Shown piece by piece: positions 1 through 64,000 of a stretch of 64,000 nt of DNA. The notes beneath the pieces were generated by a model. It saw only the letters and a list, made by a program, of their open reading frames with translations, did not search any database and was not told the origin of the DNA. Made by a program: the position numbers and the translations under genes. Source of the DNA: Antitrichia curtipendula (taxonomy: Eukaryota > Streptophyta > Bryopsida > Hypnales > Leucodontaceae); contig OX579637.1 in the NCBI GenBank assembly GCA_951230915.1, positions 12,834,001 through 12,898,000 on the forward strand, in the 5' to 3' direction. Within the stretch, counting starts at the first letter, position 1. Every line of letters begins with the position of its first letter.

Positions 1-92
1 GTTTATGCGGTCTTGCAATTTCTCATTGGTTATTTAATTAAGCAAAATTGTAACTTGTCAGTATAAGTGGACATTTCATTTCTTGGTATAAT

Positions 93-2676
93 GTGACATC
101 ATCCGGTAAGGAGAAGTTTAAGGCTTGTCACCTAGAGTTTACAAAGAAAAGCGGTCATATATTGAGCCATCTAGGATACATTGGTCCATTAGGTTTTCGT
201 GATAGAGGAGTAAGTCTTTGCTTGAAATTGACACTAGAAGTTCAAACTCTATTTGTTCATTGCAATGGAAAATTTCCACAAAGACCTATAGCTGTCAATG
301 TAGATGGCAGCGGCATGTCTTTGCACGCTGTAGGCTCGTCAAATTAGAGAGGCACATTGCAATCTACACAAGAAGATTCATGCACATCACCACAAGTACT
401 TAGATGTGCAAATTTTGAAATGATCCGGAATACAGACAATGCAAGTGATTGTGAAACTTCAAGAGCATCAAGTAGTAGGCCTCACAGACAAAGCAGCTTA
501 GCGCATGGCTTCAAAAATGCGCATAAATGCAAATTGCATGCCTTGGGGGCAAATTTTTTTTATGTAGCAAACATACCATTTTTCATAACCCAATACGAAG
601 CGCTCAAAAAAGCGGTGAAGAAAACAGCTGAATTTAATAGGCCCTACGCCCCGCCATTGTACCACAAGCTCTGACATAAATTGCTTAACAAAGAAAAAGA
701 CAAAGCTTCATACCAAGACCAAAAATAGCATTAAAATTTTTGGAGCGACATTATCTATTGATGAATGGAGCTCGATTACAAATAGGCCTTTAATAAATGC
801 CATTCTCATATCTACCACATGTGAGCAATTTCTTGGATTGGTGGATACAACTAGATTTGAAAAGATTAGAGAGTATCTAGTTGTTGTTTTGGAAATATTC
901 ATAGAACAAGTGGGGCCCTCTAATGTGGTACAAGTAACTATAGATAATGCTTCTTCAAACTCGAGAGCATGGAGTTTGATATCCGATAAATATCCACACA
1001 TTTTTTACCAAAGGTGTGTGGTGCATGCTTTGAATTTGTTGCTACAAGATTTTGGCAAGCAACCATGGATTCATAAATACGTGCAGAAGACCCACAACAT
1101 AGTGAAATTCATCAAAAAGAGGCATATGACGCTTGTTGTATTTTAAAAGTACCCCAATCAATATACCTTGTTGATGCTGGGGGACACAAGGTTTGCTTTG
1201 AAGTTCATCATGATTGAGGACTTGTTGACCGTGAAAGGAACACTGGAACAAACCGTGGTAGATCTACAATGGATACAATACATGAAAAACCTATAGGGCA
1301 ATTGCAAATACAAAGCTCTTACCAAGACTAAAGAGTTGAGGAATGATATTTTGGATGAGCATTTTTGGAACTATTGTGTCAATTTACAAGAATTGATTAA
1401 ACCAATTGTGAATGGTTGAATCTACGTGTTTGGATACCAAAATGCCATGCATAGACAAGGTGTTGCATGTGATGGGGATTCTATAGAAACATGTATTTGG
1501 TTTATGCATGCCACCTTTTTCCTTAGCAGCGGACTGAGCCATTCCACTAGAAGAGGCTTTTCTCCAACAAAGGGAATTCTTGCAGAATGATCTATACTGT
1601 GTAGGAGCTCTTTTAAATCCCTACCTTCTTCATGACAAAGAATTAACTGACGATCAAGATGCAATGGAGCCATGCAAGCATGTCTTATAGAAAATAACAA
1701 GACCAGAGGATTATCCAAAGGTGGTCAAGAAATTTGTAGCCTTTCAATATAAGGAATTGCCATTCTACAACATGTTAGACCCGGGTCAACAAATTTTGTT
1801 GGCACATGTGGCAAGCTCAATACTCCTCTTGCCAAGAGGATATTGGCTCAACTAGAATCATCATCTTCATGTGAACAAAATTGGAGTAACTACTCTTTTG
1901 TTCACAACAAATCTTGAAATAGGTTGAAGACAGAGCGAGCAACAAGTTTGGTGTATGTATATAGCAATGCCAAAGTCTTGGCTGCAGCGAAAGAAAATGA
2001 TGAGAAAAAGTAGTAGAACAAGAACGTATATTCGGAGGATTCAGATCCATCGGCATTAGGAGACAAAGATGAAGAGGATGGTGCGGCCCTATGCGATGAC
2101 AATGATGTTATGGACAATGACATATACAATTCCATTGAAGAAACATTTTGTTGCTCTAATAAAAGCAATGAAGATTCCGGTGATGACATGTCCAAATTTC
2201 CATTGGATGAAGACAATTGTAGGTATGATGAAAATCTACCTTTGGTAAGTAAATTTGTGGATTGGACCAAATTCTTAAGTAGCCGGAACATTTTATTGGA
2301 AATGAATAATATTGTTGAAGAGGTAGTAGAGTCAAATAGAACGATGGTTGCGGATGAGGGTATTCTAAGAATAGATGAAATTGTTCAAATTTTCAAGTCT
2401 CCATCCACTGCATTTGAGCTAGTGGAAGAATATGACAAACACAATGACAAGAGAGGATGTGAGGTGGAGGCCAAAATAAATGCGGGCCAAGCAAGTGTCC
2501 AATCAATTGTTGTATTGACAGGCCAAAATAGCGGCTTTCATGGGGAACAAAGTGCAAAAGTCAAAAAGAGTAGTGGTCCAAGTTTGGTGGAGTACATGAG
2601 TTCAACTACTTTGGAGAACGGCAAGGGCAAGAATCTTCTGGAGCCAAATACTACAATGGAGTGCTCTTCCACGTAG
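93..2676 (+). pseudogene. hAT transposase (DUF659 type), degenerate
   Basis: A hAT-superfamily transposase broken by stops and frameshifts. A poor BED-like zinc-finger region near 100-180 (KACHLEF...HILSHL) comes first. Near 530-670 is a segment resembling the DUF659 entry (ANFFYVANIPF, YAPPLYHKL). Near 740-1130 is the DUF659 core, with LSIDEWSS, VVQVTIDNASSN and CVVHALNLLLQDFGK. The hAT C-terminal dimerisation motif lies at about 1830-1920 (LAKRILAQLESSSSCEQNWS followed by SFVHNKS). An acidic tail runs to the stop at 2676. Stops interrupt it at, for example, 1144-1146 and after SFVHNKS. The family assignment rests on the order and spacing of these motifs. Terminal inverted repeats and the 8-bp target duplication typical of hAT were not found by eye. 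Confidence 0.85.
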
Positions 2677-3720
2677 ACCGTTGAAGACCAGTAGCACAAC
2701 ATTGGATGGTTCAAGAAGCTCAGGGTTTGGAAAACAAGTCATTAATGTTTAAAAGGAAATGCAGTCTCGCATCAATGTGTCTAAATCCATTTTAACATCT
2801 ACCGATGATGATAGGGGTGAGACATTGGCTTCATTGATAGCTCAAAAAACCCTCCATGCAAGTAGCGCAGCATCTCGGCAAACCATCAAATCGTCAAGCG
2901 GTACACTGCCGTTTGTGACTGTAGCGATACTAGTCATTCACGGATAGCCCAAAGCAGTGAAATCCGAGATGAAAGAATGTAGTAAGGCCAAAAATAGAAG
3001 AAAGATGCAGCCTTTTGCAGTCACCCCTCCCAAGAGGCAAAATGTGGGAATATCCTCTTTTGATGTAGGTTTGCCTATTTCAAAGAAGAAAACAAAAAAG
3101 TCCCTGTCCTTTAGTGAAAACAATGCAAAATCTCTATTAAGAGTAAAAAAAGAAAAAAGAATCATAAACCAAGAAGATCACTTACTTTCCAACAAGTAAT
3201 GGAGGAAGGAGCGACAATTGAATTTAATGAATCATCCTCATTAGACGATATAGAAGACGCTTTTGACAAATCCAACAATGAAGAATGATGGTGGATGGAG
3301 AATTAGAGGAGAGAGTAGCGGGGCTGAGGTGAAAGGAGATAGTGATTACCAATTGTAGGGATTGAAGAAATGTAAGCTTGAGTGTTTTAGTGCTCCTTTG
3401 TCCAAAGTTACATGATAAATTAACATTTTTCAGCCCTGGGGCGTATGTCAAAGTTGGAAGTACTAAAATGATTTTTCTGATTGCTTTTCACAATTATACA
3501 TGTTGGTAGATTTTGAATACTTTTTTCAGTGTAGATTATTTGGTCTTGAAATTTTTCACACATGTAATCAACATATAGATGGTCTTATGCTAAATGTTTT
3601 GTAGGGAAAAAAAAATTCTCATTTTTTGGGAGGATGCTCAACGTGGGTAATATTGAAATTTTTTTGAAGGCTACTCCTGTTGGTCAATTTACCCACTATT
3701 GACACTAATTCACTGTATAA
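2677..3720. other. Decayed 3' flank of the hAT copy, no gene called
   Basis: Short Lys/Ser-rich open stretches on the plus strand (2759-2947 and 2957-3199) could be further tail of the hAT gene, because they share its strand and composition. They match no family I recognise. From 3460 the DNA is AT-rich with nothing recognisable. Confidence 0.3.
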
Positions 3721-4085
3721 ATATCATCACAAAGTTTAGACCCTACAATTTGGCAACAATTATCATGCAGTTATTGTTGTTTCATGAGTTTGTACCATAG
3801 TTGCACTGACTCAGTGTATTTTTATGCACTAAATCAGTGCAAAAACAATGAATACCAATAGCGTACGGTTTATGTACTTTAACTATATGATTGTTGTACA
3901 GTTTTGATACAACAATTGTATAGTTAAAGTACATAAACCATACGCTATTGATATTCATTTTTTTTATACTGATTCATTGTGTAAAAATACACTGAGTCAG
4001 TGCAATTATGGTACAAATCCATGAAACAACGATAACCGCACGATAATTGTTGCCAAATTGTAGGGTCTAAACTTTGTGATGATGT
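3721..4085. mobile_element. 365-bp foldback element (MITE-like)
   Basis: Two arms of 178 bp (3721-3898 and 3908-4085) are near-perfect reverse complements around a 9-bp spacer. The outer end reads ATCATCACAAAGTTTAGACC at left and its complement at right. Arms this long with almost no loop are typical of foldback or MITE-type elements and would form a long hairpin if transcribed. No coding capacity is present. A target duplication was not clear, so the superfamily is unassigned. Confidence 0.85.
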
Positions 4086-4773
4086 AATTGATTTTTTGAA
4101 GACTTCAAATCGCTAGCAATTATTGAAATCGCAAAATTGTTCACCCACCATCCGCTAAGCCGTTTGTCAAACATCAAGGGGCTGCAACATCCGCTATGTC
4201 GAACCATTCAATTTTCAGACGTGATTTCTGACCAAACGTAGAAATTTGTCAACCTTGCTTTGCATGGCGCTGACAGTTTGTGGTGCAGGTTCGAAGGGTA
4301 TTGAAAGGCTGGTGAAGGTGAGTTCTACAAACTTCTTGTTGTGCTTGTTTTCCTTGTTGTCTAGTTTCAACAAACTTCTTGTCATGTTTTTTATTTCCTA
4401 GCAAGTAGGGTTCAATTGATAATGTGAATCCCTAGCTCACAGTACAAATGACGTATGACAAATCAACTTTGTCTTTGAATTCACACACTTTGAATTTTTA
4501 TTTAGTAGTAGTTGCAAATGCAAGTGGTGTTAAATCCAAGTTTACAAAGGAAGAACGTGAAAGTGATTCATTGGTCTGTATTTCAAGCCTTCATTAAATT
4601 GAATTTGTAGGTGATTCACTTTCTTTTATCACCATTTGAAGACATGAAATTTCTTAACTTTCGTGATTTCTGCATCTACTCATTACATTGTTGATTTGGG
4701 TGTCTTCCATGACTGATACCTTGGGCCTCCCTAAAGTTTTGCAAAAATATGAACTAGGATTTTGAATGTTTGG
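4086..4773. other. AT-rich DNA, no feature seen
   Basis: No open reading frame, repeat or RNA structure was recognised. It lies just upstream of the palindrome cluster of the older element copy (E) and may be its divergent promoter region, by analogy with copies A and B. Confidence 0.3.
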
Positions 4774-5316
4774 TAGCTATCTTTGAATTGACGATAGCTA
4801 TCCTCAAATTGAAGATACAGATATAGCCAGTCACTGGAAATATCACCCAAAAGAAATAAAAAAAGATTTTTATCTAATTATTACACAAGAAATTTAAGAA
4901 TTTATCCTTGACCCAAAGATAATTATCCCCCACTTGAGCATAAATGTGCTTGTTAGATGAACGTACTAAAACAAATTCATAAAACCAACCTTTGCATTGG
5001 TATCCTAGATTCAATGGGTTTTATCCTCGAGTTGAAGATACTTTCTTTGTAGGCTAAAATATCAAACCATGCATTAAATCAAAACTTAAAAAGCCCATAA
5101 AGAAATTGAACAATCCTCGGCTCAAAGATAATTATCTTCAACTTGAGGATAAATGTAATTCTTACACTAACAATAACACACTCAATCATAGAACTAAGAT
5201 CAATGATCCTCGAGTCAAAGATACGTTCTTTACAAACAAAATATCAAACCAAATATCAAAACAATACTACAAATATGTACTAAAAGAAATTAAGCTATCT
5301 TCAATTTTAAGATGAC
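4774..5316. repeat. Cluster of palindromes, TATCCTCAA/TTGAAGATA type
   Basis: At least eight short imperfect palindromes are visible, at 4774-4800, 4799-4817, 4901-4922, 4922-4944, 5021-5040, 5112-5130, 5131-5152, 5205-5223 and 5295-5316. The best is TTATCTTCAACTTGAGGATA inside 5131-5152. They lie immediately upstream of the first recognisable exon of copy E. Copies A and B carry their different palindromes in exactly this place (a 5' leader intron). No function is known. Confidence 0.75.
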
Positions 5317-5499
5317 TACCCTATTTGTTCAAGTAGCAACATGTTATAGATTAAATGCATACCATGCAAGCACAATAACATTCTTCTAGTATAGTGCGAA
5401 GTCAGCTAAATGACTAGATCTAAGTCAACCTCCTACACTTACAGCGCAATTGAACCATTTCTAAAGCCATTCCAAAACCATTCATCAAAAAACAATCAT

Positions 5500-6560
5500 C
5501 AATCTAGATCTCACAATAGGTAACGGCAAACTTTGGCAATTCAAAGATGTTGTCGAATTCTAGAATTATGGTGTCAATATTTGCAAGAATTACATCTTCT
5601 TGCGTCAACAAATGAAGGGGACTACACTATTCTATAACTAGGATATCAACAAGAAGGTAGCATCTATTAACATCCACTACAACAAATACGTTGTTGTTCA
5701 ACACTAGAAAGTCAACAACAATGGAAAATATCCTCCATACATTCACTCGATAGTAACGCAAATTGGAGGTCAATGTGGTCAATTCAACATGGAGATTTTC
5801 TTTGAATTTCTTGCATCTACACACTTGGAAGAAGCAATGTAGGTCTTTACAAACAAATTCTAGCCTTCATCTAGCCTTCATCAATGTCATTGCCCGTATA
5901 ATAGCTTCCATCTTCTCAACAATCGATTAATATGTCTTGGAGCTTAATGAGAAGGAGACAACTATTGTACTATGCACGGACCTCTCATCAAATAGAGTTG
6001 GGTACGATGCCCTTGGTCAGTGGGACAAGTTGTCAAGGGCAGGCGAGATCAACACAAAAAATGAAAAAGAGCAAGAAATTAAACTAGTCGGCCCCAATGC
6101 AAAGCAACAAAAAAAATGCATCAGGAAATCGATGCCTAGGGACAATGGGTAGCTCTGATTCCGCACTCACAAAAATCAATGTAGGCGAGAGAGCACCTGA
6201 ATTACCAGATTACAATAGGTTTGCATAAGAGCAAAAGACTTTTTGGTGACCTCCATGCTTTGTGCTATTTGTTTAAATAAAGAACTTTCAATGTGTCTAT
6301 CTACAAGTCCATCCAAACTCATGATCAAAAGTCGGAAGACAAAATTTTGAGAACTATAAAGAAGCATCTTATTTGACTAAGGGACAAGTTGCAAAGGCAG
6401 AAGGTGTGTTTGACCCCAATTGGCAAAGATTGTAAGCTTCTTTCACATCCTCCTAAGGATTTGAATGGAAAATTCATTATAATTAAGGGGTAGCTCAACA
6501 TCATTGTTTTGCAACAGCTATAGAACCGTGGGTGTGGGGCTCAAAAGAAGAAGTTCTCTT
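5500..6560 (+). pseudogene. Older copy E: N-terminal part of ParB/methyltransferase-like gene
   Basis: Very degenerate plus-strand remnant of the exon that is better preserved at 11900-13339 and 51740-53176. Recognisable matches, ignoring stops, are WQFKDVVEF-NYGVNICKNYI against YWEFQDPDRVQY-SLNMIPFKNII, GQFNMEIFFEF against VQFNVSHFIRS, and near 6400-6500 KFIIIKG-LNIIVLQQL against KFFIINGQHSVTASKLM (the ParB-like motif). It contains many stops. It follows its own palindrome cluster. The remainder of the gene reappears on the same strand at 24898, so copy A seems to have inserted in the middle. Homology was judged by eye and needs an alignment. Confidence 0.55.
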
Positions 6561-6671
6561 GAGGTCAAATTTTTTGTGTGGCCTCAATTTCATGCCAAAA
6601 AATGTGTCCTTTGAAGAATTTCCACTTCATTGATTGTCTTTTTCATTGTGGCATACCTTAACATTTTGATT

Positions 6672-6698
6672 GAAACACTATATTCATTAAAATGAGAG
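6672..6698 (+). repeat. Left terminal inverted repeat of copy A
   Basis: Reads AAACACTATATTCATTA then a TGAGAG block. The reverse complement of 24264-24290 carries the same 17-nt core and the same TGAGAG block, with three mismatches between them and one at the outermost base. Confidence 0.55.
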
Positions 6699-8533
6699 TT
6701 TTCTAACGAAATGAGTCTTTTTTCCACAACATGAGAATAGCAAGAGGCAATTGTATCATAAACAAAGAGAAATGACTTGTCTGTAACGATAAGAAAAGCA
6801 ATGCAATGTCATGCAAAATAGGTTTTCTATTGAAATATTATGAAATATCATGTAATAATTGCAATATGCAACACAATTGATGACAAATATTCACTGAATA
6901 ATGATGTATTGGACTAATACATTGCAAATTGGACATTTGAAGAAGCAGTGCCTACCGTTACACTCCTAGAAGCAAAGTATTTCATCTCCATAGTCTGTGT
7001 TACACACTGCAAATAAATTGCTTTGGAAGACGACGCCATGGTGACAGAACAATGAAGTGTATGCTAAGCTTGTGATCCAGATCTAAGCACAAAAATGATA
7101 GATACAACTATCCCACCATCTGATTGAGCACTCTTCCTAATGGCACTTGAGACATAGGTGTTTTCTAGTGCTCCCTACAGGAGAGCTTATAGTGGAACCT
7201 AGGTTAGTTTGTCTCCATAATTTCCTTGTCCACATTCATGTCAAAGCTTGACATCCACTTCCTTCTTCCATTACGATGGCTTCCTCTTCCAAAGCTTCTA
7301 TTTGCAAGACTAGCATAGATTATGAAGATTCAATACTTTGTCTACCCGGTTTGTAATATTTGAACGGGTTTACATTGTTCACAATCTAAATATGAGCCTT
7401 TGCAACATAATAGTTTAGAATATGAAATGTATTCTTGGCTCCCTGATATGCTAAAATGGTGTCTATAATCCAAAATTAGGAGGTCCTTAATACATCCCCT
7501 TCATAAACATTTTCAATTGATAGTGAATCTCTCTTTTTGTTTTTACATCTCTCTCCTCCGTTTTTAAAATTTTTTGCATCCCCGAAAGGTATACTAAAAA
7601 TGTATATTAAAAATGTATGTAGCTGCCGTGAGCGTGATTTACTCCAGTATTGAATTTTTCATAATAACTACACAATGCTATTTTGTACGTATAGTTTTGG
7701 AATCTACAATATGAATAGATACTACATGTGTGATTTACTCTTCAACATCTCCAAGGCCTTTCGAATTTCAGGTCCTCGACTGTAACCATTGTCACACTTC
7801 TTGTAATCTTGTAATGCTTATCTCCTCTGCAGTTGTATAAACTTCCAATCCCATACATCCACAACCGGCAGTTCACGTCGACTTGGGTGTAATCCGTTGT
7901 GCGTCTTTGTCTTTCGCACACCGAGAGATCTCAGACGTTGTGCTGGCAGGGGTAGTAGATGAGAACAGCCAGGAAGTATTTTATTGTGCACTTCTTTGAA
8001 CGCCACTGCCTCTATGACAGGCAAGGTCGCTTTCTCACCACCGTCGTCATAGAGCTTTCTCTGCGACACTCTGTCGGAGACAGATGGCAACATTCTTGAC
8101 CCCCCCGCCAGAGTGGGCCGTAGAGGAGAAGGGGAGCACGATTTGAGCAAATGTGGAGTTCCACTTGGCGGACTGTCCACCACATCGTCCTCCACAGGTT
8201 TTAGTGAGAAATCCATCATAGAATTTGCTGCTGCAACGGAACACAAGAAGTTCCCCATGCTCAAGATTGCGTTTTGGCCGTACTCCAGGAAGGAATCAGC
8301 CGATGCTGTGCAAGTTAGACTTCTATTTCAAATAGGAGATGGCGATCTGCATACGACCTGAAACGGAAAGCCAAATGCAAAAGTTATGTCAAAGGAAGCA
8401 CAGTTAGAAGAACATGTCTAGAGCTCTCCGCAAAGAGAAGAGCCATTATTTTGGAATGTATAGAGTTTGAATGGGTCCATCTGACCGATAGAAAGTTACA
8501 AGCATTTGAGTCAACCAAGGAACAATATAGAAG
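6699..8533. other. Left flank of copy A, mostly featureless
   Basis: AT-rich to about 7780 with nothing recognised. From about 7800 to 8360 base composition becomes more even and both strands stay open (minus 7818-8264, plus 8113-8361). Neither product resembles a family I know and neither is visible in copies B or C, so no gene is called. Confidence 0.3.
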
Positions 8534-8792
8534 AGGTTGACTCGACCTAGAATGTCTTAGAAAAGGTTGACCCGACCTACAATACGCATACAAGCCGTGA
8601 ACTGAATATAAAGGATCCACAAATGAGGTTGATCCGACCTAAACCTCACGAACCAAGAGTGTGAAGTAATAAATACGAATGAACTTATGATGAAGAAGCA
8701 TTTCCGTTTTATTCCCATGAACAATATATTACACAAAATTGCAGAGCACAAAATTCATAAACTATGCACAGTTCAGGTCGACACAAGCTAAA
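8534..8792. repeat. Palindromes downstream of the HAD-like exon, copy A
   Basis: Four AGGTYGA-N-TCGACCT-type palindromes at 8534-8550, 8564-8580, 8626-8642 and 8774-8792. The first two are 30 bp apart. They lie 3' of the stop codon of the HAD-like exon at 9032, in a 3' UTR or later intron. Confidence 0.7.
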
Positions 8793-9031
8793 TTGTGTTG
8801 CCAATGATGAAGCCCGACCCCTAGCGTGGATCTAGTATAGCTAATCTAGACTAATAAAAAAGAAAACTCGTTGGCCTATCTAAGACTCAACGACAATCGA
8901 GCTGCTTCCATTAGCCGGTTCTACTCTCGACAACTTCGTTTGTCGCAGAGCATCTGCCGTCCCATCTTCCCTAAGCTATTCTCCCTAAACAACTTCAATC
9001 CTTCATCTTGAGCAGCGTGAAGGCGCCTAAA

Positions 9032-9673
9032 CTAGGGAAGGAGGATGTCCAAGAGAAATGTGTCCTTTGGACCATTTCCCCTGTTCGACCAAGTGTCAGG
9101 GAGAATGACATTCTCCGTCTTGTTCATAATGTGCTTAGAAGGGCTGTCGTCCACTATGATTGTATTCTCTAACATGAAATTCCCTTGTGAGCCATTGAAC
9201 AAAGTACTCAGGTTTTTAAGGAACAGGTCCTTGTTTGTATTGGGCTCCTTGAAAGTCGTGATCTTTCCAGAACCATCTCTGCACTTCAATGTTGTGCAAG
9301 ACTCTTGCCTGAGTACAAGATAGGGCATTTCTATACCATCGAAAAGATGTTTACAAACACATTCAGTGTTGAACATTTTCATGGAGCTCCACACTGAGAT
9401 GACGGCAATCTTTGCTAACTCACTCAAGAACTGCGAGCAATTGGGCCTGACGTAAACTTTTTTCTTTCCCACAACAATGGGAACTGTGGCAGAGGGTCTA
9501 TGTGAGGATTTGCCTACGTGACTGTACCATCTTTTGGTTTTGATTTCTTTAGACACACATAAAATCCCATTCAGGTCCAGGACAACGTTGAGCCACCTCA
9601 CGGCCACCCTGGACCTCAATGGACGTTTGACCTCCTCCAACGTCCTTCCACAAGGACAAGGAGAATTCGATTT
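9032..9673 (-). CDS. FCP1/HAD-phosphatase-like C-terminal exon, copy A
   Basis: A 213-codon exon with no internal stop, entered through an AG acceptor at 9674-9675. It resembles the FCP1/NIF-type HAD phosphatases. Motif I is VVLDLNG at residues 31-36 (D33, N35). The motif II region is IAVISVWSS and motif III is IIVDDS with D175-D176, followed by the usual Asn/Leu-Pro segment. Canonical FCP1 motif I is DLDxT, so here the second Asp (the general acid) is Asn. Some plant relatives share DLNG, and catalysis is doubtful. The exon is the last of the long minus-strand gene and is co-oriented with it in copies A, B and C/D. The role in the element is unknown. Confidence 0.7.
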   Translation of the reverse strand, partial: KSNSPCPCGRTLEEVKRPLRSRVAVRWLNVVLDLNGILCVSKEIKTKRWYSHVGKSSHRPSATVPIVVGKKKVYVRPNCSQFLSELAKIAVISVWSSMKMFNTECVCKHLFDGIEMPYLVLRQESCTTLKCRDGSGKITTFKEPNTNKDLFLKNLSTLFNGSQGNFMLENTIIVDDSPSKHIMNKTENVILPDTWSNRGNGPKDTFLLDILLP

Positions 9674-9831
9674 CTGTTTTCAAACGGGTAAATGTGCAGC
9701 CAGTTAGTACCCTGAACTGACACATTTTCGAACTAGCGCGAAATGATATAGTAAATACTAAAGACATGGCAACAAAGACAGTGCATGTATGAAATATCTT
9801 CTTCTCACGATCGGATTTAGTTGCAGCTCTA

Positions 9832-10016
9832 ACGTCTTTCTGCACCTCGACGACGGGTTCTGCAACTTTGACCACCATGGCATTGGCGTCCGAAAATGAT
9901 AAGTCATCATCCACGACGTCTTCTTGTACAATAGAAGCAATCTCACGCTCTAAAATCACAGTATCTGCTTGCGTTGTAGGCACAAATTCTTCCACGGGAA
10001 CGTCATCAGAAGACAC
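9832..10016 (-). pseudogene. Acidic linker exon, copy A
   Basis: Acidic, Val-rich exon (SSDDVPVEEFVPTTQADTV) matching in position the copy B exon at about 30324-30489. In copy B the 3' end reads CAG followed by GTACTT, a normal donor. In copy A the matching place reads AAG followed by ATATTT, so the donor GT appears mutated to AT, a G-to-A transition. The exon links the Pro-rich and HAD-like parts of the protein. Confidence 0.45.
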
Positions 10017-10270
10017 AGGGAGTTGATTGTGCGACGACTAATGTTTAGGCGCAGAAGGAACAACATCAACATTAACAATGCCTACAATTCATGAATTCAC
10101 AAAAAAATAATCAGTAAGAATCTGATATATTAAAATTCCCAGTGGTAAGCACTAGAATACATAATTTTGAAAATTTAGAACTCTGTGGTTCTGTCCACCG
10201 TAAGTTCACATTCAGAAAAATGTTTTCGCTTCATGAATATGCACAACTAAGTCCAATCTACCATTCATGT

Positions 10271-10311
10271 TAGCTCAAGTCGACCTAAACTATACAAACA
10301 ACATCGAGTGA
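10271..10311. repeat. Intron palindrome orthologous between A and B
   Basis: The palindrome at 10271-10289 sits in an intron whose donor follows the codons for GAPTG at 10312. The copy B intron (donor at about 30747) starts with nearly the same DNA (ATCACTCGATG then TTTGTATAGTTT) and has its own palindrome at 30692-30710. Here the arms are AGGTC/GAGCT; in B they are AGCTC/GAGCT. Confidence 0.65.
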
Positions 10312-11689
10312 TCAACCTGTAGGGGCATCTATACACGGCGTCTTGACCATGCCACCTTCTAGCACATCGACATTAGTCGCCACCTGCGGAGCGCTAGCGA
10401 TTGCAACGTCAGTCTCTGGAGGTGGCCGGGGAGTGTTCGGCACTTGGTATGTAGGTGGAAGAGGCAGAGACGCGACCATAGAAGGAGAAGCTGTTGGCAA
10501 GCCAACAATCGGATGATAGACTGCGCGAGCTGACGGAGGAGGAGGCATGACAGAATCGAGAGCAAGAAGAACATTCAATGCAGACCAAATCAGCTCTGCC
10601 AAACTCGACTCCCCGGTATTCAACAATCCCGAGGCTTGACCCTACAACAACAACTGAGGAGCAACTTGGGCTGGCAAAACTGCCGCGAGTGGCAGAGCAC
10701 TTCTATTGCTATTCACAATGGCGTCGTAGGTGTTGTCAATCTTGGACAAAAGTGTCAATATACAATTCGACAGTTGCTCCATCGTGTGACTATGTTGGGC
10801 GTGCATCTTCATGTTTGTTTCCCGATCATGTAGCCTCTCCATTCTGAGCTTGTCGATCTCTGCACTCATGGCAGTCAGCTCGTCATAGTGTCTCCTCCTC
10901 TTTCTCGTTACCCTCCAAGTCGTGGAGCACTGCGGCATGCTGGACAGCTGCATTTCAATAGGATGTAATTCCTTTGGTTGTCCAGACGACGCAGAGGACC
11001 CCCTAATACTGTGAGAGAGCTGCACGGGAGTCAGCTGCTCGTCCTGTACATCTTCGAGGCCATAGTCACCTCCCTGAAATAGTCCTCTCCTGGTTGCTCG
11101 AGGAGGACATTCATTGTCGCGCTGGTGATGCAACGACTCCTCTTGAACTCTCTCCGTTTATCCACATTCACTTCGTTGAATGCGTTGATGAGGCCCAAGT
11201 TTGGGTCGAGATGGTTGAGCTCCTTCTTCACCAGATACTTTCTCTTGCGTCGCTCGACCCACTCCTTATGGGTGTAGCAACTCTCAAGCACTGAAGCCAC
11301 TTGCTTGATTGTCACCTTCGGATGCTTCAGTGTTTGCCTCTCCTCGTCGCTTGTTCGTGTTTGCTTTGGGATGTGCGTTGCGAGCTTCTTCATGTCGTCG
11401 TAGGAGAGGTTTTCCATCCACTTGAAGAATTCGTGGGTCAAGTTTCCGGACTCTGACTTCCACTTGGTCTTCTTGTTAAATGGTTGGACGGTCTCTGGGT
11501 TGATGAGCTCACCGTGAGCATTACTCGATATCACCTCGCTCCACAAGTTGAAGACATCATCAAGGGCAGTAATGATCTTCAACTCATTTGTAATCTTCAG
11601 CTTCTCCTCGGCATCCTTACCCCGTGAGGCTTTCTGAGACTTTACAACGTCAAGCATTGCGAAGTGAGCGTTCATTGCCTTCACGAACT
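10312..11689 (-). pseudogene. Middle exons of ParB/HAD-like gene, copy A, with internal deletion
   Basis: Begins at 11689 after a CAG acceptor. It encodes a conserved segment (ELKIITALDDVF then CYTHKEWVERRKRKYLVKKE) shared with copy B at 51605 and copy C at about 25430. Near 11040-11090 the frame changes from NVLLEQPGEDYF to a segment (QLSHSIRGSSASSGQ, then a Lys/Arg-Glu coiled coil RKRRRHYDEL...) that in copy B lies about 300 codons further on. The methyltransferase-like segment present in B is therefore missing here. The 3' part (10312-10626) is Pro-rich, as in copy B at 30744-31148. Confidence 0.65.
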
Positions 11690-11899
11690 CCTGCAAAATC
11701 CTTGCGTAGGGGAGCAGACATGAGCATACGATTAGGTCGACCCGACCTAACTAAAGAATTCATGGACTTGGCATTACCACATTGCACAATCCTGTTTAGG
11801 TCGACTTGACCTTAATAGAACTAGCTGGTGCAACTGGACTCATAATAGACTTCAGGTAATCCACATGAAATCTTGAGTATTCACTTGATAAGTTTATAC
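11690..11899 (-). repeat. Intron with two palindromes, copy A
   Basis: A 210-bp GT-AG intron (donor AAG/GTATAAAC, acceptor TTTTGCAG). It holds two palindromes: 11732-11750, TTAGGTCGACCCGACCTAA, and 11795-11815. The homologous introns of copy B (51606-51739) and copy C (from 25154) also hold two each. Confidence 0.8.
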
Positions 11900-13339
11900 C
11901 TTGAATTTAACTAGGTTGGCCTTGTCCTCGGCTTTACGCCGTGTATTCGACATCGTACCCGCCGGAGAGGGATCCTTCGGGTTCCGTGGCCTTCCCATTT
12001 TCTCCCAAACACTTCGTGCACCAAGGATGTTAGTTGACCACAATGGCTTCATGGCGACAAAATGGTTAACCTTGTTGTAGTACGCGGATATGGACCTCAA
12101 TTTCTCGTTGTCATTCGACCAGACAACGTAGCAATCCCACTCCCTAAAGTACTTGAGTATGGACTCGTCCAATCTCATTTGGACCATCATCTTGCTGGCC
12201 GTCACACTATGCTGGCCGTTAATCAGGTAGAATTGCCCTCCTTTGATTTCGTCCCACAACTCAGGTTTGGGTTTCTTAGGTTGGTTCACGGGCATGATGC
12301 ACAAAGTCTACTTGGTGGACTTGTCGGGCATATGCACATAGAAATGCATGATGTCCAAAGCGAGCCGATCCTCATGGCTTTAGATGTTCATATCCGCTGG
12401 CGATGAGATAAGTTGCTCAATCGGGATTGACTTTTTCTTGTCGATTGCAAACACGTAGGCGTCAGTGCAAGTGGCCCAGTAGTTCTTGTAGGCCTCTGCA
12501 GACAATTTGTAATCATGGTCACGTTGAGGGTCGTGAGCCTCTGGAATGTTAGTAACCGCCGACGTAAAACTAGTCTCTCTCAGCACTGCTTCATCAGGCT
12601 TTTGAGCCTTTGATTTCCTCCCAGAATTTGAAGCAAGGTTTTGTCTTGCCGGTGGCGGAGGTGATGTCCTAGACTGCTCGTTTCCCCTGGCACCACAACT
12701 GTTCTGTGTACCTGGAGTCCCCATGGAAGCTTGTCCTTCCCCTCCTTAAGCCGGCATCTCCTGAGACACAGTTCGTGCGACTATGTCTCTTTTCGTGGAT
12801 TCTAGCTTCGCCTTTAGAACCTCGAAGGTGACGAATAGGGACCTTAGTCGATTGCACAGCGTTTTTTCGATAATTGTGTTTCCAGCTGAATTGCGGAAGA
12901 AGTTGTTGTCAATCTTCTTCTCCAACTCAAGGATTTCGGTCCTGTACTCGGTGGGTTCAAGTGTCTCCAGGAACGGCATGATGTTGAAAGGAATTTTCGA
13001 GGAGTCCAAGACGATAGTGAAATGACACTATTCTTCTTCCTTCTTTCATGTTTGTGCAGTCACGCAGTGTATTTTGATGATGCTCCCCTTGTCGTGGGCA
13101 ATCTCTTTGATTTTCTCGTTGAAGGAGACAGAGTAGTACGGGTCGTTGTCCTTGTACTTGTACGAGAAGCATATCAGGTTTTTGAATGGTATCATCCCAA
13201 GGCTCCAGTTGTCCATCTTCTTGGGGTTGAGAAACTCCCAGTACTCTCCATCGTTGTGGATGTCGTCTCCATCATCCTCATCTCGAGCGACGTTGCATCT
13301 CTTGAAGAACAACTCCAGTCTTGGTATTTGTTCCTTCAT
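11900..13339 (-). pseudogene. N-terminal exon with ParB-like domain, copy A
   Basis: A 480-codon exon, phase 0, whose ATG (13337-13339) directly follows an AG acceptor. Residues 1-110 are an uncharacterised conserved region (IPRLELFFKRC, YWEFLNPKK, MIPFKNLICF). At about residues 300-370 lies a ParB-like region: IPIEQL...PADMNI-SHEDRLA, then TLCIMPV, then YLINGQHSVTASK, the equivalent of the GQHR box of ParB-N domains. CYVVWSNDNEKLRSISAYYN follows. Compared with copy B it has no frameshift but about five premature stops (two near 13012-13030, then 12746, 12380 and about 12310). ParB-like assignment is by motif order only. Confidence 0.65.
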
Positions 13340-13378
13340 CCTGTCAATGCAGGTGAACGTATCACTAAGTTCGTGGTT

Positions 13379-14055
13379 TAGCTCGAGTCGACCTAAGTCG
13401 GAGACCAAGTGTACTTCTTGATCTTACTGAATGAGTGAGGATATCGGTCTTGTATTTAGGTCGATTCGACCTGAAGATCACATATCGCATTTGGTATGAT
13501 CTGGTTTGAATTTGGATTTAGTTCGAACCAACCGTAATGGTATCGGACTATATGCTTAGAAATTTTATCTCTGATCTTGCACGGGAGATTCACTTCTGTA
13601 ATCTTTATTGGTAGTTTGGTGTCACGATTTAGGTCGAGTTGACCTAATTCAAGAGGTCCCTCTGCTGTGTATACGTGATCATTCTGTGTCTCTCTGCTGT
13701 GTATGTGGTCATTTAGCTCGAGTCAAGCTAACTAGAGGGTGATCTGGTATTTGTATTTTGAAAGTTTTAATCTTTTTTTGTGTCTTCTGCCTAGTTGTGG
13801 GTTACGGTTTAGGTCAATTTGACCTAACTTTGACGGGGCCTTCGATTTCTGGTCGCAGACTTATTTTGCTTATGGGTACAGTTCAATGTTCTTCAAATTG
13901 GATTTTCTCATTTAGCCCGAGTCGACCTAAGTGGTTCTTTTATGTTTGAATTCTTTGTATAGTGAACCTAAATCTTTTGTTGTCGAAAATAAAACCTACA
14001 TTCGCAATAGTCGACCTAAACTGGCTTCAACCTAAACTCATCCCGACCTAAAATT
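13379..14055. repeat. Palindrome cluster in 5' leader of the ParB/HAD-like gene, copy A
   Basis: Palindromes at 13379-13396, 13455-13475, 13628-13647, 13713-13731, 13808-13827 and 13911-13930, plus half-sites at 14011-14055. Compensated variants occur: 13808-13827 has GGTCAA/TTTGACC and 13713-13731 has TTAGCT...AGCTAA. They lie just upstream of the first coding exon, presumably in a 5' UTR intron. Copy B has the equivalent cluster at 53211-53960. Confidence 0.8.
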
Positions 14056-15119
14056 GCAAATGAATCAAATTCATACTCACCTTGATTGTCCTGGCAAGAC
14101 TCCGGATTTGTATGTAATTGAAGGTTCCTCAAGCCTTACGGTTTGGGAGCAAAAAGAAATCAATAGTTCCCTTCATCACCCACAAGCAATGGAGGTAATT
14201 AGTGAAACTAATTACAACGTTCAGCTGAATCCAAAACTCTCAGACCACCAAGCACGGAGGAAAAAGCAACTGGAGTGCTCAACATCAATATCAACAACGT
14301 CAATTTCGGCAAATTGGACTAAAACGTAGTCAGTGGAAATTTCCAATCTGAAAGTATGAATCCTTAGAATACTCCATTCGCAGACATACTCTCCAAAACC
14401 GAGCAAGAAACCTATGGCACATTTTGACACTTGTACAAACTACAAATTCTGACTCCTGAATAGCAACCTCAACCAGAACATCTTGTATGCACAACTGAAA
14501 AAAATGGAACTTCTCTTGACCAATCAAAGAAGTGTCCATGCCCTCCCTCAGCATATCATGACAATTGAGGAAAAATTGCTGCAACTCAAAGACAACAAGA
14601 AACCTAAACTACAACATTCAATGAAACAACCCCAAAATCGCTAGAAAATGAAATTCACTCTTCCTGCACCATGCAAGTAGTTCACGCATCTCCTAGTTCA
14701 TGGATTACAGAACAGTTTCCAACCCAAGTGCGCAATCAAGAGTTTCCACCCAACACACAGATAAAACTCACCGATTAAGGTCAGCGTTAAAGCTCAACAC
14801 TAAATTGTAAGTACCCGGGCACACACAACGCAGAGATAAAACTCACCAATTCAGCTCATTGTTAAAGGTCAAAATGAAATTGTGAGCACCCGGGCACACA
14901 AGCACACGGGCCATTTAGTTTTTGAAACGGGCCATTCAGTTTCATATTGAGCACGGAAGACTTTATGTACAGACCCCCAAAAACAAAATAAAAAACGGAT
15001 TACCTGCTTCCCGCAAATAAGCACGCAGCAACCTCCCGCCGCAAAACTCACGCTCCAACTCCGTCGTCTGAGGAAGCACATCATCACACCAACTCCGTCG
15101 AAAGCAAAGGGTGTAGGAA
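14056..15119. other. Divergent spacer of copy A, left part, with a direct repeat
   Basis: No gene recognised. Two direct repeats of about 62 bp occur at 14762-14823 and 14834-14895, each with GATAAAACTCACC...ACCCGGGCACACA. This may be promoter DNA for the minus-strand gene. Confidence 0.4.
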
Positions 15120-15835
15120 GCACGACAACGACGAGCATGGGGGCGAAGAAGCCCGAGGAAGTCTGGGGACGCAGACAGCACGGGGGTGCAGAAGAAAACC
15201 CCAACGACGAGTACGGGGGTGAAGAAGCCCGAGGAAGTCCGGGAGCACGGGGGCAAAGAAGTCCGAGGAAGTTCGGGGACACCGACGGGGACGCAGACAG
15301 CACGAGGCGCATAAAAAAACACCGACGACGAGCACATAGTTGAAGAAGTCGACGCGCAACGGACTGGAGTGCTGCAACAGAGGGTTGGTGTGCTTCGAAC
15401 AGAATTTGCGCAATGCTGTGCCTTAATCAAGTACTCACCCTCACCCCACACAATACACCCATCACCCCTAACCAAAACCTAAACGTCCAAAAGCTTTGTT
15501 CAATCCTGTGCCCTAATGCTCACATCACCATCACCCCACACAATACCATCACGCCTCACTCTTCTATGCTTGGGGGACTAGAACAGATAAAATCTGCACC
15601 GGGGTTCTTTCGTGCAACGAGGATTTAGGGTGGGTGAATCTGCACCGGGGGTTCTTTCGCGCGATGGGGGACTCAAGCAGGTGAATCCGCATTGGGGGAT
15701 CGTTTGCGCAACGGGAGACTGGAGCAGGTGAAATTCGCACCGGTAGGTTTTTCGTGCAACGGGGGACTAAAATCCGCACCGGAGGTTTAGGGTTTGCAAA
15801 GGTGAAATCCGCGCCGGGGTGAACTGACCCCCTTC
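15120..15835. repeat. GC-rich minisatellites in the spacer
   Basis: At 15120-15330 an imperfect GC-rich unit containing GAAGAAGCCCGAGGAAGTC repeats three to four times. At 15590-15835 a unit of about 47 bp (AATCCGCACCGGGGGTTCTT then GCGCAACGGGGGACT) repeats about five times. Open frames across this block are repeat artefacts. Confidence 0.7.
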
Positions 15836-17189
15836 TCGTCCCCCCGGGAAAATCCAAAATTTTTTTATTTTCCACAAATTAACATTTCTGCAAATTCTGA
15901 ATTCATATTTGCAATAAGACGTCCCAAATTAGCTATTGTAGCTATAGAAAACAGATTTTACACAGCACAGAATAGGGGGCTTTTTAATATATGCATCCTT
16001 GGATGAACTTTAGAAGGACAAACAAGTAGGCCATTTCACCCGGCCTTTTAACTCTAACTATGTTTTAGGATTGAAGCATTCAAATCACACCTTCTTGGTG
16101 TTCTTTAATTTTAAAGTTTTTGTTTTTGTTTTTAGGATCCTCAATTGTCTTTTAGTTATTTATTACTTCTATTTTTGTTGATTACAAAACATCTCATGTG
16201 CACTTCGGTTGTGACAAAGCTGAATTAATCTAGGTTCAAATTATATAAAAATTCTTCAAAAAGATTCACCTTCCTAGCAAACTCTTTCAAAAAAATGAAC
16301 ATATTTGAAACAAAATGTCTTCAACCTAAACACAACAAAAAACCAAACAACAGGTGGGTCAAACACCTACCCTGCCCTAGACTAGGGAAGATTGACCCCT
16401 GTATTGCCCTGTGTTTTATCCCTACAGGAAACAATGAAGTTTTTTATTTGCCGCATATGATAAAAATTTCATATTCATATATGCAATCAAAGGCCCCATA
16501 TTTGCTAACGTACATGAAGAATACAAAATTTATGCGGCACAAAATAAGGGGCAATTTTTACATTTACCCTTTGACAAGACAATGCAGTTATTTTCAAAAA
16601 CATGAACCACTCAAAACAAGAACTTCATTAGATTTTATTAAACATACTAGTACTGTCAACACAAGAAAAAGGTTACATGTTTCACTAATGCTCTGAATTT
16701 CAACATTCATCCACATATTCTATAGAAATAGTACATTAGTTATCGCATGTTATGTTTTTATACTCTAATTTTCATGGATAATTAGGGAATTCTACGATCC
16801 ATGATGAAAACTCAAAAGTATGTACCTTAATTATTTTGAAGTCCTATGCTTTTGTTCAAAAAATCGTCATCAAAAAAGTTCACTAAGGACTTAATGAAAA
16901 TGCAAAGTAGCAAAAATAAACTGAAGTTGGAAAATGTCTTCAACAAACAGGATTCAGAGATGACTCATGTTTGTGCTAGTTTTTTGTTAAATGTCAATGC
17001 AATTTAAAAAAATATTTCAAAGTAGTTACAAATTCCGCATTTAGATTTAACTCTTTCACAATTAAATATGATGACTTCTCATGATAATGGCCACTATTTA
17101 TTGTAAATGCCCAATAACGACAATAAGTGTATACCAAATATTATATATTAGACGCAAGGACAGACTAAAATTAGGTTTGAATTGCATAT
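15836..17189. other. AT-rich spacer, no feature seen
   Basis: Homopolymer-rich DNA with no motif or family match. Confidence 0.4.
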
Positions 17190-17655
17190 TATTGTGAATT
17201 CAAATGTTTCAAGGAATATTGAACATCCAACTTTTTGTAAAGGGCTTCCCAAATCAAATTCCATGACATTTGATGTAGGGAGCCATTAAAGTACAAGCCC
17301 AATTTTATTCCAATTTTTTTTTTATTCACGTGAGGGTTCATTGAAATTACGCACAAATTAAATATTCTCATAGATTCAAATACTGGAGGGTATTTTCAAC
17401 TTCCTCAATTTGGTTCAAGTGCCTCCCCAAATCAAATTCCATGACATTTGATGTAGGGAGCCATTAAAGTACATGCCCAATTTTATTCCAAATTTTTTTT
17501 GATTCACGTGAGGGTGCATTGAAATTACGCACAAATTAAATATTTTCATGGATTCAAATACTTGAGGGTATTTGCAACTTCTACAATTTGGTTCAAGTGC
17601 CTCCCCAAATCAAATTCCATGACATTTGATGTAGGGAGCCATTAAACTACATACC
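17190..17655. repeat. 178-bp tandem repeat, copy A
   Basis: The motif CCCAAATCAAATTCCATGAC starts at 17248, 17426 and 17604, giving an exact 178-bp period over about 2.3 copies. A diverged array with the same period lies at the matching place in copy B (56290-56935). Confidence 0.9.
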
Positions 17656-17939
17656 CGGTTTTACGTCAAATTAATCATGTATTAGCCTCCTCAGAGATCC
17701 AATCATAATCACTCTAGAATAGTATCATTATTACTCGAGATAAGTGATTAAGAAGTTCAACTTCTTTCCAAAAGTACTATGCAACTTCTTTCCATATTTT
17801 TTTGACATGTATTATATTCAAGTAGTTTTAAAAGTGACAAAGAATTGCAAAAATTATTTATCTTGAAGGGCGAAGTATATCAATAATTTTATATACCGAA
17901 AACTTCAAGAAAGTTGTATACCGTGACATTTAGGATTTT

Positions 17940-18620
17940 AGTTTTGTATTTTTGTGATGATTGATTGATTGTGGAGTATTGTTCTTGGAGTTTGTGAATT
18001 ATTTAGTATGAGGGTTCTATTATTTGTATGATTGACTGTTGAATTGAATTTTGTAGACAGTGCAAAGAAGTAGTATTCATTTAATTGGAACAAAATGGCT
18101 GTAGACCCTAAACGAGGCATGTATTTCCATCACGTGTGTTAGTATATTTTTCTTCCAAGTACTTGGCCTTATTTGGACAAGTGTAGAGACTAGTACTTAG
18201 ATTTTGAGGTGAAACAGTACGTTAGAGGGGTCCAATAATTTTTGGACTCATTTCTTGAGTGTAAAAAAATAGCATTGAAATGAAATGGCCATGGACTCTA
18301 CAGTAGTAGGTGATCACTTAGAAGTATTTCCAACTTACATGCATTTTTTTTGCACACCTTTTTAATTTTTCTAATAAGTGGTTGATTGTGTTCATTGTTC
18401 TTGGATTTTGTGAATTACTACGAGGTGTTTTGCACACCTTGTGTAATTTTTGAATTGACTTTTAAAGTGCAAACAAGTAGCATTGGAACGAAATGGCCAT
18501 GGACTCTAAACGAGGGATGTATTTCCGACTTGTGTGTATATTTTCCCCACTGGATCATAGAATGTGCTACTTTAATGTATGTGAGGAAGTTGTTGCTCCT
18601 TGCTTGAAATCTGAAATTTC
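17940..18620. repeat. Degenerate duplication, about 407 bp
   Basis: The segment with GATTGTGGAGTATTGTTCTTGG...GTGCAAAGAAGTAG at 17955-18130 recurs at about 18370-18540, a 407-bp offset at the GTGCAAA mark. A partial copy (AAATGGCCATGGACTCTA) lies near 18275-18302. No coding content. Confidence 0.65.
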
Positions 18621-19883
18621 TCCACAAGCATGATATTTTATGACTTTGGGCCTAACCAACAAAATGAAAGCCATGTATTGTAGTTCCAACTCCATCTTGA
18701 ACTTTGACCAAATTCCTAATATTGGATGTTTTATTGCGATGTTTGAACTTAGTATGCACTTTCAATGTGTATTTTTTTTAATTATAGTATGGCACGTAAC
18801 TTGAGTTTATACCAGAATGTTTCTCATTTTAATATACATGCATACTGATATTTTCAATATTTTTGAAATAACTTCCTATTGGTGTGATTTTCTTTAACTT
18901 TTTCTTCAAAAATTCTCAAAAAAATCAGTTTCCACATAAGAATCGAATTTTCTACCTAAAATAAAGTAGACATGTAAATTGAGTGACAAACAATGAGGCT
19001 TGAAATTAGTGTTCATGGGTCCATCATGTATGGGGGTTAATAATGTTGTTGACATTTAAAAAACAACAAAATTATTGATAGTAGTTCCTAAAGCCATCAT
19101 CTGAAAAAGCGCAATGGCAGTGAAGATTGCATATCGGAGTTAAAAAAAGAATTCTGGAAACATTCTCCAAATCCAAAAAAAAAGGATCCAATAGAATGTA
19201 GAATTCTAGTGATTTTTCGGCCCTAAATATGGTGGTGGGAGAATGTAGGCCACGTATTACCCTTGTCTTATTCTCCATGAATAGTAGAGGCATCTTAGGG
19301 AATTCCGATGAACAACCTTGCTTTTCGGGTTGACATTTTCAAATTTGAATGCAAGCTTTGTACTTCCCGCCGTCTCCATTCCCGCCAGAATGTGCTCGAC
19401 TTCTATTGACGTTTGCTTCAATGACTCCTCTTTTCATACTTTCGGAAATGCGATTGCAACTCTATGTAGGCAATGCTCCTTTCCTTGTACCTGGACGTTG
19501 CATGTGTGGTTAACTTCTTACCTTGTTAAGGATTTATTAGAGCTCTTTGCAAATTGCTTAGTAGGGAATGTCGGCAACTTGTGTTTTGTTGTTCGTTGAG
19601 TCGCTTAGAGCTCTAGGTATGATATGCAGGAATCCTGTTGCCCACGAAAAAATCACATTCAGTTTCAGTGCAAGGTTTACGAAGAAGATGCAAAAGTCCT
19701 TTCAACTACCACTCCCATTTGTATTTTTGTCAGTCTTGTTCAAAACTGATCAGATGTTGTGGTGTTAAGCAATGATGTGAATTGTATGCAAGATTGTTCA
19801 AATCCCTGTGACGCTTATGTATGAGTTGAGCACTATTGGGACCGGCACTGTATGTCGTGAAGACATTCTCTTCCGAAGCTTGC
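18621..19883. other. Spacer upstream of DUF7869-like gene, no gene called
   Basis: The plus strand is open at 19318-19599 but the product is not recognised and has no clear counterpart in copy B. This probably includes the promoter and leader of the 20659 gene. Confidence 0.3.
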
Positions 19884-20569
19884 TTTAGGTCGACTCAATC
19901 TAAATTGGAACAAATGCAACCTACCAGATTTCTTGTGTCATTTGAAGTATTGGGCTCTGTTGCATTTCTAGTCTTCAGGAAATGGTAATCGAGTACGATA
20001 CCAAGTAAAGTGAACAATGTCACACGTTTAGGTTGACTCAACCTAAAAGCGAAGATGACATGTGTCCTGGAATCTACTCATGTGAACGCTTTCTACGAGA
20101 AGAATTTCTAGAATTTCTTATTGTAAGAACTTCAACGTGGATGTCTGCTTTCCAGATATCTGAACAAAGATTGGAAAATCTGAATTAGGTCAACTCGACC
20201 AAAACTTTGTAGATCTGTTTGTTTGATAAACTCCTTCTCTTTAAAGTTGTTGGAGTTTATCTAATTGAATGGCTGAGAGAACCAATTATGTAAACAAACT
20301 TAACTAGTACTATTTGTTCAGTAGCCTTGGCATTTTGGTTGATCCTACCTATACTAGGTCAATGTAGTTACTTCTATTGCTTTCGTGTATTGAATCCTGC
20401 TTGTCAAGACCATACATCAGACGGTCTATGTTGTAGATAATCTGGCAGGATTTTTATTTAGCCGTGATATCAATATCATCATGTACAGGAATTTTTGGGT
20501 TTGGGTTCTTCAGTATCTTCTAGAATCTGCACATTAAATGGTGTTGATGGTTAGGCCGATTCGACCTAA
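19884..20569. repeat. Palindromes in 5' leader of DUF7869-like gene, copy A
   Basis: Palindromes at 19884-19904, 20027-20047, 20185-20204 and 20551-20569, with degenerate half-sites at 20335-20365. The one at 20027-20047 has both arms changed together (GGTTGA/TCAACC). They end about 90 bp before the coding start at 20659, upstream of an AG acceptor (GTGTGCAG). Confidence 0.8.
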
Positions 20570-20658
20570 AATGTTGACATGTAGTACTTTGTACGCAGTT
20601 TGCACATTCAATGCTTAAAATTCTATCAGTTTACCATATTCTTACGTGTGCAGGTGAA

Positions 20659-23490
20659 ATGAGCCTCCCAGACGATCCTCTCAAGAATATAGACTGGGGT
20701 GACGATGATATTGAAGACCATGTTGACATGGATGTTGACATTCCCGAGTGTGAAGGAATTCCTAGGCGGCTCTGAAATACAAGTGTTGTTACCCTCTATA
20801 ATGATGAAGGTATTCTTGTTGGTGAAGGTATATGCCACAATGCGAACTCGGATCTTGTGCTTGGTCCTCTTGGAGATACTCATGTGGCGGTGCACATTTC
20901 CAAAACTCATTTTGAAGCGGACATCCCTCAAGAGCGAGTGCGCGCATTGGTAGCATGGCCAATTAAATTGGTCCCCTGTCGTGGAGCAAGCCTGCATGAC
21001 CATAACGTGAGGGATAATTTCAATCGACTACAAGCTAGCCGTGAGAACCCTCTGACTTCGAAGTCCAACCGGCCATATACAAGCACTGTTCAAAATCCCC
21101 CTCGTGAGTCTTGCATCAAAATGAAGGACCTTCTCAGTCAGGGCTCCATCAACTTGGTGTCTAGCAAGACTTGTTGTAGTAAGAATTGCGTTCAGTTGTT
21201 TCTAAGAGAAAAGATTTGAGCTTTCCGTGAACGAATGTATCAAAATTCTATGTTCAAGTACAGAGCCTTCATGAAGACTGAAGTTCATAGACAGATGCAT
21301 CGTGATTCACGAGGAAGAAGGATGGTGACTATTGACGAAATTGTTGTGTGCGTGCGAGCATGGATGCATATTGCCGGGGTTCCAGAATCTACATTCTATT
21401 GCTATCAAAAATGTGCATTAAATGATGGTCAAGAAGCAAGAGAACATGGCAATTTGGGACTACTTAAGCCAAGGCTACACATGGAACAAGCGGCGGTTAC
21501 TCTGAAATGCATCTTGGAGAAAGAAGCGGATCACATGCCACATTGTACCCGGACTCTGAAGTGTGAGCAGAAGGTGGCCTCCAAGATTTTGCCGGCTACG
21601 TTTCAATGGAAGGGTCAAATAACAAAAATAAACGAGATCAATGCTGCTTTTGGATTGCAAGAGGTATCTACATCAAATTTGAGCAAGATCAGGTCCACTA
21701 GGTTTCCAGAGTACGATGTGAAGCAGCCTGGAGATAGTTTTGCTCAATGTGTTGTTTGTGACAAGTTGCGGGAGCTCATAAAGAGTGCTCTTGCAGGATC
21801 TCAAACCGCTATGTTATGGTCAAGGAGATTGGATAAACACTTCGCCATTGCTCGCGCTCACAGGGAAATCTATTATGCAAACCAATATTGGTTGCAAAGT
21901 TCTCCGCATGAATGTATCACAATCATGCACGACAAAATGGATCATGCAAAAACCGCTTCTCCTGTCTTTTTACACAAAAGCAAAACGCTTGATGGCCTAA
22001 TGAAGTTGCTTGTATCCGTTACGGGCATGATTGCGCACGGGCATGCTGATGTCCGTTATGCACATTATGGTTTGGATTTGTTTAAACATGATTCCATTTA
22101 CACCATTGGTTCAATGGCAAAGTTGTTGCGTGACCTTGAACTACCACCAAAGTCTTCTTCAAGGGCGTTGTTTGTCAATTCAACATCGGCACCTCTGTTT
22201 GAAGCAATATTGAAAGGAAAAGAGATGTGTGAAGCAGCGCTTCCTCCGCCATCGATAAGCTTAGTTCCAGCGACACCGTTGCCACCCACTCTGAATGTGC
22301 AAATGGACAATGCCACAGGGGACAACAAAAACCGATATGTGTATTGCTTTTGGTCTCTACTTGTTGCAAACAAGATCTTTCGTGAAGTGCATGTGAACTT
22401 CATGATCGTTGGTCACACACATGATGACATTGATGCGTTGTTTGGGAGATGGAGCATGCTCTTGAAGAAAGAGAGCTTTCCTACAGTTCCTGCACTCATG
22501 AAGTCGTTCATGGATGTAGAATCCATATCCACTATTCCTCATCTAATTGAAGAAGTGCCTGATTTCAAGGGGTTCATTGCAGGTTCATTTATTGACGGTG
22601 GTGATATTCTTGTTGGTCACACGAGGCTGCAACAGGTGAAGTTTTACCTAGATTCTAATGGAATTCCTGTGATGAAGTACAAATTGTTATGCACTGATGT
22701 GGACTAGCAAGGGGAAAATAGTGGACCCATTAAGTTGTGGAAAGAAGATGCAGAAGGACAAAGTTTGTGGCTCCGTGGAGTACCATTACCAGTGGAACTG
22801 AAGACAATGAAAGGTGTGGAGGACATAATGAAAGGTATATCTGGATTTGAGAAGTATTGGGAGAATTTGTGCAATGCAAATGTTACTGGAGAATACCAAA
22901 GACGCTACGAGCACTTGGTTCACTATTGGCGTGATGTAAGGGTAGCAATGCAAGAACTGATGTCGAGCACTTTAGTTTTGCGAGATGGTTTTTGGCCAAC
23001 AACACGTGTTTGAGCGACACGAGTGGATCAATTGGGTGATGATGGCGAGGACCGTGAAGAGTTTGCAGAGGATGACGCCTACGTTGGGCCATTGTCTGGT
23101 TGCCCAGTACCATCTTTTAGGGTAGGACGCGATCTCTACAATGGGTACTTTGTTGCAGTTCGACTCGCAGACGGTGACGATCAGCCAGTTTGGATTGCGA
23201 GGGCATTGTCTGATCCGAACTGTAACCCTGAAAAACCGAATTGCATTCTCATTCAATATTTCCGTCCAACATCAAGAAATCGGGATGTTCAAGACAACTA
23301 CACTGGATGGGACAGCGATAGAGGTTTGCGTTGGAAGGTTGAAGAAATTGAGCCACCAATTTGGGAGCATACAAATGCCCTAATGACAACGTGGAGTTCT
23401 TCCATAAGAACTGACACCGTCCATTGCATGATCAAGATCCCATCTGTTCAAATTGAAGTCATCAACCAGAGTCTTGCATCATACAGTTGA
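20659..23490 (+). pseudogene. DUF7869-like putative DDE transposase, copy A
   Basis: A 943-codon frame with four premature stops (20773 TGA, 21217 TGA, 22705 TAG, 23011 TGA) and no frameshift. The start ATG follows a splice acceptor at 20653. The N-terminus is acidic; the middle has CVVC (C364, C367). Three motif blocks could be an acidic triad: IMHDKMDHAKT (D425, D428), QMDNATGDNKNR (D550) and VGHTHDDIDALFGRWS (residues 584-598). This is the DUF7869 pattern known from plant and animal repeats. A C-terminal region from about residue 825 (YFVAVRLADGDDQPVWIA...QYFRPTSRN) may be a reader-like fold. Copy B reads Trp, Arg and Trp at three of the stops. Transposase function is inferred. Confidence 0.8.
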
Positions 23491-23932
23491 TATCCAAAGA
23501 CGTGTAGCATATGTGAAGCACGTTTTTTAATAATGTTGTAGCACATTGTCATGTTTCCTACAACAAATGGTATTTAAATGTTAGAGTAGAAGAATTACGT
23601 TTTAGTTGATTGGTTTTATATTATTTATTGTTTGTTTTTGCATATCTCTTTGTATTAATATGTGCTTTATTTACTAAGAAGTTGTACTTACATATAGTAT
23701 ATACATATGAAAATAAAATTATATTATTTTATTTTTTCTATTATTCAATCAATTTATTTTTGTTTATATATTTTGTGTTTATGTTTTTTGAAACTCTACT
23801 TTGATTTGAAACAAAAGAATAGTGGGTATATCCACTATTTATATTTTGTTAACATGTTAAGCACTTTCACATTTTGGGTAGGGGGTTGATTGGTTGTTAC
23901 AAATTTCCTGCCTGCAAAGCTCAATTAGCCTC
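23491..23932. other. 3' flank of copy A gene
   Basis: AT-rich 3' UTR-like DNA. From about 23845 it becomes similar to copy B (about 62447 onward), for example GGGGTTGATTGGTTGTTAC against GGGCCCGTTGGTTGTTAC. Confidence 0.5.
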
Positions 23933-24045
23933 ACCAAGTCATGTGTTTTTTTCATGCGCTCATACAAATTCAAAGGAATCGAACCCGGACCGCTCCGATG
24001 AGATAAACAACTCCTTACAACCAATCGTGGAGGTCATGACTTGGT
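23933..24045 (-). other. tRNA-like hairpin element with Pol III B-box, copy A
   Basis: Arms ACCAAGTCATG (23933-23943) and CATGACTTGGT (24035-24045) enclose a minus-strand GGTTCGATTCC (23975-23985), a perfect B-box/T-arm. About 35 bp upstream on that strand is a TGGTTGTAAGGAG stretch that could be a weak A-box. The same structure occurs downstream of the copy B gene (62533-62646). It could be a tRNA-derived SINE body or a tRNA-like 3' structure. A full cloverleaf was not built, so this is not called as a tRNA. Confidence 0.5.
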
Positions 24046-24248
24046 GTTCAAATATAACATGATCTTCAGTTATAAGAGTCAAAGGACTACTGTTACAAGT
24101 AGCAAGATATACTACAGGACTCCCTAATTAAAAAAAACTCTCATTTTAATGAAAATTGTGCTTCAGAATTAATAAATTTAGGGATGAGCAACCTAAATTA
24201 GCTAAAACTAACATTCAATTTTTAGAGACTAGATGGGAAATATTATAA

Positions 24249-24290
24249 TGAGAGGGTCCAAACCTCTCAAAATAATGAATATAGTGTTTT
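24249..24290. repeat. Terminal hairpin and right inverted repeat, copy A
   Basis: A 7-bp stem, TGAGAGG/CCTCTCA (24249-24255 and 24263-24269) with 7-nt loop, overlaps the right terminal repeat (24264-24290). Copy B has the same hairpin with a 14-bp stem and 7-nt loop at 62833-62867. Similarity between A and B stops just after ATAGYGTTTT, marking the element end. Confidence 0.6.
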
Positions 24291-24897
24291 GAGGGCTTCT
24301 TTCATTTCAAATAGCATTAGCTATCTTTAATTCTTCTCTTCTATTGGTGAAGTTATTTAGAAGACTTCTTTGCATAGTATTTACAATATAATCAGTCAAG
24401 ACTTCTTATGGATTGGCTTTAACTTATTGTCTTTTCATCTTTTCTAGTTGCATCCCACCGGTTGCCTCAAATAACCATATCTTGGCCTAAACTTATTCAC
24501 CAACTTGTATACTTCTCCATCTCAATGTAAAGCGGCCCTTAATGCGTGGTTTTAGGGCCATCCATTCTTACTGCAAATCGATTCATGATTGTCACAATCC
24601 AACACTAACAGCTCAAACACGAAATCCAAGGTCGCGTCTTACAACAGCCTTTTTTCCCCAATTGATACCCTCCACGAACTCCCCCAGACCGCAAGGTACA
24701 CAATTCCGGTATTTGGGATTGTCCCTCTCAAATTGGTCCAGAGCAGCAACCAAATGCGCCTTCATCACAGTTGCTAGGAGAGGCACTCTCGTGGGACAAT
24801 ATGGTTTGCAATGATGATTGCACCTAGGTGCTAGGGTTTGGGTTCCATCTCCTCTGAATGCGAGCATGGGCGCGCGCACGGTCGAAGTGAAAGCGCA
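24291..24897. other. Junction region between copy A and copy C
   Basis: No gene recognised. The minus strand is open at 24613-24900 and the plus strand at 24542-24814, but neither product resembles the element genes or a known family. Confidence 0.3.
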
Positions 24898-25172
24898 CAA
24901 TTGAATGCTCTCTCTCTAGATGTCCTCTCAAATTGGAAGGCATACATTGTGTGGTCGTTGGATCTAGCTAGGCTGACAAGAATCTCTAAGATCTACAACA
25001 ACACTAATCATTTGGAATACGTGCAACTAACATGGAGAAACTAAATCCTTAGTTGTTGCAACACGTGGATTAACCTAAAGCGTCCAAGCAATGTGGTCAA
25101 TGAGGCCAAGACCAGAAAACACAACTTTGTCATCAACACTTGCAAATATAATGTAAGATGGTTCCCTTTACT

Positions 25173-25314
25173 CTATCTTTGACTCAAAAATAGGCTTGTG
25201 TGTAGTAAAACTATGGACATTGAAATTGTTTGTGTATGTTGTGATATGTCATTTAATATTTCTTTCCTCAAAAATGATCTATATAGAATAGTTTGTCTTT
25301 GACTTGAAGATATT
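25173..25314. repeat. Two palindromes in the homologous intron of copy C
   Basis: CTATCTTTGACTCAAAAATAG (25173-25193, 21 bp) and GTCTTTGACTTGAAGATA (25297-25314), inside the intron that begins at 25154. The homologous introns of copies A and B also hold two palindromes each, of different sequence. Confidence 0.65.
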
Positions 25315-26641
25315 AGGAGTCCATTTTATTGTTTCACAAAAATCTCCACATTAACGCGATTGGTTGCATTTCAAAAATTTCTTTGATTAATTATCAAATG
25401 CTTTAAATTAGATTATCAACTTAAAAAACAAGATCCGTATTATTACACTAGCGGATGATATTTTTGCATTGTGGGAAGAGTTTTTGAACAAGCATGCCAA
25501 AAGATAGTTGATTGATCTTGTGACTTATAAGCCATTTAGGGAAGGACATAACTTTAATTCTAAGTCTTATTTTTTGAAAAGAGAAAATTCTTCTGACACA
25601 TGGATCATTTTACAAACAAAGATCTTTGAACGCACAACATTCATTTGCTTGGAAAAATTGATAGAAGGATCTAAGTGTATCCAAAGGTGTCTGTGAGTAA
25701 GACAAGGTGTTTGGTACCGACAATCAATTGTCGACCAATTGGGTAGAGTACCAAAAAAAAAAAGGTGGTCTACAGTGAATTCATAGAATTGATGCAAAAC
25801 TTGAATTTTAGAGATGATGTTGGGAACATTATTGATGAGAAGTAAAGGCTTTGGAAGCGCAAGCATTGGTTCTCATTAATTACTTGGGATTTTTTGCTAA
25901 GCAAGATTTCATCAACATTCCTCAATAAATGCCTCAACAACAAATGGAAGAACAAAAGAGTAGAGGACTTCTTTGACAAGTTCACTGATCTTTTATTGAT
26001 GCTGGAGAAATTTGTTGAATTAAAGTATCGGCTACCTGCTCTCTTTGGAGGCGTTGAAATTCAAAAACACAACATGGTGGCAAAAGTACAATATGTGTGC
26101 TTTGAACTTTGACCTCATGGATCTTTGCAAGGCTTCAAAAGGTAGAAAATCTCCCTCAAAAACTTCACCCTTCCTTCCATTCCTTGAAGGCATGAAAAAG
26201 AATGTGGAACTTGCGATGACAGCTTCCAACATCTGGCTTTGGATAGTCTTGGGTAGTTGAAAAACTAAAACAGCCTTTGACTTCATCGCCTCCAACTTCA
26301 AGGATTTTGAGTGCTTGATGTTGGCTTATGTTCTATCAAGATTGGAGAAGCTAAACAATGCTACTTTGCAAGGAAACATTGCACATCTGTTGCTATTGTT
26401 TTTCTTTGAGACTAGTAATGAATATGCCAACTTGATGAAAAGTTGTATAAGATGGAGTTTACCACTATCAAAAGATTAGATTATTGAAATTAAAATACAA
26501 CAAAAACAACGAGGCCACATAGAGATCTATTGCAAGTGAATTTTGGATAGAGTTCTACCTTGAAATATTTCAATGCTTAGCATCTTTCAGAGAGAACATT
26601 ATAGGCATTTACACAAGAACTAAGTTCATGCTAGCCTCCAA

Positions 26642-26847
26642 GGTACATTTTTTTTACCTTCTCATCCTCGAATCAAAGATATTTATCCTTTGATTTAATT
26701 CATCCAGTTGTGTATTTCCTAATAAAACTTGTTTATAGACTTCAATCTTTTAAGTTGCATCCTTACATCCTCAACTTGAAGATAATTCAAGTCGAGCGAT
26801 TTGTTTTTATAAGCTTACATTTTTATTGTTGTGTACGCTCTTGCAGA
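26642..26847 (+). repeat. Second palindrome-bearing intron, copy C
   Basis: A proposed GT-AG intron between the TKFMLAS and MYGLQYRG segments holds palindromes at 26663-26681 and 26767-26784 (TCCTCAACTTGAAGATA). The copy B intron at the same gene position (31767-31912) holds two AGGTCGA-type palindromes. Confidence 0.6.
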
Positions 26848-26985
26848 TGTATGGACTACAGTACCGGGGGATTGTCAATATTGTTTATATTGAAAAGTAT
26901 AGGGAGTTGGAGATGTTAGCTAACAAGTTGGACATTAACAACTTTTTGAACAACAACTTCTCATACAAGGCATACTACATTAGTC

Positions 26986-27418
26986 TTTGAATATTAAGCC
27001 TCCACCAACAAACTTAGTCAAAAGCTTGACTAGGGAGGAACTAAATCTCAACTCCAGTGAGACAAGTGAAGCTTCTAGAGAAGGGCCGAATACCGAAGAC
27101 TCTAAAATTGAGTTTCATGATGAAATTTTGGATATTGACCAATTTAAGTTGAATTAGAGTCACTGAGGATGGGCTTCTAGTGAGCATGGCAGTTGGGAGC
27201 AAAATGACCTCTATTGTGCTCTCAATGACAATGAGGATGTTGGTTGCTTTACTCTTAGGATCCGACCACACACATCTAGTCTTATCAATGAACTTGAGAA
27301 CTAGGTTTTAAATGAATTCACTACAGATAAAGGTGCTAGGGGTTGTCAATATTTCTTATGATTCCTACAACTGTCACATCAACCAATCATTGTTAGTCCA
27401 ACAAGATGTCACAGGGCC
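26986..27418. other. Decayed coding DNA of copy C
   Basis: Acidic stretches in the plus strand (for example 27040-27300) could correspond to the acidic and coiled-coil linker of copies A and B, but the match is too weak to call exons. Confidence 0.3.
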
Positions 27419-27421
27419 ATC

Positions 27422-27605
27422 CACTATAAGAGACTTGTATTTTTTTTTACGTCCAAAATTTGGACGTCTACTTTCTTGGACATCAAACATAACATTAGGA
27501 TGCTAGTTTTGATTGCAAAACTAGCATCCTAATGTTATGTTTGATGTCCAAAAAAGTGGACATCCAAATTTTGGACGTAAAAAGAAACACGGATTTCTTC
27601 TAGTG
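27422..27605. mobile_element. CACTA-type MITE with 3-bp target duplication
   Basis: A 184-bp near-perfect inverted repeat that begins CACTA (27422-27426) and ends TAGTG (27601-27605). The two arms meet around a 6-nt loop near 27511-27516. The flanking triplets are ATC on both sides (27419-27421 and 27606-27608), the 3-bp duplication expected of the CACTA/EnSpm superfamily. No coding sequence. It is inserted in decayed copy C DNA. Confidence 0.88.
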
Positions 27606-27608
27606 ATC

Positions 27609-28780
27609 AATTGTGCCCGATGTTACTAATCCAAATGTCCCTCTGGAAGCAAGTAGATTCAAAATAAAAGAGGCAAAGAAAACCATTGACCAAAAAATGT
27701 TGAAGAAGATTGTTGTTGACTTACAAAGCAAGGAGTGTTGAAATGGACATGTTCAAGGCTTAACTAATTGAGTTAAAGGTAGAAAAGACTGCCAAGTCCA
27801 GTCCTTAAAGCAAGGAGAATAGCTAGAAGCTTACATCATCCATTGAGGCTCATTTTGAGGTGAGGACTAGAGCTCTTATCTATTCTTCCTATAGTTCAAG
27901 TAATCAAGTTCTTTGCAATTTTGTTTTGCAAAGTTTGTGCAAGTCTACAATCATTTCAAACAATGAAGATGTTCAAGAGCATCCTTGACACAAGGATAAT
28001 TCCAGCAAGGACTGTGTCGTTTTCCCAGACGCCATGGAAGAGGTGGTCATGGAGTACAACAATCCTATTGGGCAGGAGGAGCTTGTGCATTATGAGAATG
28101 AAAAGACAGAGAACTTGAATGACATAGAGGTTGTAGAAACAAAGAGTAATGTTTTGGATGAAAAGGTTGTTGAATCCCATTCTCTTAACACAACAAAGGC
28201 ATTATTTTGCGAACTTTGTGATTCTTATGAATACTAATAAGTCAAGGGAATGTCACTTGATGGATAAATTGTTTGAATTCCATCTAATTGTCAGTTCCAT
28301 TGTAGTGACTTTTATTCCTATCCATCTTTGTTTGATAGGAGGAAACAACCACCCATCCATACGCATAGCATGTCCCATTGACTATAAGCTATACCTCAGA
28401 GTAGATTTATAATCATGCATAGTTTTGATTTGTATAGAACATCGACTGTAGATCACGTATATAATGCAGATGTACAAAAATTTAATGTTTAATTCTAATT
28501 ATAATGTACATGTAATGCCTATGCCTTCCCCTAATGATTTCCTTCTATCAATGTTTCCTTAGACCAGTCCAAAAGTATTAGAAGTTTGCACTATCCGCCG
28601 GCCCTGAAACTTGCTGTTGTCCGAGTTGTCCCGCATTTGCTTAGTGTGGTTCAATGTTTACTCCCGCTTTATGGCTCACATTCTTCTACATTTATTCAGA
28701 TAATTTTTTAGCAATATTGTTTTTCCTATGATTAATTAGTAACGGAGGGTGGCGGAAACATTTTGTTAAAGGGTGTGTTT
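27609..28780. other. Decayed copy C DNA, no exon resolved
   Basis: Some acidic plus-strand frames (28034-28237) could be the linker before the HAD-like exon. Nothing else was recognised. Confidence 0.3.
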
Positions 28781-28848
28781 GGAGTAGAGGCTCAATCACA
28801 GGGAAAATGGTTAAACATTGTCTTGGACTTAAATAAGACTCTAATGTT
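28781..28848 (+). pseudogene. HAD-like exon fragment of copy C/D
   Basis: Encodes GVEAQSQGKWLNIVLDLNKT, matching VPEKWLNIVLDLNGI of copy B and VAVRWLNVVLDLNGI of copy A at HAD motif I. The strand agrees with copy C, so it is the 3' end of the same old gene. Homology stops at 28848, where a Mutator-like terminus appears to begin. Confidence 0.65.
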
Positions 28849-29739
28849 GCTAGCGCATAAGCAAAGAGCGAGAAGTGTGGAATGGTGAGCAAGAGCACAA
28901 GTTTTCAGGGAAAATTAAAATTTAGCCAAAATAAGATGAAAAAATAGATAAATGCAAATGAAAAAGTGGATGATAGTTGATGAGAATGGATGAAAATGTG
29001 AATGAATGCAAATGAAAAAGTGGATGATAATATATGAAAGTGGATGACCGATGTAGATCAAAGTAGATTTCCAAGTGGATAGAAAAGTGGATGAAAATAC
29101 ATGAAAGTGGATGATCAATGCGAATCAAAGTAGAGTTTCAAGTGGATGAAAAAAATGGATGACAATACAAGGAATGGGATGAAAAAATAGGTGACAGAAA
29201 ATGAAACCCTCTCACGAAAATGGATGAAAATTGAGATGATAGAAGAATGGCAAAGTGTGGTGAGCAAAAATGAAATGGATATCTATAGAATAAAAAACCT
29301 CCAATAAATTTAGAAATGAAGCCTTCTATTATTCAGGACCTATGACTATAAAAGTATAGTGTCCTATGACCATGGACAACAATAGGGCAATGTTAAGGGA
29401 AATTTATGCTCGAGAGTTTACATACATGTAATCAACTTATTACCGTGCATTGACTTATATTAGAGTTATGAATCACTATGCTTACACATAAAAGTGCACC
29501 ATTTGACTTATAAACCAAAATATTTTTCATTCCACTGCTTAGTACGCTTTAGATAACCCAAATATAGAAAATTATGAATCACAACGTAAAAAATCTAAAA
29601 AGAAGACGCCTACATTTACGGAAGCAGAATGCATAATACAAGTACATGGTTTTAATAATAACTTGTACTCTCAGTAGTTCAAGGTAATGCAAGTAGTAGC
29701 CCTTCTAGTCTCACTATTATTTCATTATAAGTCGCGATG
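28849..29739. mobile_element. Truncated relative of the 18.3-kb Mutator-like element
   Basis: Starts GCTAGCGCATAAGC, similar to the terminal repeat at 32449 (GCTAGCATACGAGC). A GGATGAAAA-rich block follows at 28930-29280, as in the large element. Near its right edge GTAGTAGCCCTTCTAGTCTC (29692 on) resembles GTAGTGGCCCTTTTAGTCTC at about 33939 in the large element. It interrupts the HAD-like exon of copy D and abuts the truncated HAD-like exon of copy B. No coding capacity is seen. Confidence 0.5.
28930..29280 (+). repeat. GGATGAAAA-type subterminal repeats
   Basis: Irregular repeats of GTGGATGAAAATG and close variants. The orientation is the same as at 32590-33230 and opposite to 50215-50640. 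Confidence 0.75.
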
Positions 29740-30165
29740 CACCCGAAATCATCTCTGTACTTTAGTTTTGTGCACAAGTCCTATCCGAGAACAAACATCG
29801 GGTACTCCTGACCCTCGAATAGGTACATGCAAACTTCTTCGGTGGTGGACTTCTTCATGGAGCTCCAAACAGAAACGAATGCTATGCGTCCTAACTTGCG
29901 GAGGAACTCAGCGCAATTTGGGCGGACCCAGACTGCCTTCGGTCCCACTAACATCGGAATGGTTGCCGAGTGCGGCTGCGTCACACCACGGGTGTGAAAG
30001 TACGAGCCTTTGGACTTTGCATCTTCACAAATACACAAAATTCCATTTAGGTCCAGGACAATGTTGAGCCACTTCTCCGGCACCCTGGACGTCAATGGAA
30101 GGTCTACCTCCTTTGACTTTCCTCGAGGACATGGAGGATCCGGCTCCTGCTATCAAACATACAAA
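29740..30165 (-). pseudogene. Truncated HAD-like exon, copy B
   Basis: Encodes PLTSRVPEKWLNIVLDLNGI, then VWVRPNCAEFLRKL and IAFVSVWSSMKK, closely matching the copy A exon at 9032-9673. A stop follows MFVLG at about 29780. The match continues to DLCTKLKYRDDFG and then ends at about 29740, so the second catalytic-motif half (VDDS) is missing. It also carries DLNG in motif I. Confidence 0.7.
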
Positions 30166-30323
30166 TGTGCAGCCAGTTACTACGTTGTACTGACACATTT
30201 TGACACATTTGGGACAGCAAGGAAGAACTGAAGAGGACGACCTACTGTCCAAATAAAAAACTAAAATGAAGTCACCAAGCCATTGAAAATGTAAACCACG
30301 AGAATGCAAAAGTACCTGCTCTT

Positions 30324-31766
30324 TTGAAGAAGTCAATTGTTGAGCAGGTTCCGCAACTGGAATCTCCAAGAGCACCGCGTCCGAAATCGAGGTGTCATCA
30401 GCTAGAGGTCCACAATTGTCCACAGCGCCAGCCCTTGAAGTTGGATTATCGGCAACAGGGATACGCTCTGGAGATGTTGGTGGAATCAAGACAAGTAACT
30501 TTGCGGTTTAGGAATTGTCATGGAAAAAATCCGTGAGATATCCGTATATTTCATTATATAAAAAAGGAGTAAGTATAAAATTGATTTTCAGAATGAATAC
30601 TCGGTGGTTATGTCCATTACAAGACTTTTGCCAAAAAATGATTGTCTATCAAGCTGAAGATCTACATCCATGTACAAACTATACTACAAATCAGCTCGAG
30701 TCGAGCTAAAACTATACAAATGACATCGAGTGATATTTGTAGATTAACCTGCAGGGGAATCTGGATTGGCCAGTTGAGCACTCTCTTCATCTACGTTGGC
30801 AGTGGTGTGCTCCTGGACTGAGACAACATCAGGAATAGAAATTTGTGTAGGTTGGTAACCAGCTACCTCGTCACGTACCTCCACGGGGTCCACCATCTCT
30901 GCAGGTGGTGCTGGTGTCTCAGGACAAGCAAATTGAGGAGGAAGTGAGGGTGGAACCACAAATTCTCCAGTTGGAGTTGCACCGACAAGAGGGGGAGGTG
31001 CAAACATGGTGGGTACACAAGGCTCCACGATTAAACTCAAGGATCCACTGTTATTGGATCCTCCTACTGGAACATGGAGGAGCAGTTGCTGTCCCACAAT
31101 AGCCGACTGCAAAGACGCAAGCGATTGGACTGCACTCACATGGTGCATGATGGTCTAAAACTGGTTTGCAGATTGCTGTGATTGCACCATGAACATCTTC
31201 CGCAACTCCTCCATTTCCCTCGCATTCTCTGCCAATATCTCCATGTTGGACCTGCGATCATCAATTATGTCTCTCTTGAGCTGTTGAATCTCGGCCTCTT
31301 TGACGTCATCCTCCTCATTTATCCTCCGCCTCTTCTTCTCGCGCGTTGTGGGTGACGGCGAAAGCGGCGGCTGCGGCCCCACGAGCTGTCCTGATGAAGC
31401 CGACGATCCCCAGATGCTTTGTGAAGCCAAAATCGTTGGCGCTGTCTGCTCAGTTGGTACGTCGTCATCGTCGACATTGTCGTTCAACTCTTGCTCACTG
31501 TCCGACGAGATGTCGATATTCTCGTTTGTTGCAGGCTACAACTATCTTACTGGTGTCCAACTGGCTACTGCCACTGCCTTCCCCTTCCTCTTCGGTGATG
31601 ACGGTATCCTTGACTGCTGAGGTCTCTTGGGATACATGGACTTGTCAACAAAATAGCCGGAAGGTAGAAAATCGCTCTTGTCCAGAATCTTGGCCGCACT
31701 CGCAATTCTTGTCCAGTTGTCGGACTCATCTGAGTCACCCACCGCAAACACAGTGTGCCCGCTCAC
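30324..31766 (-). pseudogene. Methyltransferase-like end, coiled coil and Pro-rich exons, copy B
   Basis: From 31766 (after acceptor CTACAG) the frame reads VSGHTVFAVGDSDESDNW, then a basic stretch KRKGKAVAV. An acidic run NDNVDDDDVPTEQ follows, then SIWGSSASSGQ, a coiled coil with REKKRRRINEE (31155-31487) and a Pro-rich region (30744-31148). A donor CAG/GTTAAT at about 30747 leads through a palindrome-bearing intron to the acidic exon 30324-30489. Copy A shares the coiled-coil, Pro-rich and acidic parts. The stop ending the coiled-coil frame at 31155 is in line with further coding sequence, so this copy is also broken. Confidence 0.55.
30692..30710. repeat. Intron palindrome with compensated arms, copy B
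   Basis: CAGCTCGAGTCGAGCTAAA. Relative to the usual AGGTC/GACCT arms, both arms carry a G-to-C / C-to-G exchange, so pairing is kept. The orthologous copy A site is 10271-10289. Confidence 0.7.
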
Positions 31767-31912
31767 CTGTAGGAGAGACAAGAAATCAATCACTTGCACA
31801 CAAGTACAATATAGATCAGCTCGACCTGAACAACAGTCAAAAGAAGTTTACTCCAGGTCGACTTGACGAACAAACTATGTGCCTGATGTACAAGAATGCT
31901 TGTTACATTTAC
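31767..31912 (-). repeat. Intron with two palindromes, copy B
   Basis: A 146-bp GT-AG intron splitting the methyltransferase-like motif (…KFTYVAM / VSGHTVFAV…). It holds a compact palindrome TCAGCTCGACCTGA (31816-31829) and a degenerate one at 31853-31869. Copy C has two palindromes in the intron at the same gene position (26642-26847). Confidence 0.65.
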
Positions 31913-32431
31913 CATTGCAACATATGTGAATTTGGAGCCAGCAAAGAGGGACAAAACATTCGCCCCAAGAACGCAAAATTTTCTCAAATTACGAATATAG
32001 AACTCCATCCGCAGCTCTGTGTTGTTGATTCTGAATTTGAGCTCATTGTATAGCCGCAGCTTTGTGTATGTATCCGTATTAGGAGCGTCATATGATGCCC
32101 TTAGGTCGACATAGTTTCTGTTGCTCGGGCTCTGCAGAGACGTTAGATAAATTTTCTCGACCGCCTTCTTGTTGGTGACGAAGTAGTCGCCCATCCTCTC
32201 CTGATTGGTTGGCATGTAGTCTGAGAAAGTCATCTTGTACTCCTTCAGTACATCATTCAACTCGATGTAGTGGAGAAGCTGCTTGTACTCCATTAGATCT
32301 AAAGCTATCAAAAGCCAATTTTGAACATCCTCAAGGTGCGGTTGACCTTTCTCTTGGAACGATCTCAAGGCAGCTATGAAGAACGGGTTGGATGGCATGC
32401 ACTTTTCCTTGTTCAAGACGATAGGAGTGTA
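31913..32431 (-). pseudogene. Methyltransferase-like exon, copy B, 3' part
   Basis: Continues the exon broken at 50787: WDV/RYTPIVLNKEKCMPSNPF, then YYIELND-type and YVDLRASYD segments, ending NVLSLFAGSKFTYVAM at the intron donor. NVLSLFAG resembles motif I of DNA methyltransferases (aliphatic-D/S-x-FxG). With VFAVGDSDES across the intron as the acidic SAM-ribose loop, the layout suggests a Rossmann methyltransferase fold placed after the ParB-like domain, as in phage ParB-methyltransferase fusions. No DPPY-type catalytic motif was identified, so activity is uncertain. There is no stop between 32431 and the donor. Confidence 0.55.
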
Positions 32432-32443
32432 CCTCACGTCCCA
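32432..32443. repeat. Left target-site duplication of the 18.3-kb element
   Basis: CCTCACGTCCCA, identical to 50775-50786. Removing one copy and everything between restores an uninterrupted frame (AFGVWDV then RYTPIV) of the copy B gene, which supports a genuine insertion. Confidence 0.85.
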
Positions 32444-32475
32444 ACGAAGCTAGCATACGAGCGTGGAGTGGGAGC
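32444..32475 (+). repeat. Left terminus of the 18.3-kb element
   Basis: Contains GCTAGCATACGAGCGTGGAG at 32449-32468. The complement of 50748-50767 is GCTGGTATGCAAGCGTAGAG. Five differences, all transitions. Confidence 0.7.
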
Positions 32476-32589
32476 GTAGAACGTAGAGCATACAATCTTG
32501 AGCGTCCAGTGTTGATTTTGAACGGATTAGAGAAAAATAAATTGCAAAATGAGGGATGAGAGAATTTTGAAGATGCGGATGAAGAAAAA

Positions 32590-33230
32590 AAAAACTGAAG
32601 TCTGTCCAGATGGAGGAGAATTGGATGATAAGTACATTGACTTTGGATGAAAAAGTTGGATGAAAAGAACGATGACTGTTGATGAAAAAGTTGGATGAAA
32701 AAAACGATGAATGTTGATGTGAAGTTGGATGAAAAATACTGAGCTTTTGGATGAGAAAGTTGGATGAAAAGAACAATGACTGTTGATGAAAAAGTTGGAT
32801 GAAAAGAACAATGACTGTTGATGTGAAGTTGGATGAAAAATATTGAGTTCTTAGATGAGAAAGTTGGATGAAAAGAACGATGACTGTTGATGTGAAGTTG
32901 GATGAAAAATAATGAGATGTTGGATGAGAAAGTTGGATGACTGTGAATGAAAGATATAGTGAGAAAAAAGGGTGGATGCAGTTTAGAGTTACGAATGCAT
33001 GTGGCCCAAAAATATAATGGTTGGGGATGGACAATAGTATGGATGTGGTGTAAAATAGGATGGATGTGGATGAAAAAGGATTGAATGCACTTAAGGATAG
33101 TGACTTTGGATGGAAAAAAGGGTGCATGTCAATGATGAAAATGGATGAATGTAGATGACAAATACAATGCCTATGGATGAAAATAGGGTGGATATGGATG
33201 ACAGAGAAGGATAATACTGATGTGCAGAAC
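32590..33230 (+). repeat. Subterminal GGATGAAAA repeats, left end
   Basis: Many copies of GTTGGATGAAAA and GATGACTGTTGATG in loose tandem. The minus-strand open frame through them (32450-33232) is a repeat artefact. Confidence 0.85.
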
Positions 33231-34062
33231 AATGCCTAAAAAGTACAAGATGTATAATAAAAAAGAGGTTGGATGCAGACATTGACATTGTCATTTAGCC
33301 CCCCAAAAGGGAAAAAGTTCACTTCACATTGACTACAAACTTGGTTCATGGTTTACGGAATAGGAAAGACTAAGGTCGGAAAAATGGGAACCCTATAATC
33401 GCAGGTGATGTGTGCATGACTATGCATTAATATGGTGGCTCCTATACCATGTTTGGCTTTACTAGCTATGTGCATGAAACTGTAAAATATTCATTTGTAA
33501 CTATATGTGCAGCCGTGAATCTAGGAACCTCAAAACTTATAGTTTAGGAGGTAAGACCAAGAGTATATCATGCCACATTGCACTTGGATCCTACAAGAAT
33601 GGAGGGACGACCATGAACCTATGATCGTGGACGTGGCACTAGATTACTGACGGTTCTCATATTCATAGTCGGATATGTACTAGGCCTACGTCAAGGTTAG
33701 GAACATATGGAAGGAGAGAGTTCTATAATGGTGGAAGTAAGTGCCGTGCGGATCCAAAATTACAGAGGATGATTCAGAAGATGATCAGGTGCATCCATAG
33801 CTTTATGATGTGGCTGAAGCCGAGCATTAATGTCTACCCTGACGTAAACAAAATAATCCAAAGGTCCTTGAAATAGGGTGTAGAATGAAAGAATTGCACA
33901 CATAATGGTCTCAACCAATTCAGACGTCAATGTGGTAGTGGCCCTTTTAGTCTCACTACACTTACTATAAAACAATTCAAGTACCATGAGGAACTTTGGT
34001 TACATTGCTTCACTAACGACATTCCGCATTTTACGAGCTACCAGCTACATAATGCTAGTGCC
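33231..34062. other. 3' flank of the MULE transposase, no gene
   Basis: AT-rich. A short stretch near 33939-33975 is shared with the truncated relative at 29692-29735. Nothing else recognised. Confidence 0.4.
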
Positions 34063-37000
34063 TCATAAAATCCCACTCTCTAGAATGTGTCTGATCTCAT
34101 TAAAGCTGAAGCTTGGAGCATGAATGAAAGCATCTACTTTTGCATCAAAGCAACAAATGACAACAAATAGGAAATACAAATGCTTGCAATTGGCCCATTG
34201 TCCTCTCTTCCCTAGTGCCTTAGTAGACATTTCCTTGAAATAAGGACATGAGCATTCCGGATATGACCCTATAGTTAGTATGTATTGTTGAATGTTAGGC
34301 TCAACACCAGAGTCAATTGTAACAATGCATCCAAATCCTGGATGCGGAATCAATGTTATTTGTCGGACAACAACCGTCAAGGTAATTGCAGAACCGCAAT
34401 TGTTCGCTTGTTTTGTGGTAGGAGCAGTTGGGTTCCTCCAAATTTTCCTTCCAGACCTAGTGCTTGGATGCTAGGCTGGAAAATCAGGAACATTGATATC
34501 TGATAAATCAGTCGGTAAAGTGAATTCACCGAAAAGCCTACGTGGTGACATTTCAAGGCGTTCGGGTAGACGGAAGCCAGCATTCTGAAGCTGCAATATC
34601 TCCGCAGGCATAAGATTTGTTCCTTTCAAGACTAGCCAAATGCAAGGCACATCGGGTTTAGACATTATCCATTTTCTCTTTGTACCTTTCACGCAGCGCT
34701 CGATGTCGTCGTTGCAGAAGAAAAATTGTGTTCTTTCAATTCTTTTCTTTTGGTAACAATCCATGTCGCCGATGTAAGTTGGAGCAGTGGTTCCTTTGTT
34801 GCCTTGGACAATCTTTGCAACACATTTCTTCCTTGTTATAGCCTGCAAGGCAAAGCACGCCTTCGACGAAGTCTTTGGCAGTCTAGCAATATGCCACTTT
34901 GAAAGATTGCATGAAGTCTCCTAGACGCTCAGTACTCGAAAGGCCTGGGAAGTGGATGGCGCATTTACAGGGCCACCAGGATTATCCGACATTGTCCTAG
35001 TATCTTGTGGTGAGGCTTCTTCAGTAACTGTATCAAGAGGAGTAGTTGATGTACTCGCCCTTGTTCTTCTCATTCCCGTCCGAGGTCTGGAGAAATTGAC
35101 TTTGTCCGAGCGATGTGACTCATGCTCAAACCCTAACGGCACGTTTGGCATCCGACCTTGCAATCCAAAAACCTCCGCCTTGGGTAAGTAAGGATCCCTT
35201 TTGCAGTATTCACTAGCTCCCGGGATAATTTTCATTGCATCGTTTAGCTTTCTGGGATCCCCAATGAGCTGCGCATAACGCTGCGCTACTCAAAGTTGCA
35301 AATATGCCTTTCCTGGGTTCTCATCCTTCAAAAATTGGTAATAACGAGCCATCTACATAAATGCTCTTACATAATCATCAACCGTTGCAACGTACAAATC
35401 ATTTCCTCGCTTGCTTGACTGTTGCTGCCATTTGTTATAGACCGTCTCTGCCAAGTTGCAAGATGGCATCTCTGCCACCTCATGAGCAAGCAAATCCTGT
35501 GGACAAAACATGATAACCAGGATTCAAAGAAGATTTCAACAAATGCTGACATCATTATGCTTGTAGGTAGCAATTCACTAACACCTACATTATGCTTGGA
35601 GGTAGTATACATCAAAAAAGTCAATGTCTCTATATGATGTGATTAAATGCCAAACCAAATTTCAATATTAACATATTTGTACATGCACATCCAGAAAACC
35701 TCAAACAAAGTAAGAATGAAATCAAGGGATAATCTTACGATCTACATGAAGCCTCCCCACAGTCTGTAACGAAAGTGCCAGAAAGCAAGCCATAGCTGGA
35801 GGCGATGAATCCCAGCTTTGGAGGCGATGAATCCCAGCCGCCCCGAATGAATGCCACCAACTTCAAATGGCATTGGAATTGAATGTCTACCACTACTAAC
35901 AAAGTCGCATCTTTATACTGCTTACAGAGTTTTCGATGCTGATCTTGAAGATCCGAACAAATGTCTGCTTTTGTATGCTTCTCCATGGATTGCGTCCAAT
36001 GAAATAAACAAGTACGTTCTCAGTTGACCATAGGTTGTGCGGAATCACCACCCCCGTAGACAATTCTCACTGCATTCCAGTTTCCCTGTGTGCAATCCGC
36101 CATAAAATCCTTGAAATAAGGCAATGGAATTCCATGCCTTTCCATAACCGCATTCAAATTTGTTCCAAAAAAATTTGCGCTGTGCTATCTTCTGATTGCA
36201 TATCACAGACAGCAATTGTCATGACCTTGCAGTAAATGGGATTGTATACGTGACATCCTATAGTTGTCTAGTCTTTCACTCGTTTGACATGATCAAACAT
36301 GATCCAAGAGTTTTGAAGGTCACCGCCTTGTTGCATTCGTTCCACCAGATCAACGCCACTTCCCGGTCCAACCTCGGACATTTTAAAAATGAAGACCTTG
36401 TCCAAATCCGAGCCCTGACCAGGAAACATGTTCTCTTGAACATAAGCCCAGTTGCTGCAGCCGCATAGCTTCAAAATGCTATCCATTACACCGAATCTCC
36501 TAAAATACTTGAAGGTGGTGACTTCGTTTTGAATGCTCGGAGAACTCATGAACTTGCACTTCTCTATAATTGGCACGAGTTCATCCATTCCAAGATTCAC
36601 TGATGGTGCTCCCTCTGGCCGCAGAAGCATCCCCCCTCCAAATTCCTTGCTTGCCTACAAAATAATAGAAGAGTTCGTCCCAGAAGGATTCCTCTCCACT
36701 TGATCCGAAATGAGATTCCGAGTTCTCTCTTTTGATGCACAACAATCTCTGTCTTTCACAGGATGATTATGAAATCCAAGGTGAACACACGCTTGCCGCG
36801 TCCCCGGCATTCCAACTACGTAATAAATCTTAGCAGAACAAGTAGCAATACATATGGGGACCTCACAACAAATTTTGCATGAAGTGGTTGAACTAGGAGG
36901 AGGGATAGGACCGACCTGAAAAACTACAGGAGAACATCCATCCCATTCCGTTTCATTTGAGAGTGCCACACGGTGCTTACGTGATAGATACTCGCAGTCG

Positions 37001-37851
37001 CCATTTCCACAACAAAGGTGCCCGACACAAGCTGATAACTGAAATGTCAACCCGTCTCCATTTTTTATGTTAGTCGTATGCAAGTTGGACCAAATGTGAC
37101 CGTCATAGCGTCTCTCCATCCCGCTTAGAAGCTTTACCTGACATTGTTGACCGGACTCGCCAAGCGCCGGTAACTCAAATATGATATCGCCATTAAACAC
37201 TGGAGGGACGAAGTCGACCTGATGTACTAGAATAGAATCGTAATCTATCCTCTTCAACTGATTCCGTGACCCTTTCATGTGGCTCAACTTTCAAAGGCAT
37301 GAAATAATGGATATCCCCGATCCACTTGTAGAGGTATTCAGCAACGTTGCATAAGATACAGAAGACGGTGTTGCGACTGGACGGCAAGGAGACGGCATTT
37401 GTTTCCGAACCTTGCACGGCGGTGACAAGTCGTCTGATTTGTCATTATCAATTAAAATAACATCAACTCCAGGCTCTATTTTCACTCGTGATGTAAGGGG
37501 CGTCTGATACAAACTAGTCGATGACAATTTCAACGAAACCTCACCATGAGACGAGCCACCAATAGCCAAGGGTAGGTCATACACTACATACAAACCTGGC
37601 TTCAGATGCCATATGTTAGGGATATTGTCTTGGATAGGCTCCTGGACTAGTGTATGGCACAGTTCGCCGGTGGTACTATCAAAAATTTCCTCGTCAATAT
37701 GCATTGTGGTATCAGAAAGGCGAAAACAAATACTCAAACGCAATGCACACACGACCGCAAATCCCATGTCCTTAACTGGAAAAGAAATCGGAACTGCATC
37801 TCTTAGTGTCCGCACAAGTACCATTGAATTGCATAAACCGACTTCACTCAT
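34063..37851 (-). pseudogene. Mutator-like (MULE) transposase with SWIM zinc finger
   Basis: Two exons can be followed. Exon 1 (37851 to about 35740) starts MSEVGLCNSMVLV. It has a Cys/His-rich region (CKICCEVPICIATC, ACVHLGFHNHPVKD), then the MULE DDE core: WIMFDHVKRVKD-TTIGCHVYN, AVCDMQSED and FKDFMADCTQGNWNAVRIVY. Exon 2 (35496-34063, after acceptor TCCACAG) has DLLAHEVAEMPSCN. It ends with a SWIM finger, CSCPYFKEM...NCKHLYFLF (CxC...CxH), near 34180-34260. One frameshift near 36165 and about eight in-frame stops break it. Those at about 37291, 36655, 36268, 36055, 35370, 35295, 34921 and 34471 are TAG/TGA, mostly where Gln, Arg or Trp would be expected. It belongs to the element spanning 32444-50774. 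Confidence 0.85.
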
Positions 37852-39541
37852 CGCAAGTGCACAAGAGAAGTATCACAAAGCATATCAGTGAATGACACAA
37901 GAATCACTAACAAGAGCAAGAGATGGAACATTTGCAAAGGTTTGGACATTGAGAGAGTCGCCATATTGAATCCATCCCTATTAAAGGACGCCCAAGCTGA
38001 TAAAGACCCCCACCTACTTAGTACCCGTCATTTGAAGGTGATCAATTTCTTCCCACCATAATGCCAGACAACGCAAATTACGGCAACTGACATAGAAAAT
38101 CCAAGCATATATCCAACTGCCAATCCAGCGAACATAATCAGTAACGAAAAACAATTTATGAGAATAGGTATCATTTATAATTCTGTAGGAAGAATACTTA
38201 TACTTCAGAATACAAATATTATATCCAAATGGTATGCAATATAGTGTATACTTCCAAGAACACTCGAACTATGAAGTCCAGCAATCATTGACAACCGTCA
38301 AGAAACTGACACTACTACTCACTAAATATGTCTTCATAAAATACAGTCAATCGTATATGAAGAACTGTTAATGATTATTAAATTCTCATCGGAATAAGTG
38401 GTTGATCATTTACAACTAGCACAATAACTCTCCTATTTGATATTAAATGCACGGTATCCAACCAAAGCCGGCCCTCCCAGAGTGGTTAGCTACAGTACAT
38501 CCAACGTAAAAAAAATCCCTAGAATGGAAGGATCCCAAATTAATCATTGTATCATCAATCTCCAAGACCAATGGATATTTTGTAAATTATAAAAGACGTA
38601 GGACATTTGCAATAATCTCAGTAGCACATCTTGAACGATTAAGAAGAAGTCTAAATTAGCCTCACCCATAACCGTCACTGTAACCATAATCGTCACTTCC
38701 AAAATAGTGGAAAATTTTGGGAAGTCGATCTCAAGATGTCATACGAAAGTGCTTTGGAATTCAAATTCTATTACAAATCAGTTTCATCAGGTTGTTGGCT
38801 ATCCATTAATACACAGAATGTAAAGAATCCCTTAGTTGGATGGTCATGGGTAAGGGTATCCCCGGTCGAAGGATTTTGTGATAGTGAACTTCCTAAACTG
38901 AATCCCTCCAGTGTACTCAGCTTTACCTTCTAGAGCTGGTAGTCATATTTATAAATCAAAATGAATATGGAATTGTAATTCATGAATTCAGCACGAAAAT
39001 CAAGAGCGAGTACAAAATCATCGAATGACTCAATGACAACAACACCCTCCGACTCCGAACATTGCTTAAAAGTGGACTTAGGTTAAGAGGGGCTAGTCAC
39101 CTGATACATGTCAAATAGCGAAATGGGTTTCGAACGGACAAACTGCTGAATGCACCATAAGGAGAATTACAATGTCCGGTTTGGGGATAAACCCATAGCG
39201 CTCAATTTTGATCTATAAATTCGAGATAGTCCTAAATATTTAGGATTCAAGGAATTTTGACTCCTCGAATGCATGTAAGGATTTGCTACTTTGCTACAGA
39301 TTAAAAAGACATATTCAGAGAATTCATGAATGAAAAAATTGTACAGGACAATAACCACAACTTGAACTGTTAGAATCTCAAGAAATAATATTATAAAATT
39401 GCCTAATAAAATCTCACTCAATCTCCTGAATCCAAATAAGCGACAATTGTGAAAATTGTCAAGACTATTTTCCCAGTTCCAATTTCAGTTCACTATTATT
39501 CATATTGAGATGATCCGGTCTCATCCAGGATCACCAGGTGG
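37852..39541. promoter_or_regulatory. Divergent spacer between transposase and ParB/methyltransferase-like gene
   Basis: A 1.7-kb AT-rich region between two genes transcribed away from each other. It presumably contains both promoters. No TATA box, palindrome or repeat could be assigned with confidence. Confidence 0.4.
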
Positions 39542-39751
39542 ATGACACCCCCCGATCCCCCCGCCGAAGATCCCTCTCGCTTTGCTGGTGACGTCGCCTT
39601 TCACGACGGCTACCTAATCCGGCCGGTTCCAAACAGCACCAACCTCGGAGATTGCCCATCCTCACCCGCCGAAGAAGAAACACCTCGATCATACGATCGG
39701 GTTGTCTTGCCTCTATGGAATAATCTCATACCGCGCTTGCTTCACTACACT

Positions 39752-41886
39752 GTATGTTCTTTTCCTGCTTTTCAAATTGTCAATTCCTTACAACACATTA
39801 TATAGTATAACTTAGTCAATGCTTGCGGTTGTGTCATTAAGAGTTTTCAGGCTTCTATTCGGGTGGATTCTTTGGTAGATGGACATGGAGATTTAGCGAC
39901 CAAACCTTAGGTCACGACGAAACAAGCAAGGAGCGGAAAACACAGAATCGGCAGTGCAACCACCGCCAGTGGTATGTTCTTCAATTTCACAGATTAGGAT
40001 TTGAGCGCGAGTGTTGATCATACTGATTTAACCAGACAGCCGTAGAAAGTAGAATGTAGCGGCGTAATTCACGAGTGAGTGATCACGAAATTGGTATCAA
40101 TGAGGGTGTGTCAACGAGGGTGCGTTGATGCGGCTATGCATACGGTGAATGGTCTGCCCCCCAGTCTCGGAACCGAGAGTGTCACTAGTGGGTCTCACGC
40201 TATGCTCGGTGATCCCAACCAATGGACGGGCGGGTGTTCATAAAACCTCTTAGTACTAAATTCTGGAAAGGATATTTTGCATTCAATTATAAGTCTTGTT
40301 GTCGGAAGCACTTCTTTTTTGGTGTGATTTCCTTGTTAGGCGTATTGGCTTCTCGGCTGTGCATACGGCAAATGGTGTGCCCCCACAGTCTCTGGACCGA
40401 GAGGGTCACTGGTGGGTCTCACGCTGTGCTCGGTGATCGCAACACGTGATCGGGCGGGTGTTCATAAAACCGCTCAGTACTAAATTCTGGACAGGATAAT
40501 CTGCATTCAATTATAAGTTTCGTTTTTGGAAACAATTCCTTTTTCATGTGACTGCCTTGTTATGCGTATTGGCTCTGCGGCTGTGCATACGGCTTAGAGT
40601 GTCCCCCTCAGTCTCGGGACCGAGAGTGTCACTGGTGGGTCTCACGCTATGCTCGGTGATCCCAACCAGTGGACGAGCGGGTGTTCATTGTGTCCGCTCA
40701 GTACTATATTCTGGAAAAGAAAGTCTGCATTCAATTTTATGTCTCATTTTTAGAAGCACTTCCTTTTTTGTGTGACTGCCTTGTTACGCGTATTGGCTTT
40801 TCGGCTGTGCATACGGCTTAGGGTGTGCCCTCCAGTCTCGGAACCGAGAGGGTCACTAGTGGGTCTCACGCTATGCTCGGTGATCCCAACCAGTGGACAA
40901 GCGGGTGTTCATTGTGTCCGCTCAGTACTATATTCTGGACAGGAAAGTCTGCATTCAATTATAAGTCTCGTTTTCGGAAGCACTTCCTTTTTCATGTGAC
41001 TGCCTTGTTACGCGTATTGGCTTCTCGACTGTGCATACGGCTTAGGGTGTGCCCCCCAGTCTCAAGACCAAGAGGGTCACTGGTGGGTCTCACGCTATGC
41101 TCGGTGATTGCAACACGTGACCGGGTGGGTGTTCATTGTGTCCGCTCAGTACTAAATTCTGCACAGGATAATTTGCATTCAATTTTATGTCTTGTTTTCG
41201 GAAGCAATTCCTTTTTCATGTGACTGCCTTGTTACGCGTTTTGGCTTCTTGGCTATTCATACGGCTTAGGGTGTGCCCCCCAGTCTCGGGACCGAGAGGG
41301 TCACTAGTGGGTCTCACGCTATGCTCGGTGATCGCAACATGTGACCGGGCGGGTGTTCATTGTGTCCGCTCAGTACTATATTCTGGACATAAAAGTCTGC
41401 ATTCAATTATAAGTCTCGTTTTCGGAAGCACTTCCTTTTTCGTGTGACTGCCTTGTTATGCGTATTGGCTTTGCGGCTTTGCATACGGCTTAGGGTCTGC
41501 CCCCCAGTCTCGGGACCGAGAGGGTCACTGGTGGGTCTCATGCTATGCTTGGTGATTGCAACACGTGACCGAGCGGGTGTTCATTGAATCCGCTTAGTAC
41601 GAAATTCTGGACAGGATAATCTACATTCAATTTTATGTCTCATTTTCAGAAGCAATTCCTTTTTCATGTGACTGCCTTGTTATGCATATTGACTGTGCGG
41701 CTGTGCATACGGCTTAGGGTGTGCCCCCCAGTCTCGAGACCGAGCGGGTCACTGGTGGGTCTCACGCTATGCTCGGTGATTGCAACACGTGACCGGGCGG
41801 GTGTTCATAAAACCGCTTAGTACTAAATTATGGACAGGATAATCGAATTCATGTTTTCGTCTATATCTGATTGGCGGGGTACAGAT
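39752..41886 (+). other. Probable intron carrying the satellite array
   Basis: Lies between a proposed first exon (ends LLHYT, donor GTATGT at 39752) and the exon beginning after TACAG at 41887. It is occupied mostly by the 224-bp array. The first exon is the least certain of the gene. Confidence 0.4.
40110..41850. repeat. 224-bp tandem (satellite-like) array, about 8 copies
   Basis: The unit landmark TTGGCT (and its variants) falls at 40345, 40569, 40793, 41017, 41241, 41465 and 41689, exactly 224 bp apart. A first diverged copy is about 223 bp before. Units contain GTCTCGGGACCGAGAGGGTC, itself a small palindrome, and GGTGGGTCTCACGCTATGCT. Since 224 is not a multiple of three, the repeated short open frames are artefacts. 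Confidence 0.95.
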
Positions 41887-43673
41887 TGAGAGTGGTGCTG
41901 GACATGGAGGTCAACCCAATGATGAACCGGGAGTCTAGGAGATTGGTGCTCAAAGGGAGGCTGACGATTTACATCTACTTATCCGACAAGAAGCTGACCC
42001 ACAAGCAGCTCCCGTCGACTTGGAGATCCCACCTCTAGCCCCGGGACAAATGGTAGGCGACCTAGTGAACCTGGATCCAAAAATTGTAGTCAACTATGAC
42101 CGTCTTGATATGGACGCTGTTTGGTCTACACTCAATTCAGCTTGCAGTTCATCAGGAAGTTGTTTGCTAGCCATGTCAACATCTGAGTCCAGTTTCGAGT
42201 ATTGCACTTGTGACAAAGAGGGTGTAGACTCCGATGTCATGTCTGATGATGATATCTTCATATTATGTTGCGGGATATATAGATCCCCATCCCAACCTTG
42301 CCCATGCTCCACTTCTTAGGATCATTTTAAGTGAGGATAAATTATAGTAAATGGCTTGACCAACCATGAACAAGGCTCGTTTCTATTGTCCCATGCTCCA
42401 CAATCAAGGTATTGCAACTTTAATGAATGAATTGTGAATTCGTATTGCCTATTTTGAATGTTGGATATTTCAATAGGACCAGGGGAAATGGATCCATCCT
42501 GCTCGGGAAGTGGAGGTAATATCTAATAATCAAGATCCCCATCAGCTCGACATTGAGGGAGATGATTCGGGGGACAATCACATCCCTGGAGTGGAAGTAG
42601 GGTTTAAGGAGGAGGACATTTGTCGGGTTCAAACATTTGACACAGTTACGGTCATTAACAGTTTGAAGATGACATCTGATGAGAACTCCCGCATGAAGAT
42701 ACCTCTATGTAGGTTGGTGCCAATGCCCATGGTGTGCCCAACGCTTTTGTGTGACTTGACTCACCTTGACAACCTGTTCTCACGCGGATATGATGAAGGG
42801 GCACGAGTATTTTATGTGTCATACTTTGATGAGACAAGAAACACGGCAATCTTTAGTGACGCCGAGAAGGAGTGGGGCCCAATATGGAACTCAGTGAATG
42901 ACTCTTTCAACGCGCGGCTCCTCTCAATTCCGTCTGTTAAGCATTTGGTGGATAACAAGTTCTTCGTCTGCGACAAAAATCACAAACGAATTGCTTGGAT
43001 GAACCACATTCAAAGGCTGCATAGCCATGATGCCGCTTGGCATGTATGTGTGGACTCTATTGTCCTTGACACTAGAGACCGCATTGGGGTGGCGATGCAG
43101 GCGATGCATGACATCAATATGTAAGAGAATCCATTCATTCATGTACTCATATTGGTGTAACAACATTGAGTTCCTCTTATTGGTTTCATTTTTTTGTGTT
43201 TTATCAGTTATTTACACTCTACATCATGTAGATTCATAGGCACACAGAGAACTCCCACGTAAAAACCAATCTCATGCATACCCTCTATCGGGTTCAGAAG
43301 TACGGAGTTATGGACCTCAATAAGTTCCAGGAGTTATTGACAGAGGAAGAGGTAAAGATATGCAAGACGCACACGCAGACGATCTGGTATACTATGCCGT
43401 TACTTATATTCATTGGATTCATTTTTAAGGTATGCAGTATCCTTCTATTACCTTTTATATGTTTCATTTCATGAAGGCTTCATCTTGTCCCTAGGAATTC
43501 TTATCATATACAGACTCATTTGTGCCTGCCATGTTGCCATCCAGCAAGAAATTAGTGCCGCTGCTGATGTAGCGATTCTGTTGCAGCACAAAATAGGTAA
43601 ATTCCCCATTATATTCACAAAAATCACCCTAAAGTATAACTAAGTGACTCTAAAGATCAAACCCACGAGATTC

Positions 43674-45511
43674 TGTGAAGTATCTAGCTCTATTAATCAA
43701 TTAAAAATAGTCAGTAGCACAATCCTTCATTTCCGGTCCTCTTTCAAAAACCGAAAACACAAACACCCAGAAAACTAATGACCGGATTCTCTCTATCTTT
43801 CGATTCCAACTAGTCTTCAGTCGTCAAATCCAACAAAACCCCATGATCATACTACTTCCGGTCCTGGTATCCGTCTAGATCAATCCGCTCTAGACAACTC
43901 ACAACTATTTCCTCTCCTATCCGGTTTGGTTTTACCTCTGTTTAGCCATCAGAGGGTTCGCCGCTTGCTTTTGAGAGTGGTAGGCCCACCACACCTTCCG
44001 TAACTTATAGTGGCTGAAGACCCACTTTCCTAATCTCTACTCTCCTAGACTAATACGGATCCGGTTTGGTCCTTCATAGCAGTCCGGATAGCAATCCAGT
44101 TGCTGGTCATGCAAAAAAACCCCGTACAATCCTCTCAATACTACAACGACCTTGATGCCAATCCTAATCCGTGCGAAGCTAAGGTGGTTACAAGTGCGCC
44201 CGTCCATTCCAACATCAACTAGAGTTCTTCCGTTTATCACTAAGATGGCGAGACCTCACAGGAGATCGGACACTCAACCAGATTTCCCACCCAGGAGTTC
44301 TAGCGTGACTAAGGAATCCCTCCCTATCCGCCTAGCCTAACAACGACTTTCTCACCTAGAATCTCAAATTCTAGAGGTGCTGAGGCACTGAAGTTCACTC
44401 CCAACTCTCTCTTATCCGCTTGCATGCACTTAGAACCAAGAAATAAGACGCCAAGGGGAGAAATCCCCAAGCAAACCGCTCGCGCTTCCCTAACTCCTTC
44501 TCATACAACCCTGCCACGCTTGGGAGAGACACACAATAAGAGAGCAAAATAGAAGATACAACAAAAATGCAAAGGAAAGACTCCCAGTCCCCAGCTCAGG
44601 GACTGACTTATATACACTCTCGAACATCCAAAAATACAAAAAGGTAACAGTGCCTGTAAAAGTCAACGCATTTCCGGATCCTGTCATCCGGATCCGTCCT
44701 AACACTACTGGATCGTATTATACATTCGGATCCGTTCTAATCCTATCCTACTTCTACAAAATTAACCTATCTACAAGGCAACTCCACGCCTCAGAGAAGG
44801 ACTCTTGGGCTTTGCTTCTTCTTCTTCTTCCTCCGTTGAGGGTAGGACCGGAATGACCTTCAGGAGTTTAACCGGAACAGTGTCCGCTGTAGACGCCCCT
44901 GCTTTATGTTTTCTAAACTGTGGCATGGACATAGACTAGATGAAGCCAGTTCCTTTCCGATTCTACCTCACCCACTCCTAGCCGCACGTCCCATCCTTAC
45001 TTTCTCTCACCGATCTCAACCGGAAAAATTCACAGAAGTCGGCGCGCATACGAAAATCTACCCTGCACACAATTCTAACACGCGTCCGCCTCCCTCACAC
45101 ACACACACTCGCACAAAACCAGCACCACGAACTAAAAACGAGGAGCGCAAAGAACATACACTCACCAAACAGTGTTTACAAAAGAGGCGTAACTGAACTG
45201 GTCCTGGCCTTATATACTCTTCGTGACCTAAAATGACCTTTTTCCGGTTGGGCCTTACCATTCCGGTCCAACCCTAATCCGGTCCTGTAACCCTAATCCG
45301 GTCCTCGAACACTTCCGGACAAGGTTCCGATTCCATTCCGGTTCCTGAGTATCACTGCTAGGACCGGATTCTTTCCAACTGTTCCACTATTTTAATGTCT
45401 TTCTTAATTTTTCGTTCTCTTCTGTTTCTAAACGGAATCTGGATACTAACTAATAGTTTCCGATCCATTTTCTAAATAAACAAATGAAAACCAAAAATTC
45501 TGGTTGCAACA
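43674..45511 (-). mobile_element. Solo LTR (1838 bp) inserted in an exon
   Basis: Begins TGTGAAGTATC and ends GGTTGCAACA, so both ends show TG...CA. It is flanked by the 5-bp duplication GATTC (43669-43673 and 45512-45516). Removing it rejoins an exon encoding HKIDQTHEIRKLKEDNQEV. TATA-like boxes (GTATATAAG) occur on the minus strand near 44609-44619 and 45206-45216, and CCGGTCC/CCGGATCC motifs are dense. Orientation on the minus strand is inferred from these. No internal coding region is present, consistent with LTR-LTR recombination. Confidence 0.85.
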
Positions 45512-48500
45512 GATTCGCAAACTGAAGGAAGATAATCAAGAGGTTGAAGTCTCCAGGGAAGCAATTGTAGCGACTATGAGAGCTGCAATTAAGGACTCAA
45601 CCAGTCGGCATTACAAAAAACTTTCCAAAATTGTCGTGGTTGCTAATCCGGCGCTTACCCCATACTAGTTGAAGGAGGTAAGGGATTGGTAATTTTCTTG
45701 TCCTCGTTTTGTATTTTAATCTCATTCCCAGTTATTGATGTTATTTGCCTCTGTTATCTTGCAGATAGAGAGGCACTGGAGCCAAAATGCAGTTCCTGAG
45801 TTGACTCTGGAGAAGTTGCAGATGATTGCGACCGCCACCGTGGACCCGAGACATAAGGTCAAATGGCTCAAGTGGATGAACGCCAACACTCACACCAGAG
45901 AAGCTAGACGATTCCCCACACGTCCTATGAATGAAGAAAAGTTGGGCCTCTTTTTGGCGAAGGCTTCTTACTACGCGAAAGTGAGTTTCTTTCCTTATTT
46001 TTGTATCTACTGTCAATATACAACCTGCTTGTGTTCTTATTACACTATCGTACATCATATTGCCAGTGAATACAGATTTTCTATGATATACCTAGTCTGA
46101 CTTTCACATTGGTTTTTCAGCTAAAGGAGGTAGGAGCAGAGATTTTTGACTCCATCACTCAGACTGATAGCATTCCAATCGACATGGACGTTCCTGGTGA
46201 GCCGGAGTCAATTGCAGATTACTTGGAGGTGTGGCAAATGAAGCTCTGGAACCAAGCCTACACTGGGGTATTCAAGGGCACAGATGCTTTCAAGAAATCA
46301 GACAACTTTCTGTTATACAGGAAAACCCACCTCACAGTGAAGAGATTGATTTACAGGTTCTACTCTGAGTCTCTAAACCAATAGTTACTGTGTTTTGGTT
46401 CCTAATTGTTGTTTTTAATTCCTCGAGTATTGATTTTTTCTATGTGGATTAGTCTGGTTGATAAACTGATTATAACCATTATTAGTGTGCTTCAAAATTA
46501 GAGCAATTTCATATTACCTATCTATTCACAAACTAATGGACGTATCTCATGATGAGTGCAGATACTTCAAGTTCGAGTTGTATGGGAAGAAAGCCATCAA
46601 GAAAGAGCACTTGCCCCCATTTCTCACTACCTGGTTGGACCGGTCGTCAACCGATTGTATGTTCTCTACCACACAGTTGCAGAAATGGACAAGTCCTCAT
46701 ATGCAGACTTGTCCTTGGTATCTTGAGTGTAACTTTGGCATTACACCACCAGAGGAGGCTCTCTTTCAGACCCTCAAGGATTCCGTGGTAACTGACGCAG
46801 AGTTTGACGAGTTCGCCGGTTTGGATCCTAAGGCCAAGGCCAAGGCAATCAAAAAGCGAGAGATTTCTGACCGGAAAAAGGTGGATAAATTGGAAGAGGC
46901 CAAGAAGAAGTATGAGGAAAACAAGAAGAAGGCCGAGGGAAACAAGAAGAAGCGTCAACTTGATAAAGAGCAAGAGAAGGACAAGAAAAAGTGTCGGTTA
47001 GAAAAGGATGAGACCCCAATGGCCGAACCAGCTACAAGTGCAGCGGATGTCAACATTTTGTCATCCGGATTCTCCCTTATACAGGAGCGCTTGGTACAGG
47101 GTATGACACTGACGGCTAAGAATGTGAACCCCGTGCCTGATATCAATGAATGCATATTGAACATGGCACTAGGAGGTCTTGAGATGGGATCAAAGGCCTT
47201 CCAGGACGTTGAAGCCTTCTTAGCTATGGTAATATTTTCAAAACTTGATTGCATTTTATTCGATTGCGCAACTACATGGTCCCAATTTTGATTTTTTATG
47301 TAACACAAACATGATTCTTCTACCGACGTAGCCATAACAAATAACTAATTTAGATTTCAATATAAAATTAATGTATTGTTCTAATTCAGTCTTCAATGCT
47401 CGATGAATGCAGCACTCTAGTGACAAGGACCGCTCCTTTAACGGAATCAGTGGAATGGAGGCAGCTGTGGACTTCATGTTTGTTGATGTGTCGGAAAAAC
47501 TCCATGTTCCTACCATCTCATATGCACCTGTTCCAGTCCCGAAGTGGAATGACTTCCGATCGGACTACTTGGTTCCTGTCTTTGATTTTGCTCATCAGTA
47601 CCTTCATGATATTGGCGCACTTTTCTTAATTTACCCCACGTTGTCTACTGCACACCAAAGCCACATTTTTGGATGCTGCCAGAAATACGATTTCCGCATT
47701 TTGGAGACATAATTTGGGATTAATCATCTCCACTTGACATCAGCTGCAGATCCAAAGAAAACGGTAATCTTCGATAAATTCACTTGAATGTATATTACTA
47801 AATTCTGCACCACTATCCAAGATATTAACATCATTGTTATTGCAGACTTAGAGGTTCTTGATCTCTCTACTTGTGAGAAAGTCAAGACCAGGTCAGACTT
47901 CCCGTTCCAATTTGTCCCGTCCCAGGACAAGGTGGGAGTGAACCTTGCTATGGACGACATCCTCCGCAATTTGGTTTTCAAAGAGGATATGACGATGAAT
48001 AGTGACATGCCATGGTCTAGTCCGCGGGAAAAGGGATGTGAGTTCATGCAGATGCTCATTGAGGCTGCGACTGCACCAAGGGACGTTGTTGTTGATTTTA
48101 CGGCTTCCACAGGTTTGATTCTACTTTTTACAGTGATATTGTTAACCGCAATGTACAATTTTTTTTCAAATGTAAACTTGATCTTCGCTTTGCTTGTTAT
48201 GCAGGTTCCTCTATTCGAGCTTGCCGTGCTACGCAACGTCATATACTAGGTTTTGAGGAAGATAAGGACATCTTTGATACTCTTATTGCTACGATACTTC
48301 GGAAGGCTGTGATTCTTGAGTCGGAGCTTGCAATGCCCAATCCTGAACTTGGAGACTGTGATGACAAGGAAGTCATCATCCAAAAGGTTCAGAAGACACT
48401 CCGATTCAGTAAGTAAGTCGGCTTGAAAACTCAATGGTTTAGACATGTTGCTTTTGTTTTGACTTAAGGTCTTCTAACATGTTGTTTCTCATTCCTGTAG

Positions 48501-48633
48501 GCAAGGCCAAGAAGTGACTTCTGCCAAGACTGTCCCTTTTTTTGCTCATCCACTTTTTTTTCCAAGCCCACCGAAATCTTTTGTGCTCCCTCCGTATGCA
48601 AAGGCTTCATTTCGGGATTTTGTCGTTTTATAG

Positions 48634-50214
48634 CTATTTTCCTTTGCCTAAACTTCCACACTTTTGTTGTGCACATTAGTATAGGAGATACTGAGCATGC
48701 CATATTAGATGATTAGTATGTGAAGATTCTCGAGCAATGATCCTAGCATTGCAGAATATAATTACCCTCTTCGTGTCAGTTGTCATGCATTTTTCTCAAC
48801 CATGTTGTGTAGTTGTCTACTAATCGCATTGAAGTTTTGCATTTGAACCCATTGATTAATCATTACTAGCAAAGTCTTAGTCTTCCTAGATAAAGAGTAG
48901 CCTTCCCTCGGACTTGTTGGTCTTTAGATTAAACAGGCACATAATTCATTAGTTCAATTGTGTTAGTGGGCGATTACATTTCTGGCGTGAAGAAAGTGCA
49001 TGCGGACTGTCAAGTAGTGGGTGAACTCATAAGAATCAACAAAAATGTGATTATATGTACATTCATATCATACTTGTTATCATGTCATCTCAGATTGGGA
49101 AGAAGATGGCAAGGATTATGATATCGACGGTCCAACTCTGTCTGCAGCACGTCATAGGTCTTTTGGGTAGACTGCAAAGAAGTTCAAATACTCAAGACAA
49201 GATATCTGATTAGATGTGTTCATGGAAAAGGTCCATACAGTAATGGACCCATCAAAGCCTTGTTGAAATGGGTTCTCTGTCAAATCGATGAATGCGTTGC
49301 CATTCACACAATTATTATTTTGAACAAGAATTGAATTCCAGTTTTGTTGCATTGTATCAGCCTTTATGAGTTTGACTATCCCTTCAGGTTGCTCCTACTC
49401 CCATCCGTCCCAAGTTCATCTTCTTGTACTTACTCTCCGTCTGACAACTCGTTAAGGGGTGGCCACTCCATCTCAATTCAAACTTTTTAGCACCTAAAAC
49501 AGCCCCGAGCCAAACTCTGGGGCGCCCTCTCTAACCCCGAGCAGACATGCCTAAACCCGTGTGCTCCAAGCAAAGTACTTACCACCTTTTCTTCCTTGGA
49601 TTAGCCCGTAGGGCCCCTTCTGTGCCCTGGGGCAGCCTTCGGGCACTTATGGGGCCCCGGAGCAGAATGCGGTCCGCCCTCTCCGCCCGATGCAGACTTC
49701 AGGGCACCCTCTATATCCCAGGGCACCCTGGGGGAAACTTCGGGGTGCCCACTGTGCCCCTTCGGCCTCACAAGGTGCCCCGGGGCAGACTTCAGCGTGA
49801 CCTGTGTGCTCCATGATAGAGAAGAGGGCACCCACTTTCCCGTAAGGAAAAGTGCGGGCTGTCTTGTTTGCAATTCAGTTATGCATGCTATATGGTAAGT
49901 TGTACTTCTGATGACCTCATTATATTGATGCAATTCAATTTTGTTTGTTTGTCCCACTTTCTTTTGGATGAAGGTGGTACCATGATTCCTAAACCTTGAA
50001 GATCTGAAACAGTGTTCTCTTAAACGTAGAAATGTGGCTTAATCCATTATTCCAAGGTTGCCTAAACTCTAGAACTCCATTATTCAAGAAGAACTTCCTT
50101 TTCCTGAAGTGGACCCTAAAGCATGCTTCCGTCATCACTTGAGCCCTAAAATTGGTTTCAAATCTAAACCACAAGCTTTCTATTTATTTATTATTCTTTA
50201 ATCCATTCTTTATA
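48634..50214. other. 3' flank of the element, with GC-rich repeats
   Basis: A short exon-like stretch at 49094-49170 (after TCTCAG; DWEEDGKDYDIDGPTLSAAR) could be an alternative last exon of the upstream gene. At 49507-49815 an imperfect GC-rich repeat (GCCCCGGGGCAGACTTCAG type) occurs. Nothing else recognised. Confidence 0.4.
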
Positions 50215-50640
50215 GTTCTTCATCCATTTTCACATACTACTGTCCTATATTTAGGAGTTTTTATCATATACTTTCATTCCATTCTGTGACACTAAACCTT
50301 TCGAAACTTTCATCCATTTTTTGGGCCACCTTTCATCCCTTTCCTCGAACCCCATGCAGTCCACTAAACCATTTCTATTCAACCATTTTGTTGAGTAAAC
50401 TTTTTCAATTTTATCCATTCATTCTCATGAATTTTGGGCCAAAATTCATCCAGTTATTCAGCAATCTATAATCACTTTTCCATCCACATTTCATCCACTT
50501 TTTTATCTACTTTTTTCCACTTTTTCATCCATTTTAATCTACTTTTCATCCATTTTTCATCCTTTCTTTATCTACTTTTTCATCTACTTTTCCATCCACT
50601 TTTCCATCCAATCTCATAAAATTCTTCCCAACTGTTTTAT
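50215..50640 (-). repeat. Subterminal GGATGAAAA repeats, right end (inverted)
   Basis: Repeats of TTTTCATCCACTTTT on the plus strand, the complement of those at 32590-33230. They lie 135-560 bp inside the right terminus. Confidence 0.85.
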
Positions 50641-50739
50641 AAAATTTCATCCATTTTTAATTTTTTTAATTTACATACAATTATATTTTAGTTCTAATAT
50701 TATGGCTCCCCGCACATTAATTCCCGCTTCCCGCTCGTT

Positions 50740-50774
50740 GCTTGCTGCTCTACGCTTGCATACCAGCATTCCCT
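50740..50774 (-). repeat. Right terminus of the 18.3-kb element
   Basis: The complement of 50748-50767 matches 32449-32468 at 15/20 positions. Confidence 0.7.
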
Positions 50775-50786
50775 CCTCACGTCCCA
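50775..50786. repeat. Right target-site duplication
   Basis: CCTCACGTCCCA, identical to 32432-32443. It is followed immediately by the copy B coding sequence (minus strand). Confidence 0.85.
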
Positions 50787-51605
50787 TACACCGAATGCCA
50801 TGTTCTTCACATGGTCGGCAGTCATCGCCCCCTTTGGCCAATTCTGGTGCTCTTCTGATTTTATGTCATACGGTCGGTAGTGAGCGACAGACATCGGCGG
50901 CACGAAGTCATTCCTACGCTCAAGAAACACCTTGAAGAATTGGGCTGCGAACGGTGACATTTCCTCCACGGATTTGTTCTTGGCTCTCGGCTGCTTGGCT
51001 TTGGCCCAGTAATTGTCTCCAAGTTGCTCGAGTAGAACACTCATCGTGGCACTCGTGAAGTTTCGAGTCTTGAACTACCTCCACTTCTCCACATTCAATT
51101 CGTCCATGAAGTGCATGAGTCCCAAGGTTGAGTCCACAAAGTGCAGTTCCCTCTTCACAAGATATTTGCGCTTCCGATGTTCGACCCACTCCTTGCATTT
51201 GTAGCAGCTTTCAAGCACACCCGTGATCAGTTTTATTGTCACCTTCGGATACTTCTTGTTCTTCCTTCCTGGCTCTTGATGCAGGATGTGCTTGGCAAGC
51301 TTCGTCAAGTCATACAATGAGAGATTGCCAAGCCATTTGAAGAACTTGTGGGTCAAGTTCCCATTCTCTCGCTTCCATGTTGTTCTCAAATTGAACTTCA
51401 TGCGGGTGTTTGGGTCCATGAGCTCCCCATGCATTGCGCTCAAAATCACTTTGCTCCAGAGGCTGAAGACTTCATCAAGAGCGGTGATAATCTTGAGCTC
51501 GTTCACAATCTTCAGTTTTTCTTCCGTGTCTTTGCCTTTTGCGGCCTTTTGCGCCTTCACAACATCAAGCATGGCAAAGCGCTTGTACACTGCCAAGGAG
51601 AATTC
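50787..51605 (-). pseudogene. Exon 3 of the ParB/methyltransferase-like gene, copy B, 5' part
   Basis: Starts at 51605 after a TGTGCAG acceptor, phase 0: EFSLAVYKRFAMLDVVKAQK, ELKIITALDEVFSLW, then EWVEHRKRKYLVKRELHFVD, NFTSATMSVLLEQLGD, MSPFAAQFFKVFLERRNDFV and GAMTADHVKNMAFGVWDV. The last residues abut the insertion and the reading resumes at 32431. One stop (51075-51077, TAG) interrupts it. No frameshift. The segment after NVLLEQ is what copy A has lost. Confidence 0.7.
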
Positions 51606-51739
51606 CTGCACAAGCGAGAAGCATCACAGAGCTGTTAGTATGCATGATTCAGGTCGAGTCGACCATAATTGTACTCTTTTATAATGATACAGGTAGAATA
51701 TGGTGTGCAGTTCAGGTCGAGCCGATCTGATGCACATAC
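51606..51739 (-). repeat. Intron with two palindromes, copy B
   Basis: A 134-bp GT-AG intron (donor AAG/GTATGTGC). Palindromes at 51650-51664 and 51711-51731 are of the CAGGTCGA...TCGACC/GATCTGA type. It is orthologous to the intron at 11690-11899, which also has two. Confidence 0.8.
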
Positions 51740-53176
51740 CTTGAACATTGTTTTGTTTAGTTTGTTGTCCATGTTCCGCCTAGCATTGGACTTCTTTCCA
51801 ATCGATGCAGCTTCTTTGAGATTTCTGGGTCTCCCCATGATTTCCCATACTTTCCTCGCTCCGAGGATGTTAGTGGACCACGACGGCTTCATGGCAACAA
51901 AGTGATTCACTCGGTTGTAGTACGCGGAGATGGCACGGAGCTTTCCACCATCTGATGACCAAACCACGTAGCACTTCCACTGGCGGAAGTGCTTCACAAT
52001 CTCTTTGTCTAGTCCCTTTGTCACCATCAGCTTGCTTGCAGTTACACTGTGCTGACCATTTATAATGAAGAACTTCTTGTTCTTCAGGAGTGGCCACTGT
52101 TCGGGTGTGGATTTCTCAATCTGATCCACGGGCATTACACATAGTGTTTGTTTTGTGGACTTATCAAGCATCTCCTACAGAAATGTCATGACGTCTTTGG
52201 CCAATCTTTGCTCATGGCTACGAATGTTAAGGTGTGCCGGTGCCTCACTCAGTTGGTCGATGGGTATTGTTTTCTTTTCCTCCCGGTCGAAGACGTATGC
52301 GTCTGTGCAGTTTTCCCAATACGCCTTGTAGGCAGCCGTGGAGGCGTCGTAATCATATTTCCGCTTAGAATCATACGCCACCGGAACATCAATTACAGCG
52401 GAGAAGAAGCTTTGTTCCCTAGCTGCAGATGCGCTTGCGTCCTTGTCAAATGGGACAATCTCTAAAAACAATGCTAGGTTGCTTTTCTTTCGACTTGACA
52501 GAGTTGCACCCGCTTGCTTGCTTGTTCTTTTCCCTCAACTCTGCTGCGTTCCTGGAGTTCCCATTGAACCCTGCCCTTCTATTGCGCTCAGACTTTTGGT
52601 GGAGACCGAACTTGTAGTCATGTCCTTCTGCTTTGCTTGAAGTTTCGCCTTCAGTACAACAAAGTCGACAAAAAGAATCCTCAGCTTAGCGCACAAGCTC
52701 TTCTCAATAACAGTCCTTCCACTTGGCATTTTGAAGAATCCTAAGTCTACTTTCTTCTCCAGTTCTGGTATCTCTGTTCTGTAGTCAGTTGGTTCTAGGG
52801 ACCTGATGAAGTGAGAGACATTGAACTGTACTTTCGAGGAGTCTAGAACCAGCGTGAAGTGATATTGGTCTTCCTCGAGTAATCCTATCTGTGCAGTCTT
52901 GCAGTGGATTTTGATTATTGTCCCTAGGTCATGGATAACTTCCTTGATTTCTTTGTCGTAGGAGATCGGGAAGTATGGTTCGGTTTCTTTATACTTCACG
53001 GCAAAGCATATGATGTTCTTAAACGGTATCATGTTTAGACTCTAGTACTGAACTCTGTCTGGATCCTGAAACTCCCAGTACACTCCTTCCCTATCTAAGT
53101 CATCTCCGTCCTCTTCAACATTGATATTCTTGCACCTCTTGTAGAAGGCCTCAAGCTTCGGTATCTGGACTTCCAT
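51740..53176 (-). pseudogene. N-terminal exon with ParB-like domain, copy B
   Basis: A 479-codon exon; the ATG (53174-53176) follows a TATGCAG acceptor, as in copy A. It reads MEVQIPKLEAFYKRC, MIPFKNIICFAVKYKE, then the ParB-like region: IPIDQLSEAPAHLNIRSHEQ, KQTLCVMPVDQ and FFIINGQHSVTASKLM. This matches the usual ParB-N order (IPIDxL...N.R...V.P...GQHR..A). QWKCYVVWSSDGGKLRAISA follows. Three stops (53042-53044 TAG in place of the copy A Trp, 52535-52537 TGA, and TAG at about 52175) and no frameshift. The function of a ParB-like domain here is unknown; DNA binding or nuclease/NTPase-like activity are family possibilities. Confidence 0.7.
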
Positions 53177-53210
53177 CCTGCATAACAAAATGCACATGCG
53201 CTTGTTATAT

Positions 53211-53960
53211 TCAGATTGAGTCGATCTGATTAGCTTTTGAGTATGATTTTGTTACTGTCTTGCATGTCTTCTGCGTTGATTCGTTGTGTATTTCGTGACA
53301 AATGAATTATCATGTTTTTATAATGTGACCTTACTACCACGGATGTAAGTTTTAGCTCGACTCCATCTATTCTAGACTTATTCATACTGTTCTATTTGAT
53401 TTTAGTAGGCCAACAGTTGGTACTCCCGCGCGTGTCTGGTGTGGCTGTCTATGCTTACAGTGGTCTATGGCTTTGTTTCCTCTGACACTATGCCCTTTGT
53501 TTTTGATGCGATGTTTTAGATCGGGTCGACTTGAACTATCCTCTCTGGTTCTTTTGCTTTAACTTGTGTTTGTTCTGGTATATTGTGTCTTTCAGGTCAT
53601 GTCGACCTGAAGGTTGTCCAGTTGATCTAGGTATCTGCAATCTTTTTCTGAAACACCGTCACTCGGGTGCAACTTCAGGTCGGCTCGATTTGAATGGTTG
53701 TAGCTGCCTGGCTTTCTTGCTTTGTTGTTTACTCTTCTGTTTTCTATTTCAAGTCAATTCGACCTGAAGTAGGAGGTGCTGTAGGCTTCCGTCTTTGAAA
53801 CTGCTGGTTGTGGTTTATTTGTTTTGTTGTGTTTAGGATTATGACATCTTACGTCTGTTTAGGTCGGGTCGACCTGAATGAATATCTTAATTATTGCTAT
53901 TATTTTGTGCATTTTATTTCAGACGTCGACCTGAATTGTTGTCGACCTGAACTGTAATTG
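53211..53960. repeat. Palindrome cluster in 5' leader, copy B
   Basis: Palindromes at 53211-53230, 53353-53371, 53516-53535, 53591-53611, 53674-53694, 53748-53768 and 53858-53878, with half-sites at 53920-53965. Most have outer arms TTCAGGTC...GACCTGAA instead of the TTTAGGTC...GACCTAAA seen in copy A. The outer T-A pair is replaced by C-G in both arms. Confidence 0.8.
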
Positions 53961-53965
53961 ATCTG

Positions 53966-55069
53966 AACTGTATATAATTTTAATTTCTACTAATCCCTGA
54001 GTTGGATTTCTACAACTTCAGCGAAATAAATCCCTTCACCCTTTATCTGAAGTACTCCTAAACCCTAGGTCCTAAGCCCTAAGCAAACACCAGAATGTCT
54101 TCTCTAAGTAAACAAGATATCATACCTGCATAGAGGAAGCTGAAAGTTTTGGAGATTCTTGTAAACCTTCCAAAGTCCTTAATGTGTTGTCCTAAAACCT
54201 GCACATTCAAAGCAATACTGGATTTGAGTTACCATTTTTCATTTCTATTGCACAGAGAAAGAACAACTCACCTGTGTGCAAGTTTTAATGAAATAGGAAA
54301 AAAAATCTTCTAAATCCTAAACCCTTAATAAAAAACACTGAAGAAAATCATGAATCCACGGACTACCACCTTAATCAAATTCCAAGAGGCAAGTTTTAAG
54401 TAAACTAAAAATACAATCTTTTCAAGGCAAACATAAAGCAAAAACCTGTGATGACAACACAAACCTATTTTGCATTCAACCAACTCTCTACTTTGCAATG
54501 ACAACAATCTAAACACAAAAGTTGAATGAAATCCAAGCAAGTGCGCTCCAGGAGGTCTGCAACTTCAAAGAAAATCCGAAACACAATTTAAAAAGGTAAA
54601 CCCTAAGCTGAAACCCATGAACAAAAAATCATGAAACCACGACCCAAAAGCTGAATGAATGCAAGCAGGGATGCAAGTGCATGAAATCCTGAAACACTTG
54701 TAAGAAAACGGAAACCTTCACTCCAATCCACACCCAACTCCGAAATGTAGAAACTAGCGCGCACAGTCAAGGAATGGTTGCAATACCTGACTTAATCTGC
54801 TTCAATTCCAAATTTGACGGAGCGTACTGTAAACCCAAATCGCAAATCCCATGCAACGTACACGTACCCTCTTCCGTCCAACGCGCAGCGATGCCGACAA
54901 CCTCCCGAAACCTCAAATCGTTGATGCAAGGCGTGAGGAAGCCGCAAATCGAGTAAATAAGGAAGAGTAGGAAACATAGAATTCCGAAGCAAGGCGTGAG
55001 GAAACTGGAGCAAGAGGTGCACACTAGGCAAGAAGAAAGGAAATAAAAAAGAAGCAGGGGCTTTCGTTA
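53966..55069. other. Divergent spacer of copy B, left part
   Basis: No gene recognised. Some AACCCTAA-like strings (54058-54085) resemble plant telobox motifs but are too few to call. Confidence 0.35.
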
Positions 55070-55345
55070 ACCAAACAAAGCCATCGAAATCCTCATCGGA
55101 CGCGCAACGAGGAACGAGCGAGAAGGAAAACAAAGCAATTGAACCCCTCATCGGACGCGCAATGAGGAACAAGCGAGAAGGAAAACGAAGCAATTGAACC
55201 CCTCATCGGACGCGCAGTGAAGAACGAGTGAGAAGGAAAACGAAGCAATCGAACCCCTCATCGGACGCGCAGCAAGAAGGAAAACTAAACAATCAAAACC
55301 CTCATCGGACGCGCAGCGAGAAGGAAAACTAAACAATCAAAACCC
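55070..55345. repeat. Minisatellite, 55- then 44-bp units
   Basis: CCTCATCGGACGCGCA recurs at 55091, 55146, 55201, 55256 and 55300, with AGCGAGAAGGAAAAC between copies. It occupies a position in the spacer similar to the copy A minisatellites, but the sequence differs. Confidence 0.9.
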
Positions 55346-56289
55346 TACGGAGGCACACGATTCTCCGTATACCGTGCCTGCCCCCTAGCTATACCCGGGA
55401 GCACAAACCCGGACCTGGAGCGCAAACCCGGACTTGGAACACAAACCTAGACCTGGAGCACAAAAACTCTTAGAGACAGGGAGTGACTATATATTTTCGG
55501 TACCCCCAAAAAAACTCAATTGTTGGTGGGTTGTAGGTTCCACCTCCCCTCTATGGAAAATCACATGTATTGAATACGGTATGAAAACAAGTACAAATAT
55601 TGGATACAGGTACGATATGGGATACGGAAATAATACAAGTATATATATGAGTATGGAATATGGATAAGGGAGATTGTACTCATTGAGAATTATCCCATAT
55701 GCCCACCCTCACAGAATTATAAGAGGGGGTGTAGGGTGGGGTGAATAAATTAATTTTTAAATTTTAAAAAAGAAATACTAAAATTTTGAAACTTAAATTA
55801 GATTGGGGAGAAGCTGGGGTGAATAGTTTAATTCTAAAATTTTAGAGCTCATTGTGCACAATCTCACACAATGAACCGAAAAGATACTATACAAATATCA
55901 ACGAATAGGTGACTATAGAAATCATCCACTATGATCACCGTCAGAATCAGTCATTGGACTAAGGAATACGAGATGCACCCCTCAGAAGTGAAATAGTTGT
56001 ACCATATTTACTCTATTCAGAACCAAAAGTTTGGATCATTCATTATCATGCATTTCATTACAAAGTTCAATTATGAGTTAAGAATTGTAAATGTTGAAAG
56101 AACTATAAAAGACCTAATATATAAGACTATAAAGAAGCTTTAGAAAATATTATTTAATTGATAACTTCAGAAAATGTTCCATAAACTCATAGTCTTTGCT
56201 CCGATTAAATTTCATCTTGTGCAATTAAAGTTTTCTAAATTTTCACATACAAATTCCATAAATTTAGACTAAAGATGCAAATGAGGTTA
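55346..56289. other. AT-rich spacer, no feature seen
   Basis: Some short direct repeats near 55380-55460 (CCCGGACCTGGAGC type). Otherwise nothing recognised. Confidence 0.35.
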
Positions 56290-56935
56290 CGAATTGTAAT
56301 TCTAATTCTGAAATTTCTGGAATCATGCACATTTTGGGGCACCTTATGAACAAAAAGAAAAAAAAACAATTGAATCAACCATATCCTGTACTTTAGGGCT
56401 TCTAAATCCAATTTCATGGAGTTTTGATGTGAAACCATGGAAGAAAGAGTTGTGTAAGCTGCAAATGGGGTAAAGAGTTTGACTTCATGAAATATTTGAG
56501 GTCATGCATATTTTGGGGTAACTTATGAACAAAAGAAAAGAAAAAATTGAACCAACCATATCCTGTACTTTAGGGCTCCCAAGTCCAAGTTCATGAAATT
56601 TTGACGTGAAACTATGGAAGAAAGAATTGTATAAGTTGCAAATGAGGTTAAGAGTTTGACTTCATGAAATATTTGGGGTCATGCACAGTTTGGGGTAACT
56701 TATGAACAAACAAACAAAAAATAATTGAATCAACCATATCCTGTATTTTAGGGCTTCTAAATCCAATTTCATGGAATTTTGACGTGAAACCATGAAAGAA
56801 AGAATTGTGTAAATTGCAAATGAGGTTAAGAGTTTGACTTCATTAAATATTTAGGGTCATGCACATTTTGGGGTAACTTATGAACAAAAGAAAAGAAAAA
56901 ATTGAACCAACCATATCCTGTACTTTAGGGTATGT
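56290..56935. repeat. 178-bp tandem repeat, copy B
   Basis: The landmark TCATGCA falls at 56323, 56502, 56679 and 56857 (179, 177 and 178 bp apart), about 3.6 copies. Part of the unit (AATCCAATTTCATGGAGTTT then GATGTGAAACCAT) resembles the copy A unit (AATCAAATTCCATGACATTT then GATGTAGGGAGCCAT), so the arrays appear homologous. Confidence 0.9.
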
Positions 56936-58537
56936 TTATGCCATTCCCAAAGTAACATGAACATGATCAATTTAATTTTTATGAAACGATTCTCTTCGCC
57001 TTATTCTCAGCTTCTACAATTTGTTTATTTCATACTTTCATGTGTGAGTTTCATGGGTTTACACATGTGGGGCCTAAAGTATCTGGGTTTTTTTTTCTAA
57101 TTTGTTCATAACATTCCTAATATGAGCATGATCAATTAAAAATCTAGTGAAGTAAGAGTCTTTGCCCTATTCGCAATTTCTACAATTTTTTTTTCTTTCA
57201 CATGATTGTGAATTTCATGGATTTACACTTGACTGTGGGCATTGAAGTACATAATCCTAATTTTTTTATATGTGCGAAGCTTTTCCAAAGCAACATGACA
57301 ATGATTAAACATAATTTAATGAATTCTAAGTCTTTTCTTTATTTGCAACTTCTAGAATTATTTTCTCTTAAACTTCCACTTATGATTTTTATGAGTTCTT
57401 AGGACTTGAGAGTCTAGAAGTGCGTTGCTAGAGTAATATTTTCACCTAAAGCATTTCCAAATATGAGCATGATTCAAAAAATTTCATAAAAGTGAAGTCT
57501 TTGCTCAATTTGTAACTTCTGCAATTTCATTTTTACAATTAATGCAAAGGGATTTACTACATGAAAATTTTGTAAATACTTGTAGGATTTAACAATTGAA
57601 AGAAATTCATTAAGGATGTACAAAAAAGTCCAAACCCTAAATCCTAAACCCATAACCCTAGAATTTGCGAAAAATTAATGTATGAAAAGTTTAAAACTCT
57701 AGAGTTTCAGGGTAGTGACGAGCGAGGAGGTCTGTTCACCTTGGACTTCTCAAAGGCAATTCCCACATTTGATGCTGCTAGAATAAGTCTAATTAAGAAT
57801 TAAATAATTAGCCCCCCTCCCTTTACGCCAAGTTGTGTTTGTTTGACTTTATTTCATAGAGAACAAATCTACAAAAGCATGCAGCTAACTAAATTCAGCG
57901 GATTACAATAATGCCAGCAGCTGTTTGTGTGTTGTTAACCGCGAATAGTAGTATACACATCTAAGTCCAAGTACATGCCCGCGACTTTATGGATGACGTG
58001 TGTGATTTTAAAAATTATGTACTCTGCTTCTTGCCCTCCCACCTCCGTCAAGAAGTTATCGGATTTAGCCCACGTCCGGATTCGGGTATTCTCTTTCACA
58101 TTCGCTAGACTCTACACCTCCGATCACAAGCTATCTTTGTTCGTGGGCACTTGTTTCAGCGTTGTTACTGAGAATCATTCATGTATTGTGCGTGTAGGGT
58201 GTTTGGTTACTTAGACGTTCAGTGCGATCTAAGGCGCTTGGGTTCTAAGTACGTCTACAATGACTTAGTAGTTTCTTTGTAGGATTTCCATTCCACCAGT
58301 TATTGTCCAGACGACAAGGATGTAGACTTCTGATCATGCGCATGATATGTTCATTGTAGTAGGTCGACGCTCTTATGTTGTGCGCAGATGGTTGGTTGTG
58401 AACGCATTAGATTGATTAATAGTTTTGCTATGCACAAAAGGAGTATGTGTGAATGTGGTCCCGATTTTATTGCCGTAAAATACGGAATGGAAAATGAGTG
58501 TTTCTTAATGCATTACCTCCGTAAAGCCCGGACACAT
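56936..58537. other. Spacer upstream of DUF7869-like gene, copy B
   Basis: AT-rich with telobox-like strings at 57630-57665. The plus strand is open at 57975-58214, product not recognised. No gene called. Confidence 0.3.
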
Positions 58538-59245
58538 ATAGGTCAAGGCGACTTGAATGGTATACAGAATAATGTATTCTATCAGTTCTTGATCTATTAA
58601 TTGGCACTGCACTCTTCACGTCGATCCGATCTAAACAGAAATGATATCCCCATTCAAAGTAACAAGATAACCTCATCGTTTTAGGTCGGTTCGATCTAAA
58701 ACGGAGAACACTAGTTGATTGGAAGATTTTTTTTAATTATCTCAAAAGTGGTCCATACTGACTTTCGTCTATAACCGTATATTATATTGTCTAAAATCAT
58801 TATTAGGTCAACTCGACCTAAATACTTTAATCTGGAAAAATGCCTGTCACATGTATTGAAACATACTTGAAGCACATAAAGTTGTGTTGTCATCTAAATT
58901 GGGATTGTAAATACTTTTGCTTTGAATGAATCCAGTGTAATAGATAAATTTGATTTAGGTCAAGTCAGCCTGATAGTAAAACTATTGAGATCTACAGATA
59001 GGAACTTTGTCGAGGAATTCTTGAACTTGTCTCGTTATCGAGAGTGTCATAGTCTAGTAATTTACTTCATTCCTGGATAATGACGTTCAGGTCGAGTTGA
59101 CCTAAGTACCAACGGTGAATATGGATAGACTAAATGCTAATACAGTCCTTCACTATATTACGTATGCATTGTACTTGTCACCGTTTTGGTATTTTCCTTC
59201 TTCAAGGTAGTTGCATATTGTGAACGTTAAGGTCGAGTCGACCTT
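58538..59245. repeat. Palindromes in 5' leader of DUF7869-like gene, copy B
   Basis: Palindromes at 58538-58557, 58617-58635, 58680-58700, 58802-58823, 58954-58973, 59086-59106 and 59227-59245. The last, TAAGGTCGAGTCGACCTTA, is perfect and has both outer arms changed relative to TTAGGTC...GACCTAA. Confidence 0.8.
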
Positions 59246-59340
59246 ATATTTGTCTTGTCAGTTTTAATTCTTTTACTTCAAGCACTTTACCTTGATTATG
59301 TTGACTTACCACCTATAATATTGATGTCTGTCTAGATGTG

Positions 59341-62215
59341 ATGGATTCCTCGGCAGACACAGTGGACATGGTGGATTCATCGGACGATGAGTACTATGCG
59401 CGAGCAGAGGAAGTCTTATTGTTGGAGTCGTCAGACGATGAACTCCAGAATGCGGATGGAATGAATGCTGACGTCCTAGATTGTGAAGGTCTTCCACGTA
59501 GGCTCTGGAATACTCGGGTTGTGACATTGTACAATGAAGCTGGCCTGCTTGTTGGTCAAGGTACCTGCCACAGTGTGAACTCTAACCTTGTCATTGGTGT
59601 CAATGGTCCTCTTGGAGACATTCATGTAGTAGTGCACATTTCCAAGACATTTTCTGAAGATGACTTGTCAAAAGAACAAGAGTGATCAATACTTCTTTGG
59701 CCTATTCATTTAGTCCATTGCCGTGCGGCCAGTCTACGTGATTATGAGGCTCGAGATAATTTCAATCGCCTCCAAGCGGCTCTCCTAAATCCACCGTCTT
59801 TGACGTCTGCGTGCCCGTATACACGTACCATCCGAAATCCGCCCCGGGAGAGTACTGCAAGAACGAAAGATCTATTCACTCAAGATTCCATCAACTTAGT
59901 GTCTAGCAAAGTATGTTGTCGGCAGAATTGTGTTCAGACATTCTCCAAAGACAAGATACGAGCCTTTTGTGAATGCATGTACCAGAATTCAACCTTCAAG
60001 CACAGAGCCTTCATGAAAATGGAAGTGCACAGACAAATCCATCTTGACAAGTATGGAAGAAGAATGGTAACAATTGAAGTGTGCATGCGAGCATGGATGC
60101 ATATTTCAAGGATCCCAGAATCCACCTTCTTCTGCTACCAAACGTACATGAAGGTCGGGCGGGAAGCGATGGAACACGGCAACAAAGGATTGGTGAAGCC
60201 AAGAAAGCACACTCAACAAGCTACTGCAACATTGAATTGCATCCTAGAGAAAGAGGCGGATCACATGCCATATCGTACAAAGACATTGAAGTTGGGGGAA
60301 AAGGTTGTATCCATGATTCTCTCCTCCACGTTCCAATGGAAGGGCAAAATGAAATAATTCAACGAAGCAAATGCTGCTTTTGGATTGAAGGAGGTCTCAA
60401 TTTTAAACTTGAGCAAGATTAGATGTTCAACGTTTCAACAGTATGAGGTGAAGAAACCAAGGGACAATTTGCACGATGCGCTACTTGTGACAAATTGCAA
60501 GAGCTTAGGAGGCGTACTCTTGCTAGCTCTGTCACTGTTTTGAAGTGGTCGCGGAGGTTGGACAAACATCTAGCAATTGCTTGTGCTCATTGAGAGCTGT
60601 ATTATGCAAACCGCTACCGATCACTTACTTCACCGCATGAGTGCTTCACAATCATGCATGACAAAATGGACCATGCAAAAACTGCTTGTCCAGTCTTCTC
60701 CCACAAGAGTAAAGATGTTGATGGTCTAGTGAAGTTGCATGTGTCTGTCACAAGCATGATTGTGCATAGTCATGGAGATGTGCGTTACGCACATTATGGA
60801 TTGGATCTATTCACAAAAGATTCAAACTACACCATTGGCTCCATGGCAAAGTTGTTGCAAGATTTGGAATTGCCTCCCAAGTCTTCTTCCCGACAATTGC
60901 TTGTGAGTTTGGGGTCCACCAATTTGTTTCGTGCAGTGTTGAAGGGAGTTGAGATGTGCAAAAATTCACTTCTTTCACCACCAATCAACTTAGTTCCAGC
61001 AATGCCTTTGTCCCCTATTCTCAATGTGCAAATGGACAACAGGTGACAACAAGAACAGATACCTTTTTCTGTTTTTGGTCTCTACTTGTTGCAAACAAGA
61101 TCTTTCGAGAAGCATATGTGAACTTCATGATTGTGGGTCATATGCACGATGATGTTGATGCGTTGTTTGGAAGATGGAGCACGGTCTTGAAGAAGGAGAA
61201 CTTTCCAACAATCCCGGCCCTCATGAAGTCCTTCATGGATGTGGAATTGATTCCTACTATCCCTCATCTCATAGAAGAGGTGCCTGATTTCAAGGGTTTC
61301 ATTGCTGGTAAATGGATGGACAGTGATGAGATTCTCATAGGACACACAAGACCACAATAAGTGAAGTTCTCTCTAGATTCGATGGATTGTCTAGTCATGA
61401 AGTACAAATTGAAGTGCACGGATGAAGATTGGTTGGGCAAGGATGGCAGAGGCTTTAAGTTGTGGAAAGAAGATGCTGAAGGGCAAAGTCAATTGCCGCG
61501 TGGTGTATCGTTGTCAGTTCCACGAAAGGCAATGAAAGGCGTGGAAGACATTGTGAAAGGTGTGTCTAGATTCGTAATGTACAGGGAGAATCTATGCAAT
61601 GCAGACGTCACTGGAGAATGTCGGAGACGCTACGAGCCTGTTGTGCGCTATTGGTATGGTGTGAAGGTTGCTTTGCAAGAGCTACTACTGTTGTCCATTG
61701 TCTTGAAAGACGGTTTTTGGCCAACTACTCGTGTACAAGCAACAGAAGCAGATCAATTAGACAAAGATGGCGAGGACCTTGAAGAATATGGTGTGGATGA
61801 TGCTTATGTTGGGCATTTGAGGGATTGCTCGCAACCATCATTCAGGGTGGCGTGGTATCTCTATGAAGGGTACTTTGTTGCAGTTCGACTTGCGGATGGT
61901 GAAAGTCAACCAGTTTGGATTGCCAAGGCGTTGTCCAATCCGAACTATAATCCTGAGAAGCCAAATTGCGTGCTCATTCAATACTTTTGTCCGACATCAA
62001 GGAATCAGGATGTTCGAGATTTCTATACAGGATGGGACAGCGAAAGAAGTTTATGTTGGAAGGTTGATGAAACTGAACCACCTCTTTGGAAGGAAACAAA
62101 TGCTTTGATGACAGCATGGAAGTCCCAGAACAGAAGAGGTACTTGCAAATGTAGGATCAAGATTCCTACAGCTCAAACTGAAGTCATCAACCAAAGCTTA
62201 GCTTCATATACTTGA
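59341..62215 (+). pseudogene. DUF7869-like putative DDE transposase, copy B
   Basis: Counterpart of 20659-23490. The acidic N-terminus is longer (SSDDEYYARAEE, ESSDDEL). It keeps MHDKMDHAKT and LNVQMDN; the third motif is GHMHDDVDALFGRW, with Thr replaced by Met. The C-terminal region has YFVAVRLADGESQPVWIAKA. In-frame stops occur at 59683, 60355, about 60591 and 61358. Two frameshifts, near 60470 and 61040, are present, the second from loss of bases in the MDNATGDNKNR codons. So this copy is more damaged than copy A. Where copy A has stops, this copy has Trp, Arg and Trp. An AG acceptor precedes the ATG. Confidence 0.8.
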
Positions 62216-62532
62216 CATTCTGGAATATTACCCTCAAATTAGTTATAGTATGTTAATTTCATATATTGGATATTTATTATTCTTTTGTCTTCATTTTTAT
62301 TTAGATATACCTACCATTACGTGTTTCTACATTCTCTTTTTTGGATATATTATATTATTTTACTTGCTTAATGTATGTCCAAAATGGATTTAGAAATGTA
62401 ATGCAATTGAGAAAAAGGGCAGCGGGTAGAACCACTCTTTAGTTTGTTAACATGTGAAGCACTTGTCACAATTTTGGATAGGGGGCCCGTTGGTTGTTAC
62501 AACTTTCCTGCCTGCAAAGCTCACTTAGCAGT

Positions 62533-62646
62533 ACCAAGTCATGTATCTCTTTCAGTCACTCATACAATTTCAACAGGAATCGAACTCGGACCGCCTGAAG
62601 GAGATGAATAGCTTCTCACAACCAAACGTTTAACTCATGACTTAGT
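62533..62646 (-). other. tRNA-like hairpin element with B-box-like T-arm, copy B
   Basis: Arms ACCAAGTCATG (62533-62543) and CATGACTTAGT (62636-62646) enclose a minus-strand GAGTTCGATTCC (62576-62587). It matches the structure at 23933-24045 in order, size and strand. Confidence 0.5.
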
Positions 62647-62832
62647 GTTCAACAATGGTTTTAGAATTCATTTATATGACCTTAAACAATAGCATAATCC
62701 AAACCTGATTGTATTTGGTGACAAAACTTTTATTTTAATGGAAATTACAATGTTATAATGAATAAATGTGGTGATTCTCAACCTGAATTGCCTACATTTA
62801 ATATTTGGATTTTAAACACCTAAATGGATAAT

Positions 62833-62881
62833 ATTATTTTGAGAGGTTCCCATCCTCTCAAAATAATGAATATAGCGTTTT
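62833..62881. repeat. Terminal hairpin and right end, copy B
   Basis: A perfect 14-bp stem, ATTATTTTGAGAGG with its complement (62833-62846 and 62854-62867), and a 7-nt loop, followed by GAATATAGCGTTTT. Copy A has the same arrangement at 24249-24290. Confidence 0.65.
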
Positions 62882-62889
62882 ATCCTTTT

Positions 62890-63770
62890 AGTGAAATCTA
62901 GATGGTAAAACCATGGAGGGGACTTTCTCCCCAAAGTCAAGGGTCTTTGTTTTGTGCGGCACTTTACCAGCTTTGTTGTCCACCAATAATCGAAGAGTGG
63001 TCGTTGCTTGTAAAGTATAGGTCCGAGGCTTCTTCATCCCTAGATTACCATGATGCTCTAGTTTGTCTTCCTTCTTGGCTTTCTCTTTGTATCTGTAAAA
63101 AGTAGCCTTGGATACTCCATAAATATGGCACCAAGCCATGGGACAAACTTCATGTTTTGGCAAGGTCATTATATCCCTCCCATTTTAGTCACAATGGATT
63201 TGCCATCTACATCAAGCAAACGAGACTTTCGAGTGTATACTCCTCCGTCAACATACATTATGGACCGAATGGCTTCAATCTGCCTACGTGAAAAGGGTTG
63301 TACACAATTCTTGGTGCAACACTCCTTGCTAGACACCTCAGCCACTAACTGCGGGGTGAAAAGGACATCTTTGGGAAGGAGGCTATTAGGCTCCTTCCTC
63401 TCACGCAAGCTTTTATAGGAACAAACTTCTATTTGTTTTTGCTGCTTGATCCCGTTCAGAGTGGATCTATAGAGATGTGCTTATTCATGATCATACAATC
63501 TAGCACCATTCAAGTAGACTCTCGAAATGGGCCAAAAGTGCATTGACCGCATCTACTCCGAAGGAACTTCTTCCTTGCATAAAGACTCTGCAATATGAAT
63601 AGTGACACGATTGTCACCAATAGGCTTCCTGTTCATGTCAATGACAAGATCCACATCTATGTTGTGACAAATTCTTTTAGCCACTTCCACCGACCCTTCA
63701 TTTTTGAGGATGACACACTTTGTATACCAAAAACCACGTGGTATTCCCTCGCAAGGTGCAACAGGGTTGC
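62890..63770 (-). pseudogene. DUF7869-like gene fragment, copy F
   Basis: A third, diverged copy, N-terminal third only. From 63770 downward it reads PCEGIPRGFWYTKCVILKNE, KPIGDNRVTIHIAESL, then VSSKECCTKNCVQPFSRRQI, then HEVCPMAWCHIYGVSKATFY and KVPSMVLPSRFH. These match IPRRLWNTSVVTLY, GDTHVAVHISKT, VSSKTCCSKNCVQLFLREKI and so on in copies A and B. Several stops. Homology ends at about 62890, next to the right end of copy B, as expected if copy B had inserted into it. Confidence 0.75.
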
Positions 63771-63830
63771 TAGCGTGTGAGCGTGTGAGCGTGTGAGCGT
63801 GAGCTTGTAAGCCTATGAGCTTGTGAGCGG
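63771..63830. repeat. GTGTGAGC microsatellite
   Basis: Short repeats of GTGTGAGC and GTGAGCTT with slight variation. Confidence 0.8.
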
Positions 63831-64000
63831 GAATTTTTTTTTGTATAAAAAATAGGTGATGGTCCTATGACCGTGGATTTATTATATATTTACATTCAAA
63901 ATTTTAAGAAATGTCAAGTCAATTTAATGAAGTTTGACGCGCTTATAAACGTATTTTGAAGATGTTCTTTGCATCAAAAAAATGTAGTCATTTTTGATAG
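63831..64000. other. AT-rich end of window
   Basis: No feature recognised. Confidence 0.4.

Follow-up and report, generated by a model that had tools for sequence, protein, structure and literature searches.

Element-specific palindromes in the non-coding parts of a two-gene moss transposon as candidate sites for an element-encoded protein

What do the many short palindromes around the genes of a moss transposon do? This is the question raised by the window (the whole 64-kb stretch of DNA analysed here), within which we found several copies of one two-gene DNA transposon type. The first-pass annotation had offered three options for its palindromes: sites bound by a protein of the element, hairpins in RNA that affect splicing, or tiny parasites. 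Judged on the sequence, the first is favoured here and the other two are disfavoured.

Gene 1 (minus strand) and gene 2 (plus strand) of the transposon form a divergent pair, and a DUF7869 search with named matches had proteins of Physcomitrium patens and Ceratodon purpureus among them, which places the host with the mosses or their near relatives. The copies comprise the following parts, with strand given where one was assigned.

6674..24288: copy A, both ends present, with terminal inverted repeats AACACTATATTCATTA
8891..13339, minus strand: copy A gene 1, decayed (tblastn with P0088, P0090 and P0091)
13339-11897, minus strand: copy A gene 1, ParB/sulfiredoxin-like part
11713-10330, minus strand: copy A gene 1, middle part
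9679-8891, minus strand: copy A gene 1, FCP1/NIF-like part (Pfam NIF, 3e-16)
20661..23490, plus strand: copy A gene 2, DUF7869 protein (Pfam DUF7869, 7.1e-39)
50703..53176, minus strand: copy B gene 1, amino-terminal half (tblastn with P0088/P0091)
29727..32386, minus strand: gene 1 carboxy-terminal half (tblastn)
59338..62215, plus strand: gene 2 (DUF7869) of copy B, interrupted by a stop and by changes of frame
62862..62881: copy B right terminal repeat, adjoining another DUF7869 gene remnant
24862..25585, plus strand: divergent gene 1 remnant (ParB-like part) of copy E, right of copy A
28784-28882: weak FCP1-like piece of copy E (E 0.027)

At the ends of copy A, 25 of 30 terminal bases agree between left and right, and the TTGA flanking both sides is a probable 4-bp target duplication. 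Its right end is common to copy B, where it reads AACGCTATATTC; a search for terminal repeats found no left end of copy B. Residues 455-731 of P0091 align at 51602-50775, and residues 747-886, 902-1087 and 1288-1426 align, without overlap with that piece, at 32386-29727 (tblastn). Because the 29.7-32.4 kb piece continues copy B gene 1 by residue number, this carboxy-terminal half probably belongs to copy B, which is probably split by an insertion of about 18 kb of other DNA at about 32.5-50.7 kb; the ends of this insertion showed no convincing duplication. Gene 2 is 72% identical between copies A and B, and that of copy A, which has four in-frame stops, is 70% identical to P0001 (tblastn). The window copies carry stops, and no working copy was seen in the window; Rfam gave no match at gathering scores.

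Gene 1 matches P. patens proteins of 1491-1551 residues that are named for their FCP1 homology domain. The usual FCP1 motif is DxD; in copy A, in the 29.7-32.4 kb piece and in P. patens it reads DLNG, so that the second aspartate is replaced. One part of gene 1 is predicted to adopt a ParB/sulfiredoxin fold, and for this partial fold the closest structures are ParB, Noc, PadC and KorB, in a model of poor overall quality (mean pLDDT 53.5). Foldseek with this model gave no hit that reached E 0.001, its best being 6sdk_B at E 0.015, and sequence profile searches with gene 1 revealed no ParB relation. Nothing informative came from profile searches against solved structures. The nucleotide-binding motif of ParB is GERRxRA. 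It is absent from gene 1, which has NGQHSVxAS, kept in all three aligned rows, in its probable place, a position judged by eye. No DNA-reading domain or helix-turn-helix was identified in gene 1, for which the model is of low confidence past residue 443. As to gene 2, DUF7869 is the sole Pfam match of the gene 2 piece and of P0001, with no match to a Mutator-type transposase; Foldseek with the gene 2 model returned nothing at E 0.001 or better, and we found no mention of DUF7869 in the open-access papers searched. It is possible that the DUF7869 protein is a DDE-type transposase, and the Sola superfamily was considered as a possible placement.

The palindromes come in two types, type 1 (TYAGGTCGA-N-TCGACCTRA) and type 2 (TATCYTYRA-N-TYRARGATA), which are distributed as follows.

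13378..14051: seven type-1 palindromes, gene-1 leader, copy A
11732..11814: two type-1 palindromes, gene 1 intron, copy A
10270..10288: one type-1 palindrome, copy A, in the probable intron that precedes the FCP1-like exon
8532..8791: four type-1 sites on the 3' side of copy A gene 1, degenerate, with 3-4 of the 9 arm pairs broken
19885..20569: four type-1 palindromes, gene-2 leader, copy A
30691..30709: palindrome TCAGCTCGAGTCGAGCTAA between exons of the gene 1 carboxy-terminal half
31811..31829: degenerate type-1 site with 5 of its 9 arm pairs broken, flanked by aligned exons of the gene 1 carboxy-terminal half and lying within the tail end of an open frame
51649..51730: two type-1 palindromes, gene 1 intron, copy B
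53211..53971: seven type-1 palindromes, gene-1 leader, copy B, followed by tandem half-sites with a 16-bp period
58538..59246: seven type-1 palindromes, gene-2 leader, copy B
4778..5314: nine type-2 palindromes, older copy E, including three pairs with a spacing of exactly 21 bp
25174..27998: another five type-2 palindromes in the gene-1 region of copy E, of which the first two lie between pieces of exon that align

With up to 3 mismatches allowed, the consensus TTAGGTCGANTCGACCTAA matched 21 times and TTATCCTCAANTTGAGGATAA 5 times, while 100 shuffles yielded 0 for either. A symmetric scoring matrix identified 36 type-1 sites where block shuffles predict 0.5, divided between copy A (18), the 50.7-62.9 kb region (16) and the two sites at 30.7 and 31.8 kb. 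For type 2 the matrix found 16 sites against 1 expected; 14 are in the flanks of copy E and the other two are weak matches outside it. The first-pass annotation had spoken of more than forty palindromes, which agrees with our 36 + 14 = 50, many of them degenerate, and its cluster coordinates are correct. It had called the second palindrome unrelated to the first; the two are in fact alike in their 9-1-9 layout and TYRA core, the type-2 core being TCGA or its C-to-T/G-to-A variants. Element-specific flavours hold for copy E, which differs from the others, and copies A and B, which had been given variants of one spelling, differ in their preferred letters: the second arm letter is T in 29 and C in 2 arms of copy A versus T in 12 and C in 17 arms of copy B (Fisher p = 1.5e-5, the two arms of a site being taken as independent). 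Lone half-sites had been considered as evidence that half-sites are read; this was dropped, as those outside palindromes showed no excess over shuffles (25, near the shuffle totals of 16-28) and type-2 half-sites no enrichment (66 versus 57-82).

The sites occupy leaders, introns and, in copy A, the 3' side of gene 1. By protein alignment none falls in coding sequence, 0/18 in copy A (39% coding) and 0/16 in copy B (43% coding), as had been claimed; these counts exclude the two type-1 sites at 30.7 and 31.8 kb and use exon limits set by hand, in copy A gene 1 from alignments and sequence. At least five sites (11732, 13378, 31811, 51649 and 51712) stand within stop-to-stop open frames running on from an exon, and two protein alignments stop at 51713, touching the site at 51712-51730. 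Since A and B share the donor CAAG/GTAT there, the copy B exon end was set at 51737, which places this site in the intron. In the copy A gene-1 leader, the cluster is enclosed by a strong donor (AAG/GTGAGT at 14080) and, immediately ahead of the ATG, a possible acceptor, and it therefore probably represents a 5'-UTR intron; in copy B gene 1 donors are located farther upstream, and the gene 2 leaders of both copies have no donor above the cut-off. Contrary to the first-pass annotation, which had placed sites in spacers as well, the spacers of 5.8 kb (A) and 4.2 kb (B) hold no palindromes.

Outside the sites, copies A and B show 46% identity in their aligned leaders and 52% in the intron, where shuffled leaders give 40-47%. 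The leaders are thus near random identity and yet the sites are kept, so that the motif has outlasted the sequence around it, which is almost gone. Opposite a B site we found 6 of 13 A sites, or 2 of 13 once sites had been masked beforehand; a reading in which A and B sites are never opposite was accordingly too strong, and some of them may have been inherited in place. Older copy E lies on both sides of copy A, in the order type-2 palindromes (4778-5314), ParB-like remnant (24862-25585) and type-2 sites to 27998, and tandem duplication produced part of its cluster (85 nt at 71%, with a spacing of 209). Tandem repeats have also spread VANC targets in the Arabidopsis VANDAL elements, as described in the part of the source consulted (PMC5735166).

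The scoring matrices were trained on the window sites themselves, and an independent case was therefore sought. Scanning bacterial and archaeal genomes for DUF7869 gave 77 pattern matches, one of which was confirmed: L002, a contig of 4327 bases titled cyanobacterium, whose intact DUF7869 protein has 944 residues and shares 54% identity with P0001 (best segment) and 75% with P0023. We infer that it is plant DNA within a bacterial bin. Three palindromes, TTAGCTCGAGTCAAGCTAA, TTAGCTCGACTCGAGCTAA and TTAGGTCGAGTCGAGCTAA, stand in its leader, three weaker ones are found on the 3' side, and its open reading frame contains no matrix site scoring 15 or more, the same pattern as in the window. Most arms have C at position 5, and this spelling is a further flavour of the motif. 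Gene 1 is absent from L002, so that outside the window the motif is tied only to gene 2. In viral contigs, the one locus matching gene 2 (L001) was taken as a chance match, judged on 601 of its 20417 bases; gene 1 had no match there, and the palindrome pattern found one contig (L003), without a DUF7869 or gene-1 match.

On balance, the sequence leads us to lean toward the palindromes being double-stranded DNA binding sites for a dimeric element-encoded protein, most likely that of gene 1. Each 9-base arm would be one half-site of such a protein, with an inner core that is fixed (TCGA, frequently degraded to TCAA/TTGA) and outer letters whose variation would set element specificity. We infer that gene 1 binds the sites as a dimer and thereby counters silencing or activates expression. 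At leader and intron sites the protein would label the transcription units of its own element so that they stay open to expression, much as VANC does on VANDAL, and its FCP1-like part may act on RNA polymerase II at marked units.

Among the alternatives, a host transcription factor recruited by the element for its expression is unlikely but deserves weight: the clusters stand in the leaders of both genes, a short way before the start codons, and such a factor would likewise yield a sequence-specific, non-pairing constraint. Against it, the spelling varies among elements of one genome, between A and B and still more in E, a variation that one host factor would hardly promote, and sites are also found in internal introns and 3' of genes. 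A more elaborate scheme, in which a ParB-fold protein loads at dozens of parS-like palindromes in introns and leaders, spreads over the transcription unit and delivers the FCP1-like domain while each lineage re-spells the outer half-site, we consider distinctly unlikely in this full form; the domain would then reach RNA polymerase II or chromatin and the element would escape silencing, and with re-spelled sites no element would be protected by the protein of a related one.

That the palindromes act as intron hairpins in RNA, affecting splicing or small-RNA production, is quite improbable. Many sites are in probable introns, and three consensus sequences fold at -12 to -14.6 kcal/mol (z -4.7 to -4.9), but arm mismatches are G.U in 35 and A.C in 42 cases (49 sites, on the assumed transcript strand; 26 and 26 for type 1 alone), compensating arm changes number 8 versus 6.5 expected (p = 0.30, 34 sites), and arm symmetry is near chance beyond the next base out. 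This lack of wobble bias and of excess compensation, with symmetry fading beyond the arms, fits a protein that reads sequence. Very improbable too are binding sites for the gene 2 product as transposase, used in transposition like CACTA subterminal repeats: L002 does have the motif beside gene 2, but the three end regions examined contain none of the 34 palindromes: in copy A 0/18 lie in the first 1.7 kb from the left end or the last 0.8 kb before the right end, and in copy B 0/16 lie in the right-end region. Tiny parasites or tandem-duplication products without a role are hardly credible, for all that the copy E cluster is partly duplicated and that in-place inheritance may account for some A and B sites, given the empty spacers, the coherent spelling within an element and the retention of sites where flanks are near random identity.

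Taken as binding sites for the gene 1 protein, the palindromes would best be read as part of a VANC-like self-marking system with different parts. VANDAL elements are Mutator-like and encode a Mutator-type transposase, and their VANC protein removes DNA methylation from its own elements. As described in the parts of the two sources consulted, the introns and other non-coding parts of these elements contain short motifs, specific to each family, to which VANC proteins bind (PMC5735166), namely YAGTATTAY for VANC21 and AGTTGTCC/AGTTGTAC for VANC6; these motifs also occur upstream, are absent from two coding probes and differ between related families (PMC5735166; PMC10398659). The first-pass annotation knew of no described plant element with such a system, and VANDAL is a precedent. 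The moss element resembles it in having short element-specific motifs in non-coding parts; it differs in their palindromic form, the stem "palindrom" not occurring in the main texts of either paper (PMC5735166; PMC10398659). It differs also in its proteins, with DUF7869 and a ParB/Srx-like/FCP1-like candidate binder in place of DUF1985/DUF287, neither of which appeared in Pfam scans of the window pieces (E up to 0.1) or of five gene-1 homologues (E up to 5).

A second comparison is with bacterial ParB-parS and plasmid RK2 KorB-OB, in which parS and OB are palindromes. Here the likeness is in the predicted ParB/sulfiredoxin fold of part of gene 1 and in palindromic candidate sites carried by the element itself. 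For KorB, binding of CTP, formation of a sliding clamp and promoter repression from OB sites both close by and far away have been described (PMC11790492). In contrast, the moss gene 1 is eukaryotic, has an FCP1-like domain and does not have GERRxRA. Elements of the CACTA (En/Spm) type encode TNPA and TNPD and have CACTA ends, a 3-bp target duplication and motifs concentrated at their ends. The moss element is likewise a two-gene plant DNA transposon with repeated short motifs, but these are not subterminal, its gene 2 matches only DUF7869, and the best ends of copy A are AACACTATATTC with the 4-bp TTGA. Among the open-access papers searched, we found none uniting Physcomitrium with palindromes, introns, transposable elements and terminal inverted repeats, or Physcomitrium with ParB, transposon and phosphatase. 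If the reading of the sites as marks set by the gene 1 protein is true, it would provide a second case, with other proteins than VANC, of a transposon family tagging itself by sequence-specific sites, and would test whether anti-silencing has arisen more than once. With a core that stays fixed and outer letters that can change, the co-evolution of protein and site would become directly readable, and mosses are tractable for testing it.

A separate subterminal palindrome lies close to the right end of both copy A and copy B of the two-gene DNA transposon (window 24239-24290 and 62830-62881); in copy B it takes the form TTTTGAGAGG...CCTCTCAAAA and in copy A is less complete. The spacers of both copies also contain tandem repeats (window 17248-17663 and 56309-56930), the periods of which are nearly equal, at 178 and 177 bp.

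In copy E, the older copy that flanks copy A, three pairs of type-2 palindromes (TATCYTYRA-N-TYRARGATA; window 4778-5151) show an exact spacing of 21 bp, equivalent to two helical turns. The region of this copy further holds a perfect inverted repeat of 36 bp with a 4-base loop (window 27476-27551). Elsewhere, a 224-bp unit forms a tandem array of 7.7 copies (window 40131-41851), and a fragment at window 619-1146 matches DUF659 (Pfam 1.1e-26), which is hAT-related.

Outside the window, a contig from a public cyanobacterial assembly (L002:1-4327; CADCWO010000071.1) carries an intact DUF7869 transposon gene of plant type, and the cyanobacterial bin holding it therefore probably contains moss DNA.
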